Positions 1 through 64,000 of a stretch of DNA of 64,000 nt are shown in pieces (the stretch's first letter is position 1; each line of letters starts with the position of its first letter). A program made the translations under genes and the position numbers. Below the pieces are notes generated by a model. The model worked only from the letters and a program-made list of their open reading frames with translations, made no database searches and was not told the DNA's origin. The stretch is from assembly GCF_017876775.1 (NCBI RefSeq), contig NZ_JAGIOP010000001.1, positions 930,001 through 994,000 on the forward strand. The letters run 5' to 3'. This DNA comes from Mycolicibacterium lutetiense. GTDB lineage: Bacteria > Actinomycetota > Actinomycetes > Mycobacteriales > Mycobacteriaceae.

Positions 1-467
1 CCGCGCCGGCGATGTTCCCCAAGCTGACCGACGAGACGTTCCGGGTCACCTTCGACATCCACGTGATGGGCACCTTCCACGTCACCCAGGCTGTGCTGCC
101 GCACATGCCCACCGACGGCACCGGCCGTGTCATCAACGTCACCTCGTCCGCCGGGATCACCGGCACCTTGGGCCAGGTCAACTATTCGGCGGCCAAGGCC
201 GGCCTGATCGGCATGACCAAATCGCTGGCGCGGGAGCTGGCGGCCAAGAACATCATGGTCAACGCCCTCGCACCGCTCGCCGCAACGCCGATGACGGAAA
301 CCATCCGCACCAACGAGAAGTTCGCGGCCAACATGATGAACCGCATCCCGCTCAAGCGGTGGGCCGAGGCCGACGAGGTCGCCGGTGCGTTCGTCTTCCT
401 GGCCTCCGATGCCGCGTCGTACATCACCGGGCAGGTGCTGCCGGTCGATGGCGGCATGGTTATGTGA
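1..467 (+). CDS. Short-chain dehydrogenase/reductase, 3' part only
   Basis: The reading frame is open from base 3, so the N-terminal Rossmann part (TGxxxGxG) lies outside the window. The visible 155 residues carry the C-terminal half of a classical SDR: the serine strand (NVTSSAG), the YSAAK catalytic Tyr-Lys pair, an APL loop and the ITGQVLPVDGG C-terminus. SDRs of this kind are cytosolic NAD(P)-dependent alcohol/ketone oxidoreductases. The gene ends 4 nt before the GTG of the CoA-transferase gene and appears to be the first visible member of a plus-strand operon with a thiolase and an acyl-CoA dehydrogenase, which suggests a 3-hydroxyacyl-type substrate. That substrate is inferred from context only. 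Confidence 0.9.
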   Translation, partial: APAMFPKLTDETFRVTFDIHVMGTFHVTQAVLPHMPTDGTGRVINVTSSAGITGTLGQVNYSAAKAGLIGMTKSLARELAAKNIMVNALAPLAATPMTETIRTNEKFAANMMNRIPLKRWAEADEVAGAFVFLASDAASYITGQVLPVDGGMVM

Positions 468-471
468 CGTT

Positions 472-1722
472 GTGAGCGAGTTTACGAGCGAACCATCAAG
501 CAGAGCGGCGGAATCCGCCCTGCCCCTGGCCGGTATCACCGTCGTCGCGATGGAGCAGGCGGTCTCGGCGCCGATGTGCACCCGGGTGCTCGCTGACTTC
601 GGTGCCCGGGTGATCAAGATCGAGAACCCCAAGGGCGGCGACTTCGCCCGTGACTACGACGACGTCGTGCTCGGGCAGGCGGCCCATTTCGTGTGGGCCA
701 ACCGGGGTAAGGAATCGGTCACCCTCAATCTGAAATCGACTGAGGGCATGGCGGTGCTGCACCGGTTGCTCGACGGTGCCGACGCGTTCGTGTCCAACCT
801 CGCTCCCGGCGCCACCGCGCGCCTGGGACTGGGGCCCGAGGATCTCAAGGTGCGTCATCCGCAGGTGATCCCGGTGGAGATCGACGGCTACGGCCCAGGC
901 GGTCCGCTGTCGCACAAGCGCGCCTACGACCTGCTGGTGCAGGCCGAGTCCGGATCGTGCGCGTCGACCGGTTACGCCGGGATGCCGGCGAAACCCGGTG
1001 CGGCGGTTGCCGATATCACCACCGGGCTGTACTCGGCCCTGTCGATCATGGCGCTGCTGCTCGGCCGGGCCCGCAACGGTGACACCGGTGCCGCACCGGC
1101 CGTGGCGGTCAGCCTGTTCGACACCATGACCGACATCATGGGATACCAACTGGCCTACACCCAGCATTCCGGGATCGACCAGGTGCCGCTGGGGATGAGC
1201 TCGCCGGCGGTGGCGCCCTATGGGTCGTTCGACACCCGCGACGGGCAGACGGTGGTGTTGGGGACCACCAACGACCGGGAATGGCAGCGGTTGGCCCGCG
1301 AGATCATCGAGCGGCCCGATCTCGCCGACGACCCACGCTTCGCCACCAACTCAGACCGCTGTGCGCATCGGGACGAGCTGAACAAGGCCATCGGATCCTG
1401 GTGTGCCCAACACGATCTCGATAACATTCAACAGACCGCCGATGATGCCGGGATCGGTAATTCGCGGTATAACCTGCCGAGCGAAGTGATCACGCATCCG
1501 CACCTGAAAGCACGGGACCGGTGGCGTCAGGTGCCCACTCCCAACGGGGAGATTTCCGCGCTGTTGCCTCCGCCGGTGATCAGCGGCGTGGAGCTGGGGA
1601 TGGGTGCGGTGCCGGGACTCGGCGAGCACACCGATGCCATCCTGAGAGGTATCGGCCTGAGTGCCGAGCAGATCGACGCCCTGCGCGAGCAGGGTGCCGT
1701 CGGCCCGGCCTACCAGTCATAG
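472..1722 (+). CDS. CaiB/BaiF-type CoA transferase (class III)
   Basis: This 416-residue protein has the class III CoA-transferase fold signature. Near the N-terminus it reads LAGITVVAMEQ and VLADFGARVIKIENP, followed by FVWANRGKESVTLNLKS and the AYDLLVQAESG segment, where family members carry the catalytic Asp. Length fits the family (about 400). These enzymes move CoA between carboxylic acids without ATP in the cytosol. GTG at 472 is chosen because it follows the SDR stop and the family N-terminus begins shortly after; the same frame is open further upstream. Downstream, 17 nt separate it from the thiolase. It probably activates the acid that the thiolase and acyl-CoA dehydrogenase then process; the acid itself is unknown. 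Confidence 0.88.
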   Translation: MSEFTSEPSSRAAESALPLAGITVVAMEQAVSAPMCTRVLADFGARVIKIENPKGGDFARDYDDVVLGQAAHFVWANRGKESVTLNLKSTEGMAVLHRLLDGADAFVSNLAPGATARLGLGPEDLKVRHPQVIPVEIDGYGPGGPLSHKRAYDLLVQAESGSCASTGYAGMPAKPGAAVADITTGLYSALSIMALLLGRARNGDTGAAPAVAVSLFDTMTDIMGYQLAYTQHSGIDQVPLGMSSPAVAPYGSFDTRDGQTVVLGTTNDREWQRLAREIIERPDLADDPRFATNSDRCAHRDELNKAIGSWCAQHDLDNIQQTADDAGIGNSRYNLPSEVITHPHLKARDRWRQVPTPNGEISALLPPPVISGVELGMGAVPGLGEHTDAILRGIGLSAEQIDALREQGAVGPAYQS

Positions 1723-1739
1723 TTCTAGAGGAGAATCCC

Positions 1740-2897
1740 ATGCGCGAAACTGTCATCGTCGAGGCCGTCCGGACCCCGGTCGGCAAGCGCAACGGCGGCC
1801 TGTCCGGGTTCCACGCCGCCGACCTGTCGGCACTGGTGCTCAATGCGCTGGTCGAACGGGCGGGCATCAGCCCCGACATCATCGACGACGTGATCTGGGG
1901 CTGCGTCTCGCAGGTCGGCGATCAGTCCAGCAACATCGGCCGTTACTCGGTGCTGGCCGCGGGCTGGCCCGAACACATCCCGGGCACCACGGTCAACCGG
2001 GCCTGCGGATCCAGCCAGCAGGCACTGGATTTCGCGGTCCAGGCCGTGATGTCGGGCCAGCAGGACGTCGTCGTCGCAGGCGGGGTCGAGGTGATGAGCA
2101 AGGTGCCGTTGGGAGCGGCCCGGGCCACCGGTCAGCCGTACGGACCGAAAGTATTTCAGCGGTACCAGGATTTTTCGTTCAATCAGGGCATCTCGGCCGA
2201 GATGATCTCGCAGAAGTGGGGTTTCAGCCGGACTCAGCTGGACGAATACTCCGTTGCCTCGCACGAGCGGGCCGCCGCGGCCCAGGACCGCGGTGCCTTC
2301 GAGAACCAGATGATCACCGTGTTTCCCGACCCGGCAGATCAGCTGGACCCGGTCGTCGCCGACGAAGGAGTGCGTCGGGGTACGACGGTGGAGAAGCTCG
2401 CCGGCCTCAAGCCTGCCTTCGCCGACGACGGTGTCATCCACGCCGGAAACTCCTCACAGATCTCCGACGGTGCCGCGGCCCTGCTGGTGATGACAGCCGA
2501 AGCTGCTGTGACGATGGGTCTTTCGCCGATCGCGCGGTACCGTGCGGGCGCGGTGACCGGAGCCGATCCGGTGCTGATGCTGACCGGACCCATCCCGGCC
2601 ACCGAGAAGGTGCTGCACAAGGCCGGTGTGCGCCTTGACGAGGTCGGGGTGTTCGAGGTGAACGAGGCGTTCGCCCCGGTGCCACTGGCCTGGCTGGCCG
2701 AGACCGGCGCCGACGAGGCCAAGCTGAACCCGCTCGGCGGCGCCATCGCTTTGGGGCACCCGCTCGGAGCGTCGGGCGCGGTGCTGATGACTCGAATGAT
2801 CAATCATATGCGCGACAACGGAATCCGTTACGGCTTGCAGACCATGTGTGAGGGTGGCGGTACCGCCAACGCCACGCTGGTCGAGCTCATCGACTGA
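1740..2897 (+). CDS. Acetyl-CoA acetyltransferase / 3-ketoacyl-CoA thiolase
   Basis: This 385-residue thiolase has all three catalytic blocks. The nucleophile is Cys89 in NRACGSSQQA, the general-base His lies in GHPLGASGA near residue 345, and the second Cys is in MCEGGGTANA near residue 376. Full-length FadA-type thiolases are about 390 residues. The ATG at 1740 is preceded by GAGGAG (1729-1734). The enzyme cleaves 3-ketoacyl-CoA to acetyl- or propionyl-CoA plus a shortened acyl-CoA, the last step of a beta-oxidation turn. It sits between the CoA transferase and an acyl-CoA dehydrogenase on the same strand with 15-17 nt gaps, so co-transcription is likely. Substrate length cannot be read from the sequence. 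Confidence 0.93.
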   Translation: MRETVIVEAVRTPVGKRNGGLSGFHAADLSALVLNALVERAGISPDIIDDVIWGCVSQVGDQSSNIGRYSVLAAGWPEHIPGTTVNRACGSSQQALDFAVQAVMSGQQDVVVAGGVEVMSKVPLGAARATGQPYGPKVFQRYQDFSFNQGISAEMISQKWGFSRTQLDEYSVASHERAAAAQDRGAFENQMITVFPDPADQLDPVVADEGVRRGTTVEKLAGLKPAFADDGVIHAGNSSQISDGAAALLVMTAEAAVTMGLSPIARYRAGAVTGADPVLMLTGPIPATEKVLHKAGVRLDEVGVFEVNEAFAPVPLAWLAETGADEAKLNPLGGAIALGHPLGASGAVLMTRMINHMRDNGIRYGLQTMCEGGGTANATLVELID

Positions 2898-2912
2898 CAT
2901 CAGGGAGAAGTA

Positions 2913-4061
2913 GTGCAACGCAATCTGTTCACCGAGGACCACGAGGCTTTCCGCGCGCTCGCCCGCGATTTCATCGAAAAGGAAGTCGTCCCCGCCTATC
3001 CCGAGTGGGAGAAGGGCGGGCGCATGCCTCGTGACGTCTTCAAGCAGTTGGGTGAACTCGGCATGCTCGGGATGGCGATCCCCGAGGAGTACGGCGGCGC
3101 CGGTATCGACGACTACCGCTACAACGTGGTGCTGCAGGAGGAGGCGGCCCGCGCGCTGGTGACGTTGTCGACGGTGCGGACCCAGCTCGAGGTGATCCTT
3201 CCGTATTTCCTGCACTACGCGAACGACGAGCAGCGGCAGCGTTGGTTCCCCGGGCTGGCCGCGGGCACCTTGCTGACCGCGGTCGCGATGACCGAGCCGG
3301 GGACCGGATCGGATCTGGCCGGCATGCGTACCAGCGCGGTCCGTGACGGCGACGAATACGTGCTCAACGGCGCCAAGACGTTCATCACCGGTGGCATCCA
3401 GGCCGATCTGGTGGTCGTGGTGGCGCGGACCTCCACCGACCCGGAAAACCGCCGCAAGGGGCTGACCCTGCTGGTCGTCGAGGACGGCATGGCGGGTTTC
3501 GAGCGGGGCCGTGAGCTGGAGAAGATGGGCTGCAAGGTGCAGGACACCGCGGAGCTGTCGTTCACCGATGTCCGGGTTCCGGTGGCCAACGTGCTGGGGG
3601 TCGAGGGGGAGGCGTTCAGCTATCTCGGCCACAACCTGGCCCAGGAGCGGCTCACCGTGGCGGTCGGTTCGGTGGCTCAGGCCCGCTCGGCGATCGCCGC
3701 GGCAATCTCCTATACGAAGGACCGGAAGGCGTTCGGCCAGCCGGTGGCTTCCTTCCAGAACACCAAGTTCGAGATGGCGGCGTGCTCGACCGAGGTCGAG
3801 GCGGCCCAGGCAATGCTCGACCGGGCGGTGGCCCTGCACGTCGACGGCGAGCTGTCCGGTGCCGATGCGGCCCGGGTGAAATTGTTCTGCACGGAGATGC
3901 AGGCCCGGGTGATCGATCGTTGCCTGCAGCTCTTCGGCGGGTACGGCTACATGATGGAGTACCCCATCGCCCGGCTCTACACGGATGCCCGGGTGGCCCG
4001 GATCTATGCCGGGACCAGCGAGGTCATGAAGGTGATCATCGCCAAGTCGCTGGGGCTCTGA
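2913..4061 (+). CDS. Acyl-CoA dehydrogenase (FadE type)
   Basis: This 382-residue flavoenzyme oxidises acyl-CoA to the 2-enoyl-CoA. It shows the N-terminal helical domain, the AMTEPGTGSDL flavin loop near residue 125 and the C-terminal IYAGTSEVMK block. The MCAD-type catalytic Glu position in that block is Ala (IYAGT). A Glu at position 245 (NLAQERL) sits where isovaleryl- and long-chain dehydrogenases keep their base, so activity is expected. The start is GTG with AGGGAG just upstream. It is the last gene of the operon and a GC-rich hairpin follows at 4070-4096. Confidence 0.92.
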   Translation: MQRNLFTEDHEAFRALARDFIEKEVVPAYPEWEKGGRMPRDVFKQLGELGMLGMAIPEEYGGAGIDDYRYNVVLQEEAARALVTLSTVRTQLEVILPYFLHYANDEQRQRWFPGLAAGTLLTAVAMTEPGTGSDLAGMRTSAVRDGDEYVLNGAKTFITGGIQADLVVVVARTSTDPENRRKGLTLLVVEDGMAGFERGRELEKMGCKVQDTAELSFTDVRVPVANVLGVEGEAFSYLGHNLAQERLTVAVGSVAQARSAIAAAISYTKDRKAFGQPVASFQNTKFEMAACSTEVEAAQAMLDRAVALHVDGELSGADAARVKLFCTEMQARVIDRCLQLFGGYGYMMEYPIARLYTDARVARIYAGTSEVMKVIIAKSLGL

Positions 4062-4069
4062 ACCGGCAC

Positions 4070-4096
4070 TCCCGGCGGTTGTGACGGCCGCCGGGA
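4070..4096 (+). terminator. Hairpin terminator after the first operon
   Basis: A 9-bp stem (CCCGGCGG pairing with CCGCCGGG, plus an outer T-A) encloses the 9-nt loop 4079-4087. It lies 8 nt after the acyl-CoA dehydrogenase stop and before the TetR promoter. There is no long U tract, as is common in mycobacteria. Confidence 0.6.
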
Positions 4097-4115
4097 ACTT
4101 CTTTCACTGAGACGC

Positions 4116-4162
4116 TTGTCACAGCGGTCAAACCAACCTACTGTGTGTTCACTAGGTTGGTT
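4116..4162 (+). promoter_or_regulatory. Promoter of the TetR gene with overlapping operator
   Basis: TTGTCA (4116-4121) and TACTGT (4139-4144) are 17 bp apart, a good SigA-type promoter. A perfect inverted repeat, AACCAACCTA (4131-4140) and TAGGTTGGTT (4153-4162), separated by 12 bp, covers the -10 element and the expected start point. This is the usual position of an autorepressor operator. The arm CCAACC is the kind of half-site TetR dimers bind. The spacer centre-to-centre distance is about two helical turns. Confidence 0.6.
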
Positions 4163-4177
4163 CGACGAAGGAGTTCG

Positions 4178-4831
4178 GTGGCTTCAGTGGCAAGTGTGCA
4201 GGGGCAGTCTCAGGGCGCGAGGCCCTATGCGACGCTCCTGGCCAAAGGGGAAGACCGCAGGCAGCGGATACTTTCTGTGGCTGAGAGGCTGCTGGCCCGC
4301 AATGGGTGGCGTAATACGTCGCTGGCTCAGATCGCCAGGGAAGCCGGTGTCACGTCCGCCGGCCTACTCCACCATTTCGAGTCCAAGGAGCAACTGCTCA
4401 ACGCGGTGCTCGATGCGCGCGACCTGGACGACGACACCCATGCGGACCGGTCCGGGAACCTCGCCGACGAGATCAGGCGGGTAGCCGAACGGTTCGTCCG
4501 GGCGCCGGAGATGGTCGGCACCTTCACTGTCCTGCTGGTGGAGAACATCCAGCCCGATGCCCCGCTGCACGATCGTTTGCTCAAACGGCAGCAGGCCGCG
4601 CGCGACATCGTCGCCGACATCATCACTCGCGGTCAGCTCAGCGGTCGCTACCGCACCGACATCGACGCGGCCACCAAGGCCGTGGAAATCCTGGCATTCA
4701 TCAATGGAATGGAGACCTCATGGCTACTCGATCCCTCGCTCCCGTTGACGGACGTGTTCAAGAGCTACGCCGAAATGCTGGGACGGGAGATCGAGCAGCC
4801 GGGCGGCCGCAACGGGGCGGCCGACCAGTGA
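4178..4831 (+). CDS. TetR-family transcriptional regulator
   Basis: This 217-residue protein starts a TetR HTH domain at about residue 25 (RILSVAERLLARNGWRNTS; LAQIAREAGVTSAGLLHHF) and continues with a helical ligand-binding domain. GTG 4178 is chosen because AAGGAG lies 6 nt upstream. An in-frame GTG at 4145 falls inside the operator and has no ribosome-binding site. The perfect inverted repeat just upstream suggests autorepression. It may also control the neighbouring beta-oxidation operon or the hypothetical gene that follows 14 nt downstream; neither is shown by sequence. Confidence 0.9.
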   Translation: MASVASVQGQSQGARPYATLLAKGEDRRQRILSVAERLLARNGWRNTSLAQIAREAGVTSAGLLHHFESKEQLLNAVLDARDLDDDTHADRSGNLADEIRRVAERFVRAPEMVGTFTVLLVENIQPDAPLHDRLLKRQQAARDIVADIITRGQLSGRYRTDIDAATKAVEILAFINGMETSWLLDPSLPLTDVFKSYAEMLGREIEQPGGRNGAADQ

Positions 4832-4845
4832 GATTGGAGGACGAC

Positions 4846-5349
4846 ATGCGGTATCGACTCGATGTGGTCGCGCCCTGCGTGGTTGACGCGGTCCGGTTCG
4901 CCGGTGGCTGGCTGGTCGACCGGGTGATGGCCGGTTGGGATGTCACGGTGCTGATCGGCGCCGACGAGGACGTCCGGCCACTGACGATCCTCGGAGTGGA
5001 GACGATCGCCCTGGAGTCCGTCCTCGAGTGCTGGGAGGACCGCCCGCACCCGCAGACCGTGGCAGTGGCCGCCGATCTGTTCAACACCGACGAGCGTGTG
5101 CGACGCGGTGTCTTGGGCGCGTTGGAGCAGGGACACACCGAGGTGACCCTGTGGGGCGACGCGTGTCCGGCGGACCTGAGCGTTGATCTGGTCCGCCACG
5201 AACTATCAGCTGCCGCACGCGCTTTCAAAGCGCAGGCGCTCGCAGCGGTCAACGATCCCGAAGCGCACGGGGTCGGACACACCGAGGCCTTCCGGTGCGG
5301 CACGATGATCAGCCGCTCGGTGCCTGCGGACCTGATTCCAGCGAGCTGA
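4846..5349 (+). CDS. Conserved hypothetical protein, 167 aa
   Basis: I do not recognise this protein. TTGGAGG (4834-4840) gives a strong ribosome-binding site 5 nt before the ATG, and the gene follows the TetR stop by 14 nt, so it is probably co-transcribed. The sequence begins MRYRLDVVAPCVVDAVRFAG and is predicted soluble, with alternating hydrophobic segments (WDVTVLIG, HTEVTLWG) suggesting an alpha/beta fold. No signal peptide or membrane segment is visible. A bidirectional hairpin ends the transcript at about 5480-5506. Its linkage to a TetR suggests it may be the product the regulator controls. Confidence 0.75.
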   Translation: MRYRLDVVAPCVVDAVRFAGGWLVDRVMAGWDVTVLIGADEDVRPLTILGVETIALESVLECWEDRPHPQTVAVAADLFNTDERVRRGVLGALEQGHTEVTLWGDACPADLSVDLVRHELSAAARAFKAQALAAVNDPEAHGVGHTEAFRCGTMISRSVPADLIPAS

Positions 5350-5479
5350 TGCGCCAGGCTGCCGGACGCTATGCGTTCGGCAGCCACATGTCTGGTCCGA
5401 ACACCCACTGCCCGGCGCGGCCGTGGCGACGTCGATGGGTGCGAGCATCGACCGCCTGACTATGACAACCTGCGACACA

Positions 5480-5506
5480 CGTACGGCCAGTGAGACTGGC
5501 CGTACG
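5480..5506. terminator. Bidirectional hairpin between convergent genes
   Basis: A perfect 12-bp stem (CGTACGGCCAGT with ACTGGCCGTACG) encloses a 3-nt GAG loop. Flanking CACAC and GTGTG can extend it imperfectly. It lies between the plus-strand gene ending at 5349 and the minus-strand gene ending at 5529, so it can stop both. Confidence 0.75.
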
Positions 5507-5528
5507 CGCGTCTGTGTGCTGGCTCAGA

Positions 5529-5807
5529 TCAGCCGACCGGCTTTGACTTTCGCTCGAACGCATCCCGATCGGCCTGGGGGCGTAGCGGATTCAGCGCACA
5601 AACCACGCAGAATTCCTTGCCGGCCGGATCGGCCATGATGACCCATTTGCCGGGATGGTCGACGAATGAATCGTCGACCATCGTCGCCCCCAGACCTTTG
5701 AGACGATCGACCTCGGCATCGAGATCGTCGGCCCAAAAGTTGGTCACCGCTTCCTGGGTGTCCGACGGAACGTCGATGATGAACGTGCTGAGGAGTGTGC
5801 GATGCAT
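5529..5807 (-). CDS. VOC/glyoxalase-fold protein, internally shortened
   Basis: This 92-residue protein begins MHRTLLSTFIIDVPSDTQ, the usual N-terminus of a single-domain VOC protein. After FWA it jumps straight to DDLDAEVDRLKGLGATMV and WVIMADPAGKEFCVV, the family's C-terminal beta-alpha unit. Related proteins are about 140-160 residues, so roughly 50-60 internal residues containing the middle strands and one metal ligand appear to be missing without a frameshift. The start is supported by GGGAGGG upstream of ATG 5807. It is probably non-functional as a glyoxalase or bleomycin-resistance-type enzyme, but it could still fold as a dimerised half-domain. The P450 gene lies 16 nt upstream on the same strand. 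Confidence 0.7.
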   Translation of the reverse strand: MHRTLLSTFIIDVPSDTQEAVTNFWADDLDAEVDRLKGLGATMVDDSFVDHPGKWVIMADPAGKEFCVVCALNPLRPQADRDAFERKSKPVG

Positions 5808-5823
5808 TCGATCCCTCCCAATA

Positions 5824-7005
5824 TCAAGAAACGAAGGTGGGCATGGCGGCCCAGCCGCGCACCGCCGCGGTCTCTGACGGTTTCGCGCCTGCCCAGTCGA
5901 CCTCCCATTGCGGGAAGCGCTTGAGGATCTCCTCCAGGGCGATGCGGCCCTCCAGTCGGGCCAGTGCATTGCCCATGCAGAAATGCGTACCCGCACCAAA
6001 GGTCATGTGCGCCTTCTGTTCCCGGTGGATGTCGAAGACGTCACCATTCGGTGCGAATCGGCGGTGGTCGCGGTTGGCCGCGCCCACGAGCATCAGCATC
6101 GCCGATCCCTCGGGTACGGTCTGGCCGTAGTACTCGACGTCGCGGGCGACATATCGGGCGATCTGCAGCGCCGGGGGCTCCCAGCGCAGGATCTCCTCGA
6201 CGGCCTGGGGAATCAGCTCCGGGTTCTCGACCAGGTCACGGCGCTGATCCGGATACTCGGCCAGCGTCTTGCCGGCCCAGCCGATCAGCCGGGTGGTGGT
6301 CTCGGAGCCGGCGGTGGCGATGACCGTCAGGTACAACAGCAGTTCGTCGCGGCGCAGCGTGCGCATCGTGCCGGTCTCATCTTCGAACTCGGCGTTGAGC
6401 AGGTCGGTCATTATGTCGTCAGAGGGGTGCTCGGTGCGCCAGTCGATGAACTCGGCGAACACCTCACCGGTGGCCAGCCCGTCGACCGTTTGCCCTTGCA
6501 GGATCTCTTCGCCGTGGTCGGTGATCTGGCGTTGCCGGTCCTCGGGGATGCCCAGCAGCATGCCGATGACGCGCATCGGCATCTGTTCGCCGAGATCGTT
6601 GACGAAGTCGAACCGGTCCGTCCCGACCAGCGGATCCAGGCAACGTGCGGTGAACTCGCGGATCTGCGGCTCGAGGGCCAGCACTTTGCGTGGTGTGAAC
6701 ACCCGCGACAGCAGGTTGCGGTGGATGTTGTGGATCGGGGGATCCTCGAAAATCAGTGTGCCCGGCGGGATCTCCATGCCGGACTTGATGATCTCGAGCA
6801 GGGCTCCGCGCCCGGAGATAAACGTCTCGTGATCGATGACGCCTTTGTTGACGTCGTCGTAGCGGCTCAGCGCATAGAAATCGTGCTGCTCGTTGTAGTA
6901 CAGCGGGGCCTCTTCCCTGATTCGGGCGAACACCGAGTAGGGATCCATGTTGAGCTCGACGCTGTACGGGTCGTAGTACAGATCGGCCGCGGCCGGCGCA
7001 GTCAT
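5824..7005 (-). CDS. Cytochrome P450
   Basis: This 393-residue soluble P450 has the haem loop FGAGTHFCMG (ligand Cys343), the I-helix oxygen-activation motif AGSETTT and the K-helix ExxR in EEILRWEP. Near the N-terminus it carries APLYYNEQHDFYALSR, a feature shared with the P450s at 17960, 31301 and 59180, so these four are paralogues. ATG 7005 gives the same N-terminal length as the 59180 paralogue; ATG 7038 is an alternative with an AGGAG too far upstream. P450s insert one oxygen atom using electrons from a ferredoxin; no ferredoxin gene is adjacent. It is divergent from the SDR at 7259. Confidence 0.93.
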   Translation of the reverse strand: MTAPAAADLYYDPYSVELNMDPYSVFARIREEAPLYYNEQHDFYALSRYDDVNKGVIDHETFISGRGALLEIIKSGMEIPPGTLIFEDPPIHNIHRNLLSRVFTPRKVLALEPQIREFTARCLDPLVGTDRFDFVNDLGEQMPMRVIGMLLGIPEDRQRQITDHGEEILQGQTVDGLATGEVFAEFIDWRTEHPSDDIMTDLLNAEFEDETGTMRTLRRDELLLYLTVIATAGSETTTRLIGWAGKTLAEYPDQRRDLVENPELIPQAVEEILRWEPPALQIARYVARDVEYYGQTVPEGSAMLMLVGAANRDHRRFAPNGDVFDIHREQKAHMTFGAGTHFCMGNALARLEGRIALEEILKRFPQWEVDWAGAKPSETAAVRGWAAMPTFVS

Positions 7006-7258
7006 GAGCGCTTCACCGTGACGTGTGTTTGCTGGCATTGATTTGATGTGGGCACGAGTGATCTCCTGAACGGATTGAAAGTGCTGAGCACCTGCCTAGC
7101 AGACTGGCGGCCGCTAGGTCAAGGATTCCGGCGGATTGAGGCGCAAATCCGTCTGGTGCACAACACATTCCACCGGACGTGGTCGCAACACTAGGGGTCT
7201 TCGGTCCCCGAGGGGGTATGGTCGCCAACCAATCCGGTGTACAGCGAAGGGAAAAGTC
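7006..7258. promoter_or_regulatory. Divergent control region between P450 and SDR
   Basis: These 253 bp contain no convincing gene. Two inverted repeats are visible: CCTAGC (7095-7100) with GCTAGG (7113-7118), 12 bp apart, and CGGATT (7132-7137) with AATCCG (7146-7151). Either could be an operator for the TetR encoded at 8217. I see no -35/-10 pair with good spacing. Confidence 0.4.
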
Positions 7259-8185
7259 ATGTCTGAGTTGCGTTTTGACGACCGCGTGGCGATCGTTACC
7301 GGCGCCGGTCGCGGCATCGGCCGTGGTCACGCCCTGTTGTTGGCGCAGAAAGGCGCGCGCGTCGTCGTCGCAGATTATGGTGTCGACCCCGACGGCTTGG
7401 GCACGTCATCGGTCCCGGCGGACGAAGTAGTGCAGGAGATCAGGGATCTCGGTGGCGAGGCTGTCGCGTGCTGTGCGTCGGTGGCCGACGAGCGGGAGGC
7501 CACCTCCATCATCGAGGCGGCGATCGACACCTTTGGCCGGCTGGACATCGTGGTGAACAACGCGGGTATCCACGACCCGGCAAACTTCGACGAGCTGTCG
7601 ATCGATCAGTTCCGGGCCATGCTCGACGTGCACTTTTACGGCGCCCTCTACGTGATCAGGGCCGCCTGGCCACACTTCCGATCGGCCGGATACGGGCGGA
7701 TCGTCAACACCGTCTCGGAGGCCATGCTCGGCGGTGTTCCCGGTCTGACCAGCTACGCATCGGCCAAGGGGGCCGTTTACGGGCTGACTCGCAACCTCGC
7801 CACTGAGGGCCTGGCCGACGGTATCCGAGTCAACGCTGTGGCGCCCCGCGCCTACACGCGGCTGTCCGTTGATCATTGCGACAACCTCTCGAACCTCTAT
7901 GGACTGTCGCCAGAGAAGATCGAGCAGCTCAATGCCAGTATGCGGCCCGAATTGTGTGCCCCGGCGGTCGCTTATCTGGCGCATGAGGCATGCCGGCTCA
8001 ACGGCGAGGTGCTCCAGGTCGGAATGGGCGGTGTCGCGCGCCTGGCCTTCGTCGCGGCAAAGGGTCTACGGCAGTCATCATTGACCGCGGAGAGCATTGC
8101 CGAAAACATCGGTACGGTTCTGGATGTCGATGGTGCCCAGGTCCCCTCGACAGAGGACATATTCAGCCGGCTGGGCCCAAAGTAG
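7259..8185 (+). CDS. SDR oxidoreductase (multifunctional-enzyme N-domain type)
   Basis: This 308-residue cytosolic SDR has VTGAGRGIGRGHALLLA at residues 14-30, NNAGI, the catalytic Ser in TVSEA and the YASAK pair. It is about 50 residues longer than a classical SDR. Its C-terminal part (ELCAPAVAYLAHEACRLNG and beyond) resembles the 17-beta-hydroxysteroid dehydrogenase type 4 N-domain group, which oxidises 3-hydroxyacyl-CoA or hydroxysteroids. The insert after VVVADYGVD is also typical of that group. ATG 7259 is preceded by GAAGGGA. It is divergent from a P450 and convergent with a TetR gene. The broken SDR at 46498-47250 belongs to the same subgroup. Confidence 0.88.
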   Translation: MSELRFDDRVAIVTGAGRGIGRGHALLLAQKGARVVVADYGVDPDGLGTSSVPADEVVQEIRDLGGEAVACCASVADEREATSIIEAAIDTFGRLDIVVNNAGIHDPANFDELSIDQFRAMLDVHFYGALYVIRAAWPHFRSAGYGRIVNTVSEAMLGGVPGLTSYASAKGAVYGLTRNLATEGLADGIRVNAVAPRAYTRLSVDHCDNLSNLYGLSPEKIEQLNASMRPELCAPAVAYLAHEACRLNGEVLQVGMGGVARLAFVAAKGLRQSSLTAESIAENIGTVLDVDGAQVPSTEDIFSRLGPK

Positions 8186-8216
8186 CTTCCGGCGACAGCG
8201 ATTCGGCAAATCCTGG

Positions 8217-8861
8217 TTATGCCCCGGTCAGCCGTGGTCGATTGACGCTGAGCGACTGGGCGTGCTCGAGGATCCGCGCGCGAGCTCGCGGTTGGGCAAC
8301 GGCGAGCAGACAGATGTCGAAGGCATGCAACGCGCCGGTGCGAAGTTGGGCGTCGTCGAGATCACCGGCAGTCCACCGACGCTGCAGGTGAAACAGCACC
8401 ATCGCGGCATGTTCGGCCAGTAACGCCGGTTCGATATCGGCGCGCAGTACCCCCGCCTTGGTGGCGGCGCCGATCTCGGCGACGATCAGGTCCCACCCGG
8501 TCCAGCGGACATTCACCAGGTCAACCAGGCGATCGTCCATGACGACGGCACGCACAACAGCCTTGGGCACCTCGGCCACCGTCTTGTCGATCGAGACGGT
8601 GATCGCCTCCCAGATCCGTTCGATCGGATCGGTAGCGGTCAGGTGGCCGACTGCGACATCGATGGAGTCCAGCGAGCTTTGGACCAGCGCGGTGAGCAGG
8701 CCGTCCTTGTCGCCGAAGTGGTTGTAGAGCGTGCGGACACTGACCCCGGCCTCGCTGGCGAGGCGCCGCATGGAAAGTTGCTCCACGCCGTGAACCTCGA
8801 TGAAGGCCCGCGCAGCGTCGAGGACATGTCGACTTGTGCGCTCCTGGACCCGCGATGCCAT
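8217..8861 (-). CDS. TetR-family transcriptional regulator
   Basis: This 214-residue protein has an N-terminal TetR HTH (VEQLSMRRLASEAGVSVRTL, residues 26-45, then YNHFGDKDGL) and an all-helical C-terminal domain. It ends 31 nt after the convergent SDR gene. A short palindrome, CAAC-ACC-GTTG, lies 73 bp upstream of its start (8934-8944) and could be its own site. Its likely target is the SDR/P450 divergent pair, judged only from proximity. The IS3-family element sits 207 bp upstream. Confidence 0.88.
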   Translation of the reverse strand: MASRVQERTSRHVLDAARAFIEVHGVEQLSMRRLASEAGVSVRTLYNHFGDKDGLLTALVQSSLDSIDVAVGHLTATDPIERIWEAITVSIDKTVAEVPKAVVRAVVMDDRLVDLVNVRWTGWDLIVAEIGAATKAGVLRADIEPALLAEHAAMVLFHLQRRWTAGDLDDAQLRTGALHAFDICLLAVAQPRARARILEHAQSLSVNRPRLTGA

Positions 8862-9067
8862 AAGTGAAAACCCTAGTCAATGCCACGGTGGCGCTGGTCT
8901 GGCCACTCTGTTTGCCACGATGGAGCAAAAGTACAACACCGTTGCAAAAAGTGGCCGATCGTGACTAACATCTCCCCAGCGAACCACCCGAAACGCGAGG
9001 CGCATCGCTTCGCGAAGGCCCACCCGCCTGCGTCAGGACCAAGGGGAAGATGAGGGGGACCCATTCG
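8862..9067. promoter_or_regulatory. Upstream region of the second TetR gene
   Basis: These 206 bp lie between the TetR start and the IS end. The only structure I see is CAAC-ACC-GTTG (8934-8944) with an outer T-A pair, a possible operator. No gene is supported. The original upstream neighbour may have been displaced when the IS3-family element entered. Confidence 0.35.
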
Positions 9068-9079
9068 GTGGTCCAGTCG

Positions 9080-9958
9080 CTATGCGGCTTGGGGTTGGTG
9101 GGTCGTGGTCCACTGTAGGACGAACTCGGCTGGGGTGAGTCCGCGGTGGGCCGAATGCGGTCGGTTGGCGTTGTAGTCGATCCTCCAGTCTTCGATGATG
9201 ACCCGGGCTTCGCGTAGGGAGTCGAAGCGCCAGGAGTTGAGCAGCTCGTCGCGCAGTCGACCGTTGAACGACTCGATCCAAGCGTTCTGCCAAGGCGATC
9301 CGGGATCGATGAACAGCGAGCCGGTGCCGTTGAACCGGCTCCAGTCGTTGACGGCGTGAGCGACGAACTCGGGCCCGTTGTCGAACCGCACGTAGGTCGG
9401 CGCCCCATGTATCAGGGCCAGGCGGTCGAGGACGTCCACGACGCCGTCAGCGTTGATGGAACGGTCGACCTCGATCGCCAGGGCCTCGCGGGTGAACTCG
9501 TCAATGATGTTGAGCATCTTCAATGTTCGGCCGTCGGCAGTAGTGTCGAACTGGAAGTCCATCGCCCAGATCACATTCGGCCGGATCGGGCACATCGCCC
9601 CGACCGCGGTCCCGATACCGGTCAGGCGTTTCTTCCTGCGCCGCTGAGGAACTCGTAGCCCCTCCTCACGCCACAGCCGCCGGACGCGCTTGTTGTTAAC
9701 CTGCCAGCCCGCTTTTCGCGCTGCAATCGCCGCTCGTCGCCAGCCCCAGCGGGGCCGGTCGGTGGAGAATGTACGCAGCCAGGCCCGTAGCTCGGCCTCC
9801 TCGTCGGTGATCGGTGCTGGTTGCAGACGCATCGTGGACCGATGCAGGCCCACCACCGCACACGCCCGGCGCTCAGAGACCCCGAACCGCTGACGCAGCA
9901 CCGCAACGGCACTGCGCTTGCGGTTCGGGGTCAGAAGTTTCCCGCCGAAATCTCCTTG
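9080..9958 (-). CDS. IS3-family transposase OrfB (DDE catalytic domain)
   Basis: This is the rve-type integrase domain of an IS3 transposase. The three catalytic acids are visible: Asp in WAMDFQF, Asp in RFDNGPEF and Glu in AWIESFNGRLRDE. It ends HSAHRGLTPAEFVLQW, typical of the family. The frame lacks a good start of its own and overlaps the end of orfA; coordinates mark where the frame becomes family-like (from GDFGGKLLTP). It is expressed as an OrfAB fusion through a -1 slip at 9937-9943. The frame is intact, so the transposase is probably still functional. Confidence 0.9.
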   Translation of the reverse strand, partial: QGDFGGKLLTPNRKRSAVAVLRQRFGVSERRACAVVGLHRSTMRLQPAPITDEEAELRAWLRTFSTDRPRWGWRRAAIAARKAGWQVNNKRVRRLWREEGLRVPQRRRKKRLTGIGTAVGAMCPIRPNVIWAMDFQFDTTADGRTLKMLNIIDEFTREALAIEVDRSINADGVVDVLDRLALIHGAPTYVRFDNGPEFVAHAVNDWSRFNGTGSLFIDPGSPWQNAWIESFNGRLRDELLNSWRFDSLREARVIIEDWRIDYNANRPHSAHRGLTPAEFVLQWTTTHQPQAA

Positions 9959-10218
9959 AGCATGTCGATGTCGAGAGCCTGGTTGGCGACCAGCTTCTTG
10001 AGCCGAGCGTTCTCGGCCTCCAGCTCTTTGAGGCGTTTGGCATCGTTGGCCTTCATACCGCCGTACTGGGCAACCCAGCGATGCCACGTCGACTCAGTGA
10101 CCTCCAGATGCCGGCACACCTCGGCCAGTTCCTGGCCGGTCCCGAGCAGCTTGTTGCCCTCGGCAAGCTTGCGGATGATCTGATCCGGCGTATGCCGCCG
10201 GCGCTTGTTCGATGCCAT
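9931..10218 (-). CDS. IS3-family OrfA (DNA-binding subunit)
   Basis: This 95-residue protein begins MASNKRRRHTPDQIIRKLAE and carries an HTH (LAEVCRHLEVTESTWHRW) followed by a leucine-zipper segment (AKRLKELEAENARLKKLVAN). This is the OrfA arrangement of the IS407-like group. It recognises the terminal repeats and multimerises with OrfAB. It ends EISAGNF just after the slippery heptamer that gives the OrfAB fusion. Confidence 0.9.
   Translation of the reverse strand: MASNKRRRHTPDQIIRKLAEGNKLLGTGQELAEVCRHLEVTESTWHRWVAQYGGMKANDAKRLKELEAENARLKKLVANQALDIDMLKEISAGNF
9937..9943 (-). other. Programmed -1 frameshift heptamer
   Basis: Read on the minus strand the bases are G GGA AAC, in the orfA frame exactly as X XXY YYZ. 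Slipping back one base gives GGG AAA and continues into orfB (KLLTPNRKRS). The orfA stop TGA follows one codon later. Confidence 0.75.
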
Positions 10219-10303
10219 GTCGTCGTCGATTCTTCCTGCCCAAACACTTGGGCAACAGAGTCCCACAACGACTGGACCACTACGAAGGGCTCACCTCAAA
10301 GAC

Positions 10304-11722
10304 ATGCCGCAAGATCAGCCCGGTTCCGTCGGCAATGCCGGCGATGTCTCCGGTGCCCAGCGCTACGTCACGGTGTCGATCGACAGCCACGTCGGTCCGT
10401 CGGTCAAGGACCAGCTGCGCCCGTATTGCGATGCGAAGCACCTTGACGACTTCGACCGCTTCGTCACGGATATGGAAAGCCAGGGGCTGTTGTCGTGGCG
10501 GTCCTCGGAGGCCAAATCCGGTGGGAAACAAAGTTGGTCGCTGGGCAAGTCGCAAGCGGAACGAGGCAAAGTCCAAGCCGAAAAGCTTGGACAGGCCGAG
10601 GCGGAGAAGTTCGGGAAGCAGGCCGGGATCCGCAATGCCGACCAGGTCGGCGCCCGGTTCCTGCAACGCAGCTACGAACACAGCCTGGCCCCCGGGCTGC
10701 AGGACCACGACGCGCGGATCGCCGACATGGATGCGCAGGGCGTCGCCGCGGACGTGATCTTTCACGGCGGACTGAACGGGCAATCGATCCCGTTCTCGAC
10801 TACCGGTCTGATCAGCTGGGGGGACACCGCATACGACTATCTCGAAAAGGTCGGGGTCCGCATCTACAACCGGTGGTTGGCGGACTTCGTCTCGCTGGCC
10901 CCGGAACGCCATGCCGGGATCGCACACATCCCGATCTCCGACTTGAGTGCCTGCGCCAAGGAAGTCGAGTGGGCGGCCGAGGCCGGCCTGAAAGGCATCA
11001 ACCTGCCGGCGCCACGCGGGGACTTCCCAATGCTCAATGATCCCGCATGGGAACCCCTTTGGGCCGCCTGCAATGAGACCGGAATGTCGGTCAACACCCA
11101 CGGCGGCGGCGGCGAGCACTACCCGTATGAGGGGCAGGGCGCGCAGATGATGTACATGATGGAGACGCCGTTCCGGACCCGGAGGGGCCTGTGGGTGATG
11201 ATCTTCAGCGGCGTATTCGAGCGCTACCCGAATCTCAAGCTGGTGCTCACCGAGCAGTGGGTGGACTGGGCCCCGGCCGCGATGGCGGACATGGACGGGC
11301 TTTACCACGGTCCGACCGGCGCGGCGATCCGCGCGAAGCTGCCCAAGCCTCCGTCGGAGTACTTCCGCCGGAACTGTTACATCGGGGCGAGTTTCATGTC
11401 CAACGGCGAGGCCAAGCTGGCCGTCGAACATGACCTCGTCGACAATGTCATGTGGGGCGACGACTATCCGCATGCCGAGGGAACCTTCCCCGACACCCGC
11501 GAGGCGATGCGCTTCACCTTCTCCGACATCGATCCGTTGCACACGCGGCAGTTCCTGGGCAATACCGCCATCGACCTGTACGGCCTCGACCGCGACAAGT
11601 TGACGAGGATCGCCGATCGGATCGGCCCGACGGTCGACGAGATTTCTACGCCCTATTCGCTGCCCGAAGACGCCGTGGTGGGTCTCTACGCGTTCCGGAC
11701 CGGGCCGGGCATCTTCGTCTGA
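10304..11722 (+). CDS. Amidohydrolase-2 family protein (metal-dependent hydrolase/decarboxylase)
   Basis: This 472-residue TIM-barrel protein has the family landmarks VSIDSHVG near the N-terminus, NTHGGG in the middle and VMWGDDYPHAEGTFPDTRE at the C-terminal metal site. The family includes ACMSD-type decarboxylases and ring or lactone hydrolases. Residues about 55-110 are rich in Lys, Gln and Glu (KSQAERGKVQAEKLGQAEA) and look like an inserted helix. ATG 10304 is the first plausible start after the IS end; the IS lies only 23 bp upstream, so the native promoter and perhaps part of the leader have been lost. It begins a plus-strand run of pathway genes. Confidence 0.85.
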   Translation: MPQDQPGSVGNAGDVSGAQRYVTVSIDSHVGPSVKDQLRPYCDAKHLDDFDRFVTDMESQGLLSWRSSEAKSGGKQSWSLGKSQAERGKVQAEKLGQAEAEKFGKQAGIRNADQVGARFLQRSYEHSLAPGLQDHDARIADMDAQGVAADVIFHGGLNGQSIPFSTTGLISWGDTAYDYLEKVGVRIYNRWLADFVSLAPERHAGIAHIPISDLSACAKEVEWAAEAGLKGINLPAPRGDFPMLNDPAWEPLWAACNETGMSVNTHGGGGEHYPYEGQGAQMMYMMETPFRTRRGLWVMIFSGVFERYPNLKLVLTEQWVDWAPAAMADMDGLYHGPTGAAIRAKLPKPPSEYFRRNCYIGASFMSNGEAKLAVEHDLVDNVMWGDDYPHAEGTFPDTREAMRFTFSDIDPLHTRQFLGNTAIDLYGLDRDKLTRIADRIGPTVDEISTPYSLPEDAVVGLYAFRTGPGIFV

Positions 11723-11785
11723 TCGACGCCGGTTGCAGTCCCAACGTCCCTAATTCCCTTGTCTACGAGGAGATTATTACCCACC

Positions 11786-12640
11786 ATGGATGCCGTCACC
11801 GGTCTCAGATCACCGTGCCGCTTGGTCACCTCCGAGGAGGTCGAACACCTCCGCGAACACGGCTGGGTGCAGTTGAAGCGCTTCGTGGACCCCGACGTCC
11901 TGAGCAGCATGCTCGAGCTCGCCCGCACGAAGATGGGCGACGACGCGGACAGCAATCCGTTGAAGGCGGGCATGGCCGCCGCCACCGACGGTGAGGCCAA
12001 GGGGGCGCTGGCGTACTTCAACGCCGAGCGCAGCGGTGGTCTGGCCAGCCCGGTGTTGCGGCCCTTGATCGACGAGATCGGCAAGAGCGCGACGAAGCTG
12101 TTGAATCGCCGCGCCAACGACGGTTCACCCGTCGGTGCCAGGTACTACAACGACTTCTTCGTGCCGAAATTGCCGTCCACCAAGTCATCCCGACACGGAG
12201 GCAACGGTGCCACCGCGTTCCACCAGGACTACATCACCTTCGCGGTCGACCGGACCGGGGGCATGACCTTCTGGATTCCGTTGGAGCCCTACGGGCCCGA
12301 GGCCGGGACCATGTCGTTCGTCAACGGGTCACACCGCCTCGGGGTACTCGGTGACTACACCACCTATGGCGGCGGCGACGCACTAGGGGCCTTTCCAGAA
12401 CTGCGCGAACTGGAGATGAGCGAACAGGTGACCTACGAGCTGGGCGACATCACTGTGCACACCCACCTCACGGTCCACGGTGCCGGTGCGAACATGATGG
12501 ACCGTCCCCGGTGGGGTTACCTGCTGGTCGTCCAGCCCGAAGATGTTTGCTGGAACGGATCTCCGTGCCCGAATTTCGACCACGCGGATATGGCGCCATG
12601 GGCGGCGCTGAACGACGAGCGCTTCCCGCTGATCGGCTGA
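11786..12640 (+). CDS. PhyH-family Fe(II)/2-oxoglutarate dioxygenase
   Basis: This 284-residue protein has a phytanoyl-CoA hydroxylase-type jelly-roll. The HxD iron ligands are in TAFHQDY and the distal His is in HTHLTVHG. An Arg in RPRWGY is placed to bind 2-oxoglutarate. The LEPYGPEAGTMSFVNGSH stretch is also typical. Such enzymes hydroxylate branched acyl-CoAs or other small molecules in the cytosol. ATG 11786 follows a GAGGAG about 13 nt upstream; TTG 11759 is a weaker option. It is 63 nt after the amidohydrolase and 11 nt before the VOC gene. Confidence 0.87.
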   Translation: MDAVTGLRSPCRLVTSEEVEHLREHGWVQLKRFVDPDVLSSMLELARTKMGDDADSNPLKAGMAAATDGEAKGALAYFNAERSGGLASPVLRPLIDEIGKSATKLLNRRANDGSPVGARYYNDFFVPKLPSTKSSRHGGNGATAFHQDYITFAVDRTGGMTFWIPLEPYGPEAGTMSFVNGSHRLGVLGDYTTYGGGDALGAFPELRELEMSEQVTYELGDITVHTHLTVHGAGANMMDRPRWGYLLVVQPEDVCWNGSPCPNFDHADMAPWAALNDERFPLIG

Positions 12641-12651
12641 AGGGCACCCCA

Positions 12652-13203
12652 ATGACGACGCCGCCGACGACGCCGACCGTTCCGCTTTTTCCCAACAGAA
12701 ACTTCATGCAGGTGTGCTGGGTGGTGTCCGATCTTCGGGTCGCCATCGAATCCTGGTCCCGCAGTACGGGAGTGGGGCCGTTCTTCTGGTTCGATGGCGT
12801 GGACTGCGTTGATGGGCGCCACCGTGGCCGACCCGCCCAGTTTCCGGCGGTCACGGCCGCGATCGCCTACGCCGGGGACCTGCAGATCGAGCTGGTCAGC
12901 CAGGACAACGACCAGCCGGGGGTGTTCCGCGACGTTTTCGGGAAGGGACAGTCGGGACTGCACCACATGGCGTTGATCTGTACCGACTACGAGTCCGAGC
13001 GCGACGCCTACATTGACGGGGGAGCGGAACTGGCGTTCGAGGGGCGGATCGGCAACAGCCGCACCTGCTGGGTCGACACCACACCCACACTCGGCTTCAT
13101 GGTCGAGCTGCTTGAGCCGAGCCCGGTGCGGGAGAAGGGGTTCGCAGCGATGCGGGCTGCCGCGCAATCGTGGGACGGCGCCGATCCCATCGCCAGATTC
13201 TGA
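12652..13203 (+). CDS. VOC (glyoxalase/dioxygenase-fold) protein
   Basis: This 183-residue protein resembles the methylmalonyl-CoA epimerase/Glyoxalase_4 type of VOC proteins. It begins FMQVCWVVSDLRVAIESW, continues through LQIELVSQDNDQPGVF and GLHHMALICTDYESE, and ends LGFMVELLEPSP. The His of the HHM segment and the Glu of VELLEP sit where metal ligands are expected. Its exact reaction (epimerase, isomerase, hydrolase or dioxygenase) cannot be told. It is placed between the PhyH gene and the CoA ligase (5 nt to the ligase start), so it acts in the same pathway. Confidence 0.82.
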   Translation: MTTPPTTPTVPLFPNRNFMQVCWVVSDLRVAIESWSRSTGVGPFFWFDGVDCVDGRHRGRPAQFPAVTAAIAYAGDLQIELVSQDNDQPGVFRDVFGKGQSGLHHMALICTDYESERDAYIDGGAELAFEGRIGNSRTCWVDTTPTLGFMVELLEPSPVREKGFAAMRAAAQSWDGADPIARF

Positions 13204-13208
13204 CGCTG

Positions 13209-14840
13209 ATGGACGACACGGGCGACACGGCGCCGCCTTCCACATTCCCCCGGCTGTTCGCCGAGGTCGTCGCCGACCGCGCCGACCACGATGCGCTCAT
13301 CTTCGCCGGGGAAACGCTCACCTACCGGCAGCTGGATCAGCGGACGGGCCGAATGGCGCGAGCGCTCTTGGCGATCGGGGCCGGAAAAGGCACCCGGATC
13401 GCGATCCTGGCCCCCGACAGCGCCCTGTTTCTCACCACGTTCTACGCGGCACTGCGCATCGGTGCACTCGTCACCCCGGTCAGCACGCTGACCACCCCCA
13501 GCGAACTCGCCCACATAGCCCGTACCAGTGACGCCCAGATTCTGATCGGGGCGCGTGGGTTCCTGACCCGCGACTTCGGCCAGAACCTCGAAGCGGCCCT
13601 GCCGGGTCTGAATGGCTGCACGGCAGAGGCACTTCGCCTTCCCACGGCACCGTATCTACGCTCGGTGTGGCTCGACGACGTCGCGGGACTGCCCTGGGCG
13701 CGGTCAGTCGAGGACCTACAGACGCGGGCCGACACCCCCGACGCCCCGGATGCCGCGCTGCTTGCCGCGGTGGAAGCCGAGGTCGCCCCTGGCGACGATG
13801 CCTTCGTTGTGTACACCTCGGGTAGCACGGCCGCACCGAAGGCGGTGGTGCACGGCCAGTGGTCGGTCGCCCGTCAGCCTCGGGTCCTGGCCGCCTACTT
13901 CGACGTGCAAACCAGTGACCGCACCCTGTCGCTGTTGCCGGCCTTCTGGATGGGCGGCATCTCGGCGGCCCTGCAGGTGCTCAGCACCGGAAGCACTTTG
14001 GTGTATTCCACCAGTCCGGACATCGAGGTTGTGCTCGACATCATCGAACGCCACAACGTCACCAACGTCGTCATCTGGCACATGCTGGCGAAGCTCCGGG
14101 CGGCGGCAACGCTGCGCGGTGTCGACCTCGACGCCATCAAGGTCACCACCGGGGCGACCCGTGACGCGGATGGCCAACCCATCCCGAGGCACCTGCAGAC
14201 CCGGATGCTCGGGATGTCGGAGAGCTTCGCGCCGCACAGCGCAGAATCGGTGACCACCCGGCTGCCCGAGTCGAAGTCCGGCGCCGCCGGCCGTGCCGTG
14301 AACGGAATCGAGCGTCGGGTGGTCGATCCGCAGACCGGTGTCGAGGTGCCTGCCGGCGCGGTCGGTGAGTTGCACCTGCGAGGGGGTGCGCTGATGACTG
14401 GCTTCTACAAGGTGCCCCGGGAGTCGGTCTTCACCCCCGACGGCTTCTTTCCGACCAACGACCTGGTCCGGATCGACGCCGACGGCTACGCATTCTTCGT
14501 CGGCCGTACCAGCGACATGATCAAGACCAACTCGGCCAACGTGTCTCGTCTTGAGGTCGAGGCTGCCCTGAACGCACTACCCGGGGTGGAGCTGGCGGTG
14601 GTCGCCGGACTACCGGACCCAGAACTCGGCGAACTCGTCGCCGCCGCAGTCGTTCCGGTGGCGGGTAGCCATCCGAACGAGGCGGATCTACGGACTGCCC
14701 TGCGCGAAACCCTGTCCAGCTTCAAGGTTCCGCGTCGCATCGTATTCATCACCCACGACGACATACCCAGGACACCGACCGGGAAGGTGCGGCTCTTCGA
14801 GCTGACCGAATTGGTGACGGCGCACCTGGCGACGTGTTGA
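13209..14840 (+). CDS. Acyl-CoA ligase (AMP-forming)
   Basis: This 543-residue ANL-superfamily enzyme has the phosphate-binding A3 loop VYTSGSTAAPKAVVHG near residue 205, the A5-like region MLGMSESFAPHSAES, the hinge segment DLVRIDADGYAFFVGR and the catalytic Lys in PRTPTGKVRLFEL near the C-terminus. It adenylates a carboxylic acid and transfers it to CoA. The start ATG 13209 is 5 nt after the VOC stop. The next gene, a crotonase, starts 26 nt downstream. The A5 motif differs from standard fatty acyl ligases (usually YGxTE), which suggests an unusual acid substrate. Confidence 0.9.
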   Translation: MDDTGDTAPPSTFPRLFAEVVADRADHDALIFAGETLTYRQLDQRTGRMARALLAIGAGKGTRIAILAPDSALFLTTFYAALRIGALVTPVSTLTTPSELAHIARTSDAQILIGARGFLTRDFGQNLEAALPGLNGCTAEALRLPTAPYLRSVWLDDVAGLPWARSVEDLQTRADTPDAPDAALLAAVEAEVAPGDDAFVVYTSGSTAAPKAVVHGQWSVARQPRVLAAYFDVQTSDRTLSLLPAFWMGGISAALQVLSTGSTLVYSTSPDIEVVLDIIERHNVTNVVIWHMLAKLRAAATLRGVDLDAIKVTTGATRDADGQPIPRHLQTRMLGMSESFAPHSAESVTTRLPESKSGAAGRAVNGIERRVVDPQTGVEVPAGAVGELHLRGGALMTGFYKVPRESVFTPDGFFPTNDLVRIDADGYAFFVGRTSDMIKTNSANVSRLEVEAALNALPGVELAVVAGLPDPELGELVAAAVVPVAGSHPNEADLRTALRETLSSFKVPRRIVFITHDDIPRTPTGKVRLFELTELVTAHLATC

Positions 14841-14866
14841 CGAGAACGGACAAGGAGACGCAGCAG

Positions 14867-15856
14867 ATGACAGAGCAGGCACAGCGCAGTGCAGAGCCCG
14901 GGGACAGGCCTTCGGCGGAAGAGATCGTGCTGTACGAGAAGGACCCCAAGACCAAGATCGCCACGATCACCCTCGATCGCGCCGACGATCTCAATGCGAT
15001 GACCATCGACGCCCAGCACCGATACGCCGATCTGGTCCACTACGCCGGCATCGACGATGACGTAAAGGTTCTGGTGATCCGGGCCAACGGACCCAACTTG
15101 GGCAGCGGTGCCGACCTGAGCGAGCTGATGGACACCATGGCCGGTCGCGGTGAGGGCAGCATGAACCACGCTGTTCGGGTTCCCGATGATGTGGACGTGA
15201 CCTACCCGCCGGTGGGAACCTACCGCCGTCGTGCGTCGACCGTGCAGTACTACACCGATCCGGCCGCCGGAATGCGCAGCCTGCAGGACTTCAAGAAGAT
15301 CAGCATCCTGGAGGTGCGTGGCTACTGCTACGGCTGGCATTTCTATCAAGCTGCCGACGCCGACATCGTGATCTCCGCTGAAGACGCTCTTTTCGGCCAC
15401 GCGGCCTGGCGATATGCGGGATTCGCTGCACGGCAATGGCAGTGGTGCAACACGATGGGCGCGCGCAAGTTCATGGAGATGGTGTTCACCGGCCGGCCGT
15501 TCACCGCCAACGAGATGTACAACTGCAACTTCATCAACGCCGTGGTGCCGTTCGATGAGCTCGAGGCGATGACCGAGAAGTACGCGCTGGCCTGTTCGCG
15601 TACCCGGCCCACCGACACCGTCTTCGCCCAGAAGACGTTCTTCGAGATCTATAAACAGCATCAGGGTGAATACATGGGCAGTATCGTCTCGGGCCTTCTC
15701 GAATCGACCCTCGATCAGTTGCGGCCTGATCCCGACGCGCGCGGTATGGAACTGGACGAGGGCACGCTGGGCAACCTGACCGCCACCGTCAGGGACAACG
15801 ATGGGCAGTTCCCCCCGGACTGGCGGCTGAGCCGGCGGGGCCGAGCCGCGCACTAG
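14867..15856 (+). CDS. Enoyl-CoA hydratase/isomerase (crotonase) family protein
   Basis: This 329-residue protein is longer than typical hydratases (about 260). The crotonase core begins KIATITLDRADDLNAMTID, with the first oxyanion-hole segment NLGSGADLSELM and the second near VRGYCYGWHFYQAADADI. The usual catalytic Glu region reads ALFGHAAWRYAG and lacks the canonical pattern, so simple hydratase activity is uncertain; an isomerase, hydrolase or C-C lyase role is possible. An insert with many Tyr and Arg (residues about 100-145) is unusual. ATG 14867 has AAGGAG 9 nt upstream; GTG 14834 is an alternative start that overlaps the ligase end. Confidence 0.85.
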   Translation: MTEQAQRSAEPGDRPSAEEIVLYEKDPKTKIATITLDRADDLNAMTIDAQHRYADLVHYAGIDDDVKVLVIRANGPNLGSGADLSELMDTMAGRGEGSMNHAVRVPDDVDVTYPPVGTYRRRASTVQYYTDPAAGMRSLQDFKKISILEVRGYCYGWHFYQAADADIVISAEDALFGHAAWRYAGFAARQWQWCNTMGARKFMEMVFTGRPFTANEMYNCNFINAVVPFDELEAMTEKYALACSRTRPTDTVFAQKTFFEIYKQHQGEYMGSIVSGLLESTLDQLRPDPDARGMELDEGTLGNLTATVRDNDGQFPPDWRLSRRGRAAH

Positions 15857-15867
15857 GAGAGCCAAAT

Positions 15868-17187
15868 ATGTTGGTAATCAACAATGCCCAGGTCTTCGAT
15901 GGTCGCAGGCTGCTTCCCGGCAGGCATGATGTCACGCTGGACGGGAACACGATCACCGTGATCGACGACGCATCCGCGGTGGCTTCAGTAGCTTCAGGGG
16001 CGAGGGCGGTCGAGGTCGTCGACGCCGCAGGCATGACGTTGATGCCTGGTCTGATCAGCAGTCATCTGCACTCGGACTTCTACAAGTTCAACATCGCCGA
16101 CAGTGACCGACTCGGCAAGGAACGGCCACCCGGGGTTCTGATGGCGATCGGCGTACGTACCTGTCGGGTGCTGCTGGAGAGTGGGTTCACCGGGTTCTCC
16201 GGCGCATCGTGTTCGAACGATATCGACGCGCAACTCAAGATGGCCATCGACGAGGGCATCATCCCGGGGCCACGGATTCGGGCCTGCGGACACCACATCG
16301 GTACCACCGGCGACATGAACAACGGCGGCCGGTGGTGGAAGGCATATCAGACGCCGGGAACCGACGTGTGTGCCGACGGTCCAGATGCCCTGCGCACGTT
16401 GGTCCGTCAGGAGATCAACCACGGTGCCGAGACCATCAAGATCTTCGCCAGCGCCGGACATGGCCAGCCGAACCGAACGGTACGCAACATGTCCCGTTCG
16501 GAGATCTCCTCGATCATCAGCACTGCACATGAGCGAGGGGCCAAAGTCCGGGCCCACGTGGCCGACAAGGCGATGATCATGGAGTGCCTCGAGCTCGGTC
16601 TCGATGTCGTCGACCACGGCGATGAGGTCGACGACGAGGTCATTGCCGCGATGGTCGAGACCGGGGCCTTCTGGGTGCCGAGCCTGATTTTCCTGCGGAG
16701 TGTGCTTGAGCTCGGGTACGGCGAGAGTATGGGTGTGCGGCGGGAGCAGTACGACCACGTCCGCGCCATGCTTCCGGCAGCGCAGGCCGCCGGGGTCCGG
16801 ATTCTGATCGGCGACGATTACAGCGGCGTATTTCGTGATCTGTTGGACGACGATCCGCTGGACCATCAGGTCGGCAACTATGGCCGAGAATTCGCCTATT
16901 ACAGCCAGATTGATGGTCTCGCACCCGAAGATGTACTGAGCTGGGGAACGCTCAATGCCGGTCAGCTGCTTGTTGACCCACCCGCGCGGGTCGGACTGAT
17001 CGAACCCGGCGCCCTGGCGGATCTCATCATCGTCGACGGCAACCCCGTGGACGATCCCTCATTGCTTGCCCGTCCCAACGAGTCGCTGCGCGCCGTCATC
17101 CGGGACGGAGTGCTGGTGATCGACCGCCTGGGTGACAGCGCAGCCGATCCTCCGGGTGCGGAGCTCGACAGTCTGCTGGCCCGGTAG
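15868..17187 (+). CDS. Amidohydrolase-1 family protein (imidazolonepropionase/prolidase-like)
   Basis: This 439-residue protein has the N-terminal beta-sandwich start MLVINNAQVFDGRRLLPG, the HxH metal motif in ISSHLHSDF, a Lys in ETIKIFASAG that can be the carboxylated bridging residue, His ligands in RAHVADK and VDHGDEV, and a catalytic-Asp region in ILIGDDYSG. It ends EPGALADLIIVDGNPVDD, the usual closing sandwich. The family hydrolyses cyclic amides, lactams and related bonds in the cytosol with divalent metal. It starts 11 nt after the crotonase gene, with AGGAGAG upstream, and is followed 23 nt later by an SDR. Confidence 0.87.
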   Translation: MLVINNAQVFDGRRLLPGRHDVTLDGNTITVIDDASAVASVASGARAVEVVDAAGMTLMPGLISSHLHSDFYKFNIADSDRLGKERPPGVLMAIGVRTCRVLLESGFTGFSGASCSNDIDAQLKMAIDEGIIPGPRIRACGHHIGTTGDMNNGGRWWKAYQTPGTDVCADGPDALRTLVRQEINHGAETIKIFASAGHGQPNRTVRNMSRSEISSIISTAHERGAKVRAHVADKAMIMECLELGLDVVDHGDEVDDEVIAAMVETGAFWVPSLIFLRSVLELGYGESMGVRREQYDHVRAMLPAAQAAGVRILIGDDYSGVFRDLLDDDPLDHQVGNYGREFAYYSQIDGLAPEDVLSWGTLNAGQLLVDPPARVGLIEPGALADLIIVDGNPVDDPSLLARPNESLRAVIRDGVLVIDRLGDSAADPPGAELDSLLAR

Positions 17188-17210
17188 TTCGCACCCAGAT
17201 TCGAGGAGCA

Positions 17211-17963
17211 GTGCCTACAGTGCAAGATCAGAAGGTTGTTTTCATCACCGGTGCGGGTTCGGGCATCGGACGCTCCGCAGCCGAGGCATTCGCCCGCCGT
17301 GGCTACGCGGTAGCGCTCGCCGATGTCGACGAGGAGGCCGGAGCCAAGGTCGAAGCGGAGCTGAGTCATTGGGGTGCTTGTACGTTCGTGCCGTGTGACG
17401 TGACCGACGATGGGAGCGTCGCGGACGCGGTGGGCCGTACGGTCGCGCTGTACGGTCGCCTCGACGCGGCATTCAACTCGGCCGGCGTCGACGGCGAGCA
17501 CGGCAAACTGACGGCCGAGGGCTCGATGGCGAACTGGAACCGGGTGATCGCCGTCGACCTCACCGGTACCTGGTCGTGCATGCGACATCAGATCCCCCCG
17601 ATCATCGAGGCGGGCGGCGGAGCGATCGTCAACTGCGCGTCGGTAGCAGGGTTGCGGGCCGCACCCACCGTGTCGGCCTATACCGCCGCCAAGCACGGTG
17701 TGGTCGGGTTGACCAGGGTGGCTGCGCGGGAGTACGCGAGTCAGGGTCTGCGGATCAACGCGATCTGTCCCGGCACCGTCGACACCCCGATGTTCCGCGA
17801 GTCGATGTCGCCCGCAGTGATCGAGAACCTGCTCAACGCAGCACCTATCGGCCGTCTCGCCGAGGCCAGCGAGATCGCCGATATCGCACTGTGGTTGTGC
17901 GATGACGCTCCCGCCTATCTGACCGGCCAGGCCATCGCGGTGGATGGGGGTATGGGAGCGTGA
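17211..17963 (+). CDS. Short-chain dehydrogenase/reductase
   Basis: This 250-residue classical SDR has ITGAGSGIGRSAAEAFA near residue 12, the catalytic Ser in NCASVAG, YTAAK and the terminal LTGQAIAVDGG. It has the full family length. GTG 17211 has GAGGAG 6 nt upstream. It overlaps the next P450 start by 4 nt (GTGA), which points to translational coupling: the P450 could make an alcohol that this enzyme oxidises. Confidence 0.92.
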   Translation: MPTVQDQKVVFITGAGSGIGRSAAEAFARRGYAVALADVDEEAGAKVEAELSHWGACTFVPCDVTDDGSVADAVGRTVALYGRLDAAFNSAGVDGEHGKLTAEGSMANWNRVIAVDLTGTWSCMRHQIPPIIEAGGGAIVNCASVAGLRAAPTVSAYTAAKHGVVGLTRVAAREYASQGLRINAICPGTVDTPMFRESMSPAVIENLLNAAPIGRLAEASEIADIALWLCDDAPAYLTGQAIAVDGGMGA

Positions 17964-19192
17964 CCGGTGTAGAAGGGATTCAGGTGTCCACACAACAGGT
18001 AGTGCCCTCCGACGACGTGTATTACGACCCATACGACCTCGACATCAACCGCGACCCGTATCCGACCTTTCGCCGGCTTCGGGATGAGGCGCCGCTGTAC
18101 TACAACGAGCGGCATGACTTCTATGCGGTGAGCCGCCACGAAGACGTAGCGAAAGGGCTGTCGGACCGCAACACGTTCAAGTCGAGCCGCGGCAACATCC
18201 TCGAACTGATCAAGTCGGGCATCGAGATGCCGCCAGGGCTGGTCATTTACGAGGATGCGCCCACCCACACAATCCACCGCAAGCTGGTGTCGAAGATGTT
18301 CACGCCGAAGACGGTGGCGTCGCTGGAGCCGAAGATTCGGGCGTTCTCGGCGGCCTGTCTGGACCCGCTGGTGGGCACTGACCGGTTCGACCTCATCGCC
18401 GAATTCGCTGCTCAGATGCCGATGCGGGTCATCGGCATGCTGCTCGGTATCCCCGAGGAGGATCAAGAGCAGATTCGCGACCGCAGCGATGCGAACCTGC
18501 GGGTGGCCCCCGGCAAGGCGATGAAGTTCAAGCAGGACACCCTGGTTCGGGGCGGGGTGTTCGCCGACTACCTCGACTGGCGGGTGGACAACCCGTCCGA
18601 CGACATCATGAGCGAGCTGCTGCACCTTGAGTTCGAGGACGAGACCGGCACCCAGCGGCGATTGACCCGCGATGAAATCCTGGCCTACGTCCAGGTCGTC
18701 GCCGGCGCGGGTAATGAAACCACCACGCGGCTGATCGGCTGGACGGCCAAGGTGCTGGCCGAATACCCCGATCAGCGTCGCGAACTCGTCGAGGACCGTT
18801 CGTTGATCCCGAATGCCGTCGAGGAGATCCTGCGTTTTGAGACACCTGCTCCGCATATCGGCCGATTCGTCGCGCTGGACACGGAGTTTCACGGTCAGGC
18901 TGTTCCAGCCGGCAGCGCGATTCTGTTCGTGGCGGGCGCCGCCAATCGCGACGACCGGGTCTACGCAGACCCCGACCGCTTCGACATCCACCGCAAGGTC
19001 GCTTCGCCGCTCACCTTCGGGATGGGCGCGCATTTCTGCCTCGGCGCGGCACTGACCCGACTCGAAGGGCGTATCGCGCTCGAGGAGATGCTGACCCGCT
19101 TCCCGGAATGGGACGTCGACCTCGCGGCCGCAAATCTATCTCCCACATCCACCGTCAGGGGCTGGGAGCAGCTACCGCTACTCATTTCATGA
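17960..19192 (+). CDS. Cytochrome P450
   Basis: This 410-residue P450 has haem loop FGMGAHFCLG (Cys360), I-helix GAGNETTTRL and ExxR in EEILRFE. It is a close paralogue of the P450s at 5824 and 59180, sharing PLYYNERHDFYAVSR. In the I-helix the residue before Glu is Asn. The GTG overlaps the SDR stop; a GTG at 17984 would give a shorter N-terminus like the paralogues. It is the eighth gene of the run that begins at 10304. No ferredoxin gene is adjacent, so electrons must come from one encoded elsewhere, perhaps in this window. Confidence 0.93.
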   Translation: MTGVEGIQVSTQQVVPSDDVYYDPYDLDINRDPYPTFRRLRDEAPLYYNERHDFYAVSRHEDVAKGLSDRNTFKSSRGNILELIKSGIEMPPGLVIYEDAPTHTIHRKLVSKMFTPKTVASLEPKIRAFSAACLDPLVGTDRFDLIAEFAAQMPMRVIGMLLGIPEEDQEQIRDRSDANLRVAPGKAMKFKQDTLVRGGVFADYLDWRVDNPSDDIMSELLHLEFEDETGTQRRLTRDEILAYVQVVAGAGNETTTRLIGWTAKVLAEYPDQRRELVEDRSLIPNAVEEILRFETPAPHIGRFVALDTEFHGQAVPAGSAILFVAGAANRDDRVYADPDRFDIHRKVASPLTFGMGAHFCLGAALTRLEGRIALEEMLTRFPEWDVDLAAANLSPTSTVRGWEQLPLLIS

Positions 19193-19284
19193 ACGAATCC
19201 ATCAGTGGCGGTCGGTGATTGCGGTACACCGACGGCTAGGCAAGAAATTCGACCGACATTACGATCACTGGAGTAAATGTAAAT

Positions 19285-19698
19285 ATGTTGTCACAACGGG
19301 CCGACGGGAAAATGATGACCGCTGAGGAAATCGTGCGTGCCGAGATCGCTGCGTGGGGTCGCAACGACGTCGACGAGGTGATGAGCCACTTCGCCGAAGA
19401 CGCCACCTTCGACATCGGGCCGGACTGGCCGAAGCTCTCCGGGCACGAGGCGATCCGCGAGATGATGAAGGTGTTCTTCGCCGGCGGGAACTGTGTCGAC
19501 CTCAAAGTCCTGTACCTGGCCGTCGACGGTGATGTGGTGCTGATGGAGCGTACCGATTACTGGATCGTGGACGGTAAGCAGATGAGCTGGCCGGTGATGG
19601 GCGCTTACGAGGTGAAGAACGGGAAGATCACGGCCTGGCGGGAGTACTTCTACCCACCGAAAGATCTTGGGGTGGACGGTGCTAGCGCACCTGAATGA
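19285..19698 (+). CDS. SnoaL/limonene-epoxide-hydrolase-fold protein
   Basis: This 137-residue alpha+beta barrel protein resembles limonene-1,2-epoxide hydrolases. MERTDYW supplies the Arg and Asp of the LEH triad. At the second acidic position (WRDYF in known enzymes) it reads WREYF, so Glu replaces Asp. It may hydrate an epoxide made by the upstream P450 or act as an isomerase. ATG 19285 has GGAG about 11 nt upstream; ATG 19312 or 19315 are alternatives. Its end overlaps the convergent oxidoreductase by 17 bp. The 92 bp before it show no clear promoter. Confidence 0.75.
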   Translation: MLSQRADGKMMTAEEIVRAEIAAWGRNDVDEVMSHFAEDATFDIGPDWPKLSGHEAIREMMKVFFAGGNCVDLKVLYLAVDGDVVLMERTDYWIVDGKQMSWPVMGAYEVKNGKITAWREYFYPPKDLGVDGASAPE

Positions 19699-20647
19699 CC
19701 ACTTTTCCCACCGCTTTCCCGGAGGCGACTTCGCGTAGCGCACCGGTGGTCTCCTCCAGCGGATAGACCGCGCCGATGTGCGGCTTCACCTTTCCGGTGG
19801 CCAATAGCTCTCCCAGTTCGGCCTCGTTGCGGGTGAACTCGTCCGGGGCGATGTCCTGGAATTGAAAGCCCAGCACCTGAATCCCTTTGACTAGCACCAG
19901 GTTCAGCGGGATACGGGGGATGACGCCCGAGGCGTAGCCGATCGTCACGAACCGGCCGCCGCGGCGCAGCGTCCGCAACGCGGGCTCCGACAGGTCCCCG
20001 CCGACCGGATCGAGGACCGCATGGGCGCCGTCGGGCAGCGCCTCCCGTATGGCTGCACGCAGGTCGCCCCGAGTGTGGTTGATCAGCGAAGCCGGACCGT
20101 ATTGTGCTGCGGTGGCCAGCTTTTCATCAGAGGAGGCCACCGCGGTCACGCGGGCGCCCAGCATCGTCGCGAGCTGGACCGCTGCCAAACCGACACCGCC
20201 GCCGGCGCCGAGCACGATCACGTCGTCGCCGGGTTCGACCCGTAACACCGAGCGCAGCGTGTGATACGCGGTGCGGTGCGCGACTCCGAACGCTGCCGCG
20301 ACGCGTTCGTCCACCCCGTCGGGTATCCGAGCCAGCCCGGCGGGAGGAACGCATACCTGTTCGGCGAACGCACCGAACAATCCGGTGCCGGTCACCCGGT
20401 CGCCCACGGTGAAACCATCAGTGTCACTGGCGACTTCGGTCACCACCCCGGCGAACTCGCTGCCGGGGATGAACGGCACCGGCACCGTGATCTGGTACTG
20501 GCCGGCGACGAGCAGCAGGTCGGGAAAGTTGACCGCGGCGGCACCGACTTGAACTCGAACCTGGCCGGAAGCGAGCGGGGGAGCGGGGAGTTCCTCGATG
20601 CGGACCACCTCAGGTGGGCCGTATTCGGGGCAGACGGCAGCCTTCAC
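19682..20647 (-). CDS. Zinc-free MDR oxidoreductase (NADPH:quinone reductase-like)
   Basis: This 321-residue medium-chain dehydrogenase/reductase begins MKAAVCPEYGPPEVVRIEEL and has the nucleotide-binding VLGAGGGVGLAAVQLA near residue 147. Cys/His ligands for catalytic zinc are absent. Such enzymes reduce quinones or 2-enones with NADPH. It overlaps the upstream kinase gene by 4 nt (ATGA) and is the last gene of the minus-strand operon TetR/ACAD/kinase/MDR, so it probably acts on an unsaturated product of that pathway. It is convergent with the SnoaL-like gene. Confidence 0.9.
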   Translation of the reverse strand: MKAAVCPEYGPPEVVRIEELPAPPLASGQVRVQVGAAAVNFPDLLLVAGQYQITVPVPFIPGSEFAGVVTEVASDTDGFTVGDRVTGTGLFGAFAEQVCVPPAGLARIPDGVDERVAAAFGVAHRTAYHTLRSVLRVEPGDDVIVLGAGGGVGLAAVQLATMLGARVTAVASSDEKLATAAQYGPASLINHTRGDLRAAIREALPDGAHAVLDPVGGDLSEPALRTLRRGGRFVTIGYASGVIPRIPLNLVLVKGIQVLGFQFQDIAPDEFTRNEAELGELLATGKVKPHIGAVYPLEETTGALREVASGKAVGKVVIQVR

Positions 20648-21696
20648 CGGTAATCGGTGGATTCGGCGAGGTCAGCGGCAGACTGCATCAGTTCGGTGAC
20701 CACCGGACCGAACGCCAGCAACTTCTCGTCGTCGCCGGCCCGCTGAAAGCCCTGCTCCAGCACGATCGCCAGCTTCCACTTGGCGAGCACCAGGTAGTAG
20801 TCGAGGTCGTCGACCTGACGTCCGGACACCTTGGCGTAGTGGGCTACGACGTCGTCACGCGAGGGCATTCCGCGCATGTCGACGTAGCCCATTTCGGACG
20901 GCTCCGGGTTATCGGGATCGGAAGGCCATGACTGCACCATCCAGGCCAGGTCCAGCTTCGGGTCGCCGACCGTACCCATCTCCCAGTCCACGATCGCGGC
21001 CATCGTGGCCGGGGCGCCGTGTTGGTACATCACATTGGCGAACTGGTAGTCCCCGTGCATCAGGCCGGGAATGAAATCGAGTGGCTTGTGGGCCCGCAGC
21101 CAGTCCGTGGCCACCTCAAGCCCGGGCAACTCACGGTTCCTGATCCGTTCGAGGAACCCGATCCAGCGAGAGACCTGGCGTTCGTGGAAGCCATCGGGCC
21201 GACCGAGATCACCCAGCCCTTTGTCCTGCCAGTCGACCTTGGACAGCAGCGCGATACCCTCTGCCAGTTGATAACTCAAACCTGGACGGCTGCTCATATC
21301 GGTGTTGAACGGCTCCGGCCAGCGGCCGTGGGTGTCCATCGGGGACCAACCGTCGACGAATCCCATCAGATAGAACGGCCGGCCGAGCACCTGCGAATCG
21401 GCGCACACCCCGACCGCGGCGGTGTGCGGGACATCCGTGCCGTCGAGCGCCTCGATGATCCGCCATTCCCGCAGGATGCCCTTGTCCCGGTCCGGTGGAG
21501 CGCCCGCCGGCGGCATCCGCAGAACACAGGAATGCTCGCCACGGCGGATCTGGTAGATGACGTTCTGGGTTCCGCCGGACAGGAAGCGGGCCTCCAACGG
21601 CTCGCCCTTGCCCGCCAGCCCGGCGTCGTCCATCCAATCGGCAAGGCGAGCAGTATCGAGGCCCCGCACAAGAGGAGCAGAATCAGATTGCGTCAC
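20644..21696 (-). CDS. APH-family kinase, probable 4-hydroxyacyl-CoA kinase
   Basis: This 350-residue aminoglycoside-phosphotransferase-fold protein has an N-lobe with FLSGGTQNVIYQI, the catalytic loop LMHGDYQFANVMY (Asp and Asn) and the metal-binding AIVDWEMGTVGDPKLDLAW. Its GTG start overlaps the stop of an ACAD10/11-like dehydrogenase by 4 nt. In mammalian ACAD10/ACAD11 this same kinase domain is fused to the dehydrogenase, and in the Pseudomonas putida levulinate operon LvaA (kinase) works with LvaC. Both phosphorylate 4-hydroxyacyl-CoA and then eliminate phosphate. The function here is inferred from fold and linkage; it is very unlikely to be an antibiotic-resistance kinase. Confidence 0.85.
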   Translation of the reverse strand: MTQSDSAPLVRGLDTARLADWMDDAGLAGKGEPLEARFLSGGTQNVIYQIRRGEHSCVLRMPPAGAPPDRDKGILREWRIIEALDGTDVPHTAAVGVCADSQVLGRPFYLMGFVDGWSPMDTHGRWPEPFNTDMSSRPGLSYQLAEGIALLSKVDWQDKGLGDLGRPDGFHERQVSRWIGFLERIRNRELPGLEVATDWLRAHKPLDFIPGLMHGDYQFANVMYQHGAPATMAAIVDWEMGTVGDPKLDLAWMVQSWPSDPDNPEPSEMGYVDMRGMPSRDDVVAHYAKVSGRQVDDLDYYLVLAKWKLAIVLEQGFQRAGDDEKLLAFGPVVTELMQSAADLAESTDYR

Positions 21697-23006
21697 AGGT
21701 TGCCTACTGTGTTTTCGATGTCGGACTCCAGGAACTCGGCGAACTTCGCCTTCGCGGCTTCCCGTTTGCGGGGGATCCACTCGCTGGGCCAGGTGTCGGT
21801 GGTCGGCTGGTAGTTGCGCAACACCTGCCGGGCCACCGTGGTCTTGTGCACTTCGGTCGGGCCGTCGGCCAGGCCCATCACCGCGGCACCGGTGACCATG
21901 CCGAGGAAGGGCATCTCGTTGGTGACGCCGAGCGCGCCGTGGATCTGCATTGCGCGCCAGGCGATGTCGTGCAGCACGGTGGGCATCGCGACCTTGACCG
22001 CGGCGATGTCCTTGCGGACCAACTTGTAGTCGTTGTATTTGTCGATCTCCCACGCGGTGTAGAGCACCATCAACCGGAACTGCAGCAACTGGGCATAGGA
22101 GTCGGCGATGTACCCCTGGACGAACTGCTTGTCCGACAGACGGCTGCCCTGGGTCTCCCGGCTCAGCGCGCGTTCGCACATCATGTCCAGCGCCTTCTGA
22201 GCCAGGCCGATCGTGCGCATCGCGTGGTGGATCCGGCCGCCACCCAACCGGGTTTGCGCGATCACGAAGGCCTGTCCCTCGCCGCCCAGGAGGGCTTCGG
22301 CGGGGACCCGGACGTTGTCGTAGTGGATCAACGCATGGCTGCCCTCGTTGTCCGGTTCGCCGTACAGTCCGACGTTGCGGACGATCTTGACGCCGGGGGT
22401 GTCGGTGGGCACCAGGAACATCGACATGCCCTGGTAGGCGCTGACCTCAGGATTGGTGACCACCATGACGATCAGAAACGACGCCGTTGCGGCGTTGGAG
22501 GAGAAGAACTTCCAGCCACTAATCACCCAGTCGTCCCCGTCGCGTACCGCGCTGGTGGTGAACAGGGTCGGGTCCGCACCGGCATGCGGTTCGGTCATCG
22601 AATAGCAGGAGAACAGCTCACCCTCGAGCAGTGGATGCAGGTACTGCTTCTTCTGCTCCTCGGTGCCGTAATGCGCGATGATCTCGGCATTTCCGGTGTC
22701 GGGCGCCTGACAGCCGAACACGATCGGGGCCCACTGCGAGCGGCCCAGGATCTCGTTGAGCAGCGCCAGCTTGAGCTGCCCGTATCCCTGCCCGCCCAGT
22801 TCGGGGCCCAGATGGGTGGCCCACAAACCCTTTTCGCGCACCTGTGCCTTGAGCGGGTTGATCGCCTCGCGGCGCTTACCCTCCAGTTGGGTGAATTGCA
22901 GGTGCGGCCAGGCCAGATCGAGTGGCTCGACCTGTTCGGTCACGAATTCGTCGGCCCAGTCCAGTAATTCCTGGTACTGCGGATCGGTCTCGAAATCCCA
23001 CGCCAT
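21693..23006 (-). CDS. Acyl-CoA dehydrogenase, ACAD10/11-like
   Basis: This 437-residue protein is longer than standard dehydrogenases (about 380) and has the flavin loop SMTEPHAGADPTLF near residue 138. The C-terminal signature is GLADGPTEVHKTTVARQVLR. In ordinary medium-chain enzymes this position reads YEGTS with a catalytic Glu; here ADGP puts an Asp in its place, as in the ACAD10/11 and LvaC group. The region that in isovaleryl-type enzymes carries ER reads GGGRIHH. It overlaps the kinase gene and follows the TetR gene by 16 nt. It likely eliminates phosphate from a 4-phosphoacyl-CoA to give the 2-enoyl-CoA. Confidence 0.87.
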   Translation of the reverse strand: MAWDFETDPQYQELLDWADEFVTEQVEPLDLAWPHLQFTQLEGKRREAINPLKAQVREKGLWATHLGPELGGQGYGQLKLALLNEILGRSQWAPIVFGCQAPDTGNAEIIAHYGTEEQKKQYLHPLLEGELFSCYSMTEPHAGADPTLFTTSAVRDGDDWVISGWKFFSSNAATASFLIVMVVTNPEVSAYQGMSMFLVPTDTPGVKIVRNVGLYGEPDNEGSHALIHYDNVRVPAEALLGGEGQAFVIAQTRLGGGRIHHAMRTIGLAQKALDMMCERALSRETQGSRLSDKQFVQGYIADSYAQLLQFRLMVLYTAWEIDKYNDYKLVRKDIAAVKVAMPTVLHDIAWRAMQIHGALGVTNEMPFLGMVTGAAVMGLADGPTEVHKTTVARQVLRNYQPTTDTWPSEWIPRKREAAKAKFAEFLESDIENTVGNL

Positions 23007-23022
23007 CGGGGGTCCTCCGAAT

Positions 23023-23682
23023 CTATTTGTCGGTAGTGGTGTTGAAGCCGGTGATCATCGCGCCGATATCGCGTGCGACGAGCTCGGTGAACGAGCGGTC
23101 GCCGAAACTCCCGCCGGCCCAGTGCCGGACGCCCTCGCTGACCAGGATCTGGGCCAACCGGGACAGGTGGGTCACATCGACGTGTTTGCCGAGCTTGCCG
23201 TCTGCCTGGGCTCGGGTGAACAATTCGCCGAACATGTCGGCGTCCTGCGTGTCCGGGTCGACGTCGCCGGCCAGGATGCGGTGTTCGTGCCGGTACCCCT
23301 CCAGGATCGTCTCGACGATCAGATCGGGGGGATTGCGTGCCATCGACCGTTCCAGGCTGCGCAGTGCTTCGGTAACGACAGCCATCATGTCGTAATCACC
23401 GGCCAGCAACGATTTCACCCGCTTTTGCGCCAGTCGGGTGGAGGTCAGGCCCACCTCGAACAGCACGTCCTCTTTGGCGGGGAAATAGAAATAGAACAAC
23501 GCCCGGGACACCCCGGCGGCGCGGCAGATATCGGCGACGGTGGTCTTCGCATAGCCGTTCGTGCGCCAGAGCGCCATCGCGGCCTGGACCAGATCGCGTT
23601 TGGTCCTGGTGGACCTTGCGCGTTGGTAGGAGGCGCGACGCTGACCACCGTCAGTCTTCGATTCCGCTGCCACCTTGGCCAT
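23023..23682 (-). CDS. TetR-family transcriptional regulator
   Basis: This 219-residue protein has a basic N-terminal arm (residues 1-28) and the HTH TTVADICRAAGVSRALFYFY near residues 47-66, then a helical sensor domain. It is the first gene of the operon with the ACAD, the kinase and the MDR oxidoreductase, so it probably represses its own operon and answers to a CoA ester or acid of that pathway. The start is ATG 23682. Confidence 0.9.
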   Translation of the reverse strand: MAKVAAESKTDGGQRRASYQRARSTRTKRDLVQAAMALWRTNGYAKTTVADICRAAGVSRALFYFYFPAKEDVLFEVGLTSTRLAQKRVKSLLAGDYDMMAVVTEALRSLERSMARNPPDLIVETILEGYRHEHRILAGDVDPDTQDADMFGELFTRAQADGKLGKHVDVTHLSRLAQILVSEGVRHWAGGSFGDRSFTELVARDIGAMITGFNTTTDK

Positions 23683-23735
23683 TTTCGAACTTTAACAGGA
23701 GAATTGACGGTTGCAAATAGTTGACGGCTGTATAA
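23683..23735 (-). promoter_or_regulatory. Promoter region of the TetR/ACAD operon with direct repeats
   Basis: TTGACGG occurs twice in the same orientation at 23704-23710 and 23721-23727, start-to-start 17 bp. It is the only repeated structure in this 53-bp gap and a candidate operator. A good -35/-10 pair for the minus strand is not evident. Confidence 0.35.
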
Positions 23736-25472
23736 CTATCGCCGTCGTGGTGGCCGTCGTTCCGTCAGCACCCGCCATACCCAGGTGGACGGCAGCACCT
23801 GCCCGGTGGTGACGTAGGTGATGGTGGCCGTGTGGAACAACGCGTCGGACAGGTCGGACAGCCCGTCGGACTTTCCGGCGAGCAGCAGCTGGTCGCCGAC
23901 CTGCAGCGTGACGTCGTCGTCGGGGGTCAGGATCAATTCCTCGCCGCGCACCAGCAGCAGGGCCATCACCTGCAAGGTCTCGGAACGATCGTCGGGGTGT
24001 CGCAGCAGATCGCCCAGGGCCAGCTCATGGCCGCTGAGCCAGCGCACGACGGCAGGTGCTTCTCGTTCGGTCAGGGTGATGGCTTCGCGCTCGGGAACCG
24101 CGGGTCCACACCGTTGCAGCAGGCGGTCCCGAGTCCGTTCGGCCCATGCGTCGTCCTGTTGCACGGCTTCCTCGATGAACCGCCAGAAGCTCGGATGGAC
24201 CAACCGGGCCAGCGTCTCCCGTGCCACCAGGTCGGTGGGTACGAAGACCGAGTCCACGTCCAGCGCCGCGAGCAGTGCTCGGTGCATGCAGTCCTGCTGG
24301 CGTACCGAGACGAATGCGCCGGGGTTGGACAGTCGGGCATGCTCGGCCATCGCGATGTTCGTCATGTCATTGTCGGTGCCGGCCACGAAACCGACCACGC
24401 CGTCAAGGTCCAGCGGGTTGTCGGTGGGCGGGATCTGGTCGACGGTCAGCCCGGAGTCGCGTAGGTCCGCCGTCACCTGCTCGGCGAACTCACCGTGCCC
24501 GCACACCACCCAGCGGCCCCGGGTCAACCCGACGCGTAGGTCCGGAAGTTGATTTTCGTCGTTGTCCATCAGCCAGATCATCAGCTGGTAGGTGATCGGC
24601 TGATGCAGCATCAGCGCCAGATAGCCGCCGTAGCGGTCGTCCGGATTGATCACTGCGGCCGGACCGAAGTCTTCCATCCGATGCTGTACCGCTCGATCAT
24701 GGCAGCGAGCGATCACGGTGACATCGGGGCGCAACAACGAGACCGCCATGACGGCAGCAAGATTCGAGTCATCGTCGTCGGTGAGTGCCAACACGCCCTG
24801 ACAGGTGGGGCGGTCGAGTCCGGCCAGGCCCAGGACCGCCGGGTTGTGGCAGTCACCGACTACGGCGGGAATGTCGGAGTGCGTCGCATCGACGACGACC
24901 GAATCCACCCGCCGCTGCTGCTTGTCGATCACCACGAAGCGGCGGCGCCAGTCATCGAGTTCCAGCCCCACCTCCCGCCCGGTCTGGCCGTAGCCGCAGA
25001 TCAGCAGGAACGGTTCCCGGAGACGGCGGACCTGGCGCCGAAATCGCTGGGCGCGTAGGGCGTCTTTGAACGCACTGTCGTTCACCGCGGAGAGCAGGGC
25101 GCCGATCGCGTACGCCCAGGCGATCACCAGGGTGAAGATGGACAGGGTCAGCCACATTCGCTGCGGATAGGAAAATGGGTAGGGAACTTCGCTGTAGCCG
25201 ACCGTGGTCAGGGTTATCGCCATTTGGTAGAACGAGTCGAACAGCGTGAGGTGGCGAGTATGTCCGTCGGCATCGACGCTCGGCATCAGCATCAAGCCCG
25301 CGACGTTGATGCTGAAGGTCACGATCACGAAGATGAACGGGGCCCGCATCCGGCGCAGCACCACGAACATCGCGTCGGTGGTTTCACCGCCGGTGGGCAC
25401 CTGTGTCGGCTTACGCGCCCGCGGTGGGATCTTCCGCAGTCGGAAGTTGAGCAGGTCGATCGGCTTGGGCAT
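23736..25472 (-). CDS. K+ channel with tandem RCK/TrkA-N domains
   Basis: This 578-residue protein has two membrane helices (about 45-63 and 108-130) around a pore loop TLTTVGYSE (residues 88-95), then two Rossmann RCK domains beginning LLICGYGQTGREVG (about 155) and RWVVCGHGEFAEQV (about 318), and a C-terminal TrkA-C-like part (VTLQVGDQLLLAGKSDG). The filter reads TVGYS instead of TVGYG, a variant known in some prokaryotic channels. It sits in the cytoplasmic membrane and gates ion flow in response to ligand binding. It is 17 nt from the small membrane-protein gene upstream and unrelated to the catabolic genes. Confidence 0.9.
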   Translation of the reverse strand: MPKPIDLLNFRLRKIPPRARKPTQVPTGGETTDAMFVVLRRMRAPFIFVIVTFSINVAGLMLMPSVDADGHTRHLTLFDSFYQMAITLTTVGYSEVPYPFSYPQRMWLTLSIFTLVIAWAYAIGALLSAVNDSAFKDALRAQRFRRQVRRLREPFLLICGYGQTGREVGLELDDWRRRFVVIDKQQRRVDSVVVDATHSDIPAVVGDCHNPAVLGLAGLDRPTCQGVLALTDDDDSNLAAVMAVSLLRPDVTVIARCHDRAVQHRMEDFGPAAVINPDDRYGGYLALMLHQPITYQLMIWLMDNDENQLPDLRVGLTRGRWVVCGHGEFAEQVTADLRDSGLTVDQIPPTDNPLDLDGVVGFVAGTDNDMTNIAMAEHARLSNPGAFVSVRQQDCMHRALLAALDVDSVFVPTDLVARETLARLVHPSFWRFIEEAVQQDDAWAERTRDRLLQRCGPAVPEREAITLTEREAPAVVRWLSGHELALGDLLRHPDDRSETLQVMALLLVRGEELILTPDDDVTLQVGDQLLLAGKSDGLSDLSDALFHTATITYVTTGQVLPSTWVWRVLTERRPPRRR

Positions 25473-25489
25473 GTGTTAGTCCACGGGGC

Positions 25490-25909
25490 TCAACGACGCC
25501 GATAGGTGACGGTTTCCACCACCAGCAGGATCACCGCCACCAGGTTGGCCAACAAAGCCCCGCCGGACAGCGACACCATGCTCGCGGTGTGAGAGGCGTC
25601 GAGACCGCCGGGGGATACCTGGGTGGCCCACACCCAGACCGCGACAGCGGCGATCAGTTGCAGCACCGCGACCAGGCTGGTGGCCAGGTGAATTGCGCCG
25701 ATCTGGGTCCGGTCGCCGAGCTTCAGAGCGGTCGCGATCAGGTTGACGATCACGGCCGCGAACAGCTCGTACACGTTGTGCACGAGCGGATCGGAGATGT
25801 CGCCGACGAAAAACCCGAAGTTCAAGGTGGCCGCCAACACCACGAAGAAGCCGAACACCACTTTCTCGAGGTTCACCCTGCGTAACGCTAGACGTTGCGG
25901 ACTAGACAT
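25490..25909 (-). CDS. Small four-helix membrane protein (DUF6394-like)
   Basis: This 139-residue protein has four hydrophobic segments at about 17-36, 44-63, 70-95 and 111-133. The stretch VVFGFFVVLAATLNFGFFVG and DRTQIGAIHLATSLVAVLQL resemble the DUF6394 family as I remember it, whose members occur beside K+ channels. It starts 17 nt upstream of the channel gene on the same strand, which suggests an accessory subunit. ATG 25909 is only 18 nt from the transposase stop of the IS110 element, so its native promoter has probably been separated from it. Confidence 0.72.
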   Translation of the reverse strand: MSSPQRLALRRVNLEKVVFGFFVVLAATLNFGFFVGDISDPLVHNVYELFAAVIVNLIATALKLGDRTQIGAIHLATSLVAVLQLIAAVAVWVWATQVSPGGLDASHTASMVSLSGGALLANLVAVILLVVETVTYRRR

Positions 25910-27300
25910 CCCAGGGCCGTAGGTCGTCAAGCTGCTTGGGTGTCGGTGGTGGTGTGGCGGTGCGCCCAGGCCTGGTGTTCGTTGTAGATGGTGTGGTGGC
26001 GTAGGCAACCGTGCAGGATGCCGACGAGGCGGTTGCCCAGGGCGCGGAGCGCTTGATGGTGTGAATCCCCGTTGGTGCGGTGCTGGTCGTAGAAGGCGCG
26101 GGCGCCGGGACTGTTGGTCAGTGCGCAGAATGCCCATTGGTCGATCGCGTCGTAGAGGCGGCGGTTGCGGACGTGGCGGGCCAGCACGGCGCGTTTCTTG
26201 CCCGACGCGATCGTCAATGGTGAGGTTCCGGCGTAGTTCTTGCGACGCTTGGCGGTGGTGTAGCGGTTCGGGTCGTCCCCGAACTCACCGAGCACCCGGG
26301 CGCCGAGGATGACACCGAGTCCTGGCAGGGAGAGGTAGATGTCGGCGTCCGGGTGTGCTTCAAAATGTGTCGCCAACTCGGTCTCGAGGTCGGCAATCTG
26401 GTGGTTGAGCTCGGCGATGATCCCGACCGCGGCGCGAGTGGTGGCCCCGAATGCGGCGGTGACCGCGGCCGGCGCGGCGAGCTGCTCGGTGCGCAACGCC
26501 GCCTGAATCTCCAACGCTCTGGAATCGAGGTTGCGTTGTCGCCCAGCGGCTTTGAGTGCCGATCGGATCTTGGCCAGGCTCAGACGCCCGGCGGCGGCGG
26601 GGGTGGGGGCGCGGCCCAGGATGGCTAGGGCGTCGCGGTCGGCCAGAGATTCGAAAGCCTCCAACGCGGCGGGGTAGTACTCCCGCAACGCACTGCGCAG
26701 CGCATTGGTGTTGCGGTTGCGGCTCCAGATCAGGTTCTGATGCGCCCGCGCCAAGACCTTGATCGCCTCCACCTCGGCGCTGTCCCCGGCGATCGGGCGA
26801 TGGTTGCGCCGGTCGGTGCGCACCAGATCAGCCAACAGCTTGGCGTCTCCAGCGTCGGACTTGGCTCCCGACACCTGGTGGCGGTCGCGGTAGCGGGCCA
26901 CCGCGAGCGGGTTGACCGCGTACACCTGATAGCCGGCCCCCGACAGCGCCTCGACCCACAGACCACGGTCGGTTTCGATGCCGATCACCACCTGATCTGG
27001 GTCCTCGGCGTGGGCGGCCACCAGCTCATGGAACCCGCGGATACCGGCCAGGCCCTCCGGTAGCCGGCGCGCTGCCAGCTTGGCCCCCTCGGCGTCCATC
27101 AGATGCACGTCGTGATGGTCCTCGGCCCAGTCGTCCCCAACGAAGATCGTCATCTCGCCTCCCTGCTCGGGGTCAGTGAAACCTGCTCGAGCCGAAGGGC
27201 ACCCGGCGGCAACCTAATGGATCAGTGCTCGGTGGCACGACACCCCATCAGCGCTATAGATGACCTCACCAACCGGCCGGGGCACGATCTAGTCCTAGAA
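25910..27300 (-). mobile_element. IS110-family insertion sequence, ends not fixed
   Basis: An intact DEDD recombinase gene (25927-27153) with a non-coding stretch upstream fits the IS110 family, whose members lack long terminal repeats and make no target duplication. I cannot set the ends exactly. The left end must lie in the 17 bp between 25910 and 25926 or inside the small membrane-protein gene. The right end lies within 27154-27400. An 8-bp inverted match, GGACTAGA (25899-25906) and TCTAGTCC (27288-27295), is noted but may be chance. Confidence 0.7.
25927..27153 (-). CDS. IS110-family transposase (DEDD recombinase)
   Basis: This 408-residue protein has an N-terminal RuvC-like domain with acidic residues in FVGDDWAEDHHDV, VVIGIETDRG and KSDAGDAKLLADLVR, then a coiled region and the C-terminal Transposase_20 domain. 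That domain includes LSLPGLGVILGARVLGEFGD, a catalytic Ser region near GTSPLT and the RNRRLYDAIDQWAF helix. Length is standard and the frame is intact. Known IS110 enzymes recombine DNA guided by a bridge RNA encoded in the non-coding part upstream of the gene. Confidence 0.93.
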   Translation of the reverse strand: MTIFVGDDWAEDHHDVHLMDAEGAKLAARRLPEGLAGIRGFHELVAAHAEDPDQVVIGIETDRGLWVEALSGAGYQVYAVNPLAVARYRDRHQVSGAKSDAGDAKLLADLVRTDRRNHRPIAGDSAEVEAIKVLARAHQNLIWSRNRNTNALRSALREYYPAALEAFESLADRDALAILGRAPTPAAAGRLSLAKIRSALKAAGRQRNLDSRALEIQAALRTEQLAAPAAVTAAFGATTRAAVGIIAELNHQIADLETELATHFEAHPDADIYLSLPGLGVILGARVLGEFGDDPNRYTTAKRRKNYAGTSPLTIASGKKRAVLARHVRNRRLYDAIDQWAFCALTNSPGARAFYDQHRTNGDSHHQALRALGNRLVGILHGCLRHHTIYNEHQAWAHRHTTTDTQAA

Positions 27301-27421
27301 GTCGAACACACTCCAGGTCAAGCCAGTGCTCACCGGCCAGCGGCTCGATGATCAGCGTCCCGCTCCAGAAGCAAGATCCCCGTCAAGGACACGCTGATCG
27401 GTTCCCATTAGGTGAGGGAGT

Positions 27422-27436
27422 GAGAATCCTATTCTT
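27422..27436. promoter_or_regulatory. Palindromic box 1 upstream of the P450 operon
   Basis: GAGAAT-CCT-ATTCTT, matching the GAGAAT-N3-ATTCTC pattern in 11 of 12 arm positions. It lies 118 bp before the P450 start. The same pattern occurs at 27511, 42644 and 42767. Confidence 0.5.
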
Positions 27437-27510
27437 TCTGCTTATCGCTGATAGGTGGGGGTCCGACGTTGACGCACACCCGGTGCTGTGGAAACCTACT
27501 ATCCATTGGT

Positions 27511-27525
27511 GAGAGTCACATTCTC
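27511..27525. promoter_or_regulatory. Palindromic box 2 upstream of the P450 operon
   Basis: GAGAGT-CAC-ATTCTC, one mismatch in the arms. It starts 8 bp after TACTAT (27497-27502), so it would cover the transcription start, a repressing position. The P450 start codon is 29 bp further on. Confidence 0.5.
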
Positions 27526-27553
27526 ATACGTGTGGCAGGAACGGGAGCAGCAG

Positions 27554-28834
27554 ATGGCGATCGACCCAACCGGTATCGATTTTTTCCGCGATGAACGATT
27601 GGTCGACGACCCGTACCCGTTCTTCGAGGCGTTGCGGGACAAGTGCCCCGTCACCCGTGAAGACCAGTACAACGTCACCATGGTGACGGGCTGGGACGAA
27701 GCGGTGCAGGTCTACAACGACGAGGAGACCTTCTCGTCGTGCCTCTCGGTCACCGGACCGTTCCCGGGCTTCCCGGTCCCGCTGGAGGGGCGCAGCGCCG
27801 AAGAGGTCACCGCGCTCATCGACAAGCACCGCAACGAACTGCCGTTCAGCGATCAGCTGCCCACGCTGGATCCGCCCACCCACACCGATCATCGCTCGTT
27901 GTTGATGCGGCTGATCACGCCCAAGCGCCTCAAGGAGAACGAGGACGCCATGTGGCAGTTGGCCGATGACGTGCTCGACGACTACCTGGGCTCGGGTGGG
28001 GGCGAGTTCATCAAGGGTTTCGCCGGCCCGTTCACCCTGCTGGTGATCGCCGATCTGCTCGGCATTCCCGACGAGGACCGCGAAGGTTTCGTCAACGGCA
28101 TCAAGCAACATTCCGGCGGTGGCATCGGCAGCACCAGCAAGGAATCGCTGTCACACAGCCCGCTGGAGTTCCTCTACGGCCAGTTCTCCGACTACGTTTC
28201 GGATCGCCGGGCCAATCCACGTGGCGACGTCCTCACCGGCTTGGCCGAGGCCACCTTCCCGGACGGCAGCATCCCCGACGTCGGTGATGTCGCGCGGGTG
28301 GCGACCAACGTCTTTTCGGCCGGCCAGGAGACCACGGTCCGACTGCTCAGCACCGCCCTGAAAGTCCTTGGCGAGCAACCGGAGATCCAGCAGCGGCTCC
28401 GCGCCGACCGCAGCCTGATCCCGAACTTCATCGAGGAGGCGCTGCGGATCGAAAGCCCGGTCAAGGGTGACTTCCGGCTGTCGCGCTGCCCGGTGACCAT
28501 CGGCGAGACCGAGTTGAGTGCGGGTACCACCTTGATGGTGCTCAACGGTGCGGCCAACCGCGATCCCCGGCGCTTCGAGGATCCCGACACGTTCGACCTG
28601 GCCCGCAAGAACGCCCGCCAGCACCTGGCTTTCGGCCGCGGCATCCACAGCTGCCCCGGCGCCCCGTTGGCGCGGGCCGAAACCCGGGTCGGTATCGAGC
28701 GGTTACTCGACCGGACCACCGACATTCGCATCTCCGAGGCCAAGCATGGCTCGGACGGCAACCGGCGCTACAACTACATCCCGACCTTCATCCTGCGCGG
28801 GCTGACCGAACTGCATCTGGAGTTCGACAGCTGA
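27554..28834 (+). CDS. Cytochrome P450
   Basis: This 426-residue P450 has haem loop FGRGIHSCPG (Cys367), I-helix SAGQETTVRL and ExxR in EEALRIES. It has the N-terminal FFRDERLVDDPYPFFEALRD and the segment LITPKRLKENEDAMW, shared with the P450 at 56006, so the two are paralogues of a different subfamily from the PLYYN group. ATG 27554 has GGGAG 6 nt upstream. Its stop overlaps the ferredoxin start by 1 nt, so the two are co-expressed as an electron-transfer pair. Two palindromic boxes precede it. Confidence 0.95.
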   Translation: MAIDPTGIDFFRDERLVDDPYPFFEALRDKCPVTREDQYNVTMVTGWDEAVQVYNDEETFSSCLSVTGPFPGFPVPLEGRSAEEVTALIDKHRNELPFSDQLPTLDPPTHTDHRSLLMRLITPKRLKENEDAMWQLADDVLDDYLGSGGGEFIKGFAGPFTLLVIADLLGIPDEDREGFVNGIKQHSGGGIGSTSKESLSHSPLEFLYGQFSDYVSDRRANPRGDVLTGLAEATFPDGSIPDVGDVARVATNVFSAGQETTVRLLSTALKVLGEQPEIQQRLRADRSLIPNFIEEALRIESPVKGDFRLSRCPVTIGETELSAGTTLMVLNGAANRDPRRFEDPDTFDLARKNARQHLAFGRGIHSCPGAPLARAETRVGIERLLDRTTDIRISEAKHGSDGNRRYNYIPTFILRGLTELHLEFDS

Positions 28835-29028
28835 TGCGCGTGCGGGTTGATGAAGACCGTTGCGCGGGCCACGGCATGTGCCTGACCCTGTGCCCCGAGG
28901 TCTTCGAGATGTCGGACGATGGTTGGGCGGTCGCCGATCCAGAAGAGGTTCCGGCCGCCTTCGAAGATGCGGCACGTGAAGCGATACAGAACTGCCCGGA
29001 ACGGGCGATCAGCGAAATCAACGAGTGA
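28834..29028 (+). CDS. Ferredoxin, P450-linked, with an extra cysteine
   Basis: This 64-residue ferredoxin has the pattern C-x5-C-x3-C near the N-terminus (RCAGHGMCLTLCPEVF) and a Cys-Pro near the C-terminus (NCPERAI). Most mycobacterial P450 ferredoxins of this size hold a [3Fe-4S] cluster with three Cys; here there is a fourth Cys at the x3 position, so a [4Fe-4S] cluster is possible. It donates electrons to the P450 encoded immediately upstream (start overlaps the P450 stop). Confidence 0.92.
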   Translation: MRVRVDEDRCAGHGMCLTLCPEVFEMSDDGWAVADPEEVPAAFEDAAREAIQNCPERAISEINE

Positions 29029-29043
29029 CGAAGGGGTTTGGAT

Positions 29044-29346
29044 ATGGCCGCTGGAACTTCTAAGGGATACGTGATCATCACCGAGGACATCAAGGACCCG
29101 GCCGGGATGGGCGAGTACGCCAAGCTGGCGTCGAAGGCGATGGGCGGCGCGACCGTCGTGGCCGTGGATCAGAAGCCCGAGGTGATCGAGGGAGCCTGGC
29201 ACGGCACACAAACCGTGGTGCTGGAGTTCGAATCCGTAGACGCCGCTCGTGAGTGGTACTACTCCGATGCCTACCAGGCGGCCGCCAAGGTGCGCCAGGG
29301 TGCCGCCGAGTGCAACGGCGTCATCCTTTCCGGCTTCCCCGCCTGA
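29044..29346 (+). CDS. DUF1330-type small protein
   Basis: This 100-residue protein has the ferredoxin-like fold pattern of the DUF1330 family: KGYVIITEDIKDPAGMGEYA at the N-terminus, then VVLEFESVDAAREWYYSDAY and a C-terminal ILSGF. Its biochemical function is unknown. ATG 29044 has AAGGGG 7 nt upstream. It lies 15 nt after the ferredoxin and 4 nt before the LLM oxidoreductase gene, so it belongs to the same operon and may act on a small metabolite of that pathway. Confidence 0.82.
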   Translation: MAAGTSKGYVIITEDIKDPAGMGEYAKLASKAMGGATVVAVDQKPEVIEGAWHGTQTVVLEFESVDAAREWYYSDAYQAAAKVRQGAAECNGVILSGFPA

Positions 29347-29350
29347 TCCC

Positions 29351-30268
29351 ATGCGCTTCAGCATCACTCACCCGATGCACAGCCATCCGTACCACCCGGA
29401 TCTGGTGAGTGGCAGCGGGGTTGCCGCGGTAGCGGCTGCGGCGGAGGCGGCGGGGTTCGACGGCTTCGGGTTCACCGACCATCCCGCTCCGTCGCAGCGC
29501 TGGCTGGACGCCGGTGGTCACGACGCGGTCGACCCGTTCGTGGCGATGACCTTCGCCGCGGCACACACCACCACGCTGCGACTGGTGCCCAACATCGTGG
29601 TGCTGCCATACCGCAACCCCTTCGTGGTGGCCAAATCCGGCGCCACTCTGGACCTGCTGTCCGGTGGCCGGTTCACACTGGCCGTCGGGGTGGGTTACCT
29701 CAAGCGCGAATTCGCCGCACTCGGGGTTTCCTACGACGACCGTGCTGCACTGTTCGACGAGGCACTTGAGGTGATCCGGGGCATCTGGACCACCGACGAT
29801 TTCACGTTTGAAGGCAAGAACTTCAGCGCCCGCGGTATCACCGCGCACCCCCGACCGGTGGCGGGTCCGCATCCGCCAATCTGGATCGGTGGCAACACCT
29901 CAGCGGCGCGGGCCCGGGTGGCCAAACACGGCGACGGGTGGTGCCCGTTCGCCGCACCGCCGGGCCTGGCCAAGACCGCGGGCACCGCAGCGATGGACTC
30001 ACTCGACGCGTTGGCCGCCGGCATCGAGGATCTGCGGGCCCGGTTGGCCGCTGCTGGTCGCGATCCCGACGGAATCGACATCGTGTTCAACAACTTTGAG
30101 GGTGGCAACCCCGGCGCCGACGACTTCAATGCCGACGCCTACCTGGCCGGCGTGGACAAGCTCGCCGCGCTGGGGGTCACCTGGCTGCACGTGACCCTGC
30201 CCGGCGACAGTTTGGCCCATGCGCTGGAGGCGACCGAGAGCTTCGGTAAGACAGTAATTTCGCGTTGA
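29351..30268 (+). CDS. LLM-class F420/FMN-dependent oxidoreductase
   Basis: This 305-residue protein has a luciferase-like TIM barrel. Near the N-terminus it reads AAEAAGFDGFGFTDHP, then LRLVPNIVVLPYRNP, KSGATLDLLSGGRFTLAVGVG and, at the cofactor phosphate site, PPIWIGGNTSAARAR. In mycobacteria most members use coenzyme F420. It is the last gene of the P450 operon and is followed by a compound hairpin at 30267-30321. Substrate unknown. Confidence 0.9.
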   Translation: MRFSITHPMHSHPYHPDLVSGSGVAAVAAAAEAAGFDGFGFTDHPAPSQRWLDAGGHDAVDPFVAMTFAAAHTTTLRLVPNIVVLPYRNPFVVAKSGATLDLLSGGRFTLAVGVGYLKREFAALGVSYDDRAALFDEALEVIRGIWTTDDFTFEGKNFSARGITAHPRPVAGPHPPIWIGGNTSAARARVAKHGDGWCPFAAPPGLAKTAGTAAMDSLDALAAGIEDLRARLAAAGRDPDGIDIVFNNFEGGNPGADDFNADAYLAGVDKLAALGVTWLHVTLPGDSLAHALEATESFGKTVISR

Positions 30269-30321
30269 CTCTGCGGTGAGGGCGCAAAAGTACGAGTAGG
30301 CAGCGCCGTGGCCGCAGAGTC
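30267..30321. terminator. Compound hairpin between convergent operons
   Basis: GACTCTGCGG (30267-30276) pairs perfectly with CCGCAGAGTC (30312-30321). Inside it GGCGC (30281-30285) pairs with GCGCC (30303-30307). It starts on the LLM gene stop codon and lies 10 bp from the end of the convergent hydrolase gene. Confidence 0.6.
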
Positions 30322-30330
30322 GATGGGGAA

Positions 30331-31098
30331 TCAGGCCGGCGTCACGGCGGCTATCGGCGTGGTCGTCGTGGCGTGCACCAGCAGTTCGGCCAGCTCGCGG
30401 GGGCAGCTCAGGAACGGCGAGTGCGACGCGTCGATGGTCAGTTGCTCGACACCGAGACGTTGCGTCACGGTGTCGGCCAGCCACTGCGGCATCGAGCGGT
30501 CCTGCAGGCAGCGGATGAAGCTGCGGGGCAGATCGGCCGCCCAGAACTGCGGCACCGACACCGGCGTGACGGTGGTGTCGCCGAACCGCTCCGGGCCCAG
30601 GCGATCGAAAGCCCAACGGGCCGTTGCCTCGTCGCAATCGTGGTAGAAGTAGCGCCACGCACCGTCGAAGTCGGCGAAGTGCATTGCGCCCTCCGCGTCG
30701 AAATGCAGGTAGCCCAGCATCTCGCCGACATCTCCGTCGAATTCGCCGCCCAACTCATCTTCGGCCGTACGCATGGCCATCGCCTCGGGATAGGTCCGGC
30801 CCTCCCTGGGTAGTGCGGCCGCCAGATACACGATGTGGCCCACCAGCTCTGGGGCGGCATCGGCAGCAAGGGTGGCGTCGAACCCGCCGCCGGAATGTCC
30901 CACCAGCACATCCCCGGGTTGCATGACCTCGAGGATCGCGGCGCGGCGGTTGGCCAGGGTTGATTCCTCGGCTGCCCGAGCGCCGTGCCCGGGCAGGTCC
31001 ACCGCGACACCGCCGTGACCGAGGTTCTGCAACTCGGCGATGGTGCGGTCCCAGCACCAGGCCGCGTGAAATCCGCCGTGTACGAAGACGAACCGCAC
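30331..31098 (-). CDS. Alpha/beta-hydrolase
   Basis: This 255-residue protein begins RFVFVHGGFHAAWCWDR, which includes the oxyanion HGG motif. The nucleophile elbow is GHSGGG near residue 83, the lid is aromatic-rich, and the catalytic His is in DASHSPF. It resembles the plant-type methylesterase and salicylate-binding hydrolase group. GTG 31098 follows the ferredoxin TAG directly with 2 nt between; the frame is open further but overlaps that gene. As the third gene after the P450 and ferredoxin it may hydrolyse an ester or lactone formed by the P450. Confidence 0.87.
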   Translation of the reverse strand: MRFVFVHGGFHAAWCWDRTIAELQNLGHGGVAVDLPGHGARAAEESTLANRRAAILEVMQPGDVLVGHSGGGFDATLAADAAPELVGHIVYLAAALPREGRTYPEAMAMRTAEDELGGEFDGDVGEMLGYLHFDAEGAMHFADFDGAWRYFYHDCDEATARWAFDRLGPERFGDTTVTPVSVPQFWAADLPRSFIRCLQDRSMPQWLADTVTQRLGVEQLTIDASHSPFLSCPRELAELLVHATTTTPIAAVTPA

Positions 31099-31100
31099 GC

Positions 31101-31301
31101 CTACTCGTCCTTGATCGAGATGGCCTGCCGGGGGCACTGCCGCACTGCTTCGCGGACCAGCGCCTCGTTTTCCGGCGTGACATCTTCCTGCAGGATGTGG
31201 AGGTAGTCCTGATCGTCGAGGTCGAACACCTCGGGGATGATCCCCATGCAGACTGCGTTGCTCTCGCAGATCTCGAAGTCGACGTGAACTTTCTTGGTCA
31301 T
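31101..31301 (-). CDS. [3Fe-4S]-type ferredoxin
   Basis: This 66-residue ferredoxin has Cys12 and Cys18 (ICESNAVCMG) and a third Cys in RQCPRQAI, with Ile-Ile where some relatives have a further Cys. Three ligands fit a [3Fe-4S] cluster. Its ATG overlaps the P450 stop by 1 nt (TGATG), so it is translationally coupled to the P450 and is its likely redox partner. Confidence 0.92.
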   Translation of the reverse strand: MTKKVHVDFEICESNAVCMGIIPEVFDLDDQDYLHILQEDVTPENEALVREAVRQCPRQAISIKDE

Positions 31302-32503
31302 CACCTCAGCACCCGCACCGGCACGTTGGAGTAGCCGGCCACATTCTGCATCTGAACACGTTGCAGCTGGTCCCATTTCACCTCGTAGCGCGGCATGTAA
31401 TCGAGCAGCTTCTCCAGGGCGATCACGCTTTCCATCCGGGCCAACGCCGCCCCCAGACAGCTGTGGATGCCGTAACCCAGCCCGAGGTTCTGCGCCTCGG
31501 TGCGGTCGCGGTCGATATCGAAGGTATCGGCGTCGGTGAACGCATCGGGGTCGCGGTTGGCCGCGGCACTGATCAGGAAGACCGCCTTGCCCGCCGGAAT
31601 GGTGCCGCTGGGCACGTGGGCGTCCTTGAGGGTGTAGCGGACGTTGTACTGCACCGGGCCCTCGTAGCGCAGCAGTTCCTCGACCGCGGCCGGCACCTTG
31701 TCGCGGTCGTCGAGCAGCTTCTGCCACTGCTCAGGGTTGCGCGCGAACAGCACCATCGCGGTGCCGACGAGTTTGGTGACGGTCTCGGCACCGGCCCCGC
31801 CGAGCAGGGTGGCGAAGCCGGTGATCTCGATATCGTCGAGGCGACGCATCTGGCCGTCCTCGCCGGGGATCTCCGCGGCGATCAGTCGGCTGATCATGTC
31901 GTCCTGCGGGTCTTCCCGGCGCTTCTGCACCAGCCCGTAGTAGTAGATGCCGGTGTCGATGTTGGCCTGCATTCCGGCTTCGGAGTAACCGATCTGCCCG
32001 GGTTCACGCGACAGGCTGATATCGATCCAGTGCCGCACCTGCTGGCGGTAATCCGGGTCCACACCTGCCATCCGGGTGATTACCTCGACCGGGAACGGGC
32101 CCGAGAAATCCTGGACGACATCGAACTCGTCGGAGTCGATCAATCCCAGGTGATGGTCGATCTGCTCGACGATGGTGTCGCGCTGCGACTGGATCATGCG
32201 CGGCGTGAACGCCTTGTTGAGCAGACTGCGCATGTGGCGGTGATCGGGCGGATCCATGAAGATGATCGACTTCTGCGGCGGCTCGGCGCTCTGCACCATG
32301 GCCAGATCGCAGCCACGCGACGAGGAGAACGCCTCATGATCCTTCAACGCCGCCGACACGTCCTCATGCCGGGTCAGGGCATAGAAGTCAGAGTCTTCGT
32401 TGTAGTAGAGCGGCGCGTCCTGGCGCATGCGCCGGTACATGTCGAACGGGTTGTTGAAGAACTCCTCGGAGAACGGATCGAAAATCACCTGGGCCTTGGT
32501 CAT
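31301..32503 (-). CDS. Cytochrome P450
   Basis: This 400-residue P450 has haem loop LGYGIHSCLG (Cys349), I-helix GAGAETVTKL and ExxR in EELLRYEG. The first residue of the haem loop is Leu where Phe is usual. It has APLYYNEDSDFYALTR near the N-terminus, like the paralogues at 5824, 17960 and 59180. ATG 32503 has AAGGAGGAG upstream. It heads the operon with the ferredoxin and the hydrolase. Confidence 0.94.
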   Translation of the reverse strand: MTKAQVIFDPFSEEFFNNPFDMYRRMRQDAPLYYNEDSDFYALTRHEDVSAALKDHEAFSSSRGCDLAMVQSAEPPQKSIIFMDPPDHRHMRSLLNKAFTPRMIQSQRDTIVEQIDHHLGLIDSDEFDVVQDFSGPFPVEVITRMAGVDPDYRQQVRHWIDISLSREPGQIGYSEAGMQANIDTGIYYYGLVQKRREDPQDDMISRLIAAEIPGEDGQMRRLDDIEITGFATLLGGAGAETVTKLVGTAMVLFARNPEQWQKLLDDRDKVPAAVEELLRYEGPVQYNVRYTLKDAHVPSGTIPAGKAVFLISAAANRDPDAFTDADTFDIDRDRTEAQNLGLGYGIHSCLGAALARMESVIALEKLLDYMPRYEVKWDQLQRVQMQNVAGYSNVPVRVLR

Positions 32504-32550
32504 TGGCTGGCTCCTCCTTCGCGGCGGGCTGGGCCGGAAGTGTTGTGACA

Positions 32551-32586
32551 CGTTACGGGAAACTGTTGAACTGTAACGCTAACAGT
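32551..32586 (-). promoter_or_regulatory. Nested inverted repeats upstream of the 31301 P450 operon
   Basis: CGTTAC (32551-32556) pairs with GTAACG (32573-32578), and ACTGTT (32562-32567) pairs with AACAGT (32581-32586). The two repeats interleave 48-83 bp upstream of the P450 start, a place suited to a TetR-type operator. No regulator gene is adjacent. Confidence 0.45.
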
Positions 32587-32652
32587 AATCCGTTTGAGAG
32601 TGTTTGAAAAGGATGAAATGCCATGCTGATCAGGACGTGGCCCTGCGTCAGA

Positions 32653-33441
32653 TCACGTGACTGCGGCGTCGATCAGGCCCTCGAGTCGGCCCAAGTTGCT
32701 GTCCAGTTCAGAAGCGGTGGTGCGGACCACGGCCACGTCCTTGCCGATGAATTCGCCGACCCGGGCGATGAACGCGTCCGCCGAGCCGGTGGCAGCGATG
32801 GCGCCGAGCGCTCGGCTGGCCCCACTGCCGTGAGTCAGCGCGGTCAGCAGTGTCGCCTCGTCGATACCCAGTCGATCGCCGAGCTTTACGCCCTCGGCCA
32901 CCGCGCCGATCTGTGCGGCGAACAATGCGTTGTTCACCAGCTTCACCCGCTGCCCGGCTCCGACCGGACCGACGTGCAGCACCGGATCGGCATAGGACTT
33001 CAAGACTGCGCGGGCGCGGGCCACCGCGGACTCAGCACCCCCGGCGAACACCGTGATGGATCCGGCCGCGATATCGTGCGGTCCGCCGCTGACCGGGGCA
33101 TCGATGACCGCGATGCCGCGAGCGGCCCCACGCTCGGCGAGAGCCTCGACGGTGCGGGGGCTGCCGGTGGTGTGCAGCACCAGCACCGCACCTTCCGGCA
33201 TCTCGTCGATCAGGTCCGGGCAGAGGTCCCGGACCTGCTCATCGGTGAACACGCAGACGATCGCCACCTCGGCATCGCTGACGGCCTCGCGCGGCGAGGC
33301 CACTGGCTCCGCGCCGAGTTCGGCCACCGCGGCCCGCTTTTCGTCATCTCGGCCCAGGGCTCGCACCTGGTGTCCGGCGTCGGCCAGGCGGCGCACCATC
33401 GGCGCGCCCATCCGTCCGGCACCGATGAAACCGACGCGCAT
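32653..33441 (-). CDS. NAD-dependent beta-hydroxyacid dehydrogenase (HIBADH family), second copy
   Basis: This 262-residue protein begins MRVGFIGAGRMGAPMVRRLA with the GxGxMG dinucleotide motif, has the substrate-binding DAPVSGGPHDI segment and the catalytic Lys in KLVNNAL. Family members oxidise 3-hydroxyisobutyrate, tartronate semialdehyde or similar acids. It overlaps the upstream HIBADH gene by 1 nt. The two proteins are clearly divergent, so they probably form a heteromer or act on different substrates. It is the last gene of the aldolase operon. Confidence 0.9.
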   Translation of the reverse strand: MRVGFIGAGRMGAPMVRRLADAGHQVRALGRDDEKRAAVAELGAEPVASPREAVSDAEVAIVCVFTDEQVRDLCPDLIDEMPEGAVLVLHTTGSPRTVEALAERGAARGIAVIDAPVSGGPHDIAAGSITVFAGGAESAVARARAVLKSYADPVLHVGPVGAGQRVKLVNNALFAAQIGAVAEGVKLGDRLGIDEATLLTALTHGSGASRALGAIAATGSADAFIARVGEFIGKDVAVVRTTASELDSNLGRLEGLIDAAVT

Positions 33442-34271
33442 CAGCGGGGATGGTTCATGATGGCCAGGGCATTGTCGGCGGCTTGGAAAACGGTACGGTA
33501 CACGGCACCTTCTGGTACTGAGGCCTCGTCGGCCAGGCTGGCGGCATGCCTGCAGTCCTTCTGCAGCAGCGCGCCGGCGATCGGCGCCAGGTTGTCCAGC
33601 GTCCCGCCGAACATCGCGATGCTGTTGAGTGCCTTGCTGGTGGCCGAACCGCGCGAGATCACCTCGCACAATGCCTGGCGCGGAACACCCAGCGCCTCGC
33701 CGAGTTCCAGTGCACTCATGGCCGCACCCAGGTTGGCGCTGAACAGCAGGTTGTTCAGGATCTTGGCAACCTGGCCGGCGCCGACGCCACCCAGGTGCAC
33801 GATCGGGTCGGCGTAGGTGGCGAACACCGGACGCACCCGCTCGACGACCTCCTCGTCGCCGCCCACCATCACCAACAGGGTCCCGGCCGAGGCGGCCGGC
33901 TCGCCACCGCTCACCGGGGCATCGATAACTGAAATTCCCTGGGCAGCAGCCCTTTCTGCGATCTCGCGACAGGTGTCGGGGTGCACCGTCGAGTGGATGG
34001 CGACGACGCCTCCCGGGGCCAGTCCGGCGAGCACACCGGTCTCACCGTCGAGCACCTGGCGGACGTCGTCGTCACCGACCACGCACAGGCAGACCAGGTC
34101 GCTGGCGGCAGCCAGTTCGGCGGGGGAGCCTGCGGTCTTGGCGCCGGTGTCGGCGAACGGTTCCAGGGAGGTCGGGCGTCGTGCCCACAGGATCGTCTCG
34201 AAGCCGCCTTCGGCGATCCGCCGGGCCATCGGCGCCCCCTGGCTGCCCAGCCCGATAAATCCGACTCGCAT
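33441..34271 (-). CDS. NAD-dependent beta-hydroxyacid dehydrogenase (HIBADH family), first copy
   Basis: This 276-residue protein begins MRVGFIGLGSQGAPMARRIA; the GxGxxG motif has Gln where Met is usual. DAPVSGGEPAAS and the catalytic Lys in KILNNLL are present. ATG 34271 overlaps the stop of the alpha/beta-hydrolase gene by 1 nt and its own stop overlaps the next HIBADH gene by 1 nt. Such tight packing indicates coordinated production. Its place after an aldolase and a hydrolase suggests oxidation of a 3-hydroxy acid or aldehyde-derived product. Confidence 0.9.
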   Translation of the reverse strand: MRVGFIGLGSQGAPMARRIAEGGFETILWARRPTSLEPFADTGAKTAGSPAELAAASDLVCLCVVGDDDVRQVLDGETGVLAGLAPGGVVAIHSTVHPDTCREIAERAAAQGISVIDAPVSGGEPAASAGTLLVMVGGDEEVVERVRPVFATYADPIVHLGGVGAGQVAKILNNLLFSANLGAAMSALELGEALGVPRQALCEVISRGSATSKALNSIAMFGGTLDNLAPIAGALLQKDCRHAASLADEASVPEGAVYRTVFQAADNALAIMNHPR

Positions 34272-35152
34272 CAACCTGCCTCCACTTCCATGTCACTGCG
34301 GGCGCGATCCGCCACGCACTCATCGGCAAATGACAACACCTTGCGGTGATAGGTCTCAGCGGTAAGTCCCACGCTGAGGTTGTGACCGCTGTCGGGGAGT
34401 TCGCCGGTCTGCACCCGCGGCGAGACGGTGAACATCGCACCGATTGCGGCCAGCGACTCGGGATCGGATTCCCAGACGTTCTCGTACTGGCCGGCCAGGA
34501 ACTGCACCGGAACCGTCGTCTGTCCGGCCAGCGTCGGAAACTCGTGCCGCGCCCAGGTTCTGATGACGTCACCCTCGTAGGCGGTGCCGCCCGCGGACAG
34601 CCCGGCGCCGATCACGTCCGACGGATACAGCCGGGCCGGTTCCCACAGCAGCTCGCGTAGGCCGCGCGGCCGTTGCTGCGGTGAGGCGTCTTTGAGCAGT
34701 TCCTGTGCGGCCGGGTGATACCGGCGGCCGGTCCCGGCCAACGAGACTCCGAGGACCTCTGGCCGCTGCACGGCCAGGTGCATGGCCAGCTCGCAGCCCA
34801 TCGAATGGCCCAGGACGAACAGGTCGGCCGCACCGGCGATGCGCTGAATCACCCCTGACACCAACGCGACTCGCTGATCGGCCCGTGCCATGGCATCAGG
34901 GTAGGCAGCGGAAGCGCCGTAGCCGGGGCGGTCCAGTGCAATCACGGTGTACCCGTGGTCGACTGCGCTGCGCAGCAACGACAGCTCGGGGTGGCCGGGG
35001 CAGTCGAAGTAGGCCGATGTGGTGGCCCCGCCGTGCAGCGCGACGATGACGGCGCGCGGGTCGGGCGACTCGGCGACCAGGGCCGACATCGGGACACCGT
35101 CGACCATCACCACCCTGGGATGCGGATCGGCCTTGTTCGCCGTCGATGTCAC
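34271..35152 (-). CDS. Alpha/beta-hydrolase
   Basis: This 293-residue protein has the oxyanion segment IVALHGGATTSAYF, the nucleophile elbow GHSMGCELA near residue 116 and the catalytic His in DSGHNLSVG. The aspartate is expected after VPVQFLAGQYE. The start is GTG, 3 nt after the stop of the DUF35/thiolase-fold gene. It may cleave an ester or CoA thioester in the same pathway; the substrate is not evident. Confidence 0.88.
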   Translation of the reverse strand: MTSTANKADPHPRVVMVDGVPMSALVAESPDPRAVIVALHGGATTSAYFDCPGHPELSLLRSAVDHGYTVIALDRPGYGASAAYPDAMARADQRVALVSGVIQRIAGAADLFVLGHSMGCELAMHLAVQRPEVLGVSLAGTGRRYHPAAQELLKDASPQQRPRGLRELLWEPARLYPSDVIGAGLSAGGTAYEGDVIRTWARHEFPTLAGQTTVPVQFLAGQYENVWESDPESLAAIGAMFTVSPRVQTGELPDSGHNLSVGLTAETYHRKVLSFADECVADRARSDMEVEAG

Positions 35153-35155
35153 GGC

Positions 35156-36814
35156 CTAGTCGTCCCTGCGCATCAGCAGGACACCACTGGGGGTCAGGCC
35201 ACCGCTGCTGGCCACCGCGACACGGGCGTTCGCGACCTGGCGCTCACCGGCCTCACCGCGCAGCTGGGTGACGGCCTCGTGGATCAGACCCATTCCGTGG
35301 GTGCGCCCGTGGGAGAGCTGGCCGCCGTGGGTGTTGAGCGGGATGATGCCGTCGCGGGAGATGTTGTGGCCGCCATCGAGGAAGTCCTTGGATTCTCCGA
35401 TGCCGCAGAAGCCGAGCCCCTCCAGCCAGGACAGACAGTTGAAGCTGAACCCGTCGTACAGCTCGGCGACGTCGACATCGCCGGGACGCAACGAGGTTCG
35501 CGACCACATGTGCGCGCTCTGGCCCAGGACCTGTGGTTCGTGGGTGAGGGTGGTCTGGTCCCAGTCGAGCCGTTCGACGATCTGAGTACCGACCGCCTCG
35601 AACAGGATCGGCGGCTTGGGCAGATCGCGTGCGGCGTCCACAGCGGAGACGATGACGGCCACCGCCCCGTCGCACGGCACGTCGCAGTCGTAGAGGCCGA
35701 ACGGTGTGGTGATCATGCGGGCCGACAGGTAGTCGTCCATGGTCATCGGATCGCGGTAGATGGCCGTCGGGTTCAGTGCGGCGTTGGCACGCTGGTTGAG
35801 CGCGATCCAGCCGAGCGTTTCCCGTGTGGTGCCGTATCGGTCGAAGTGGCGACCGGCGTTCTGCGCCAACGTGTGCGCGGCCGAGGTGGACCCGAACGGG
35901 TATTGCCAGCTGTCGCTGCGGCCACCCATCGGAGGGGACATCTTGCCCTCCTTGACCAGCTGGCCGAACGTCGCCTCCCACAGCGTGCGGAAGCACAACA
36001 CGTGGCGCGCCATACCGGTGGCCACGGCCATCATGGCCGCGATGACCGATCCGCCCGGACCGAAGGTGTCCATGCCGCCATTGATCCAGGTCGGACGGAG
36101 CCCGAGGGCGCCCTCCAGTGCGGTCACGCCGCCTTCCCCCATGCCGGCGATGGCCAGACCCGGGTAGGTGGACAGGCCGTCGATATCGTCGAACGTCAAA
36201 CCGGCATCGGCGACGGCTTTTTCGGCGGCGTCGATGGTCAGTGCCAGCGGCGGCACCATCTGTCGACGACCGATCTTGGACATCCCGATCCCGGTGATGG
36301 CCGAATGGTCCTCGAATTTCTTCTTGGTCAGCATCGGTCGGACGTACTTGGCGACATCCTGGGGCGCCACGGGTTCGGCGACCATCGGAGGGGCCGGCGT
36401 GGAGTCAGCCGCCCGCTTGAACACCGGCAGCCAGACGTCTTCGATGTGCTGGAAGTCGACCTCCACGGGCATGCCCAGTTTGAGGTCGTCGAAATCGCAG
36501 TCGACGATGTTGGTCGTCAACCGGACCCGCGGATCCTCGGCGATGGCCACCTCCGCCACCACATAGGGCGGCGGCAGGTCGGGGAAGCCGAACCGGTGGT
36601 TGATCGTGAACCCGGCCAGCGATGCGCGCCCCGACACATCGCGCACACCCATGTTGTGGCTGCGGCAGTAGCGGCAGATCGGCTGCGGCGGATGGATGAG
36701 GGCGCTGCAGTCCTGGCACTCCTGGATTCGCAGCACGCCGTCGGCGCCCGCGGTCCAGAAGTACTCGTTGAGCGTGGTAACCGTGGGGAGCGGACGCCCC
36801 GGTATCTGTGACAA
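35156..36814 (-). CDS. DUF35 (OB + zinc ribbon) fused to a thiolase-fold protein, probable aldolase
   Basis: This 552-residue protein has two parts. Residues 1-135 are a DUF35 unit with a zinc ribbon (CQDC, then CRYC 11 residues on) and an OB domain. Residues about 170-552 are an SCP-x/Ltp2-type thiolase-fold domain (TGIGMSKIGRR; GMGLIHEAVTQLRGE). The nucleophilic Cys of true thiolases is absent from NGGMDTFGPGGSV. In actinobacterial steroid side-chain breakdown, Ltp2 (thiolase fold without that Cys) and the DUF35 domain of ChsH2 form a retro-aldolase. Here both are in one chain. The TTG start is uncertain. Confidence 0.83.
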   Translation of the reverse strand: MSQIPGRPLPTVTTLNEYFWTAGADGVLRIQECQDCSALIHPPQPICRYCRSHNMGVRDVSGRASLAGFTINHRFGFPDLPPPYVVAEVAIAEDPRVRLTTNIVDCDFDDLKLGMPVEVDFQHIEDVWLPVFKRAADSTPAPPMVAEPVAPQDVAKYVRPMLTKKKFEDHSAITGIGMSKIGRRQMVPPLALTIDAAEKAVADAGLTFDDIDGLSTYPGLAIAGMGEGGVTALEGALGLRPTWINGGMDTFGPGGSVIAAMMAVATGMARHVLCFRTLWEATFGQLVKEGKMSPPMGGRSDSWQYPFGSTSAAHTLAQNAGRHFDRYGTTRETLGWIALNQRANAALNPTAIYRDPMTMDDYLSARMITTPFGLYDCDVPCDGAVAVIVSAVDAARDLPKPPILFEAVGTQIVERLDWDQTTLTHEPQVLGQSAHMWSRTSLRPGDVDVAELYDGFSFNCLSWLEGLGFCGIGESKDFLDGGHNISRDGIIPLNTHGGQLSHGRTHGMGLIHEAVTQLRGEAGERQVANARVAVASSGGLTPSGVLLMRRDD

Positions 36815-36897
36815 CTCGACTCCGGTGGTAAGCGGGTTATTCCATGTGGAGAATCACGTTACCAGTTTCCGGGATAGGTGATCCAGGACTCTGGGGG
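36815..36897 (-). promoter_or_regulatory. Upstream region of the aldolase operon with a degenerate box
   Basis: GAGAAT-CAC-GTTACC (36849-36863) has a perfect left arm and a weak right arm of the palindrome seen at 27511 and 42767. GGTAA and TTACC also flank this region. The 83-bp gap is the only place for a promoter of the operon that reads towards 32653. Confidence 0.3.
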
Positions 36898-37119
36898 TCA
36901 GCCTGCCGCGCGTTCGGCCCGCGTCTCCTTCAACTCGATGATCGCGTGCACCGGGCAGTCCAGCAGCGCACGCCGGACAGCGTCCTCGTCGGCCTCGGGG
37001 ATGTCGCCGTCACCCTGAAGCGAGGCGTACCCCCAGTCGTCCAGCGGGAAGTACTCCGGCGCGTGTTTGGCGCACAACCCGAAGCCATCACACAACGTGC
37101 GATCAAGCTTGACCTTCAT
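36898..37119 (-). CDS. [3Fe-4S]-type ferredoxin
   Basis: This 73-residue ferredoxin begins MKVKLDRTLCDGFGLCAKHA (Cys10, Cys16) with the last Cys in LLDCPVHAI. Three Cys fit [3Fe-4S]. It is encoded directly after the NuoF-like gene with a 4-nt overlap (ATGA), so the two proteins are probably partners: the flavoprotein would pass NADH electrons to this ferredoxin, which could serve the window's P450s. No P450 is in this operon. Confidence 0.92.
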   Translation of the reverse strand: MKVKLDRTLCDGFGLCAKHAPEYFPLDDWGYASLQGDGDIPEADEDAVRRALLDCPVHAIIELKETRAERAAG

Positions 37120-38405
37120 ACCGAGACCACCGCCTCCAGAGACTCCACTTCGTACGGCCGCGCGGCGGTGAATGCACCGGAACGGCAGGCCTGACAGCCC
37201 TTTTCGAGGTGACGATGAACCTGATCGGGGAACTGGGCCAGCAGGCTGGCCGCCACATTGGCTGCGCCGTCGAGCGTCGCGCAGGCACCGCGGCCGCGTA
37301 GCACCACCGACCACCGGGTGAGCCGGTCGAGATCCTCCTGGGTGGCCACGCCGTCACGCAGGCCGGTGGCCACCGCCGCCATCGCGGCCGTCCCGTTGAA
37401 GCACGACCCACATTGGCCGGCGTTCTCGCGGTCGAAGTAGGCCAGCACCGACGCGGCGACCGCCACCGGGCAGTCATCGGTGAGGATGCCGATCGCGCCG
37501 CAACCCAGCCCGCTGCCGAGTCCTCGTACGGACTCGTGATCCAGCGTGGCGCCGACGATGTCGTGGTTGACCAGCCCGGCGAAGTACCCGCCCATCAGCG
37601 CCCCGCGAACGCGGTCGGCGGACACCCCGTGCAGCGTCAGGAGATCGGCGAACGCGATGCCGTGCGGAAGCTCGTACAGCGCCGGGGCGCGTCCGGCTCC
37701 GGTGATCGTGGCCAGGAAGGTGCCGGGGGAGGCCTCGGTGCCCAGTTGCCGGAACGTCTGCGCGCCGTGTTGGTGGAGGTAGGCCAGGTGCGCCAGCGTC
37801 TCGACATTGCTGATCAGTGTCGGCCTGCCGGCCACCCCTTCCTCGAACGGGCGCGGTGGCTTGTCGGTGGGTTTGGCTGGGCCGCCGTTGACGACGTGCA
37901 CGGCCGCGGTCTCTTCGCCGGCGACGTAACCCGGAGCGACGGTGAGTAATTCGACTGCCACCCGGTCCAGGTCGCCGGGGAGTTCGTCGAGCGCGCGAGC
38001 CACACTCGCGGCGGCCGTCGAATCCGACACGTACACCACGGCGCGGTCCGCGCCGACGATCCCGGAGGCCAGTCGCAGGCCGTCGAGTACCGCGTGTGGA
38101 CGGTTGCGCAGCAACCAGCGGTCCTTGATCGAGGCCGGCTCGCCTTCTTCGCCGTTGGCGATCACCACGGTGCCCGAGGCGCCCCGCCCGTTGTCGCGCA
38201 CCGCGCGCAGTTTCACCGCCAGCGGGAAGGCCGCGCCGCCCCGCCCGAGCAGTCCGCTGGCCTGGACCTCGGAAAGCAGATACTCCGAATCGGCAAGTGC
38301 GCCATAGCCCCCGGCCTGCTGATACTCAGCCAGGCTCTCCGGTCCGTCGCGGAGGAGGCGCGGGGTGATTCCCGGCCATACCGCGACTGTGAGTTCGGCC
38401 GTCAT
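37116..38405 (-). CDS. NuoF-like NADH-binding flavoprotein, stand-alone
   Basis: This 429-residue protein matches the 51-kDa subunit of complex I. It has GRGGAAFPLAVKLRA (FMN), NGEEGEPASIKDRWLL (NADH), AGYVAGEETA and the SNVETLAHL segment. The N3 cluster motif reads CGSCFNG; in NuoF it is CGxCxxC, so the third Cys is missing. Further Cys occur in GRGACATLDG and GCQACRSGAF. No other Nuo genes are nearby. ATG 38405 is preceded by GGGAAG; GTG 38411 is an alternative. It probably serves as an NADH:ferredoxin reductase for the overlapping ferredoxin. Confidence 0.85.
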   Translation of the reverse strand: MTAELTVAVWPGITPRLLRDGPESLAEYQQAGGYGALADSEYLLSEVQASGLLGRGGAAFPLAVKLRAVRDNGRGASGTVVIANGEEGEPASIKDRWLLRNRPHAVLDGLRLASGIVGADRAVVYVSDSTAAASVARALDELPGDLDRVAVELLTVAPGYVAGEETAAVHVVNGGPAKPTDKPPRPFEEGVAGRPTLISNVETLAHLAYLHQHGAQTFRQLGTEASPGTFLATITGAGRAPALYELPHGIAFADLLTLHGVSADRVRGALMGGYFAGLVNHDIVGATLDHESVRGLGSGLGCGAIGILTDDCPVAVAASVLAYFDRENAGQCGSCFNGTAAMAAVATGLRDGVATQEDLDRLTRWSVVLRGRGACATLDGAANVAASLLAQFPDQVHRHLEKGCQACRSGAFTAARPYEVESLEAVVSV

Positions 38406-38438
38406 GGTCACTTCCCGTCCCCGGCTAGGCTTACCGGC

Positions 38439-38912
38439 ATGAGAACTGCGGTGGTGCGCGTCGGAGTCGACCCGGCTGGTGAGCTCGGTGCGGAGCAGCT
38501 ATCCGACGGCATGGCAACGCTCCGTGAGTTGCTGGGTGAACGTGGCGCCGAGGTGTTGGACAATCAGCTCGCCGAACTGCCCGCGCACCGCCGCGAGGTC
38601 GAGGTGCTGATCGCCGGCGACAACGCACCAGAGCTGCAGGCCATCGCGATCGAACTGTGCGCCAAGGCGTTTGGCACCACCCCCGCGGCGGGGGTGGTCA
38701 CCTTCGTCAGCCGCGGCACCGATGAGGACGTTCGCGGTGTGCTGGCCGGGTTCGGCCTGTCCGGCGACATCAGCCGATCCGTCGACGTCGAAGGTTGGGA
38801 CATTGTGACGGTGACCCTGGACAAGGCCGATCTGACCCGCATCCCGGAAAGCCGCATCCACACCGCCCTGGAGGCTTCGCTGAACTGCGAGGTACAGATC
38901 CGGGCGGTTTGA
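38439..38912 (+). CDS. Conserved hypothetical protein, 157 aa
   Basis: I do not recognise this protein. It begins MRTAVVRVGVDPAGELGAEQ, is soluble and mostly alpha/beta, and has three candidate strand segments (VEVLIAGDN, GVVTFVSRG, DIVTVTLDK). No signal peptide, Cys cluster or membrane helix is visible. It is divergent from the NuoF-like gene across only 33 bp, so both share a control region. It is convergent with the hydrolase at 38924. Confidence 0.75.
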   Translation: MRTAVVRVGVDPAGELGAEQLSDGMATLRELLGERGAEVLDNQLAELPAHRREVEVLIAGDNAPELQAIAIELCAKAFGTTPAAGVVTFVSRGTDEDVRGVLAGFGLSGDISRSVDVEGWDIVTVTLDKADLTRIPESRIHTALEASLNCEVQIRAV

Positions 38913-38923
38913 GCCCGTCGTGC

Positions 38924-39862
38924 TCACGCCGACCTCAGGAAGTCGATGATCGCCGGGGCGGCCTGGACCCAGGTGTCGAACAGGCAGAACGTCTTTCCGC
39001 CGCTCTGTGCGAACCTCTCGCCGGCGCGTTCCCAGGCATCCTCGGGCCAGGGCGGATCGATCAGCTTGGAACCCTTGATCAGACAACTCACTTCAAGCGA
39101 GGTGCGCTTGGGGTGATCCCAGTCGTTCTCGCCACCACGGATGATCAGGGTGGGAACGGTGATGTTGTCGAACATCTCGTCGGGCACGCCGGGGATGGTC
39201 TGGCCGGGTTTCGACACGAACGCGTTGAGCCACCGCAGCATGACTTTGAGGAACTCGTCGGTATCGAGGTCGAGCAGGCGCTGCCGGTTCGCCGGGTTCT
39301 CCGCGATCCGTTCGCGCCATTCGGACACGCTGAGCAACCCCTCGACGCCGAGTCCGCGTACCGCCAGGATGCTTGGCGTGACGTAGTGGCCGCCGAGCAC
39401 GAAAGACCCGTACACGCCTCCGACGATGTTCCACACCACCAGCTTTCGCACGATCTCGGGATAGAGCATGGTGGTCAGCATCGAGTCCCGGGCGCCGCCG
39501 GAGCCGCCGAGGATGAAGCACGGTCCGATCTCGAGGGCGGTGATCAGTTTGTAGAGCGTCTCGGCTCGCATGTGCGACTCGCTCTGACCGTAGAACTGCA
39601 CATCGGAGCGACCGCAGTTGGGCCGGTCCCACAGCAGCACCCGGTAGCCGCCCTCGACCAGTGCTTCGGCCAATGGTCGTAGCCCTGGAATGTCCTTACT
39701 GAACCGGCCACCGGGGGTAAGGGCGATGAAATCGCCTTTATCGCCGAGGAGTTCGTAGACGACGTTGCCGCCGTTGATCTCGATGATCTTCTCGCCCGGC
39801 TTGAGTTCTGGGGCGCCCAAGACAACCGTCATGGCCGATGATTCGCTCGCAAGCTCGCTCAT
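38924..39862 (-). CDS. Alpha/beta-hydrolase (meta-cleavage-hydrolase-like)
   Basis: This 312-residue protein has FIALTPGGRFSKDI near the oxyanion site, LLWDRPNCGRSD, the nucleophile elbow GGSGGARDS near residue 120 and the Asp segment TLIIRGGENDWDHP. The elbow has Gly before Ser where His or Asn is usual. It starts with an overlap of 4 nt (ATGA) with the Rieske gene. As the last gene of an operon with two amidohydrolases and a Rieske ferredoxin, a C-C or ester bond hydrolase role in ring breakdown is likely. Confidence 0.85.
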   Translation of the reverse strand: MSELASESSAMTVVLGAPELKPGEKIIEINGGNVVYELLGDKGDFIALTPGGRFSKDIPGLRPLAEALVEGGYRVLLWDRPNCGRSDVQFYGQSESHMRAETLYKLITALEIGPCFILGGSGGARDSMLTTMLYPEIVRKLVVWNIVGGVYGSFVLGGHYVTPSILAVRGLGVEGLLSVSEWRERIAENPANRQRLLDLDTDEFLKVMLRWLNAFVSKPGQTIPGVPDEMFDNITVPTLIIRGGENDWDHPKRTSLEVSCLIKGSKLIDPPWPEDAWERAGERFAQSGGKTFCLFDTWVQAAPAIIDFLRSA

Positions 39863-40251
39863 GCCATCACCAACACATCTTCTCCAACCACACGGACCGG
39901 GTAGGTACGGATACTCCATTCCGGCTTCACCGCGGTGGTGCCGGTCGCCAGCTCGAAACCCCATTGGTGCCAAGGGCAGTAGATGAACTCTTTGTCACGC
40001 ACCATCACCGCGTCGCCCGGCACTTTCTCGTCGACCACCGTGCGGCCCCGGGCCCGGCCCGAGCACAGCGGACCGCCCTCGTGCGGGCAGTAGTTGGCGA
40101 TGGCGTAAAAGGTGCCGTTGACGTTGTACACGCCGACGCCGTGACGGCCGATCGGTACGAGTTTGTGTGTGCCGGGCGGGATTTCATCGACATTGGCGAC
40201 GACATGCTCGCGTCCCTGCGCGAGTCGGGGGCGCTTCTCGGGCTCGCTCAT
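39859..40251 (-). CDS. Rieske-type [2Fe-2S] ferredoxin
   Basis: This 130-residue protein has the Rieske ligands C-x-H in YCPHEGGPLC and C-x2-H in YCPWHQWGF, 40 residues apart, within a soluble beta fold. There is no membrane anchor. Such proteins feed electrons to ring-hydroxylating oxygenases, but no oxygenase alpha subunit is in this window. Its ATG overlaps the upstream amidohydrolase stop by 1 nt. It could instead serve a P450 or act as a regulator subunit. Confidence 0.92.
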   Translation of the reverse strand: MSEPEKRPRLAQGREHVVANVDEIPPGTHKLVPIGRHGVGVYNVNGTFYAIANYCPHEGGPLCSGRARGRTVVDEKVPGDAVMVRDKEFIYCPWHQWGFELATGTTAVKPEWSIRTYPVRVVGEDVLVMA

Positions 40252-41393
40252 CAGAACACCCGGGCCTGTCCCTCGAGTGCCGGAACGGTCTCGGGGAGCT
40301 TGTAGGTCTGGATGCCGTTGCGGAACATGATTGCCTCACGCGCGTGCTCGGGCAGGTGTTTGACCAGCCAGCGCGGGTCGTCGAAGGTCCAGTGCGGATA
40401 GTCGCTGGAATACAGCAGGATCTTGTCGCACTCCATCCACTCGAAGGCCCGAGACAGTTCGGTCTTGTCCTCGGGATAGTCCAGCGGCTGGGTGGTGAAC
40501 TTGATGTGGTCCTTGACGTACTCACTCGGCTTGCGCTTGATGTCCATCCAGCTCTTGCGCTTCTCGTAGATGGCGTCCATCCGCCACATCAGCGGCAGGA
40601 TCCAGGTGAAAGCATGTTCGACGAACACGATGCGCAGCGTCGGGAACCGGTCGAATACCCCGTCGAAGATCAGGCTCATCACCTGGTTGGCCGCCAGCAA
40701 CGAGTAGCTGACCATGAAGTCGTGGTTGTAGCTGGGCAGCCCGACCGGGGGAGTGGGCAGCGTCTCGTACTCGCCACGGGACAGGTGGCAGCTCACCGTG
40801 ATGTCATGCTTGGTCGCCGCGGCCCAGATCGGATCGTACTTGGGGTCACCCCATGACGGCCGAGGCTCGGCCTTCATCAGAACCTGTGCCATGTAAGGGT
40901 GTTCGGCCCACTGCTCGATTTCGGCGACCGCGGTCTGCGGCTCTTCGATGGCTACACAGATGGATCCCCGCCACCGTTCATGCCAGTTGTTGTGATTGTC
41001 CAACCAGTTGTCTGCCAGCCAATGGTTGACCGCGGTGCAGTAGGCGGCAGTGGCTTCGCCGAGGCGGCTCTCGGTGTGGGTCGGTTCCAGGATGGCGATA
41101 TCGGAGCCGGCCTCCATGACGAGCTGACGCAGTGCCATGTCGGGGTCGCTGCAGGCGAATTCGCCATCCGGCGGGAACGCGTCCACGCGCATGGCGTAGG
41201 CATGTGCGTAATCCGGTGCGTCGTAGTAGATCTGCTCGCCGACCTTGTGGCTCAGAAAGTACTTGCTGCGCCACGGTTCAGGGATGTACTCGATCAGTTC
41301 GCCGCGCCGCGGCATGGGGTGGACGTCGGAGTCGACGCACCGAACCGCGATCCGCTCGGCCGCAGGCACCCGTGGGTTGGTCGTGATGGTCAT
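40251..41393 (-). CDS. Amidohydrolase-2 family protein
   Basis: This 380-residue TIM-barrel protein has CVDSDVHPMPRRGEL near the N-terminus (HxP variant), VSCHLSRGE in the middle and LLYSSDYPHWTFDDP at the C-terminal metal site. It is in the same superfamily as ACMSD decarboxylases. ATG 41393 has GGAGG about 9 nt upstream. It follows the other amidohydrolase gene by 19 nt on the same strand. The two are only distantly similar, so they likely form a hetero-oligomer or do successive steps. Confidence 0.87.
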   Translation of the reverse strand: MTITTNPRVPAAERIAVRCVDSDVHPMPRRGELIEYIPEPWRSKYFLSHKVGEQIYYDAPDYAHAYAMRVDAFPPDGEFACSDPDMALRQLVMEAGSDIAILEPTHTESRLGEATAAYCTAVNHWLADNWLDNHNNWHERWRGSICVAIEEPQTAVAEIEQWAEHPYMAQVLMKAEPRPSWGDPKYDPIWAAATKHDITVSCHLSRGEYETLPTPPVGLPSYNHDFMVSYSLLAANQVMSLIFDGVFDRFPTLRIVFVEHAFTWILPLMWRMDAIYEKRKSWMDIKRKPSEYVKDHIKFTTQPLDYPEDKTELSRAFEWMECDKILLYSSDYPHWTFDDPRWLVKHLPEHAREAIMFRNGIQTYKLPETVPALEGQARVF

Positions 41394-41412
41394 GACGGTC
41401 TCCCTCCGATAC

Positions 41413-42537
41413 CTACTGTGCCGCAACCGCGGACGATGGGACCAGACCTGCGAGATCCTGCTCCAGCCCGTAAAGCCCTGCGGCATTGCGCCACAACAGT
41501 TTGTCCCGCTGTTCGGTGCTGAACGCGCTGGGGACCTCCGGCTCGTTCAGCTGCCAATGCGGGTAGCTGGAGCCGAACATCACCATGTCCTCCTTGCCGG
41601 TGAAGCCGAACCATTCGCCGGCGAACTCGGTGTCTCCGGGCCCGTCGAGCGCACCTTGGACGAAGTACACGTGACCGGGCAGATAGTCGCTGGGCATCTT
41701 GGGCGCCCACGGCGTCTGCTCCAGGTGTGGGCGGCCGAAGCAATCCATCCGCCACATGAACGGCGTCAACATGTCCGCGGCACCGTCGCCCCAGACGAAC
41801 TTCAGTGTCGGTGTCCGTTCGAAGACGCCCTCGGCGATCATGTTCATCAGGTGATAGATGTAGTTGAGCGCCATGAAGCCCAGGTATTGCTCATAGGTCC
41901 GGGTCTTGCCCGACGGGGTAGGCGCGAACTGGATGCCTGCCCCGCCCTCGATGTGCACGGCCACCGGCAGCCCCGCTTCCGCGGCGGCGTCCCACAGCGG
42001 CCAGAACTGCGGCTTGCCGTACAGCTCGCGTGACTGCATCGGGATGCCGATCTGCACCACGCGCGGATGGTCCTTGTACTTGTCGATCTCACGCAGGGCG
42101 CCGACGATATCGTCCGGGTTGACCCGGATGGTGCCGCGGAACCGCTCGCCGTATTCGGCGTGTTCGAGCCAGCGAGTCACCATCATGGCGTTGTGCGCGG
42201 CGGCCAGTGCCGTGCCGAGGTGACGGTCGGGCATGATGCCGCGGGTCATGGGATGCAGGATCGCGATGTCGACGCCGCGGTCGGTGAACAGGTGCTGGGC
42301 GGCGATGTCGGGATCGGAGCCGGGGTACTGACGGTCCGGTCCCTTGGTGTCCCTGGCATATTCGCCGCCTGGCGCGCCGTACCAGTTCATCTCGTAGTCG
42401 GGGAAGCCGCGGCTGGCGAACGGTTCCTTCAGGAAGTTCTGCCGCAGGTCCTTGTTCGATCCGAAGAAGACGTGCACGCTCGCGTCAATCACGGGCGTTC
42501 CCGCACTGCCGGGTTGCGCGGGGTCATTGATGGCCAA
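41413..42537 (-). CDS. Amidohydrolase-2 family protein
   Basis: This 374-residue protein (387 if ATG 42576 is used) has VIDASVHVFFGS at the start, HIEGGAG in the barrel and VMFGSSYPHWQLNEP at the C-terminal metal site. The HxH pattern near the N-terminus is degenerate (SVHV) and the final Asp of the SDYPH motif is Ser (SSYPH), so the metal site may be incomplete. TTG 42537 is preferred because CGGAGG lies 6-7 nt upstream. It heads the operon running to 38924. Confidence 0.83.
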   Translation of the reverse strand: MAINDPAQPGSAGTPVIDASVHVFFGSNKDLRQNFLKEPFASRGFPDYEMNWYGAPGGEYARDTKGPDRQYPGSDPDIAAQHLFTDRGVDIAILHPMTRGIMPDRHLGTALAAAHNAMMVTRWLEHAEYGERFRGTIRVNPDDIVGALREIDKYKDHPRVVQIGIPMQSRELYGKPQFWPLWDAAAEAGLPVAVHIEGGAGIQFAPTPSGKTRTYEQYLGFMALNYIYHLMNMIAEGVFERTPTLKFVWGDGAADMLTPFMWRMDCFGRPHLEQTPWAPKMPSDYLPGHVYFVQGALDGPGDTEFAGEWFGFTGKEDMVMFGSSYPHWQLNEPEVPSAFSTEQRDKLLWRNAAGLYGLEQDLAGLVPSSAVAAQ

Positions 42538-42617
42538 GACTGTCCTCCGATGTCCGTCCGGAAACGAGCTGTGCATACGCGGATGGCGGCGTGCCTGTTA
42601 CGCCGGACCTTACAGCC

Positions 42618-42645
42618 AGTCTAGATCCATATTCTTCTATGGCAA
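42618..42645 (-). promoter_or_regulatory. Candidate promoter of the amidohydrolase/Rieske operon
   Basis: On the minus strand TTGCCA (42645-42640) and TAGACT (42623-42618) are 16 bp apart. The palindrome at 42644-42658 touches the -35 element. Confidence 0.45.
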
Positions 42646-42658
42646 GAACATAATTCTC
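42644..42658. promoter_or_regulatory. Palindromic box 3 in the divergent region
   Basis: On the minus strand GAGAAT-TAT-GTTCTT, two mismatches to GAGAAT-N3-ATTCTC. It abuts the -35 of the amidohydrolase operon. Confidence 0.45.
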
Positions 42659-42766
42659 GGAACGTCTCGGCTCTTTGTCGCAGGTAAGCGCCGGTGCTGG
42701 TCACCCGCACAGCGCGCTACTTTGGAGAACCGGTACTTGCTAGGGGAGAAGGTCCCATCATAGAAA

Positions 42767-42781
42767 GAGAATGCTATTCTC
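42767..42781. promoter_or_regulatory. Palindromic box 4 in the divergent region
   Basis: GAGAAT-GCT-ATTCTC, a perfect 6-3-6 palindrome 35 bp before the acyl-CoA dehydrogenase start. A weak TTGCTA/TAGAAA pair lies just upstream, which would put the box at the transcription start. Confidence 0.55.
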
Positions 42782-42815
42782 CTCTCGGACGCGACAGTGC
42801 AGCAGGAGGCGGCGG

Positions 42816-43820
42816 GTGCTACTCGAATTCGATGCCGATCAACGGCTATGGCAGGAAACCGTGCGCGATGCGGTGACCAAGCAGTGCCCGGCGACCTTGG
42901 TCCGTGAGGTGGCCGAGCAGGGTGTCGATCCGGCACCGCTGTGGCAGAGCTACATCGACCAGGGCTGGACCGAACTCACCGACTCCGAGAACGCCGTGGA
43001 GCTGGCGATCGTGCTCGAGGAACTCGGCCGCGCCACCGACCTGACGCCCTACCTTGCGACCATGACGCAATACGCACCGCTGGCGGGGGACCGCTTCGAT
43101 GCGGGCACCGCCGGCGCCGCGGCGTACAGCGGCGTGACGGCGAACCGGGATGCCACCGGCTGGGTGCTGTCCGGCACCGCCCGTCACGTGCTGGACGGCG
43201 ATCGGGCACAGAACCTCGCGGTGGTGACCGACGGCGGAGTGTTCCTGGTCGACGCGGCCAACGCAGCCGTCGTTCGCAGTTCGATCTTCGACCCGGTGCT
43301 GCACGTGGCCGAGGTGTCCTTCGACAACGTGCACGTCGACGACACCGCCCGAGTCCACGTCGATACCGAGAAGGCCTATCACCTGGCGGTGACCGGCATG
43401 GCCGTCACGATGGTCGGTGCCTGTCAGCGAGTCCTGGATCTGGCCCTCGAACACGTCAAGCAGCGTCAGCAGTTCGGTGTGGCGATCGGGTCGTTCCAGG
43501 CTGTGCAGCACAAGGCCGTCGACATGCACGTCGCGATCGAACGAGCCCGTGCGCTGGCGTATTTCGCCGCGTTGACCATCGCTGCCGATGACCCGCGCCG
43601 GCGGCTGGCGTCGGCCATGGCCAAGGCTGCCGCCGGGGAGTGCCAGGCGGTGGTCTTCCGACACGGCCTGCAGCTGTTCGGGGCCATGGGCTTCACCTGG
43701 GAGAACGACGTGCAGTTCGCGCTCAAGCGAGCCAAGGCAGGCGAGCTGCTGCTGGGCGGTGCCGCCGAGCATCGCGCGTTGATCGCCGCCGAGTACCGCA
43801 CGACCTACAGGGGACTGTAA
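42816..43820 (+). CDS. Acyl-CoA dehydrogenase, smaller subunit
   Basis: This 334-residue protein is shorter than usual and starts directly in a reduced N-terminal helical domain (LLEFDADQRLWQETVRDAV). It keeps the C-terminal helices (KQRQQFGVAIGSFQAVQHKA; RHGLQLFGAMGFTWENDV) but the middle flavin loop is poorly conserved. Its stop is followed at once by the ATG of a full dehydrogenase. Such pairs in mycobacteria (for example the FadE pairs of steroid side-chain breakdown) form alpha2beta2 enzymes with one flavin site per heterodimer. GTG 42816 has AGGAGG 6 nt upstream. Confidence 0.88.
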   Translation: MLLEFDADQRLWQETVRDAVTKQCPATLVREVAEQGVDPAPLWQSYIDQGWTELTDSENAVELAIVLEELGRATDLTPYLATMTQYAPLAGDRFDAGTAGAAAYSGVTANRDATGWVLSGTARHVLDGDRAQNLAVVTDGGVFLVDAANAAVVRSSIFDPVLHVAEVSFDNVHVDDTARVHVDTEKAYHLAVTGMAVTMVGACQRVLDLALEHVKQRQQFGVAIGSFQAVQHKAVDMHVAIERARALAYFAALTIAADDPRRRLASAMAKAAAGECQAVVFRHGLQLFGAMGFTWENDVQFALKRAKAGELLLGGAAEHRALIAAEYRTTYRGL

Positions 43821-45008
43821 ATGCAGCTGACATTCGATACCGACGTCGAGAAGTTCCGCGCCGAGTTCTCCGCATTCCTCGATGCCAACCTGCCGTCGGA
43901 AGCCCAGACGCTGGAGCGGCCCCGCTCGGTGTCACACATGCCACAGTGGGCCCGCGACTGGCAGCGGCTGCTCTTCGACAACGGATGGTTGCTGCCCGCA
44001 CAACCACCGGAGTTCGGTGGGCGCAACGCCACCGTGGTGCAGACCTTCGTCCACCTCGATGAGCTGTGCCGACGCCGGATCTACCACAGCTTCAACCCGC
44101 AGGGCGTCAACATCATTGCGGCATCACTGCTTTCGTTCGGTACCGACGAGCAGAAGCAGCGTTGGGCCGTGCCCGTGCTGCGCGGTGAGAAGACCGCGTC
44201 GCTGGGTATGAGTGAGCCGAGTGCCGGTTCGGATCTCGCGTCGCTACGTACTCGTGCAGTCCGCGCCACCGACTCGGACGGCGACCATTTCGTCGTCAAC
44301 GGCCAGAAGGTGTGGACCTCGGGCGCCCATGACGCCGATTGGCTGCTGACCTTCGTGCGCACCGACCCGGATGCGCCGAAGCACAAGGGCATCAGCGTGC
44401 TGATCATCCCGACCGACACCCCCGGTGTGGTGTGCCGGCCGTTCGCCGACATGACCGGCGAGGAGAACCTCGACTTCAACGAGGTCTTCTTCACCGATGC
44501 CCGGGTGCCTGCCGAGAACCTGGTCGGCCCGCTCAACGGCGGGTGGGGAGTGGCCAACGGATCGCTGGGGCACGAGCGCACCATGATGTGGCTCGGCTTC
44601 GCCGACCGAATCGACAACATGCTGGCCGATTTCCATCCGCGCACCGAGTTTGAGCGCGACCAATATGCCACCACGGTCATGGATTACCAGGCGCTGCGGG
44701 CAATGGGATCGGCGGCACTGGCCAAGGCCTCGCGCGGTGAGATGGACACCGCCTCGGTGTCGGTGCTCAAACTGTTCGGGTCCGAAGCCGAACGCAGCGC
44801 GTTCGAGAACGCGCTGACCGCTGCCGGTCCGGACGGATTGATCCACCCGGCCACGTCGGGCCCGTACGAGCACATGAACCTCGACCACTACTTCTCCAGC
44901 TGGTTCGAGCGCTACGCCCGCAGCTTCGGTGGCACCATCGCCGGCGGAACCTCGGAGATCCAGCGCAACATCATCGCCACCCAGGTGTTGGGGTTGCCCC
45001 GCCGCTGA
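43821..45008 (+). CDS. Acyl-CoA dehydrogenase, larger subunit
   Basis: This 395-residue protein has the flavin loop GMSEPSAGSDLASLRTRA, QKVWTSGAHDADW, a Glu in LGHERTMMWLG in the isovaleryl-type catalytic position, and the C-terminal GGTSEIQRNIIATQVLGL. It abuts the smaller subunit with no gap, so the two should be translationally coupled. Heteromeric dehydrogenases of this kind handle bulky, cyclic or branched acyl-CoAs. A GC-rich hairpin follows. Confidence 0.93.
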   Translation: MQLTFDTDVEKFRAEFSAFLDANLPSEAQTLERPRSVSHMPQWARDWQRLLFDNGWLLPAQPPEFGGRNATVVQTFVHLDELCRRRIYHSFNPQGVNIIAASLLSFGTDEQKQRWAVPVLRGEKTASLGMSEPSAGSDLASLRTRAVRATDSDGDHFVVNGQKVWTSGAHDADWLLTFVRTDPDAPKHKGISVLIIPTDTPGVVCRPFADMTGEENLDFNEVFFTDARVPAENLVGPLNGGWGVANGSLGHERTMMWLGFADRIDNMLADFHPRTEFERDQYATTVMDYQALRAMGSAALAKASRGEMDTASVSVLKLFGSEAERSAFENALTAAGPDGLIHPATSGPYEHMNLDHYFSSWFERYARSFGGTIAGGTSEIQRNIIATQVLGLPRR

Positions 45009-45025
45009 CCGTCGTTGGGTGACTG

Positions 45026-45045
45026 CCCCTCCGCGAGCAGAGGGG
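45026..45045. terminator. Hairpin between convergent genes
   Basis: CCCCTC (45026-45031) pairs with GAGGGG (45040-45045) around an 8-nt loop. It is in the 46-bp gap between the dehydrogenase and the convergent tandem TetR gene. Confidence 0.45.
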
Positions 45046-45054
45046 TGACCGCAG

Positions 45055-46407
45055 TTAGCGCGCGATCACACCGCGCAGGCTGGTGTCGCGGACGTGGATC
45101 TGCGATGCGCGGGTGCCCAGCTCCCGCAGGATGTTCTCCGGGATCCACCCGACGCCGATCACCGACCGGGCCAGGATCTCGTTCGAGGGGCTGTCGATGC
45201 TGATCTCGCCGGCCTTGATCGCCTCGGCCAGAAGCGATTTCACCTGCTTGACCCGTTTGGTGAACAGCCAGCCCGGATTCGGGGTGTCCGGCGGTGACTG
45301 ACGCATCCAGGCGAGCTGGATCCGAAACTCATCGCCGAACTGGTCCAGTGCATTCGTGTGGATCCAGCTCAGCCCGTCGAGCTTCTCGATCGTCGTGCCC
45401 TCGGCGCGGAGGACCTCCGTCCAGCCCACGGCGATCTTCTCGCCGAAGGACTGCATGATCGCCGCCAGCAGCTCGTCCTTGGATCCGATGAGCCGGTACA
45501 CGGTGCCGGTGCCCATGCCCGCCGCCGAGGCGATATCTCGCACGGTCGTGCTCTCGTAGCCGCGCCGGCCGAACTCTGCCCGCGCCACCGCCCGGATGTG
45601 GGTGGTCTTGTCGTCGGCTTCGGATCTGGCTTCCTCGATCCAGCTCTGCACCACCGCATCGGCCGCCAGGAACGCCGCGGATCGATCGAGTTCGGCATCG
45701 GTGGGCTGTCCGGTGGACAGCCCCTCCAGCAGAATCCGGCACAGCAGAGTGGCAACTTTCTCCGGTGCGGCGTTGTGCCGCATGACATCGAGGCCCACCT
45801 GCAGCATGGACTGGCAGATCCGGTCCGCCAGCACGGCCAGATCGATGTCGGAACGCAGGTAGCCGCTCCACCGGGCGGCCCGCAGCGTCTGCTGCATGGC
45901 TTCCAACGTGGCTGTGGGACGACGCTGGGCCAGTGCGATGAGGTCGGGGTTGGAACTCGGGCTCTCGTAGAACGACATCTGGAGCGCCGCCCGATGAGCC
46001 ACGGCGCATCGGGCGATATCCGAACCGAGCTGGGCGATCCGGTCGAACGGTGCGGCCGGGTCGGAGTCGTCGAGGCGGCTCTGCGCGCGTTCGGCGATGC
46101 TGTCGAGATCGTCGTGATACCGCTCGAGCAGCTCGACCAGGATCGCTTCTTTGGACTCGAAATGGTGGTACAGGCTGCCGGGCAGGATGCCCGCCGCGTC
46201 GGCGATCTCCTGCAGTGAGGTGCGCAGTCCCGATGTGGCGATCAATGTTGCAGCAGTCTGGAGGATTTCGGTCCGGCGGGTGCCATCCTCAGCGCCGCTG
46301 CCGGCATCAGTTGCGCGGCCTGGGGTGCGCTTGAGCGTCTTGCGCTCCCCAGGCGTTACCTGGGTACGACCCACAGCGGCTCCACGATGATTGCCGGCTC
46401 CCGTCAT
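45055..46407 (-). CDS. Tandem TetR regulator (two TetR units in one chain, Mce3R-like)
   Basis: This 450-residue protein has two complete TetR units. The first HTH is near residues 63-84 (LQEIADAAGILPGSLYHHF) and the second near residues 290-310 (VRDIASAAGMGTGTVYRLIG); each is followed by a helical domain. M. tuberculosis Mce3R has the same two-unit layout and controls lipid and steroid genes. A single chain would act like an ordinary TetR dimer with two unequal halves. It lies next to the acyl-CoA dehydrogenase pair (convergent) and near the GAGAAT boxes, so it is a candidate regulator of those. Confidence 0.88.
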   Translation of the reverse strand: MTGAGNHRGAAVGRTQVTPGERKTLKRTPGRATDAGSGAEDGTRRTEILQTAATLIATSGLRTSLQEIADAAGILPGSLYHHFESKEAILVELLERYHDDLDSIAERAQSRLDDSDPAAPFDRIAQLGSDIARCAVAHRAALQMSFYESPSSNPDLIALAQRRPTATLEAMQQTLRAARWSGYLRSDIDLAVLADRICQSMLQVGLDVMRHNAAPEKVATLLCRILLEGLSTGQPTDAELDRSAAFLAADAVVQSWIEEARSEADDKTTHIRAVARAEFGRRGYESTTVRDIASAAGMGTGTVYRLIGSKDELLAAIMQSFGEKIAVGWTEVLRAEGTTIEKLDGLSWIHTNALDQFGDEFRIQLAWMRQSPPDTPNPGWLFTKRVKQVKSLLAEAIKAGEISIDSPSNEILARSVIGVGWIPENILRELGTRASQIHVRDTSLRGVIAR

Positions 46408-46426
46408 GCGTTTCAGGTGGTCAGAC

Positions 46427-46437
46427 CCAATGTTTGG
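46427..46437 (-). promoter_or_regulatory. Palindrome upstream of the tandem TetR gene
   Basis: CCAA-TGT-TTGG is a perfect 4-3-4 palindrome 20 bp before the start codon, with an extra A-T match at 46425 and 46439. It could be an autoregulatory site. Confidence 0.4.
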
Positions 46438-46497
46438 TTAGAGGTTACCAGAACGGCACCGGCCGGCCGGGAGCGAGCGGGGCCGAACGCACTGGTC

Positions 46498-47250
46498 ACG
46501 CGGTGACACCCAACCGTTCGGTGACCTCGAAAACCTCGTCGTAGATTGCGCCCGGAATCGTGAACGGCTCTGTCGCTGTGACTTCCGATAGGTGGGCGGC
46601 GATGTCGTCGGCTGTCGGGTCATCGTCCGTGGGCGTCATCCAGCCCTTACCCAGACCGACGAACACGCGGGCGAACCGGCCGGCACAGGCCGAGAAATTC
46701 TGGTGGCTCAACTCACAGTCCCGGCTCGCCAGGTACACGACGAGCGGGGCGACCAGTTCCGGCCGGATCGCCTTGAAGAAGCCATTGTCTTCAAGGACTT
46801 TGGGATCGGCGAGGGTTTCGGTGCCGGCTGGGCCAGATAGAAGCCGCCGTCGAGGTGCACGCTCAGCATGCGCCGCCAGTCCTCGGCGGACAGTTCGTCG
46901 AACGGGATGCTGTTGAAGATGCCTGCGTTGCTGATCACCGCGTCGAGTCGGCCGAACCGGTCGACGGCCGTGCGGACGATCGCCTCGCCGCCTTCGGGGT
47001 TGTCGACCGAGTCGTAGGACGCCACCGCGGTGCCACCGGCCGCCGTGATCTCGGCGACGACCTGATCGGCGACCGTGACGTCTGCGCCCCGGCCGGCCAT
47101 GGAACCACCGAGATCGTTGACGACGACGGCAGCACCCCGTCGGGCCAACTCGAGTGCGTACCGGCGACCGAGGCCGCGGCCCGCGCCGGTCACCACAGCG
47201 ACCTGATAGGTGAAGTCAATCAATGTGCAGCCCTTACCCTTTGGTGTCAT
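46498..47250 (-). pseudogene. SDR pseudogene with an internal, frame-shifting deletion
   Basis: The first part (from about 47250) is a good SDR N-terminus: VAVVTGAGRGLGRRYALELA, NDLGG, then ISNAGIFNSIPFDELS and HLDGGFYLAQPA. Just after that, near 46825-46835, the frame changes. In the neighbouring frame the sequence continues TETLADPKVLEDNGFFKAIR and VVYLASRDCELSHQNF, the C-terminal part of the same SDR subgroup as the gene at 7259. About 70-80 residues that include the catalytic Ser and the YxxxK pair are missing. The product cannot be a working dehydrogenase. Start may be ATG 47250 or TTG 47223. Confidence 0.82.
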
Positions 47251-47301
47251 ACCGGGTCTGCGAACCGGAGGTCGCCAAACCGTGTCGGTCGACCTTGTCC
47301 A

Positions 47302-47330
47302 TTGACTCCGGTCGGGCCGAACTCTACGGT
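47302..47330 (+). promoter_or_regulatory. Candidate promoter of the VWA-protein gene
   Basis: TTGACT (47302-47307) and TACGGT (47325-47330) are exactly 17 bp apart. The GTG start of the VWA gene is 48 bp beyond the -10. Confidence 0.5.
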
Positions 47331-47378
47331 GGAACAGATATTTGGTCAACATTCGGTGCGGAAGCGCGGAGGTGTCAG

Positions 47379-49082
47379 GTGCCCGGTGACGGTGGCGTAA
47401 GCGGTAACCGGTACCCCGGATTGGGCATGCTGGCGTCTGCGCTGGCAGCTCGCCCGGTCGCAGTCGCCGCGGCCGATTCCGGCGCACCGACGTGGACCGA
47501 TGGCGAGACCGTGTTCGTCGATCCCGCGGCGTCCACGCGTGCGCAGCTGGAATCGGTGGCCGTCCAGGCGTCGATGATCGCGGCGGGCAGCCTGGGCCCG
47601 GATGTGGTCGGCGCCCTGGTTCGGCACCGGCGGCTGGCCAGGCGCTACCTGGCCGTGGAAGGACACCGGGCGTTGTTGGCCAACGCCGGACTGTTGCCAA
47701 ACATGCTGGGCGCTTTGGCAGATCGAAGTATCGGTGAGCTCAGTGCTTCGGCCGCCGCGTCGTTGGCGCTCGCGCGGGGAACCGATGCGCTGCCCGACCC
47801 GCCGGCGGGCTTCGGTGCGATCCGGGCCAGAAAAGTGCTGGCCCGATGTGCGGCGGCGACAAGGCAGGCCGATCAGGAGTCGCCAGGACACGTGCCGCGG
47901 CGGCAGGGCCGTCAGGAGCTGGAAGAACTCGACGAGGACGACCCGGACAACTGGGACGACTCCGATGACCCCGACCTGATCTCCAGCCCGGTTGGCGGCG
48001 GCGGAGCCATCGGCAAGTGGCTGAAGAAGCTGTTGTCCTCGGCGCGCAAGACCGGCGGGAACGGTAGTGGCCCTCCCGGGGCGGACTCGCCGACGCATCA
48101 GACCAACTCGACCAGGCGTGGCCTGCATGCGGTGTCCTCGCTGGCCTCGACGGGCGCGGAGGAGATCGTCGATATCAAGACCGAGGGCGTGAAGTACCCG
48201 GAATGGAACGCCGAGCGCAAAACCTACCGGCTCGACTGGTGCACCGTGCGCGAGTCCGATCCAGAGATCAAGGCGCACGCCACCCAGCAGATCGAGGACG
48301 CGATCAGTGTGCGACGGCCCCTGGCCCGCCTCGGCATGGGCCTGCATCGGCGTCATCGCCAACCTCAGGGCGATGACATCGACATCGATGCCGCTCTGGA
48401 AGCGCGTGTCGAGGTACGGGCCGGATCGGTTCCCGATGAGGCTGTCTACATCGACAATCTGCGGCGCCGGCGGGATCTGTCGGTGTTGTTGCTGCTGGAC
48501 GTCTCGGGTTCGGCTGCTGAGCCGGGTACGGCAGGCCGCACGGTGCACCAGCAGCAGCGCACGGCGGTGGCTCATCTGATGGTGGCGCTCAACGATCTGG
48601 GTGATCGGGTGTCGCTGTACGCCTACTACTCCCAGGGGCGTTCGGCGGTGACCATGGTTCCGGTGAAGCGGTTCGACGATCACCTCGACGCGCAGGTGAT
48701 CCGAAGACTGAACAGCCTTGAACCCGGTGCCTATTCGCGGTTGGGGGCAGCCATTCGCCACGGTTCGACAGTTCTCGAGAAGCGCGGCGGCACCTCACGG
48801 CGCCTGCTGGTGGTGCTGTCCGATGGTTTGGCGTACGACCACGGCTACGAGCGGGCGTACGGGGCCGCCGACGCCAGACGTGCCCTCACCGAGGCGCGGC
48901 GCCGGGGTGTCGGCTGCGTGTGCCTGACCATCGGCGCCAGTACCGATGTGGAGTCGTTGCGGCGGGTATTCGGTAGCGCTGCGCACGCGACCATTTCCAG
49001 CCCTGACCAGTTGGCGGGTGTCGTCGGGCCCATGTTCCGCTCGGCGATTCGCTCCGGTGAGGTTCGCCGTCGGGTGTCGTGA
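47379..49082 (+). CDS. VWA-domain protein (NorD/CoxE-like)
   Basis: This 567-residue protein has an N-terminal helical part, a very acidic linker at about residues 185-205 (ELDEDDPDNWDDSDDPD) and a C-terminal von Willebrand A domain with the MIDAS motif DVSGS near residue 373. The later Thr/Asp metal positions fall near VVLSDG. Proteins of the NorD/CbbO group work with a MoxR-type AAA+ ATPase to activate or insert cofactors into metal enzymes. GTG 47379 has GGAGG 6 nt upstream. The ATPase gene follows 141 nt later. Confidence 0.85.
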   Translation: MPGDGGVSGNRYPGLGMLASALAARPVAVAAADSGAPTWTDGETVFVDPAASTRAQLESVAVQASMIAAGSLGPDVVGALVRHRRLARRYLAVEGHRALLANAGLLPNMLGALADRSIGELSASAAASLALARGTDALPDPPAGFGAIRARKVLARCAAATRQADQESPGHVPRRQGRQELEELDEDDPDNWDDSDDPDLISSPVGGGGAIGKWLKKLLSSARKTGGNGSGPPGADSPTHQTNSTRRGLHAVSSLASTGAEEIVDIKTEGVKYPEWNAERKTYRLDWCTVRESDPEIKAHATQQIEDAISVRRPLARLGMGLHRRHRQPQGDDIDIDAALEARVEVRAGSVPDEAVYIDNLRRRRDLSVLLLLDVSGSAAEPGTAGRTVHQQQRTAVAHLMVALNDLGDRVSLYAYYSQGRSAVTMVPVKRFDDHLDAQVIRRLNSLEPGAYSRLGAAIRHGSTVLEKRGGTSRRLLVVLSDGLAYDHGYERAYGAADARRALTEARRRGVGCVCLTIGASTDVESLRRVFGSAAHATISSPDQLAGVVGPMFRSAIRSGEVRRRVS

Positions 49083-49150
49083 AATGGGATATCAAGGGGC
49101 GGAATGATATTGGCGGAAGCGAACTCGGGGTGGCGCGCAGTGGCCGACCA

Positions 49151-49179
49151 TTGAAACAAACATCTGTTCCGGTTACGCT
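49151..49179 (+). promoter_or_regulatory. Candidate promoter of the MoxR-type ATPase gene
   Basis: TTGAAA (49151-49156) and TACGCT (49174-49179) are 17 bp apart, 45 bp before ATG 49224. The ATPase can therefore be made independently of the VWA gene. Confidence 0.45.
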
Positions 49180-49223
49180 GCCATTGGTGCCGCAGCGTGG
49201 CGGACGCAACGAAAGGTGTGTTG

Positions 49224-50072
49224 ATGGCCAACGAGCCGGGGCTCGCTCACCAGAACGGAACCAGTTCGCAGGCACTGAGCGAGCGTCCCTACTACACGCC
49301 GGTCGGCGACGAGGAGGCCGTGTTCAAGGCTGCCTACCGCCAGGGCCTTTCGCTGGTGCTGAAGGGGCCGACCGGTTGCGGCAAGACGCGCTTCGTCGAG
49401 GCGATGGCGTATGACCTCGAGCGGCCGCTGATCACCGTCGCCTGTCACGACGACCTCACCACCGCCGATCTCGTCGGTCGGTATCTGCTCCGTGGCGACG
49501 AGACGGTCTGGGTGGACGGTCCGCTGACCCGCGCCGTGCGGGAGGGCGCGATCTGTTACCTCGACGAGGTGGTCGAAGCCCGTCAGGACACCACCGTGGT
49601 GTTACATCCCCTCGCCGACCACCGGCGTCAGTTGCCGATCGAGCGGCTCGGCGTCACGCTCGACGCGGCGCCGGGATTCGGTCTGGTGATGTCCTACAAC
49701 CCGGGCTACCAAAGCGTTCTCAAAGATCTCAAGGACTCGACGCGCCAGCGGATGGTGGCCATCGAGTTCGGCTTTCCGGATCCTGATGTCGAACAGGGCA
49801 TCGTCGTCCACGAGGCCGGCGTAGATCGCGCCACTGCAGTCGAGCTGGTGCGGTTCGGGCAGGCTATCCGGCGTTTGGAGACCGGGGGACTACGCGAAGT
49901 CGCGTCGACTCGGGTGCTGATCGCGGCGGGCCGTCTCATCTCCGAGGGGCTGCCCGTTTCCGTGGCGGCCCGCGTCGCGATTGCGGGCCCGTTGACCGAC
50001 GACGTCGCGGTGAGCCTTGCCCTGCGCGAGTTGATCGACGTCTATCTGGGCGGAACCGCGTCCGGCCATTGA
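49224..50072 (+). CDS. MoxR-family AAA+ ATPase (NorQ/CbbQ-like)
   Basis: This 282-residue AAA+ protein has Walker A GPTGCGKT (about residues 48-55), Walker B CYLDEV (about 111-116), a sensor Asn in VMSYNPGYQ and an Arg in DSTRQRM that fits an arginine finger. It belongs with NorQ/CbbQ chaperones that work with a VWA partner on metal enzymes. ATG 49224 has GAAAGG 7 nt upstream; GTG 49197 is an alternative. The client enzyme is not evident in the window: no nitric-oxide reductase, RuBisCO or CO dehydrogenase genes are present. Confidence 0.9.
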   Translation: MANEPGLAHQNGTSSQALSERPYYTPVGDEEAVFKAAYRQGLSLVLKGPTGCGKTRFVEAMAYDLERPLITVACHDDLTTADLVGRYLLRGDETVWVDGPLTRAVREGAICYLDEVVEARQDTTVVLHPLADHRRQLPIERLGVTLDAAPGFGLVMSYNPGYQSVLKDLKDSTRQRMVAIEFGFPDPDVEQGIVVHEAGVDRATAVELVRFGQAIRRLETGGLREVASTRVLIAAGRLISEGLPVSVAARVAIAGPLTDDVAVSLALRELIDVYLGGTASGH

Positions 50073-50088
50073 CGCTGTGCCCGGCCCT

Positions 50089-50113
50089 TATTAGGGTCAG
50101 AACAAATATTAGG
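50089..50113 (+). promoter_or_regulatory. Direct repeats upstream of the binding-protein gene
   Basis: TATTAGG occurs at 50089-50095 and 50107-50113, 18 bp apart. A TTGACG lies at 50069-50074 but with only 14 bp to the first TATTAG. It is a possible operator and promoter of the 50157-60376 gene cluster. Confidence 0.3.
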
Positions 50114-50156
50114 TTTACTCCGGCGTCCCGCGATGAACGCCCAGTACGGAGGTCAG

Positions 50157-51272
50157 ATGTCGTACGAGAGCACCGCCGAGCCCATCAAGATCGGCTACCT
50201 GATGGACTTCACTTTGCCGCCGGGGTTCCCGGAAGAACTGAAGGCCTCGTTCACCCGGACCTTTGACCTGGTGTTCGAAGAAGCCGTTGCGCAGGGGTTG
50301 ATGGATCGGCCCGTGAAGATGATCTACCGCGAGGTGGAGGGGTTGCCGAAGGGGTCGGTCAAGGCGGTCATCGATGCCTACGGTGAGCTCGTCGACGAGG
50401 GTTGCCTGGTGGTGTTCGGACCGAACATCACCGACAACTGCGTGCCGCTCCGGGAAGCGATCGAGGACCGCTTCAAGGTGCCGGCGATCAGCGTGACGGG
50501 AACCGACGATTGGCTCGGTGAGTGGACGTTCGCCTTCCCCCAGGGATCGATGACCGACGAACCCATCTTCCTTGCGGATCTGATCGCGAAACGGGGCCTG
50601 ACCGAGATCGGTGTACTCGTCGAGCAAAGTCTCATCGGGGACAGCTATCTGAAGAATCTACGAACTGCCTGTGCCCGCAAGAGGATTCGGATCGTCGCCG
50701 AGGCAGTGATTGCGCAGACCGCGCAGGACATCAACGCTGCGGTGAGCGCACTGCACGAGGCAAAGGCCGAGGCGATCGTGCACCTGGGTTTCGGATTCGG
50801 CATCGTCTTCGTCAATCCGGCGCTCGAGGCCGTCAACTGGGATCCACCGCGCTTCACCACCACCGCCTTCCAGAACGCGTGGGTCAACCCGATCATGTGG
50901 AACGCCTTTCTGGGCTGGATCGGGGTCGATCAATACGACGAGGGCAACCCCGTCGGGCAGGCGTGGCTGGACCGATATGCCGAGCGTTACGACGGCAGTC
51001 GCCCCGAGTACTGCGTCTCGGTCGTCAACCACGATGTCGCCGCCACCCTGGTGCGGGCCTTCACCGATGCGCACCCCCTGAGCCCGCGCGGCGTCAAGGA
51101 GGCACTTGAGCGGGTGAAGATGCTCCCCGCAGCCTCCGGTGCACCCGGAACCCGGGTGTCCCTGGGGAAGTGGACGCGGCGCGCATGGATGGGATCGGGC
51201 TACCTGGTGGCCCGGACGCTCGATGAGGACGGCATCAATTCGCACCTGGTCGACCGGTTCGGGGAGGAATGA
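50157..51272 (+). CDS. Type-1 periplasmic-binding-fold protein without a signal peptide
   Basis: This 371-residue protein has the Leu/Ile/Val-binding-protein fold: IKIGYLMDFTLPPGFPEELK, VVFGPNITDNCVPLREAIED, LIAKRGLTEIGVLVEQSLIG and AIVHLGFGFG. ATG 50157 has GGAGG 5 nt upstream; ATG 50133 adds eight residues. Neither start gives a hydrophobic leader or lipobox, so it is probably cytosolic. No ABC permease or ATPase gene is nearby. It is separated by 1 nt from an AveC-like membrane-protein gene, so it may bind a pathway metabolite and act as a sensor or shuttle. Confidence 0.82.
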   Translation: MSYESTAEPIKIGYLMDFTLPPGFPEELKASFTRTFDLVFEEAVAQGLMDRPVKMIYREVEGLPKGSVKAVIDAYGELVDEGCLVVFGPNITDNCVPLREAIEDRFKVPAISVTGTDDWLGEWTFAFPQGSMTDEPIFLADLIAKRGLTEIGVLVEQSLIGDSYLKNLRTACARKRIRIVAEAVIAQTAQDINAAVSALHEAKAEAIVHLGFGFGIVFVNPALEAVNWDPPRFTTTAFQNAWVNPIMWNAFLGWIGVDQYDEGNPVGQAWLDRYAERYDGSRPEYCVSVVNHDVAATLVRAFTDAHPLSPRGVKEALERVKMLPAASGAPGTRVSLGKWTRRAWMGSGYLVARTLDEDGINSHLVDRFGEE

Positions 51273-51273
51273 C

Positions 51274-52404
51274 GTGACAACGAAAGAATCGTTACCGCCC
51301 GAGACGAAGGCCGACCGTCCTGCGCGCAAGAGGGCGAACTGGGGCCGGTGGATTGCGTTGTTCGGATGGCTGGGCTTCTGGGGGATGTTCCTCTCCGTGG
51401 CGCGGACGGACGTCCACCCGCGCGTGGCCAACCCGAACATCGAAGGGCGTCCGCGTCCGGTTGAGTTTCTGACGGCATTTGATCACTGGCAGGTCATCCC
51501 GCAGGTCGGCGCCCTGTTCATGGTTGTGGTGCTGACGATCGTGTTTATCCGTGCCTGGCGGCGCAATCCCGGCAGCCCGGTGCTCTTGATGGTGTTGGTC
51601 ACGACAGTGATCGTGTGGCAGGACCCGATCATGAATTGGGCGCCCTACGCGGTGTACAACCCGGCGTTGGTGCACTGGCCGGAGAACTGGCCGCTGATCA
51701 TGATGTCGCCGACGGTCGAACCGTTCATCGTGTTCGGGTACGTGACGTTCTACTTCGGCCCCTACTTCCCGGCCATCTGGCTTCTGCGCAAGTGGCAGGC
51801 CAAACGCGGTCCGGAAGCGTTCGTCAGCAGGCATCCACTGATCAGCCTGGGCGGCTTGGTGTTGGTGATCGGCTTCATCTTCGACGCCTTCCTCGAGGTC
51901 AGCTTGGTGCGGACCGGTCTGTACATCTACTCCCAGGCAATCCCGTTCGGCACATTGTTTCCCGGCAGCACCTTCCAATTCCCGTTGATCTGGGAGTCGC
52001 TGGCGGTGACCTTCGTGATGATTCCGGCGGCGATCCTGGTCTACCGCGACGACACGGGCAAAGCGGTGGCGGAGAAGCTCGCCGCGAAGGCCAGGCTGTT
52101 CCCGAAAAAGCCGGTGCTCGGCACGTTCCTGGTGATGTTCGCGATCGTCAACGTTGCGTACTTCGCCTACGGAAGCTGGTTTTGGGCCATCAAGGCCAGC
52201 GGGCTGGCCACCTCAGTCGCCTGCCCGTGGCCGTATCCAGAGGCGAAGATCTACGACCCGCAGGGGTATTACCGGGCGAACGGAGCCGAGGGGCCGTACT
52301 CGGTGGGCAAATGGTCCACCTGGCAGCAGGGGCCGTCCCGCAACCCTGATGTCGAGTTGGGTTCGAAGAGCGATCGGTGCGCACCGGAGAACCAGAATGG
52401 CTGA
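51274..52404 (+). CDS. AveC-like multi-spanning membrane protein
   Basis: This 376-residue protein has about seven hydrophobic segments (25-43, 78-93, 102-116, 148-171, 189-211, 239-257, 282-301). The conserved parts WQDPIMNWAPYAVYNP, NWPLIMMSPTVEPFIVFGYV and SLVRTGLYIYSQAIP resemble the AveC spirocyclase family as I recall it (the avermectin spiroketal cyclase/dehydratase). The protein at 58345 shares the same motifs. Mycobacterial members have no known role. The GTG start is 1 nt after the binding-protein stop, with GGGGAGG upstream; the end overlaps the SDR start by 8 nt. Confidence 0.7.
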   Translation: MTTKESLPPETKADRPARKRANWGRWIALFGWLGFWGMFLSVARTDVHPRVANPNIEGRPRPVEFLTAFDHWQVIPQVGALFMVVVLTIVFIRAWRRNPGSPVLLMVLVTTVIVWQDPIMNWAPYAVYNPALVHWPENWPLIMMSPTVEPFIVFGYVTFYFGPYFPAIWLLRKWQAKRGPEAFVSRHPLISLGGLVLVIGFIFDAFLEVSLVRTGLYIYSQAIPFGTLFPGSTFQFPLIWESLAVTFVMIPAAILVYRDDTGKAVAEKLAAKARLFPKKPVLGTFLVMFAIVNVAYFAYGSWFWAIKASGLATSVACPWPYPEAKIYDPQGYYRANGAEGPYSVGKWSTWQQGPSRNPDVELGSKSDRCAPENQNG

Positions 52405-53287
52405 GCCCCGAACGGTGGTCGTCACCGGGGCATCCCGCGGGCTCGGCTTCGCCTCGACCGCACGCCTTTATCGCGAGGGGTGGCGCGTGGTCGCGGCGAT
52501 GCGCACCCCGGACCGTGGAATGGCGCTGCTGCGCGAGGCGACCGGAGCCGGTCAAGACGACGACAGGCTGATCGGGATCCAGCTCGACCTCACCGACGGG
52601 GCCTCGATCACCGCGGCCGCCAAGGCGATCGAGGAGACCGTCGGTGCACCGTATGCCTTGGTGCACAATGCCGGCATCTCAGCGGCAGGAATGGTCGAGG
52701 AGGCGTCGTCCGATCTCTGGGAACGCATGTTCGCGACGAATGTCTTCGGTCCGGTGGCGCTCACCAAGGCGCTGTTGCCAGCCATGCGCGCGGCCGGTCG
52801 TGGCCGCATCGTCCTCATCTCGAGTGCGGCGGGTGTACGCGGAATGCCGGCGACCGCACCGTATTCGGCAGTCAAGGGTGCACTGGAACGGTGGGGCGAA
52901 GCGATGGCGGGGGAGATTGCGCCATTCGGCATCGGCGTCACCATTCTGGTCACCGGCACATACGACACCGAAATCATCACCGACGCGGGGACGACAGACG
53001 ACCGGGACATGGACGGCCCCTACGCCCCCCATCACCGCACAATGGACAAACGGGGCCGGGCCATGATGAAGCGTGCCGCGCGCTCGCCCGAGGAGTTCGC
53101 CGTCGGTCTGGCGAAGGCGCTCAACAGCTCGAAGCCCTTCGTCAAGACCTCTGTCGGGCCTGATGCCCGAATGTTGTTGCTCGCCAACCGAATGCTTCCG
53201 GCTGCGGCCCTGCATCAGATGACCCGTCTGATGATGGGAATCCCGCGGTTCGGGGCGCTCCGAAGAGAAGGCGCAGACCATGGCTGA
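52397..53287 (+). CDS. Short-chain dehydrogenase/reductase
   Basis: This 296-residue SDR has VVTGASRGLGFASTARLY near residue 8, the catalytic Ser in ISSAAG and the YSAVK pair. Its C-terminus is about 45 residues longer than a classical SDR and contains RMMKRAARSPEE-like sequence and a hydrophobic end (MLLLANRMLPAAALHQM), as in retinol-dehydrogenase-like SDRs. It overlaps both neighbours (8 nt each), so expression is coupled to the AveC-like protein and the aldehyde dehydrogenase. An alcohol-to-aldehyde step before the ALDH is a reasonable inference. Confidence 0.9.
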   Translation: MAEPRTVVVTGASRGLGFASTARLYREGWRVVAAMRTPDRGMALLREATGAGQDDDRLIGIQLDLTDGASITAAAKAIEETVGAPYALVHNAGISAAGMVEEASSDLWERMFATNVFGPVALTKALLPAMRAAGRGRIVLISSAAGVRGMPATAPYSAVKGALERWGEAMAGEIAPFGIGVTILVTGTYDTEIITDAGTTDDRDMDGPYAPHHRTMDKRGRAMMKRAARSPEEFAVGLAKALNSSKPFVKTSVGPDARMLLLANRMLPAAALHQMTRLMMGIPRFGALRREGADHG

Positions 53288-54758
53288 CTTCGAGTCCAGG
53301 ATGCTGATCGACGGCAAGCTCGTCGACGGCGGGGCCGGCACGTTCACCAATATCAACCCGGCGAACGAAGCGGTTCTCGGTGAGGTCTCGGATGCCTCGA
53401 AGGCCGATATGAACCGGGCCATCGATGCCGCTCGACGGTCATTTGACGAGACAGATTGGTCGACCGACCACCAGCTCCGCAAGCGTTGCCTGGAACAACT
53501 GCACGAGGCCATCGAAGGCGAGTTGGAGGAGTTGCGTGAGGAACTCATCGCCGAGGTCGGTGCACCGCGTGCGGTGACGCACGGCCCCCAACTCGATGCA
53601 CCGCTCGCCGACGGGCTCAAATACCCGGCCCGGCTCATCGAAGAATTCCCCTGGGAGACAGATCTCGGCGACACCGTCGTATCCGTCACCGGGGTGAACA
53701 CCACGCGCAAGGTGTGGCATGAGCCGGTCGGCGTGGTCGGTGCGATCACGCCGTGGAACTTTCCGTTCGAGGTCACCATCAACAAGCTGGGACAGGCATT
53801 GGCGACTGGCAACACGGTCGTACTGAAGCCGGCGCCGGACACCCCGTTCAATGCCACGCGCCTGGGCCGGCTCATCGCCGAGAACACCGACATCCCCGCA
53901 GGTGTGGTGAACGTGGTGACCGCATCGGATCATCTTGTCGGCGAGGAACTCACGCTGTCCCGCAAGGTCGACATGATCTCGTTCACCGGCTCCACGACCG
54001 TGGGTAAGCGGATTATGGAAAAGGGTGCCGCGACGATGAAGCGGTTGTTCCTCGAACTCGGTGGCAAGTCGGCGACGATCGTGCTGGAGGACTTGGATGA
54101 CGCAGCGTTCAACTCGGCATGTTTAATCGGCATCGGCCCGCTGATGCACGCCGGGCAGGGCTGCGCCACACCCACCCGGATGCTGCTGCCGCGATCCCGC
54201 TATGACGAAGGCGTCACGATCCTCAAGGCCATCTACGAGAACATCGGCGCCGGTGACCCGCAGGACCCGGGCACCCTCTGTGGTCCGGTCATCTCGGCCA
54301 AGCAGCAGTCCCGCATTCTCGGCTACATCAGGAAAGGCGTCGACGAGGGCGCCACGATGCTCGTCGGCAGCATGGAGGCCCCCACGCAGTTCGACAAGGG
54401 ATTCTGGGTCAACCCAACCCTTTTCATCGATGTGGACAACTCGATGACCATTGCGCAGGAGGAGATCTTCGGTCCTGTCCTCGTGGTCATCCCCTACGAG
54501 GACGAAGAGGACGCGATCCGGATCGCCAACGACAGCGCCTACGGACTCGCCGGCAATGTCATGTCGGGTTCGCTGGAACGTTCGCTCGCCGTGGCGCGTC
54601 GGCTTCGCGCCGGGTTCATCGGGCTCAACGGCACCGCGGGTTACGGCGCAGATACACCGTTCGGCGGCTACAAGGACAGCGGTGTCGGGCGTCAGAACGG
54701 CCTCGCGGGATTCGGCCAGTACACCGAGATCAAGTCTGTCGCTTACCCAGCCCTCTAG
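53280..54758 (+). CDS. Aldehyde dehydrogenase
   Basis: This 492-residue NAD(P)-dependent aldehyde dehydrogenase has GAITPWNFPFEVTINKLGQA, the nucleotide-binding SFTGSTTVGKRIM, the catalytic Glu in LELGGKSA and the catalytic Cys in HAGQGCATPTR. It ends PFGGYKDSGVGRQNG. It oxidises an aldehyde to the acid in the cytosol. ATG 53280 overlaps the SDR end by 8 nt. The next gene, a P450, starts 25 nt after it with a strong AAGGAGG. The SDR and ALDH likely oxidise an alcohol that a P450 introduces. Confidence 0.94.
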   Translation: MADFESRMLIDGKLVDGGAGTFTNINPANEAVLGEVSDASKADMNRAIDAARRSFDETDWSTDHQLRKRCLEQLHEAIEGELEELREELIAEVGAPRAVTHGPQLDAPLADGLKYPARLIEEFPWETDLGDTVVSVTGVNTTRKVWHEPVGVVGAITPWNFPFEVTINKLGQALATGNTVVLKPAPDTPFNATRLGRLIAENTDIPAGVVNVVTASDHLVGEELTLSRKVDMISFTGSTTVGKRIMEKGAATMKRLFLELGGKSATIVLEDLDDAAFNSACLIGIGPLMHAGQGCATPTRMLLPRSRYDEGVTILKAIYENIGAGDPQDPGTLCGPVISAKQQSRILGYIRKGVDEGATMLVGSMEAPTQFDKGFWVNPTLFIDVDNSMTIAQEEIFGPVLVVIPYEDEEDAIRIANDSAYGLAGNVMSGSLERSLAVARRLRAGFIGLNGTAGYGADTPFGGYKDSGVGRQNGLAGFGQYTEIKSVAYPAL

Positions 54759-54783
54759 CGACAACAGTCTTAAGGAGGAAGCT

Positions 54784-56004
54784 TTGCCCCAGTTATTTGA
54801 AGACCTGGAGGATTTCGGATCCTTCGACGATGCCGTGTCCGGTGACGTCCGGGACCCCTACCCGGAGCTCGCCAGGCTTCGGCGTGAGGAACCGATCCAG
54901 CGGATCGACGTGTCTGCGATGCCAGGGGAGGAGGGCAAGCCCGTCTTCATCGTGTATCGCTACGAGGACGCGCAACAGATGTTGCGAGACAATCTGACCT
55001 TCTCGTCGTCCGGGGTCATCGCAGCGTTCGGTCCGGTGCTCGGTGAGCGGGTCATGCTGGGCATGGACGAACCGGTGCACGGCCGCCTGCGTTCGTTGGT
55101 GTCGAAGGCATTTTCGCAAAAAGCTTTGATGCGTTGGCAAGACGAACTGGTGGGTCGCGTCGGCAAGGAGCTCATCGACAAGTTCGCATCCGACGGCAAG
55201 GCCGACCTGGTCAAGCAATTCACCTTCGACTATCCGAGCCGGATCATCGCAGGCTTGCTCGGATTGCCCGAAGAGGATTATCCGCAGTTCCAGCGGTGGT
55301 CCATCTCACTGCTGAGTTGGATCATGAACCCGGAGCGCGGGTTGGCGGCATCGGCTGCGCTCTGCGAGTACTTCGCGCCGATCCTGCAGGCCCGCCGCGT
55401 CGAGCCGAAGGAAGACATGATCAGCCTCCTCGCCGAGGCCGAGATCGACGGAGAGAAGCTGACCGACGAGGAGATCTTCTCGTTCCTGCGGCTGCTGTTG
55501 CCGGCCGGCGTGGAGACCACGTACCGGTCATTGGGGAACCTGCTGTTCGCGTTGCTCACGGACACAACGCAACTGGAAGCCATCCGGGCCGACCGGTCGC
55601 TGCTGCCACAGGCCATCGAGGAAGCGGTGCGCTGGAACCCGCCGCTGCTGACCATCACCCGCACTGCCACCTGCGATACCCAACTCGCGGGTGTCCCGAT
55701 CCCCGAGGGATCGTCGGTCATGCCGATGCTCGGTTCGGCGAACCGGCAGGAGGACCGGTGGGAGAACCCGGACGAGTTCGACATCTTCCGTACGCCCAAG
55801 GGGAACCTCGGGTGGGGTTACGGGGTACACGTATGCCTGGGCATGCACCTGGCGCGGCTCGAAATGCGCACCGCCGTCAACCTTCTGCTGGACCGGTTAC
55901 CCAACCTGCGGACGGACCCGGACGGCGACGATCCGCACATTCGTGGCCAGATATTCCGTTCGCCGACCTCCGTGCCGGTCCTGTTCGACGCGTCAGGAGC
56001 CTGA
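54784..56004 (+). CDS. Cytochrome P450
   Basis: This 406-residue P450 has haem loop WGYGVHVCLG (Cys351), I-helix PAGVETTYRS and ExxR in EEAVRWNP. The first haem-loop residue is Trp where Phe is usual. In the I-helix the acidic residue and Thr (GVETTYR) are present. The TTG start has AAGGAGG 6 nt upstream. It is distinct from the PLYYN and KRLKENED groups in this window. It sits 1 nt before another P450, so two hydroxylations in succession or alternate substrates are possible. Confidence 0.93.
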   Translation: MPQLFEDLEDFGSFDDAVSGDVRDPYPELARLRREEPIQRIDVSAMPGEEGKPVFIVYRYEDAQQMLRDNLTFSSSGVIAAFGPVLGERVMLGMDEPVHGRLRSLVSKAFSQKALMRWQDELVGRVGKELIDKFASDGKADLVKQFTFDYPSRIIAGLLGLPEEDYPQFQRWSISLLSWIMNPERGLAASAALCEYFAPILQARRVEPKEDMISLLAEAEIDGEKLTDEEIFSFLRLLLPAGVETTYRSLGNLLFALLTDTTQLEAIRADRSLLPQAIEEAVRWNPPLLTITRTATCDTQLAGVPIPEGSSVMPMLGSANRQEDRWENPDEFDIFRTPKGNLGWGYGVHVCLGMHLARLEMRTAVNLLLDRLPNLRTDPDGDDPHIRGQIFRSPTSVPVLFDASGA

Positions 56005-56005
56005 G

Positions 56006-57274
56006 ATGACCGATTTCGAGGCGGTGGACTTCTTCACCGACGAGTCCCTGGTGCCCGACCCCTATCCATATTTTGATCACCTGCGGTCCAAATGCCCGGT
56101 GACCCAGGCGACGCCGTTCAACGTCCTGACCGTCACCGGTTACGACGAGGCGCTGGCCGTGTACAAGGATCCGGCGTTCTCGTCGTGCGTGTCGGTGGCC
56201 GGCCCGTTCTCCGGACTGCCGTTCGGGCCGGGGGACAGTGACGACGTCACCGAGCTGATCGAGGAGCACCGGCTCGCGGTCCCGATGAGCGAACACATCA
56301 CCTCGCAGGATCCCCCGCTGCATACGCGCACCCGCGGCCTGATGAACAAGCTGATCACCCCCAAGCGCCTCAAAGAAAACGAAGACTTCATGTGGCGGCT
56401 GGCCGACCTGCAGCTCGACACGTTCATCGACAAGGGCGGCTGCGAATTTCTCGCCGACTACGCGAAGCCGTTCTCCCTGCTGGTCATTGCCGATCTGCTG
56501 GGTGTCCCCGCCGAAGATCACGAGGAGTTCAAGGCGGTGTTCGCCCTGGAGACCGTCGGTGAGCTCGGCAAGGAGGCGCCGACCACGCACAACCCGCTGC
56601 AGTGGCTCAACGACAAGTTCTACGCCTATATCGAGGATCGCAGGCGCGCGCCACGTGACGATGTGCTGACCGGGCTGGCGCTGGCCAAGTACGAGGACGG
56701 TTCGACACCCGAGATCGACGATGTGATGAACCTGTCCACCTTCCTGTTTGCCGCAGGCACCGAGACCACGACAAAACTTGTGAGCTCGGCCGTCCGCTTC
56801 ATCGGGGACAACCCCGGATTCGAGAAGCTGCTGCGCGAGGACCGCAGCAAGATACCGGCCTTCCTCGAGGAGACCCTGCGGTTGGAAAGCCCGGTCAAAT
56901 CACACTTCCGGATGGCCGGCAAGACGACCCGCATCGGTGATGTCGAGGTACCGGCCGGAACGACCGTCATGGTACTTCCGGGCGCGTGCAACCGTGATGA
57001 GCGGAAGTTCGCTGACCCCAACATATTTCAGACTGACCGAGCCAACGTGCGGGAGCAGATCGCCTTCATCCGCGGTGTCCACTCCTGCCCAGGTGCCCCA
57101 CTGGCCAGAGCCGAGGGCCGCATCTCGCTCAATCGGATCTTGGACCGGATGTCCGACATCACGATTTCCACCGAGCACCACGGCCCGGCCGACAACCGCA
57201 ACTACGCCTACGAACCCACGTTCATCATGCGCGGGCTCAGCACTCTCCACATCACCTTCACACCCCTCGACTGA
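56006..57274 (+). CDS. Cytochrome P450
   Basis: This 422-residue P450 has haem loop FIRGVHSCPG (Cys361), I-helix AAGTETTTKL and ExxR in EETLRLES. It shares FFTDESLVPDPYPYFDHLR and LITPKRLKENEDFMW with the P450 at 27554, so these are paralogues in two operons. The ATG is 1 nt after the previous P450 stop. No ferredoxin is in this operon, unlike the 27554 copy, so it may borrow that ferredoxin. Confidence 0.94.
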   Translation: MTDFEAVDFFTDESLVPDPYPYFDHLRSKCPVTQATPFNVLTVTGYDEALAVYKDPAFSSCVSVAGPFSGLPFGPGDSDDVTELIEEHRLAVPMSEHITSQDPPLHTRTRGLMNKLITPKRLKENEDFMWRLADLQLDTFIDKGGCEFLADYAKPFSLLVIADLLGVPAEDHEEFKAVFALETVGELGKEAPTTHNPLQWLNDKFYAYIEDRRRAPRDDVLTGLALAKYEDGSTPEIDDVMNLSTFLFAAGTETTTKLVSSAVRFIGDNPGFEKLLREDRSKIPAFLEETLRLESPVKSHFRMAGKTTRIGDVEVPAGTTVMVLPGACNRDERKFADPNIFQTDRANVREQIAFIRGVHSCPGAPLARAEGRISLNRILDRMSDITISTEHHGPADNRNYAYEPTFIMRGLSTLHITFTPLD

Positions 57275-57302
57275 CACTGCGAGCAGAGAAAAGGAGCACC
57301 CA

Positions 57303-58178
57303 ATGGCCGGAAAGCTCGATGGCAAGGTCGCCTTCATCACCGGAGCCGCGCGAGGCCAGGGCCGCGCGCATGCGGTGGCGATGGCCAAGGAGGGCGCCGA
57401 CATCATCGCGGTCGACATCTGCCGTGACATCCCCTCCAACCCCTACCCGTTGGCCACCCCCGAAGACCTGGCCGAGACCGAGCGCAAGATCAAAGAACTC
57501 GGGCGGCGCGTCGTGGCGCGGGTCGCCGATGTCCGCGAGCGGCACGAGTTGCGTGACGCAGTCGAAGCCGGGATCGCCGACCTCGGAAAGATCGACATCG
57601 TCGTGGCCAATGCGGGCATCCTGCCGATGGCGATGGGCAATCCCGATCCGATGGGCTTTGTCGACGCCTCCGATGTCGACCTGCTCGGTGTGATGAACAC
57701 CGTCGCGGTAGCGATCCCACACCTGCCCGACGGCGCATCGATCATCGTCACCGGGTCCACCGCGGGCATGATCCGTGGCACCACCACCAGTCCCGACATG
57801 GGGCCGGGTGGCGCCGGGTACGGCTGGAGCAAGCGCATCGTGATGGAGTACGTCGACGAAATGTGTCTTCACCTGGCGCCGAGGATGATCCGGGTCAACG
57901 CCATCCACCCGACCAACTGCAACACCCACCTGCTGCAGAACGAGGGCATGTACGGGGTGTTCCGCCCCGATCTCAAGGCCGCGGGCAAGACCGCCACCCG
58001 CGAAGACGCCGAACCGCTGTTCAACCTGTTCCAGGCCATGCCGATTCCGTACATCGAACCGGAGGACATGGCCAATCTCGGGGTATTCCTGGCCGGCGAG
58101 GAAAGCCGCTACATCACCGGACAGCACATCCGCGTCGACGCCGGTTCACTGCTCAAATGGCCCAACGGACCGCAATAG
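57303..58178 (+). CDS. Mycofactocin-coupled SDR
   Basis: This 291-residue SDR has the group signature VAFITGAARGQGRAHAVAMA, ADIIAVDIC followed by the extra stretch with LATPEDLAET, NCNTHLLQNEGMYGVFRPDL and the YxxxK pair (GYGWSKR). The insert is what allows these SDRs to hold NAD tightly; electrons are then passed to mycofactocin rather than free NAD. It oxidises a secondary or primary alcohol. It lies 28 nt after the P450, preceded by AAAGGAG, and is followed by a tiny membrane-protein gene. Confidence 0.92.
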   Translation: MAGKLDGKVAFITGAARGQGRAHAVAMAKEGADIIAVDICRDIPSNPYPLATPEDLAETERKIKELGRRVVARVADVRERHELRDAVEAGIADLGKIDIVVANAGILPMAMGNPDPMGFVDASDVDLLGVMNTVAVAIPHLPDGASIIVTGSTAGMIRGTTTSPDMGPGGAGYGWSKRIVMEYVDEMCLHLAPRMIRVNAIHPTNCNTHLLQNEGMYGVFRPDLKAAGKTATREDAEPLFNLFQAMPIPYIEPEDMANLGVFLAGEESRYITGQHIRVDAGSLLKWPNGPQ

Positions 58179-58210
58179 ACCCTGAAACGTCGTATCCCGA
58201 GGAGGTGGCA

Positions 58211-58348
58211 GTGGGCGCAATCATCATGTTGGGCACCCTGTTTGGCCTGATTGTCCTGATCGTCGGCCTGGTGCTGCATTTCGATCCGGAGGCGCGTCGC
58301 ACACCGCCCGGGCCGCAGCCCGGATCGGGGCCGGAGGTGGGCCGGTGA
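58211..58348 (+). CDS. Small single-pass membrane protein, 45 aa
   Basis: It is one hydrophobic helix (AIIMLGTLFGLIVLIVGLVL, about residues 3-22) followed by a polar Pro/Gly-rich tail. GTG 58211 has GGAGG 5 nt upstream, and its stop overlaps the start of the AveC-like gene by 4 nt (GTGA). This coupling suggests it is a partner or assembly factor of that membrane protein. I know of no family for it. Confidence 0.72.
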   Translation: MGAIIMLGTLFGLIVLIVGLVLHFDPEARRTPPGPQPGSGPEVGR

Positions 58349-59127
58349 GCGTGCAGTTCCTGATCAACGCCGGAGTGGCATTCGCCTACATCAGCGGCCT
58401 GGGGTTTCTGGCCGTCGGCGTCTACCTGAGCGTGCGCCGCGGGCGGCTGCACCCCTTGCTGCTGTTGTGCATCTCGGCGCTCTCGTTCTCCTGGATCGAG
58501 GCCCCGTACGACTGGGCGGTGTATGCGCAGTTCCCGCCGGAACTCCCGCGGATGCCTTCCTGGTGGCCGCTCAACATGACCTGGGGCGGTGGGTTGCCCT
58601 CGGCGGTTCCGGTCGGCTACATGGGGTATTTCGTCCTGCCGGCGATCATCGGTGCGGCACTGGGCCGTTGGGCATGCCGGAAGTGGAACTGGCGTCGACC
58701 ACAGACCCTCCTCGGGGTGGGCTTCGCCGTGGGGTTCCTGTGGGCGTTGTTCTTCAACGCGATCATCGGTGCGCGGCTCGGCCTGTTCTACTACGGCTAT
58801 GTGATCGAGGGCCTGGGGCTGTGGGAAGGGACCAAACACCAGTATCCGATCTACGACGCCATCGCGATGGGCCTGCAGATGATGGTGTTCACCTATCTGT
58901 TGGGGCGCACTGATTCCGAGGGCCGCAACGTGATCGAGATATGGGCCGACAAGATCTCGACGACCCGGCTGCAGTCGGGTGTGCTGTCGGTGTTCGCCGT
59001 GATCGTGGTCGGACACGTGGTCTACGCCTCGGTTTTCGCGCCGCACCTGGTCACCAAGCTCGGCGGGTGGGTGACCGCGGGGCCCACCGAGCAGTACTAC
59101 CCCGGGGTGCCGAATCAGCCCAGGTAA
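58345..59127 (+). CDS. AveC-like multi-spanning membrane protein
   Basis: This 260-residue protein has about six hydrophobic segments (8-30, 36-51, 87-110, 121-146, 170-187, 210-230). IEAPYDWAVYAQFPP, SWWPLNMTWGGGLP and ARLGLFYYGYVIEG align by eye with the corresponding segments of the protein at 51274, so they are related. It lacks that protein's long N- and C-terminal parts. The GTG start overlaps the small membrane-protein stop. The P450 that follows starts 52 nt downstream. AveC homologues close or reshape polyketide rings; here a lipid substrate in the membrane is only a guess. Confidence 0.68.
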   Translation: MSVQFLINAGVAFAYISGLGFLAVGVYLSVRRGRLHPLLLLCISALSFSWIEAPYDWAVYAQFPPELPRMPSWWPLNMTWGGGLPSAVPVGYMGYFVLPAIIGAALGRWACRKWNWRRPQTLLGVGFAVGFLWALFFNAIIGARLGLFYYGYVIEGLGLWEGTKHQYPIYDAIAMGLQMMVFTYLLGRTDSEGRNVIEIWADKISTTRLQSGVLSVFAVIVVGHVVYASVFAPHLVTKLGGWVTAGPTEQYYPGVPNQPR

Positions 59128-59179
59128 CACCCTGTAGTGAATCGCCACGCACACAGCATGATTGGAAGGCAGGACCAGG

Positions 59180-60376
59180 GTGACGGTCGACCCGGCGGTG
59201 GAGTTGTATTACGACCCCTTCGATTTCACGATTGATGACGATCCGTATCCGATCTGGCGACGCATGCGTCGAGAAGCTCCGCTGTACTACAACGACAGGT
59301 ACAACTTCTACGCGCTGAGCCGCTACGACGACGTGGTCAAGGCCCTGCCCGATTGGGAGACGTACCGGTCGGGTCGGGGCACGACCGCGGACATCCTGTT
59401 CAGCGGTATCGAGGTGCCGCCGGGCATCCTGCTGTTCGAGGACCCACCGCTGCATGACCTGCACCGGCGTCTGCTGTCGCGCGTCTTCACGCCCCGGCGC
59501 ATGCTGGCCGTCGAAGGTCTGGTGCGTGGATTCTGTTCTCGCGCACTGGATCCACTGATGAACAGCGACGGGTTCGATTTCGTCGCCGATCTTGGCGCGT
59601 TCATGCCGATGCGAACCATCGGGTACTTGCTCGGGATTCCCGAGGAGGGGCAGGAGAAGATCCGTGACCGCACCGACAGGAACATCTCGGTCGGGAATGA
59701 GGCCGGGGACGTCAGTGCCACGGTTTTCGCCGAGTCTCTCGCAGAGTTCGCCGAGTACATCGAGTGGCGGGCAAGTCATCCTTCCGATGACTTGATGACC
59801 GAACTGCTCAACGCAGAGGTGGAGGAGCCGGACGGTTCGCGGCGCCACCTGGACCGCACCGAAGTTCTCGCCTACACGGCCATGATCGCCGGCGCGGGCG
59901 GAGAAACCACGGCCCGGCTCATCGGTTTCATGGGGCAGTTGCTCGGTGAGCACCCCGACCAACGCCGTGAACTCGCCGCCGATCCGTCGTTGATCCCCTC
60001 GGCAGTGGAGGAGACACTGCGCTTCGAACCGCCGTCACCCGTGCAGGCGCGTTACGTGGCGCGCGATGTCGAACTGTACGGGCAGACCGTGGCCGAGGGG
60101 TCCTACCTGCTGCTGCTCAACGGCTCGGCCAACCGGGACGACACCCGGTACACCGATCCGGACCGCTATGACATCCACCGCAAGGACAGCCATCTCAGCT
60201 TCGGTCAGGGCCTGCATTTCTGTCTCGGCTCGGCGTTGGCGCGGCTTGAGGCGCGGGTGGCCTTCGAAGAGGTCTTGAAGCGGTGGACCGACTGGGAGGT
60301 CGATCACGAACACACGACCATGGCCCACACCTCAAGCGTGCGTGGTTGGGCGCGGATGCCGGTCAAGACCCGCTGA
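59180..60376 (+). CDS. Cytochrome P450
   Basis: This 398-residue P450 has haem loop FGQGLHFCLG (Cys348), I-helix GAGGETTARL and ExxR in EETLRFEP. It shares APLYYNDRYNFYALSR and the overall layout with the P450s at 5824 and 17960. In the I-helix Gly precedes Glu. The GTG 59180 start gives the same N-terminal length as the paralogues, with GGAAGG upstream. It is the last gene of the plus-strand cluster and is convergent with the haemophore-like gene. Confidence 0.94.
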   Translation: MTVDPAVELYYDPFDFTIDDDPYPIWRRMRREAPLYYNDRYNFYALSRYDDVVKALPDWETYRSGRGTTADILFSGIEVPPGILLFEDPPLHDLHRRLLSRVFTPRRMLAVEGLVRGFCSRALDPLMNSDGFDFVADLGAFMPMRTIGYLLGIPEEGQEKIRDRTDRNISVGNEAGDVSATVFAESLAEFAEYIEWRASHPSDDLMTELLNAEVEEPDGSRRHLDRTEVLAYTAMIAGAGGETTARLIGFMGQLLGEHPDQRRELAADPSLIPSAVEETLRFEPPSPVQARYVARDVELYGQTVAEGSYLLLLNGSANRDDTRYTDPDRYDIHRKDSHLSFGQGLHFCLGSALARLEARVAFEEVLKRWTDWEVDHEHTTMAHTSSVRGWARMPVKTR

Positions 60377-60398
60377 CCCGGCATCCGCAGGTGAGCAA

Positions 60399-60734
60399 TC
60401 AGTAGTTGTTGCAGCTGCTCGCGATCGAGTTGATCGGCCCGAAGTACTGCGCGGCCGCCGGGCTGCCCTGCAGCTGGACCACCGTCTGCTGGCGCTGGGC
60501 AGGCCCCGAGGCCAGGAAGTTCCGCAGTGCACCTTGCGCGAACGGGGAAGCGTTGAACTGCTGGGCCAAGTCGGGACGCTGCGCATTGAGCGCCGCCATC
60601 ACCTGCTCGTAGCTACATGTCGTGTTGACCACGCCGCTGAAATCGGGTTGGGCGGATGCCACCCCCGTCACCAGCGGAACGGACAGAGCCAGCCCGCCGA
60701 GCGTGGCCGCGATGTACTTGAAAGACTTGATCAC
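60399..60734 (-). CDS. Secreted haemophore-like haem-binding protein
   Basis: This 111-residue protein starts with a signal peptide (MIKSFKYIAATLGGLALSVP, cleaved after ASA near residue 28). The mature part (QPDFSGVVNTTCSYEQVMAA ... SSCNNY) has the size and Cys pair of the mycobacterial haemophore family to which Rv0203 belongs. Members bind haem outside the cytoplasm. GTG 60734 is chosen because it begins the leader; the longer frame has no leader. It is flanked by P450 genes on both sides, but a role in haem supply to them is only a guess. Confidence 0.8.
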   Translation of the reverse strand: MIKSFKYIAATLGGLALSVPLVTGVASAQPDFSGVVNTTCSYEQVMAALNAQRPDLAQQFNASPFAQGALRNFLASGPAQRQQTVVQLQGSPAAAQYFGPINSIASSCNNY

Positions 60735-60768
60735 CTGCTGGAACCCCCATGTTGTCGCCCAAGATGAC

Positions 60769-60835
60769 GACGCCTTGTACGTGTGCCGGACCCGACCTCG
60801 TTCGAGGTTAACAGGCGGCAGACGTACAAGGCGTC
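60769..60835 (-). terminator. Elaborate hairpin after the 60861 P450 operon
   Basis: GACGCCTTGTACGT (60769-60782) pairs perfectly with ACGTACAAGGCGTC (60822-60835). Inside, TGCCG (60784-60788) pairs with CGGCA (60816-60820), and ACCTCG-TT-CGAGGT (60795-60808) forms a tip hairpin. The element lies 25 nt after the P450 stop on the minus strand. It is much longer than a usual terminator and may be a repeat element. Confidence 0.55.
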
Positions 60836-60860
60836 CTCGCAAAACCGGTACCGGTCCACA

Positions 60861-62255
60861 TCAGTCGATGATGGCGATGTCCTTGCGCTCGGTGATCGGC
60901 CGGGCCAGCTCCTGCTCATTGCAGATGCGCTGCAGCTTCTCCAGGGTCTCATCCAGGCCGGGGCCCAGCTTCTTGCCCGGGGTGAAGCGCGCCGGCAGAT
61001 TTCGCATGCCCTGAATGACGCCGATGGTGTCGTAGTGCACGGTGCCCTCGGGATCGCACACGTAGTCCGGCATCCGATCCAGCACCGCGGTGAGCATCGA
61101 CTTGAATACCGTGCGGGCCACATTCGAACCCACGCAGCGATGTACGCCGATGCCGAAGCTGAAGTGCCGGTTGCCCTTTCGCTCCATGACGAGGTCGTTG
61201 GGCTGGTCGAACACCGACGGGTCGCGGTTGGCCATCGCCCAGGACAGCCACAAACGCTCGTACTGCTTGAACTCCTGACCTTCGACCTCGACGTCCTCGG
61301 AGAACGTCCGGCCGTCACCGGGCGCCGGGGTGAAGAAGCGCAGGAACTCCTCGGTGGCCGGGTCGAGGAGTGTTGCGCGCTCATCGCTCAGCCGGGTGCG
61401 CTCGCCGGGGTGCTGCCCGAGCCAGTCCAAGGCGTGGGCGGTGAGCGCGGTGGTGGTGTCGAATCCGCCGCCGATGACCAGGCCCAGGTTGCCCAGGATC
61501 TCCATGTCCGGTGCCGGTTCACCGTTGATGCGCAACTGCACCATCGCGTTGACCAGACCGGGCCGCGGATTCTCCCGGATCTCCATCATGTTGTTGATGA
61601 TGTCGATGCCCATTTCGCGGTGCTGGGCGTTGATCTTCTCGCGATCAGGGGAGTGCTCGGGGGTGTAGACCGAGGCGTGGGTGGGCTCGCTGTAGACATT
61701 CCACTTGTTGAGCTCAATGCCCATCATGGCGAGGGTGAACACCGCGGGCACCACATTGGCCAGATGCTCGACGAAGTCGATCTCGCCGGACTCGATGTGC
61801 TCATCGAGTGCGGCGCGGGTGATCTCGTCCACGAACGGCACCCACCGCTTGATCGCGGCCGGCGACAGGTACGGGTTCAGTGCGCCGCGGTAGGCACTGT
61901 GCTCGGGTTCGTCCATCTCCAGGATGCCGCCGCGCACCACCGTCGCACGGCTGGCCTTGGGGATGGTGATGCCCTGGTAGGGAGTCTCCCCACTGATGTC
62001 GTGATGGTTCGAGACGACGGGGCAGCGGGCCAACTCGAAGACGTGCTTGCTGTCGGCGGCCACCCAGTGCCCGTTGTAGGTGTCGGTCCACGCCATCGGG
62101 CAGCCGGACTGCATCTCCTCGGTGATCTTCTCGAACTGCAACCGATATTCCGGCGTGTGCCGGTCGAAGTGGTAGTTGTTCTTCTTACGGTCGTCGTCGG
62201 TCGTGACATCCACAGTGCTTGACTCTCTTCGCGCAAGCGGCTCATCGATACTCAC
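60861..62255 (-). CDS. Cytochrome P450
   Basis: This 464-residue P450 is longer than the others. It has haem loop FGIGVHRCVG (Cys374), I-helix GGGFDTTTAL and ExxR in EEFLRFFT. Residue positions suggest extra N- and C-terminal stretches (the last 40 residues after ARFTPG). The I-helix acidic residue is Asp (FDTT). GTG 62255 has AAGGGAG 9 nt upstream. The ferredoxin gene is 32 nt upstream on the same strand, so this pair is a likely redox couple. The MDEPEHSAYRG stretch is typical of the substrate-binding B-C region. Confidence 0.93.
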   Translation of the reverse strand: MSIDEPLARRESSTVDVTTDDDRKKNNYHFDRHTPEYRLQFEKITEEMQSGCPMAWTDTYNGHWVAADSKHVFELARCPVVSNHHDISGETPYQGITIPKASRATVVRGGILEMDEPEHSAYRGALNPYLSPAAIKRWVPFVDEITRAALDEHIESGEIDFVEHLANVVPAVFTLAMMGIELNKWNVYSEPTHASVYTPEHSPDREKINAQHREMGIDIINNMMEIRENPRPGLVNAMVQLRINGEPAPDMEILGNLGLVIGGGFDTTTALTAHALDWLGQHPGERTRLSDERATLLDPATEEFLRFFTPAPGDGRTFSEDVEVEGQEFKQYERLWLSWAMANRDPSVFDQPNDLVMERKGNRHFSFGIGVHRCVGSNVARTVFKSMLTAVLDRMPDYVCDPEGTVHYDTIGVIQGMRNLPARFTPGKKLGPGLDETLEKLQRICNEQELARPITERKDIAIID

Positions 62256-62287
62256 GGCGTTGTCTCCCTTTGGTATTCGGGTCGGCG

Positions 62288-62482
62288 TCAATCTTCGATG
62301 ACGATGGCTTGCTCGGGGCAGGAGTGCGCGGCCTCGCGGACCGCGTCCTCCTGATCCGCTGGTACCACCTCGGAAACCGGCGACGAGTGACCGTCGACGT
62401 CGTCGAGGACGAACGAGTCGGGCGCGATCATCGCACACAGGGTGTGGCCCTGGCAGCGACTGGCATCGACCGAAACCTTCAC
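62288..62482 (-). CDS. [3Fe-4S]-type ferredoxin
   Basis: This 64-residue ferredoxin has Cys10 and Cys16 (RCQGHTLCAMIAPDSF) and Cys55 in HSCPEQAI. Three Cys suit a [3Fe-4S] cluster. GTG 62482 has AAGGAG 8 nt upstream. It lies between the mycofactocin SDR (34 nt) and the P450 gene (32 nt), so it is probably the electron donor of that P450. Confidence 0.92.
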   Translation of the reverse strand: MKVSVDASRCQGHTLCAMIAPDSFVLDDVDGHSSPVSEVVPADQEDAVREAAHSCPEQAIVIED

Positions 62483-62516
62483 TACGCCAACTCCTTTCGA
62501 ATCAATGGGTGCGGCA

Positions 62517-63392
62517 TTACACGTGGTAGTCGTACCACTTGAGATAACCGCCGGCGTCGACGCGCAGCTGCATGCCGGTGACGTAGCGGGACTCTTCCGA
62601 GGCCAGCCACAGCACCGCGTTGCTGATGTCCTCGGGTTCGATGAAGTTGACCTTCATGGCCTGCTGCACACCGAACACCGGCTCGGCATCGGCACGGGTG
62701 GGGTTCTCCAGATCCGGCCGGAACGAGCGGTACATCGGCTCGCTCTGCAGCATGTTGGTGTTGCAGTTGGTCGGGTGGATCACGTTGGCCCGGATGCCGC
62801 GCACCGCCAGTTCGGTGGCCAGCGCGTGGACGTATTCGGAGATCAGGCGCTTGGAGATCATGTAGCCCATGCCGCCCGGATCGGCGCCCGGGTTGGGCTT
62901 GTTGTGGGCGTCCATCAGGGCCGCGGCCGATGCGGTGGCGATGATGGACGCGCCCTCCTTGAGGTGCGGCAGCGCGACCTGGATGGCGTTGATGGTGCCC
63001 ACGAAGTTGGTGTTGATGCCGTCGGTCCAGGCCTGCATCGCGGGCTCGCCCTTCATCGCGGCGACGCCGGCCTGCGCCACGACGATGTCGACCTTGCCGA
63101 ATTCCGCAAGTCCCGCGTCCAGCGCGGCACGCAGCTCGGCTTCGATGCGGACGTCGGCCTGGGCGGTGACGATGCGCCGTCCGGTCTTCTCGACGTAATT
63201 CTTGGTCTCTTCGAGGTCTTCCGCCGTGGCCATCGCATAGCCGACAGTGTCGTAGTTCTTACAGATGTCGACCGCGATGATGTCGGCGCCCTCTTCGGCC
63301 AGCCGAATCGCGTGGCTGCGGCCCTGACCGCGGGCCGCGCCGGTGATGAATGCGACTTTCCCGGCAACCCTGCCCTCTACGCTGTTTCCCAC
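62517..63392 (-). CDS. Mycofactocin-coupled SDR
   Basis: This 291-residue protein has VAFITGAARGQGRSHAIRLA, ADIIAVDIC, the ATAEDLEETK insert and HPTNCNTNMLQSEPMYRSF, the same signature as the SDR at 57303. The Tyr-x3-Lys pair is in GYMISKR. It should oxidise an alcohol with bound NAD that is re-oxidised by mycofactocin. GTG 63392 is the start. It follows another SDR gene by 42 nt and precedes the ferredoxin. Two members in one window suggest a substrate with alcohol groups. Confidence 0.92.
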   Translation of the reverse strand: MGNSVEGRVAGKVAFITGAARGQGRSHAIRLAEEGADIIAVDICKNYDTVGYAMATAEDLEETKNYVEKTGRRIVTAQADVRIEAELRAALDAGLAEFGKVDIVVAQAGVAAMKGEPAMQAWTDGINTNFVGTINAIQVALPHLKEGASIIATASAAALMDAHNKPNPGADPGGMGYMISKRLISEYVHALATELAVRGIRANVIHPTNCNTNMLQSEPMYRSFRPDLENPTRADAEPVFGVQQAMKVNFIEPEDISNAVLWLASEESRYVTGMQLRVDAGGYLKWYDYHV

Positions 63393-63434
63393 AATTGTCC
63401 TTTCGCTTCAATGTTTTTCGGGTGATCCTGCGCG

Positions 63435-64000
63435 TTAGGTGTTACGGCCGCCGTTGACCCCGAGGATCTGGCCGGTGATGTAGCCCGCCTCCTCGGAGGC
63501 GAAGAAGGCGCAGGCGGCGGCGATGTCCTCGGGCTTGCCCATCCGGCGAACCGGCGTCTGCGCGATCTGCTTGTCGGTGTCGCCGAGGAGTCCCTTGCCT
63601 TCGGCCTTGCGAAGCATGGGGGTGTCGATGAAGCCCGGCGGTACCGCGTTGACCGTGATGCCGTTGGGTCCGAGTTCCAGTGCCAGGCTCTTGGTCAAAC
63701 CGTTCACCGCGGATTTCGCCGCGACATAGGGCGACATGAAGGGCTGGCCCGAATGAGTGCTCGACGACGAGATGTTGACGATCCGGCCCCAGCCGGCTTC
63801 GAGCATGTCGGGCAATACCGCCTGTACGCAATGGAACACGCCGTTGAGATTGACATCGATGATCTGCTGCCACTTCTCGAACGACACATCGCTGAACCGC
63901 TTGAAGCAGTCCAGGCCGGCCGCGTTGACCAGCACCGAGATCGGGCCGAGTTGGGCGCGAACCGCATTGACCGCGGAGTCGACCGCGGCCCGATCGGTCA
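63435..64000 (-). CDS. Short-chain dehydrogenase/reductase, N-terminus beyond the window
   Basis: The frame is open to base 64000, so the Rossmann start is outside the window. The visible part has VLVNAAGLDCFKRFSDV, the catalytic Ser in NISSSSTHSG, YVAAK and the ending ITGQILGVNGG. It is a classical SDR with a 3-oxoacyl-ACP-reductase-like look. It is the first visible gene of the minus-strand operon with the mycofactocin SDR, ferredoxin and P450. Confidence 0.9.
   Translation of the reverse strand, partial: TDRAAVDSAVNAVRAQLGPISVLVNAAGLDCFKRFSDVSFEKWQQIIDVNLNGVFHCVQAVLPDMLEAGWGRIVNISSSSTHSGQPFMSPYVAAKSAVNGLTKSLALELGPNGITVNAVPPGFIDTPMLRKAEGKGLLGDTDKQIAQTPVRRMGKPEDIAAACAFFASEEAGYITGQILGVNGGRNT

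Follow-up and report, generated by a model that had tools for sequence, protein, structure and literature searches.

The palindrome GAGAAT-N3-ATTCTC, which recurs upstream of several operons in the window (the whole 64,000-nucleotide stretch of Mycolicibacterium lutetiense DNA that was analyzed), is real and far from chance, and a single uncharacterised repressor, whose gene lies a short distance outside the window, very probably binds to it. Judging from sequence comparisons, the best explanation, to which we give a probability of almost 0.9, is that P0002 is an autoregulated TetR repressor of these palindromes, of the catabolic cluster in which most of them lie, and of korAB. The source genome has seven perfect copies, six of them inside one 138-kb catabolic cluster and the seventh before korAB. 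A whole-genome pattern scan yielded 17 sites with at most one mismatch, of which 13 fall inside the same 138 kb, and 82 sites with at most two mismatches, whereas reading the pattern backwards gave 10. The 224 kb surrounding the window contain 6, 13, and 21 sites at up to 0, 1, and 2 mismatches, respectively, whereas 59 scrambled 6-3-6 palindromes of the same letters, counted in the same 224 kb, averaged 0, 0.07, and 2.25. The position of sites inside or upstream of genes was judged for these 224 kb and for the korAB site; the remaining three sites with no more than one mismatch are each covered by at least one ORF. Within the genus, 122 of 148 genomes carry a perfect site, most of them with 4 to 10 (the backward control pattern matches in 1 of 148), and genomes with at least three perfect copies occur in nine genera of the family.

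Within the window, the sites support a single regulon of three transcription units. Specifically, two predicted operators with one mismatch each precede the P450 operon, at 27422..27436 (GAGAATCCTATTCTT, 132 bp before the P450 ATG) and at 27511..27525 (GAGAGTCACATTCTC, 43 bp before it), and a weak second box with five mismatches (27489..27503) lies 22 bp before the latter. The 27422 site scores 22.5, and 3 Mb of simulated sequence contained no equally good match. The first gene of this putative target operon encodes a cytochrome P450 (27554..28834, plus strand; PF00067 on the longer ORF 27488-28834), for which the ATG after the 27511 site was chosen as the start, and an LLM-class oxidoreductase is encoded downstream (29249..30268, plus strand; PF00296, with TIGR03619 above cut-off). 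Among the best matches of the P450 in 15 other genomes, 12 have a site with at most three mismatches at -36 to -54, and 10 have one with at most two.

The two other units diverge from a region that contains a perfect predicted operator (GAGAATGCTATTCTC, 42767..42781). A predicted operator with two mismatches (AAGAACATAATTCTC, 42644..42658) lies 68 bp before the amidohydrolase start, and exactly 22 bp from it is a second box with four mismatches (TAGATCCATATTCTT, 42622..42636). The leftward target operon begins with a gene for an amidohydrolase-2 protein (41413..42576, minus strand; PF04909) and includes a second such gene (40251..41486, minus strand; PF04909). The rightward target gene encodes an acyl-CoA dehydrogenase-like protein (42816..43820, plus strand; PF00441 on the longer ORF), whose likelier start is the in-frame GTG at 42816 rather than the called ATG inside the operator, and is followed by the second acyl-CoA dehydrogenase of the pair (43821..45008, plus strand; PF02770, PF00441). 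A perfect site also lies beside likely orthologues of the genes that flank 42767 in L139, L192, and L194.

The first-pass annotation gave these four positions and a fifth, 36849, correctly, and joined four units into one regulon; the fifth copy and the unit behind it found no support. The degenerate copy at 36849..36863 has three mismatches and precedes the aldolase operon, where the encoded protein joins a ChsH2-type OB domain to a thiolase-like part of the Ltp2 aldolase type (35156..36814, minus strand; PF01796, PF12172, PF22691). We rejected it as an operator because its score is at chance level (about eight matches as good are expected by chance in 224 kb), it has no partner box at 22 bp, and best matches of the gene behind it have an upstream site with at most two mismatches in only 3 of 15 other genomes (14 of these matches are close, and the one in L220, at 43 per cent identity, is probably no orthologue). 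Membership of the aldolase operon in the regulon is therefore not supported. The annotation had also seen no copies in the other upstream regions that it covered, and the sole further match with at most two mismatches in the window (1731) indeed sits inside an ORF. Its idea of a single regulon is supported, and the regulon reaches beyond the window, with 14 strong sites in the 224-kb region and the korAB site outside it.

Many sites are doubled. A weaker second copy lies exactly 22 bp away from 11 of 20 sites in the genome itself and from 18 of 38 perfect sites in 16 other genomes, whereas any other spacing from 15 to 59 is found for at most 5 of the same 38. This arrangement suggests that the doubled operator is probably loaded with two dimers.

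P0002 is a 239-aa TetR protein encoded on the minus strand at C1:917781-918500, 11.5 to 12.2 kb to the left of the window's first base, with a short-chain dehydrogenase and a crotonase as neighbors. Its N-terminal TetR helix-turn-helix (HTH; PF00440, residues 56-101, 30.8 bits at a cut-off of 24) is the only Pfam family above cut-off, and no NCBIfam model matched, which leaves P0002 with no family name more specific than TetR. We link P0002 to the sites because of co-occurrence, promoter position, and HTH conservation. At an orthologue threshold of E below 1e-100, a P0002 orthologue is present in all 44 tested genomes with at least three sites, which span nine genera, against 3 of the 56 site-free genomes tested. 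Within the genus, the orthologue was found in 20/20 genomes with at least three sites, 3/5 with one or two (in a fourth of these five, G070, it is split over two contig ends), and 2/26 without a site; in the eight other genera, the corresponding numbers are 24/24, 2/3, and 1/30. The associations have Fisher P-values of 4e-11 (own genus) and 2e-14 (other genera), uncorrected for relatedness. The co-occurrence analysis covered P0002, the tandem TetR, and the IclR-family regulator P0004; the cluster also encodes the single TetRs P0003 and P0005 to P0009, of which P0007, P0008, and P0009 are the other TetRs of the window.

Consistent with autoregulation, a perfect site precedes the P0002 gene at all 80 named loci, at -71 (68 loci) or -70 (12 loci). 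In the other genera, the site upstream of this gene is perfect in 24 of 27 cases, has one mismatch in 2, and has two mismatches in 1. The HTH part of the protein has a mean identity of 0.96 versus 0.71 for the rest (52 loci). In L192 and L194, which belong to two other genera, the P0002 gene and likely orthologues of the acyl-CoA dehydrogenase pair point away from each other, and a perfect site separates them. Some genomes speak against the link. Three of those tested (G056, G241, and G089) encode P0002 and have a perfect site nowhere; the site at the P0002 gene is kept in them with one, two, and three mismatches, respectively. In two others (G063 and G026), the orthologue occurs together with a single perfect site located elsewhere, and the stretch read around the P0002 gene has no site of at most two mismatches. 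A single site was found in each of two genomes that lack the orthologue (G044 and G194), a number compatible with chance. The site closest to the P0002 gene in six genomes has one mismatch and is at -19 to -22, a distance counted from a start call that may be wrong. The AlphaFold model of P0002 has a mean pLDDT of 69, falling below 50 at residues 81-90 in the HTH region; FadR-type and KstR2 structures are among its nearest folds, and because the model is poor, the fold search says no more than that P0002 has a TetR fold.

We propose that P0002 without ligand would sit as a dimer on the strong 15-bp box, often joined by a second dimer on the weaker box at a distance of 22 bp, or two helical turns. 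Bound P0002 would block promoters across the roughly 140-kb catabolic cluster, which encodes P450s, LLM enzymes, amidohydrolases, acyl-CoA dehydrogenases, crotonases, acyl-CoA ligases, and mhp ring-cleavage proteins, as well as the korAB promoter and that of its own gene. The Mce importer is probably controlled too, although the sites closest to its genes score weakly: for 994203 and 1019343, chance would give 0.37 and 0.52 equally good matches in 224 kb. P0002 would be released by an intermediate of the pathway, the likeliest type being the CoA thioester of a hydrophobic substrate that bears a ring. Acyl-CoA-binding FadR-type TetRs (PDB 5gpa, 3ang, 3whc) are among the nearest solved sequences and folds to P0002, at about 15 to 23 per cent identity, and with such low identity and a low-confidence model the ligand type stays a guess.

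The chances seem to us about even that mycobacteria and their relatives have here a further large catabolic regulon beside those of KstR and KstR2, in which P0002 and an operator doubled at a 22-bp pitch govern Mce uptake and the complete breakdown of a hydrophobic ring compound whose product is burned by korAB. With this analysis, the cluster, which would otherwise look like dozens of P450, amidohydrolase, and LLM genes with no connection between them, gains a candidate regulator together with its operator and a list of targets. Once the inducer of P0002 is found, it would indicate what the cluster as a whole breaks down and possibly the cargo of its Mce importer; to our knowledge, the cargo of most Mce operons is not known. 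The doubling of the operator also offers a direct way to test the paired loading of TetR repressors.

It is improbable that the palindromes are bound by another regulator, such as KstR, KstR2, an Rv0767c-type TetR, or another single TetR of the cluster. KstR resembles the proposed P0002 system: it is a single TetR autoregulator, its short palindrome recurs in the promoter of its own gene and in many others, and its regulon is large, lipid-catabolic, and conserved among actinomycetes. Its half-site TAGAAC resembles GAGAAT/GAGAAC (PMC1995591). However, the KstR operator TnnAACnnGTTnnA spans 14 bp, and the palindrome described here spans 15 bp, with one base more between its halves. The KstR pattern occurs twice in the 224 kb (988020 and 1002496) and at none of the palindromes, whereas AGAA(C/T)-N3-(A/G)TTCT occurs 12 times, and its variants with an N2 or N4 spacer do not occur in that region. 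P0002 matches KstR structures weakly (E about 0.01). KstR is described as highly conserved in mycobacteria (PMC1995591), so it would leave the genomes without sites unexplained. KstR2 likewise belongs to the TetR family and has its palindrome in divergent promoters close to the gene that encodes it (PMC3068626), and its reported effector is a pathway intermediate, HIP-CoA (as cited in PMC6593523); its operator AnCAAGnnCTTGnT has no occurrence in the 224 kb, and its regulon has three motifs per genome (PMC3068626) versus 14 strong sites here. The pattern search of the 224 kb thus rejects both motifs as an explanation of the sites, in agreement with the first-pass annotation.

The palindromic 'motif X' of phytosterol-induced genes, assigned to an Rv0767c orthologue in another Mycobacterium strain, shares some features with the palindrome described here: it precedes P450, dehydrogenase, and TetR operons and the regulator's own gene, and these operons fall outside the KstR and KstR2 regulons (PMC6593523). 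Judged by locus tags, however, the neighbors of its TetR gene include a steroid delta-isomerase and several P450s (PMC6593523), unlike P0002 with its short-chain dehydrogenase and crotonase. Rv0767c target regions are reported to be rich in GAC and GTC (PMC10312376), unlike GAGAAT-N3-ATTCTC, and motif X was compared by its description and not by its letters. As far as tested, neither KstR, KstR2, the Rv0767c-type regulator, nor the other TetRs have a conserved site at their own gene, as P0002 does. A literature search with the motif string returned no such operator by title among the matches listed; in its top match (PMC8228715), the visible matching letters are primers. Searches for the gene cluster and for a matching regulon returned nothing matching. 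We infer that the P0002 regulon is KstR-like but separate.

The tandem TetR (45055..46407, minus strand; two TetR_N domains), which the first-pass annotation had put forward as the binder, is a still poorer candidate for repressing the window operons through the palindromes. It lies in the cluster, adjoins the acyl-CoA dehydrogenase pair, and has an orthologue in 13 of 20 site-rich and 0 of 26 zero-site genomes of the genus (Fisher P-value 8e-7). We nevertheless rejected it because, among at most 33 candidates scored per genome, no orthologue was found in 7 of the 20 site-rich genomes, which include G034 (nine sites) and G016 and G028 (eight each). Its own promoter has no site with at most three mismatches. 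Mce3R, a solved double TetR, resembles the proposed system, with TetR control of lipid genes and an Mce operon and more than one site per operator region (PMC11667970; PDB 9b7y), but it has two TetR units per chain and binds asymmetric 25-bp sites, whereas P0002 has one TetR unit and its proposed site is symmetric. The seven perfect palindromes, together with the seven genomes in which the double TetR was not found, argue against Mce3R-type control.

Equally doubtful is binding by the IclR-family regulator P0004 (C1:888590-889315, beside the mhp genes). A perfect site (889410) lies in the divergent promoter between P0004 and the mhp operon, and a P0004 orthologue (E below 1e-100) occurs in 19 of 20 site-rich genomes of the genus. 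P0004 was rejected on its absence from G138 (four sites; a genome that is 93 per cent complete) and from all 24 site-rich genomes of other genera at the same threshold (best match 2e-65, 48 per cent identity). The IclR gene also illustrates, with its 19 of 20 genomes within the genus, that a gene of the cluster can track the sites without binding them, a caution that applies to P0002 as well.

Finally, the least credible reading is that chance or some repeated element with no regulatory role produced the sites: matches with up to three mismatches are no commoner in the window than expected (8 found vs 11.7), so that the signal rests on close matches, and two scrambled palindromes come near the observed number at two mismatches (18 and 17 sites), but none of the 59 reaches the observed counts in the 224 kb or has a single perfect match there, and in genomes of nine genera perfect sites occupy promoter positions, with flanks that have diverged and spacer letters that vary freely.

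Five copies of the palindrome GAGAAT-N3-ATTCTC had been read in the first-pass annotation as marks of one regulon. Their positions are correct, with 1 mismatch at 27422, 1 at 27511, 2 at 42644, 0 at 42767, and 3 at 36849; the claim of a single regulon holds, and all of these sites except 36849 are retained. Because matches with up to three mismatches are not enriched in the window (8 found versus 11.7 expected), judgement was restricted to close matches. The organism's own genome (6.35 Mb, three contigs; the window is C1:930001-994000) contains seven perfect sites, and allowing up to one mismatch gives 17. A stretch of 138 kb (C1:878522-1016518, 2.2 per cent of the genome) holds six and 13 of these, respectively (binomial P-values of 7e-10 and 5e-19, assuming an even spread). 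In the 224 kb analyzed around the window, the palindrome occurs 6, 13, and 21 times at up to 0, 1, and 2 mismatches, versus means of 0, 0.07, and 2.25 for 59 palindromes made by scrambling its letters (largest counts for any of them: 0, 2, and 18). A scoring matrix derived from 332 sites of other genomes identifies 14 strong sites in this region, at scores that are reached 0-1 times per 3 Mb of simulated sequence (at most 0.075 expected per 224 kb). All but one of these 14 sites are intergenic or lie no more than 60 bp inside or beyond an ORF-call end; the exception, C1:884254, falls inside a gene solely through an ORF call that runs too far upstream, as the thiolase domain starts after the site. 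Given these positions, the pattern is not as frequent inside genes as upstream of them in the 224 kb.

Many strong boxes are accompanied by a weaker second copy exactly 22 bp away. In the catabolic gene cluster around the window, 11 of 20 sites have a copy with at most five mismatches at this distance, versus 0-2 of 20 at other spacings from 8 to 59 bp. When 38 perfect sites from 16 other genomes were then checked, 18 had the copy at 22 bp, and no alternative spacing between 15 and 59 bp had more than five. Within the window, 27511 and 42644 have partners at -22 (with five and four mismatches, respectively), and 27422 and 42767 have no partner box at 22 bp; several other genomes show a 21-bp step in their P450 promoters. 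Such placement of both boxes on a single helix face suggests that two dimers would bind side by side.

As an operator, 36849 was dropped for this genome: about eight equally good matches are expected per 224 kb, no partner box was found beside it, and a site with at most two mismatches lies upstream of only three of the best matches to the gene behind it in 15 other genomes (among these 15, the L220 match is weak and unlikely to be an orthologue). For the window P450, 12 of the 15 best matches are preceded by a site with at most three mismatches, located between -36 and -54, and in ten of them it has at most two mismatches; loci L226, L234, and L235 have no such site. A gene identified by eye as an IS110-type transposase (25927-27153) lies directly upstream of the P450 operon operators.

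The sites precede genes for a ferredoxin and an acyl-CoA ligase (C1:878522), a thiolase (884254), an alpha/beta hydrolase, MhpA, MhpB, and a ketosteroid-dehydrogenase-related flavoprotein (889410), a hydrolase operon (904674), an SDR (917364 and 917764), the TetR regulator P0002 itself and a crotonase (918557), carboxymuconolactone-decarboxylase-like and Rieske proteins and an amidohydrolase (926945), the P450 operon, amidohydrolase operon, and acyl-CoA dehydrogenase pair (window sites), a small secreted-looking protein (1009568), an amidohydrolase and a ligase, the latter named by eye (1016504), and, outside the cluster, korAB, also named by eye (C1:1159995-1160009, L023, about 240 bp before the genes). 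The site of korAB (2-oxoglutarate:ferredoxin oxidoreductase) is perfect and lies about 140 kb from the cluster; a perfect site precedes korA in another genome too (L142). In other genomes, 34 of 38 site loci (19/20 and 15/18 in two sets) contain, in the 3 kb retrieved, a gene homologous to one of the cluster or to korA, one in the first set (L154) at only 35 per cent identity. The Mce operon at 997-1007 kb, in which the one ORF checked matches TIGR00996, is at most a probable member because the nearest sites, 994203 and 1019343, are weak. Behind it lie genes for four small secreted-looking proteins (C1:1007381-1009481, L020), with a strong site (1009568) and a weak one (1007943) in front; two of the four were searched and had no Pfam match. 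A HAMP-domain nucleotide cyclase (C1:919506-920987, L019) may also belong to the regulon, since its gene follows the crotonase divergent from P0002.

Perfect sites occur in 122 of 148 genomes of the genus, at least three of them in 117; the pattern read backwards occurs in one of the 148. In a wider family sample, 57 of 201 genomes have a perfect site (the same genus contributes 15 members to the sample, and 14 of these are among the 57), and 24 genomes from eight other genera have at least three.

The tandem TetR P0001 (45055-46407), which had been suggested as the regulator, gives way to the better supported P0002, a 239-aa single-domain TetR (PF00440) encoded outside the window (C1:917781-918500, minus strand) at the divergent promoter that carries site 918557. 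We compared the presence of a P0002 orthologue (E < 1e-100) with the number of sites per genome. Within the genus, an orthologue is present in all 20 genomes chosen from the 117 with at least three sites, in three of five with one or two (G070, where P0002 is split over two contig ends, would be the fourth), and in two of 26 with none. In other genera, the corresponding counts are 24/24, 2/3 tested (of 19), and 1/30 tested (of 143). The genomes that have P0002 and no perfect site carry, at the gene, a site with one mismatch (G056), a site with two (G241), or a three-mismatch remnant (G089). All 80 named loci, which represent the top 80 among 379 relatives found, have a perfect site upstream of the P0002 gene, 68 of them at -71 and 12 at -70. 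In other genera, 24 of 27 loci carry a perfect copy of this site; in two loci it has one mismatch, and in the remaining one it has two. The 25 loci from whole genomes of the same genus comprise 12 in which the site is perfect and lies at -61 or -71, seven with one mismatch (six at -19 to -22, one at -86), three with a two-mismatch variant, and three with no site of at most two mismatches. Across 52 loci, the mean identity of the HTH segment is 0.96, versus 0.71 on either side, as would be expected if P0002 proteins read one common operator. In two genomes of other genera (G264 and G191; loci L192 and L194), the P0002 gene and likely orthologues of the window's acyl-CoA dehydrogenase pair are arranged divergently, and a perfect site separates them.

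P0001 orthologues (E < 1e-130) are found in 13 of 20 site-rich genomes, one of five with one or two sites, and none of 26 without; the protein is missing from seven genomes with four to nine sites. Mce3R, a solved double TetR, has asymmetric 25-bp binding sites according to the accessible text of PMC11667970, and P0001 matches its structure chain over one part only. The IclR-family gene beside the mhp operon (P0004, C1:888590-889315) has an orthologue (E < 1e-100) in 19 of 20 site-rich genomes of the genus and, at this threshold, in none of 24 from other genera.

Neither the KstR operator, TnnAACnnGTTnnA, nor the KstR2 operator, AnCAAGnnCTTGnT, as given in the accessible text of PMC1995591 and PMC3068626, is present at the palindrome sites. 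There are 12 occurrences of the relaxed form AGAA(C/T)-N3-(A/G)TTCT in the 224 kb and none of its N2 or N4 versions. A palindromic motif X is linked to the Rv0767c orthologue of another strain (PMC6593523, accessible text), and Rv0767c targets show a GAC/GTC preference (PMC10312376, accessible text); by gene neighbors and by that preference this system differs from P0002, the letters of motif X itself being given in a figure. A 2015 survey (PMC4482099) likewise shows as figures the motifs that it predicted for 30 TetRs of mycobacteria, which it names after Mycobacterium tuberculosis genes. A literature search with the motif strings found no paper, and no description of P0002 was found in titles and the starts of abstracts, a search whose coverage excludes most subscription journals. 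The system is very probably a catabolic regulon under a TetR whose operator is doubled; TetR catabolic regulons are already known as a kind.

The boxes at 27511, 42644, 42767, and C1:918557 lie 43-71 bp ahead of likely starts, which would fit repression; 27422 lies at 132 bp. The gene set, with an Mce importer, P450s, ketosteroid-dehydrogenase-related flavoproteins, ChsH2/Ltp2-type proteins, beta-oxidation enzymes, and mhp ring cleavage, would fit a pathway for the breakdown of a hydrophobic ring compound. Because acyl-CoA-binding TetRs of the FadR type are among the nearest solved relatives of P0002, the most likely inducer would be a CoA thioester, a tentative assignment since the structure model of P0002 is poor.

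The clearest doubled operator is found at the P0002 promoter of six other genomes (L046-L051; G024, G053, G093, G004, G135, and G018), where GAGAAC-N3-ATTCTC (one mismatch) and GAGAGT-N3-ACTCTC (two mismatches) lie 21 bp apart; the second box overlaps the assumed start, a call that may be wrong. Three genomes (G086, G101, and G016; L040, L041, and L043) have two copies of P0002, one of them, by coordinates, with the standard perfect upstream site. The second copy has GAGAAG-N3-CTTCTC at -74, a symmetric change in both halves, and two changed residues in the HTH region; it may be a duplicate whose operator has shifted.
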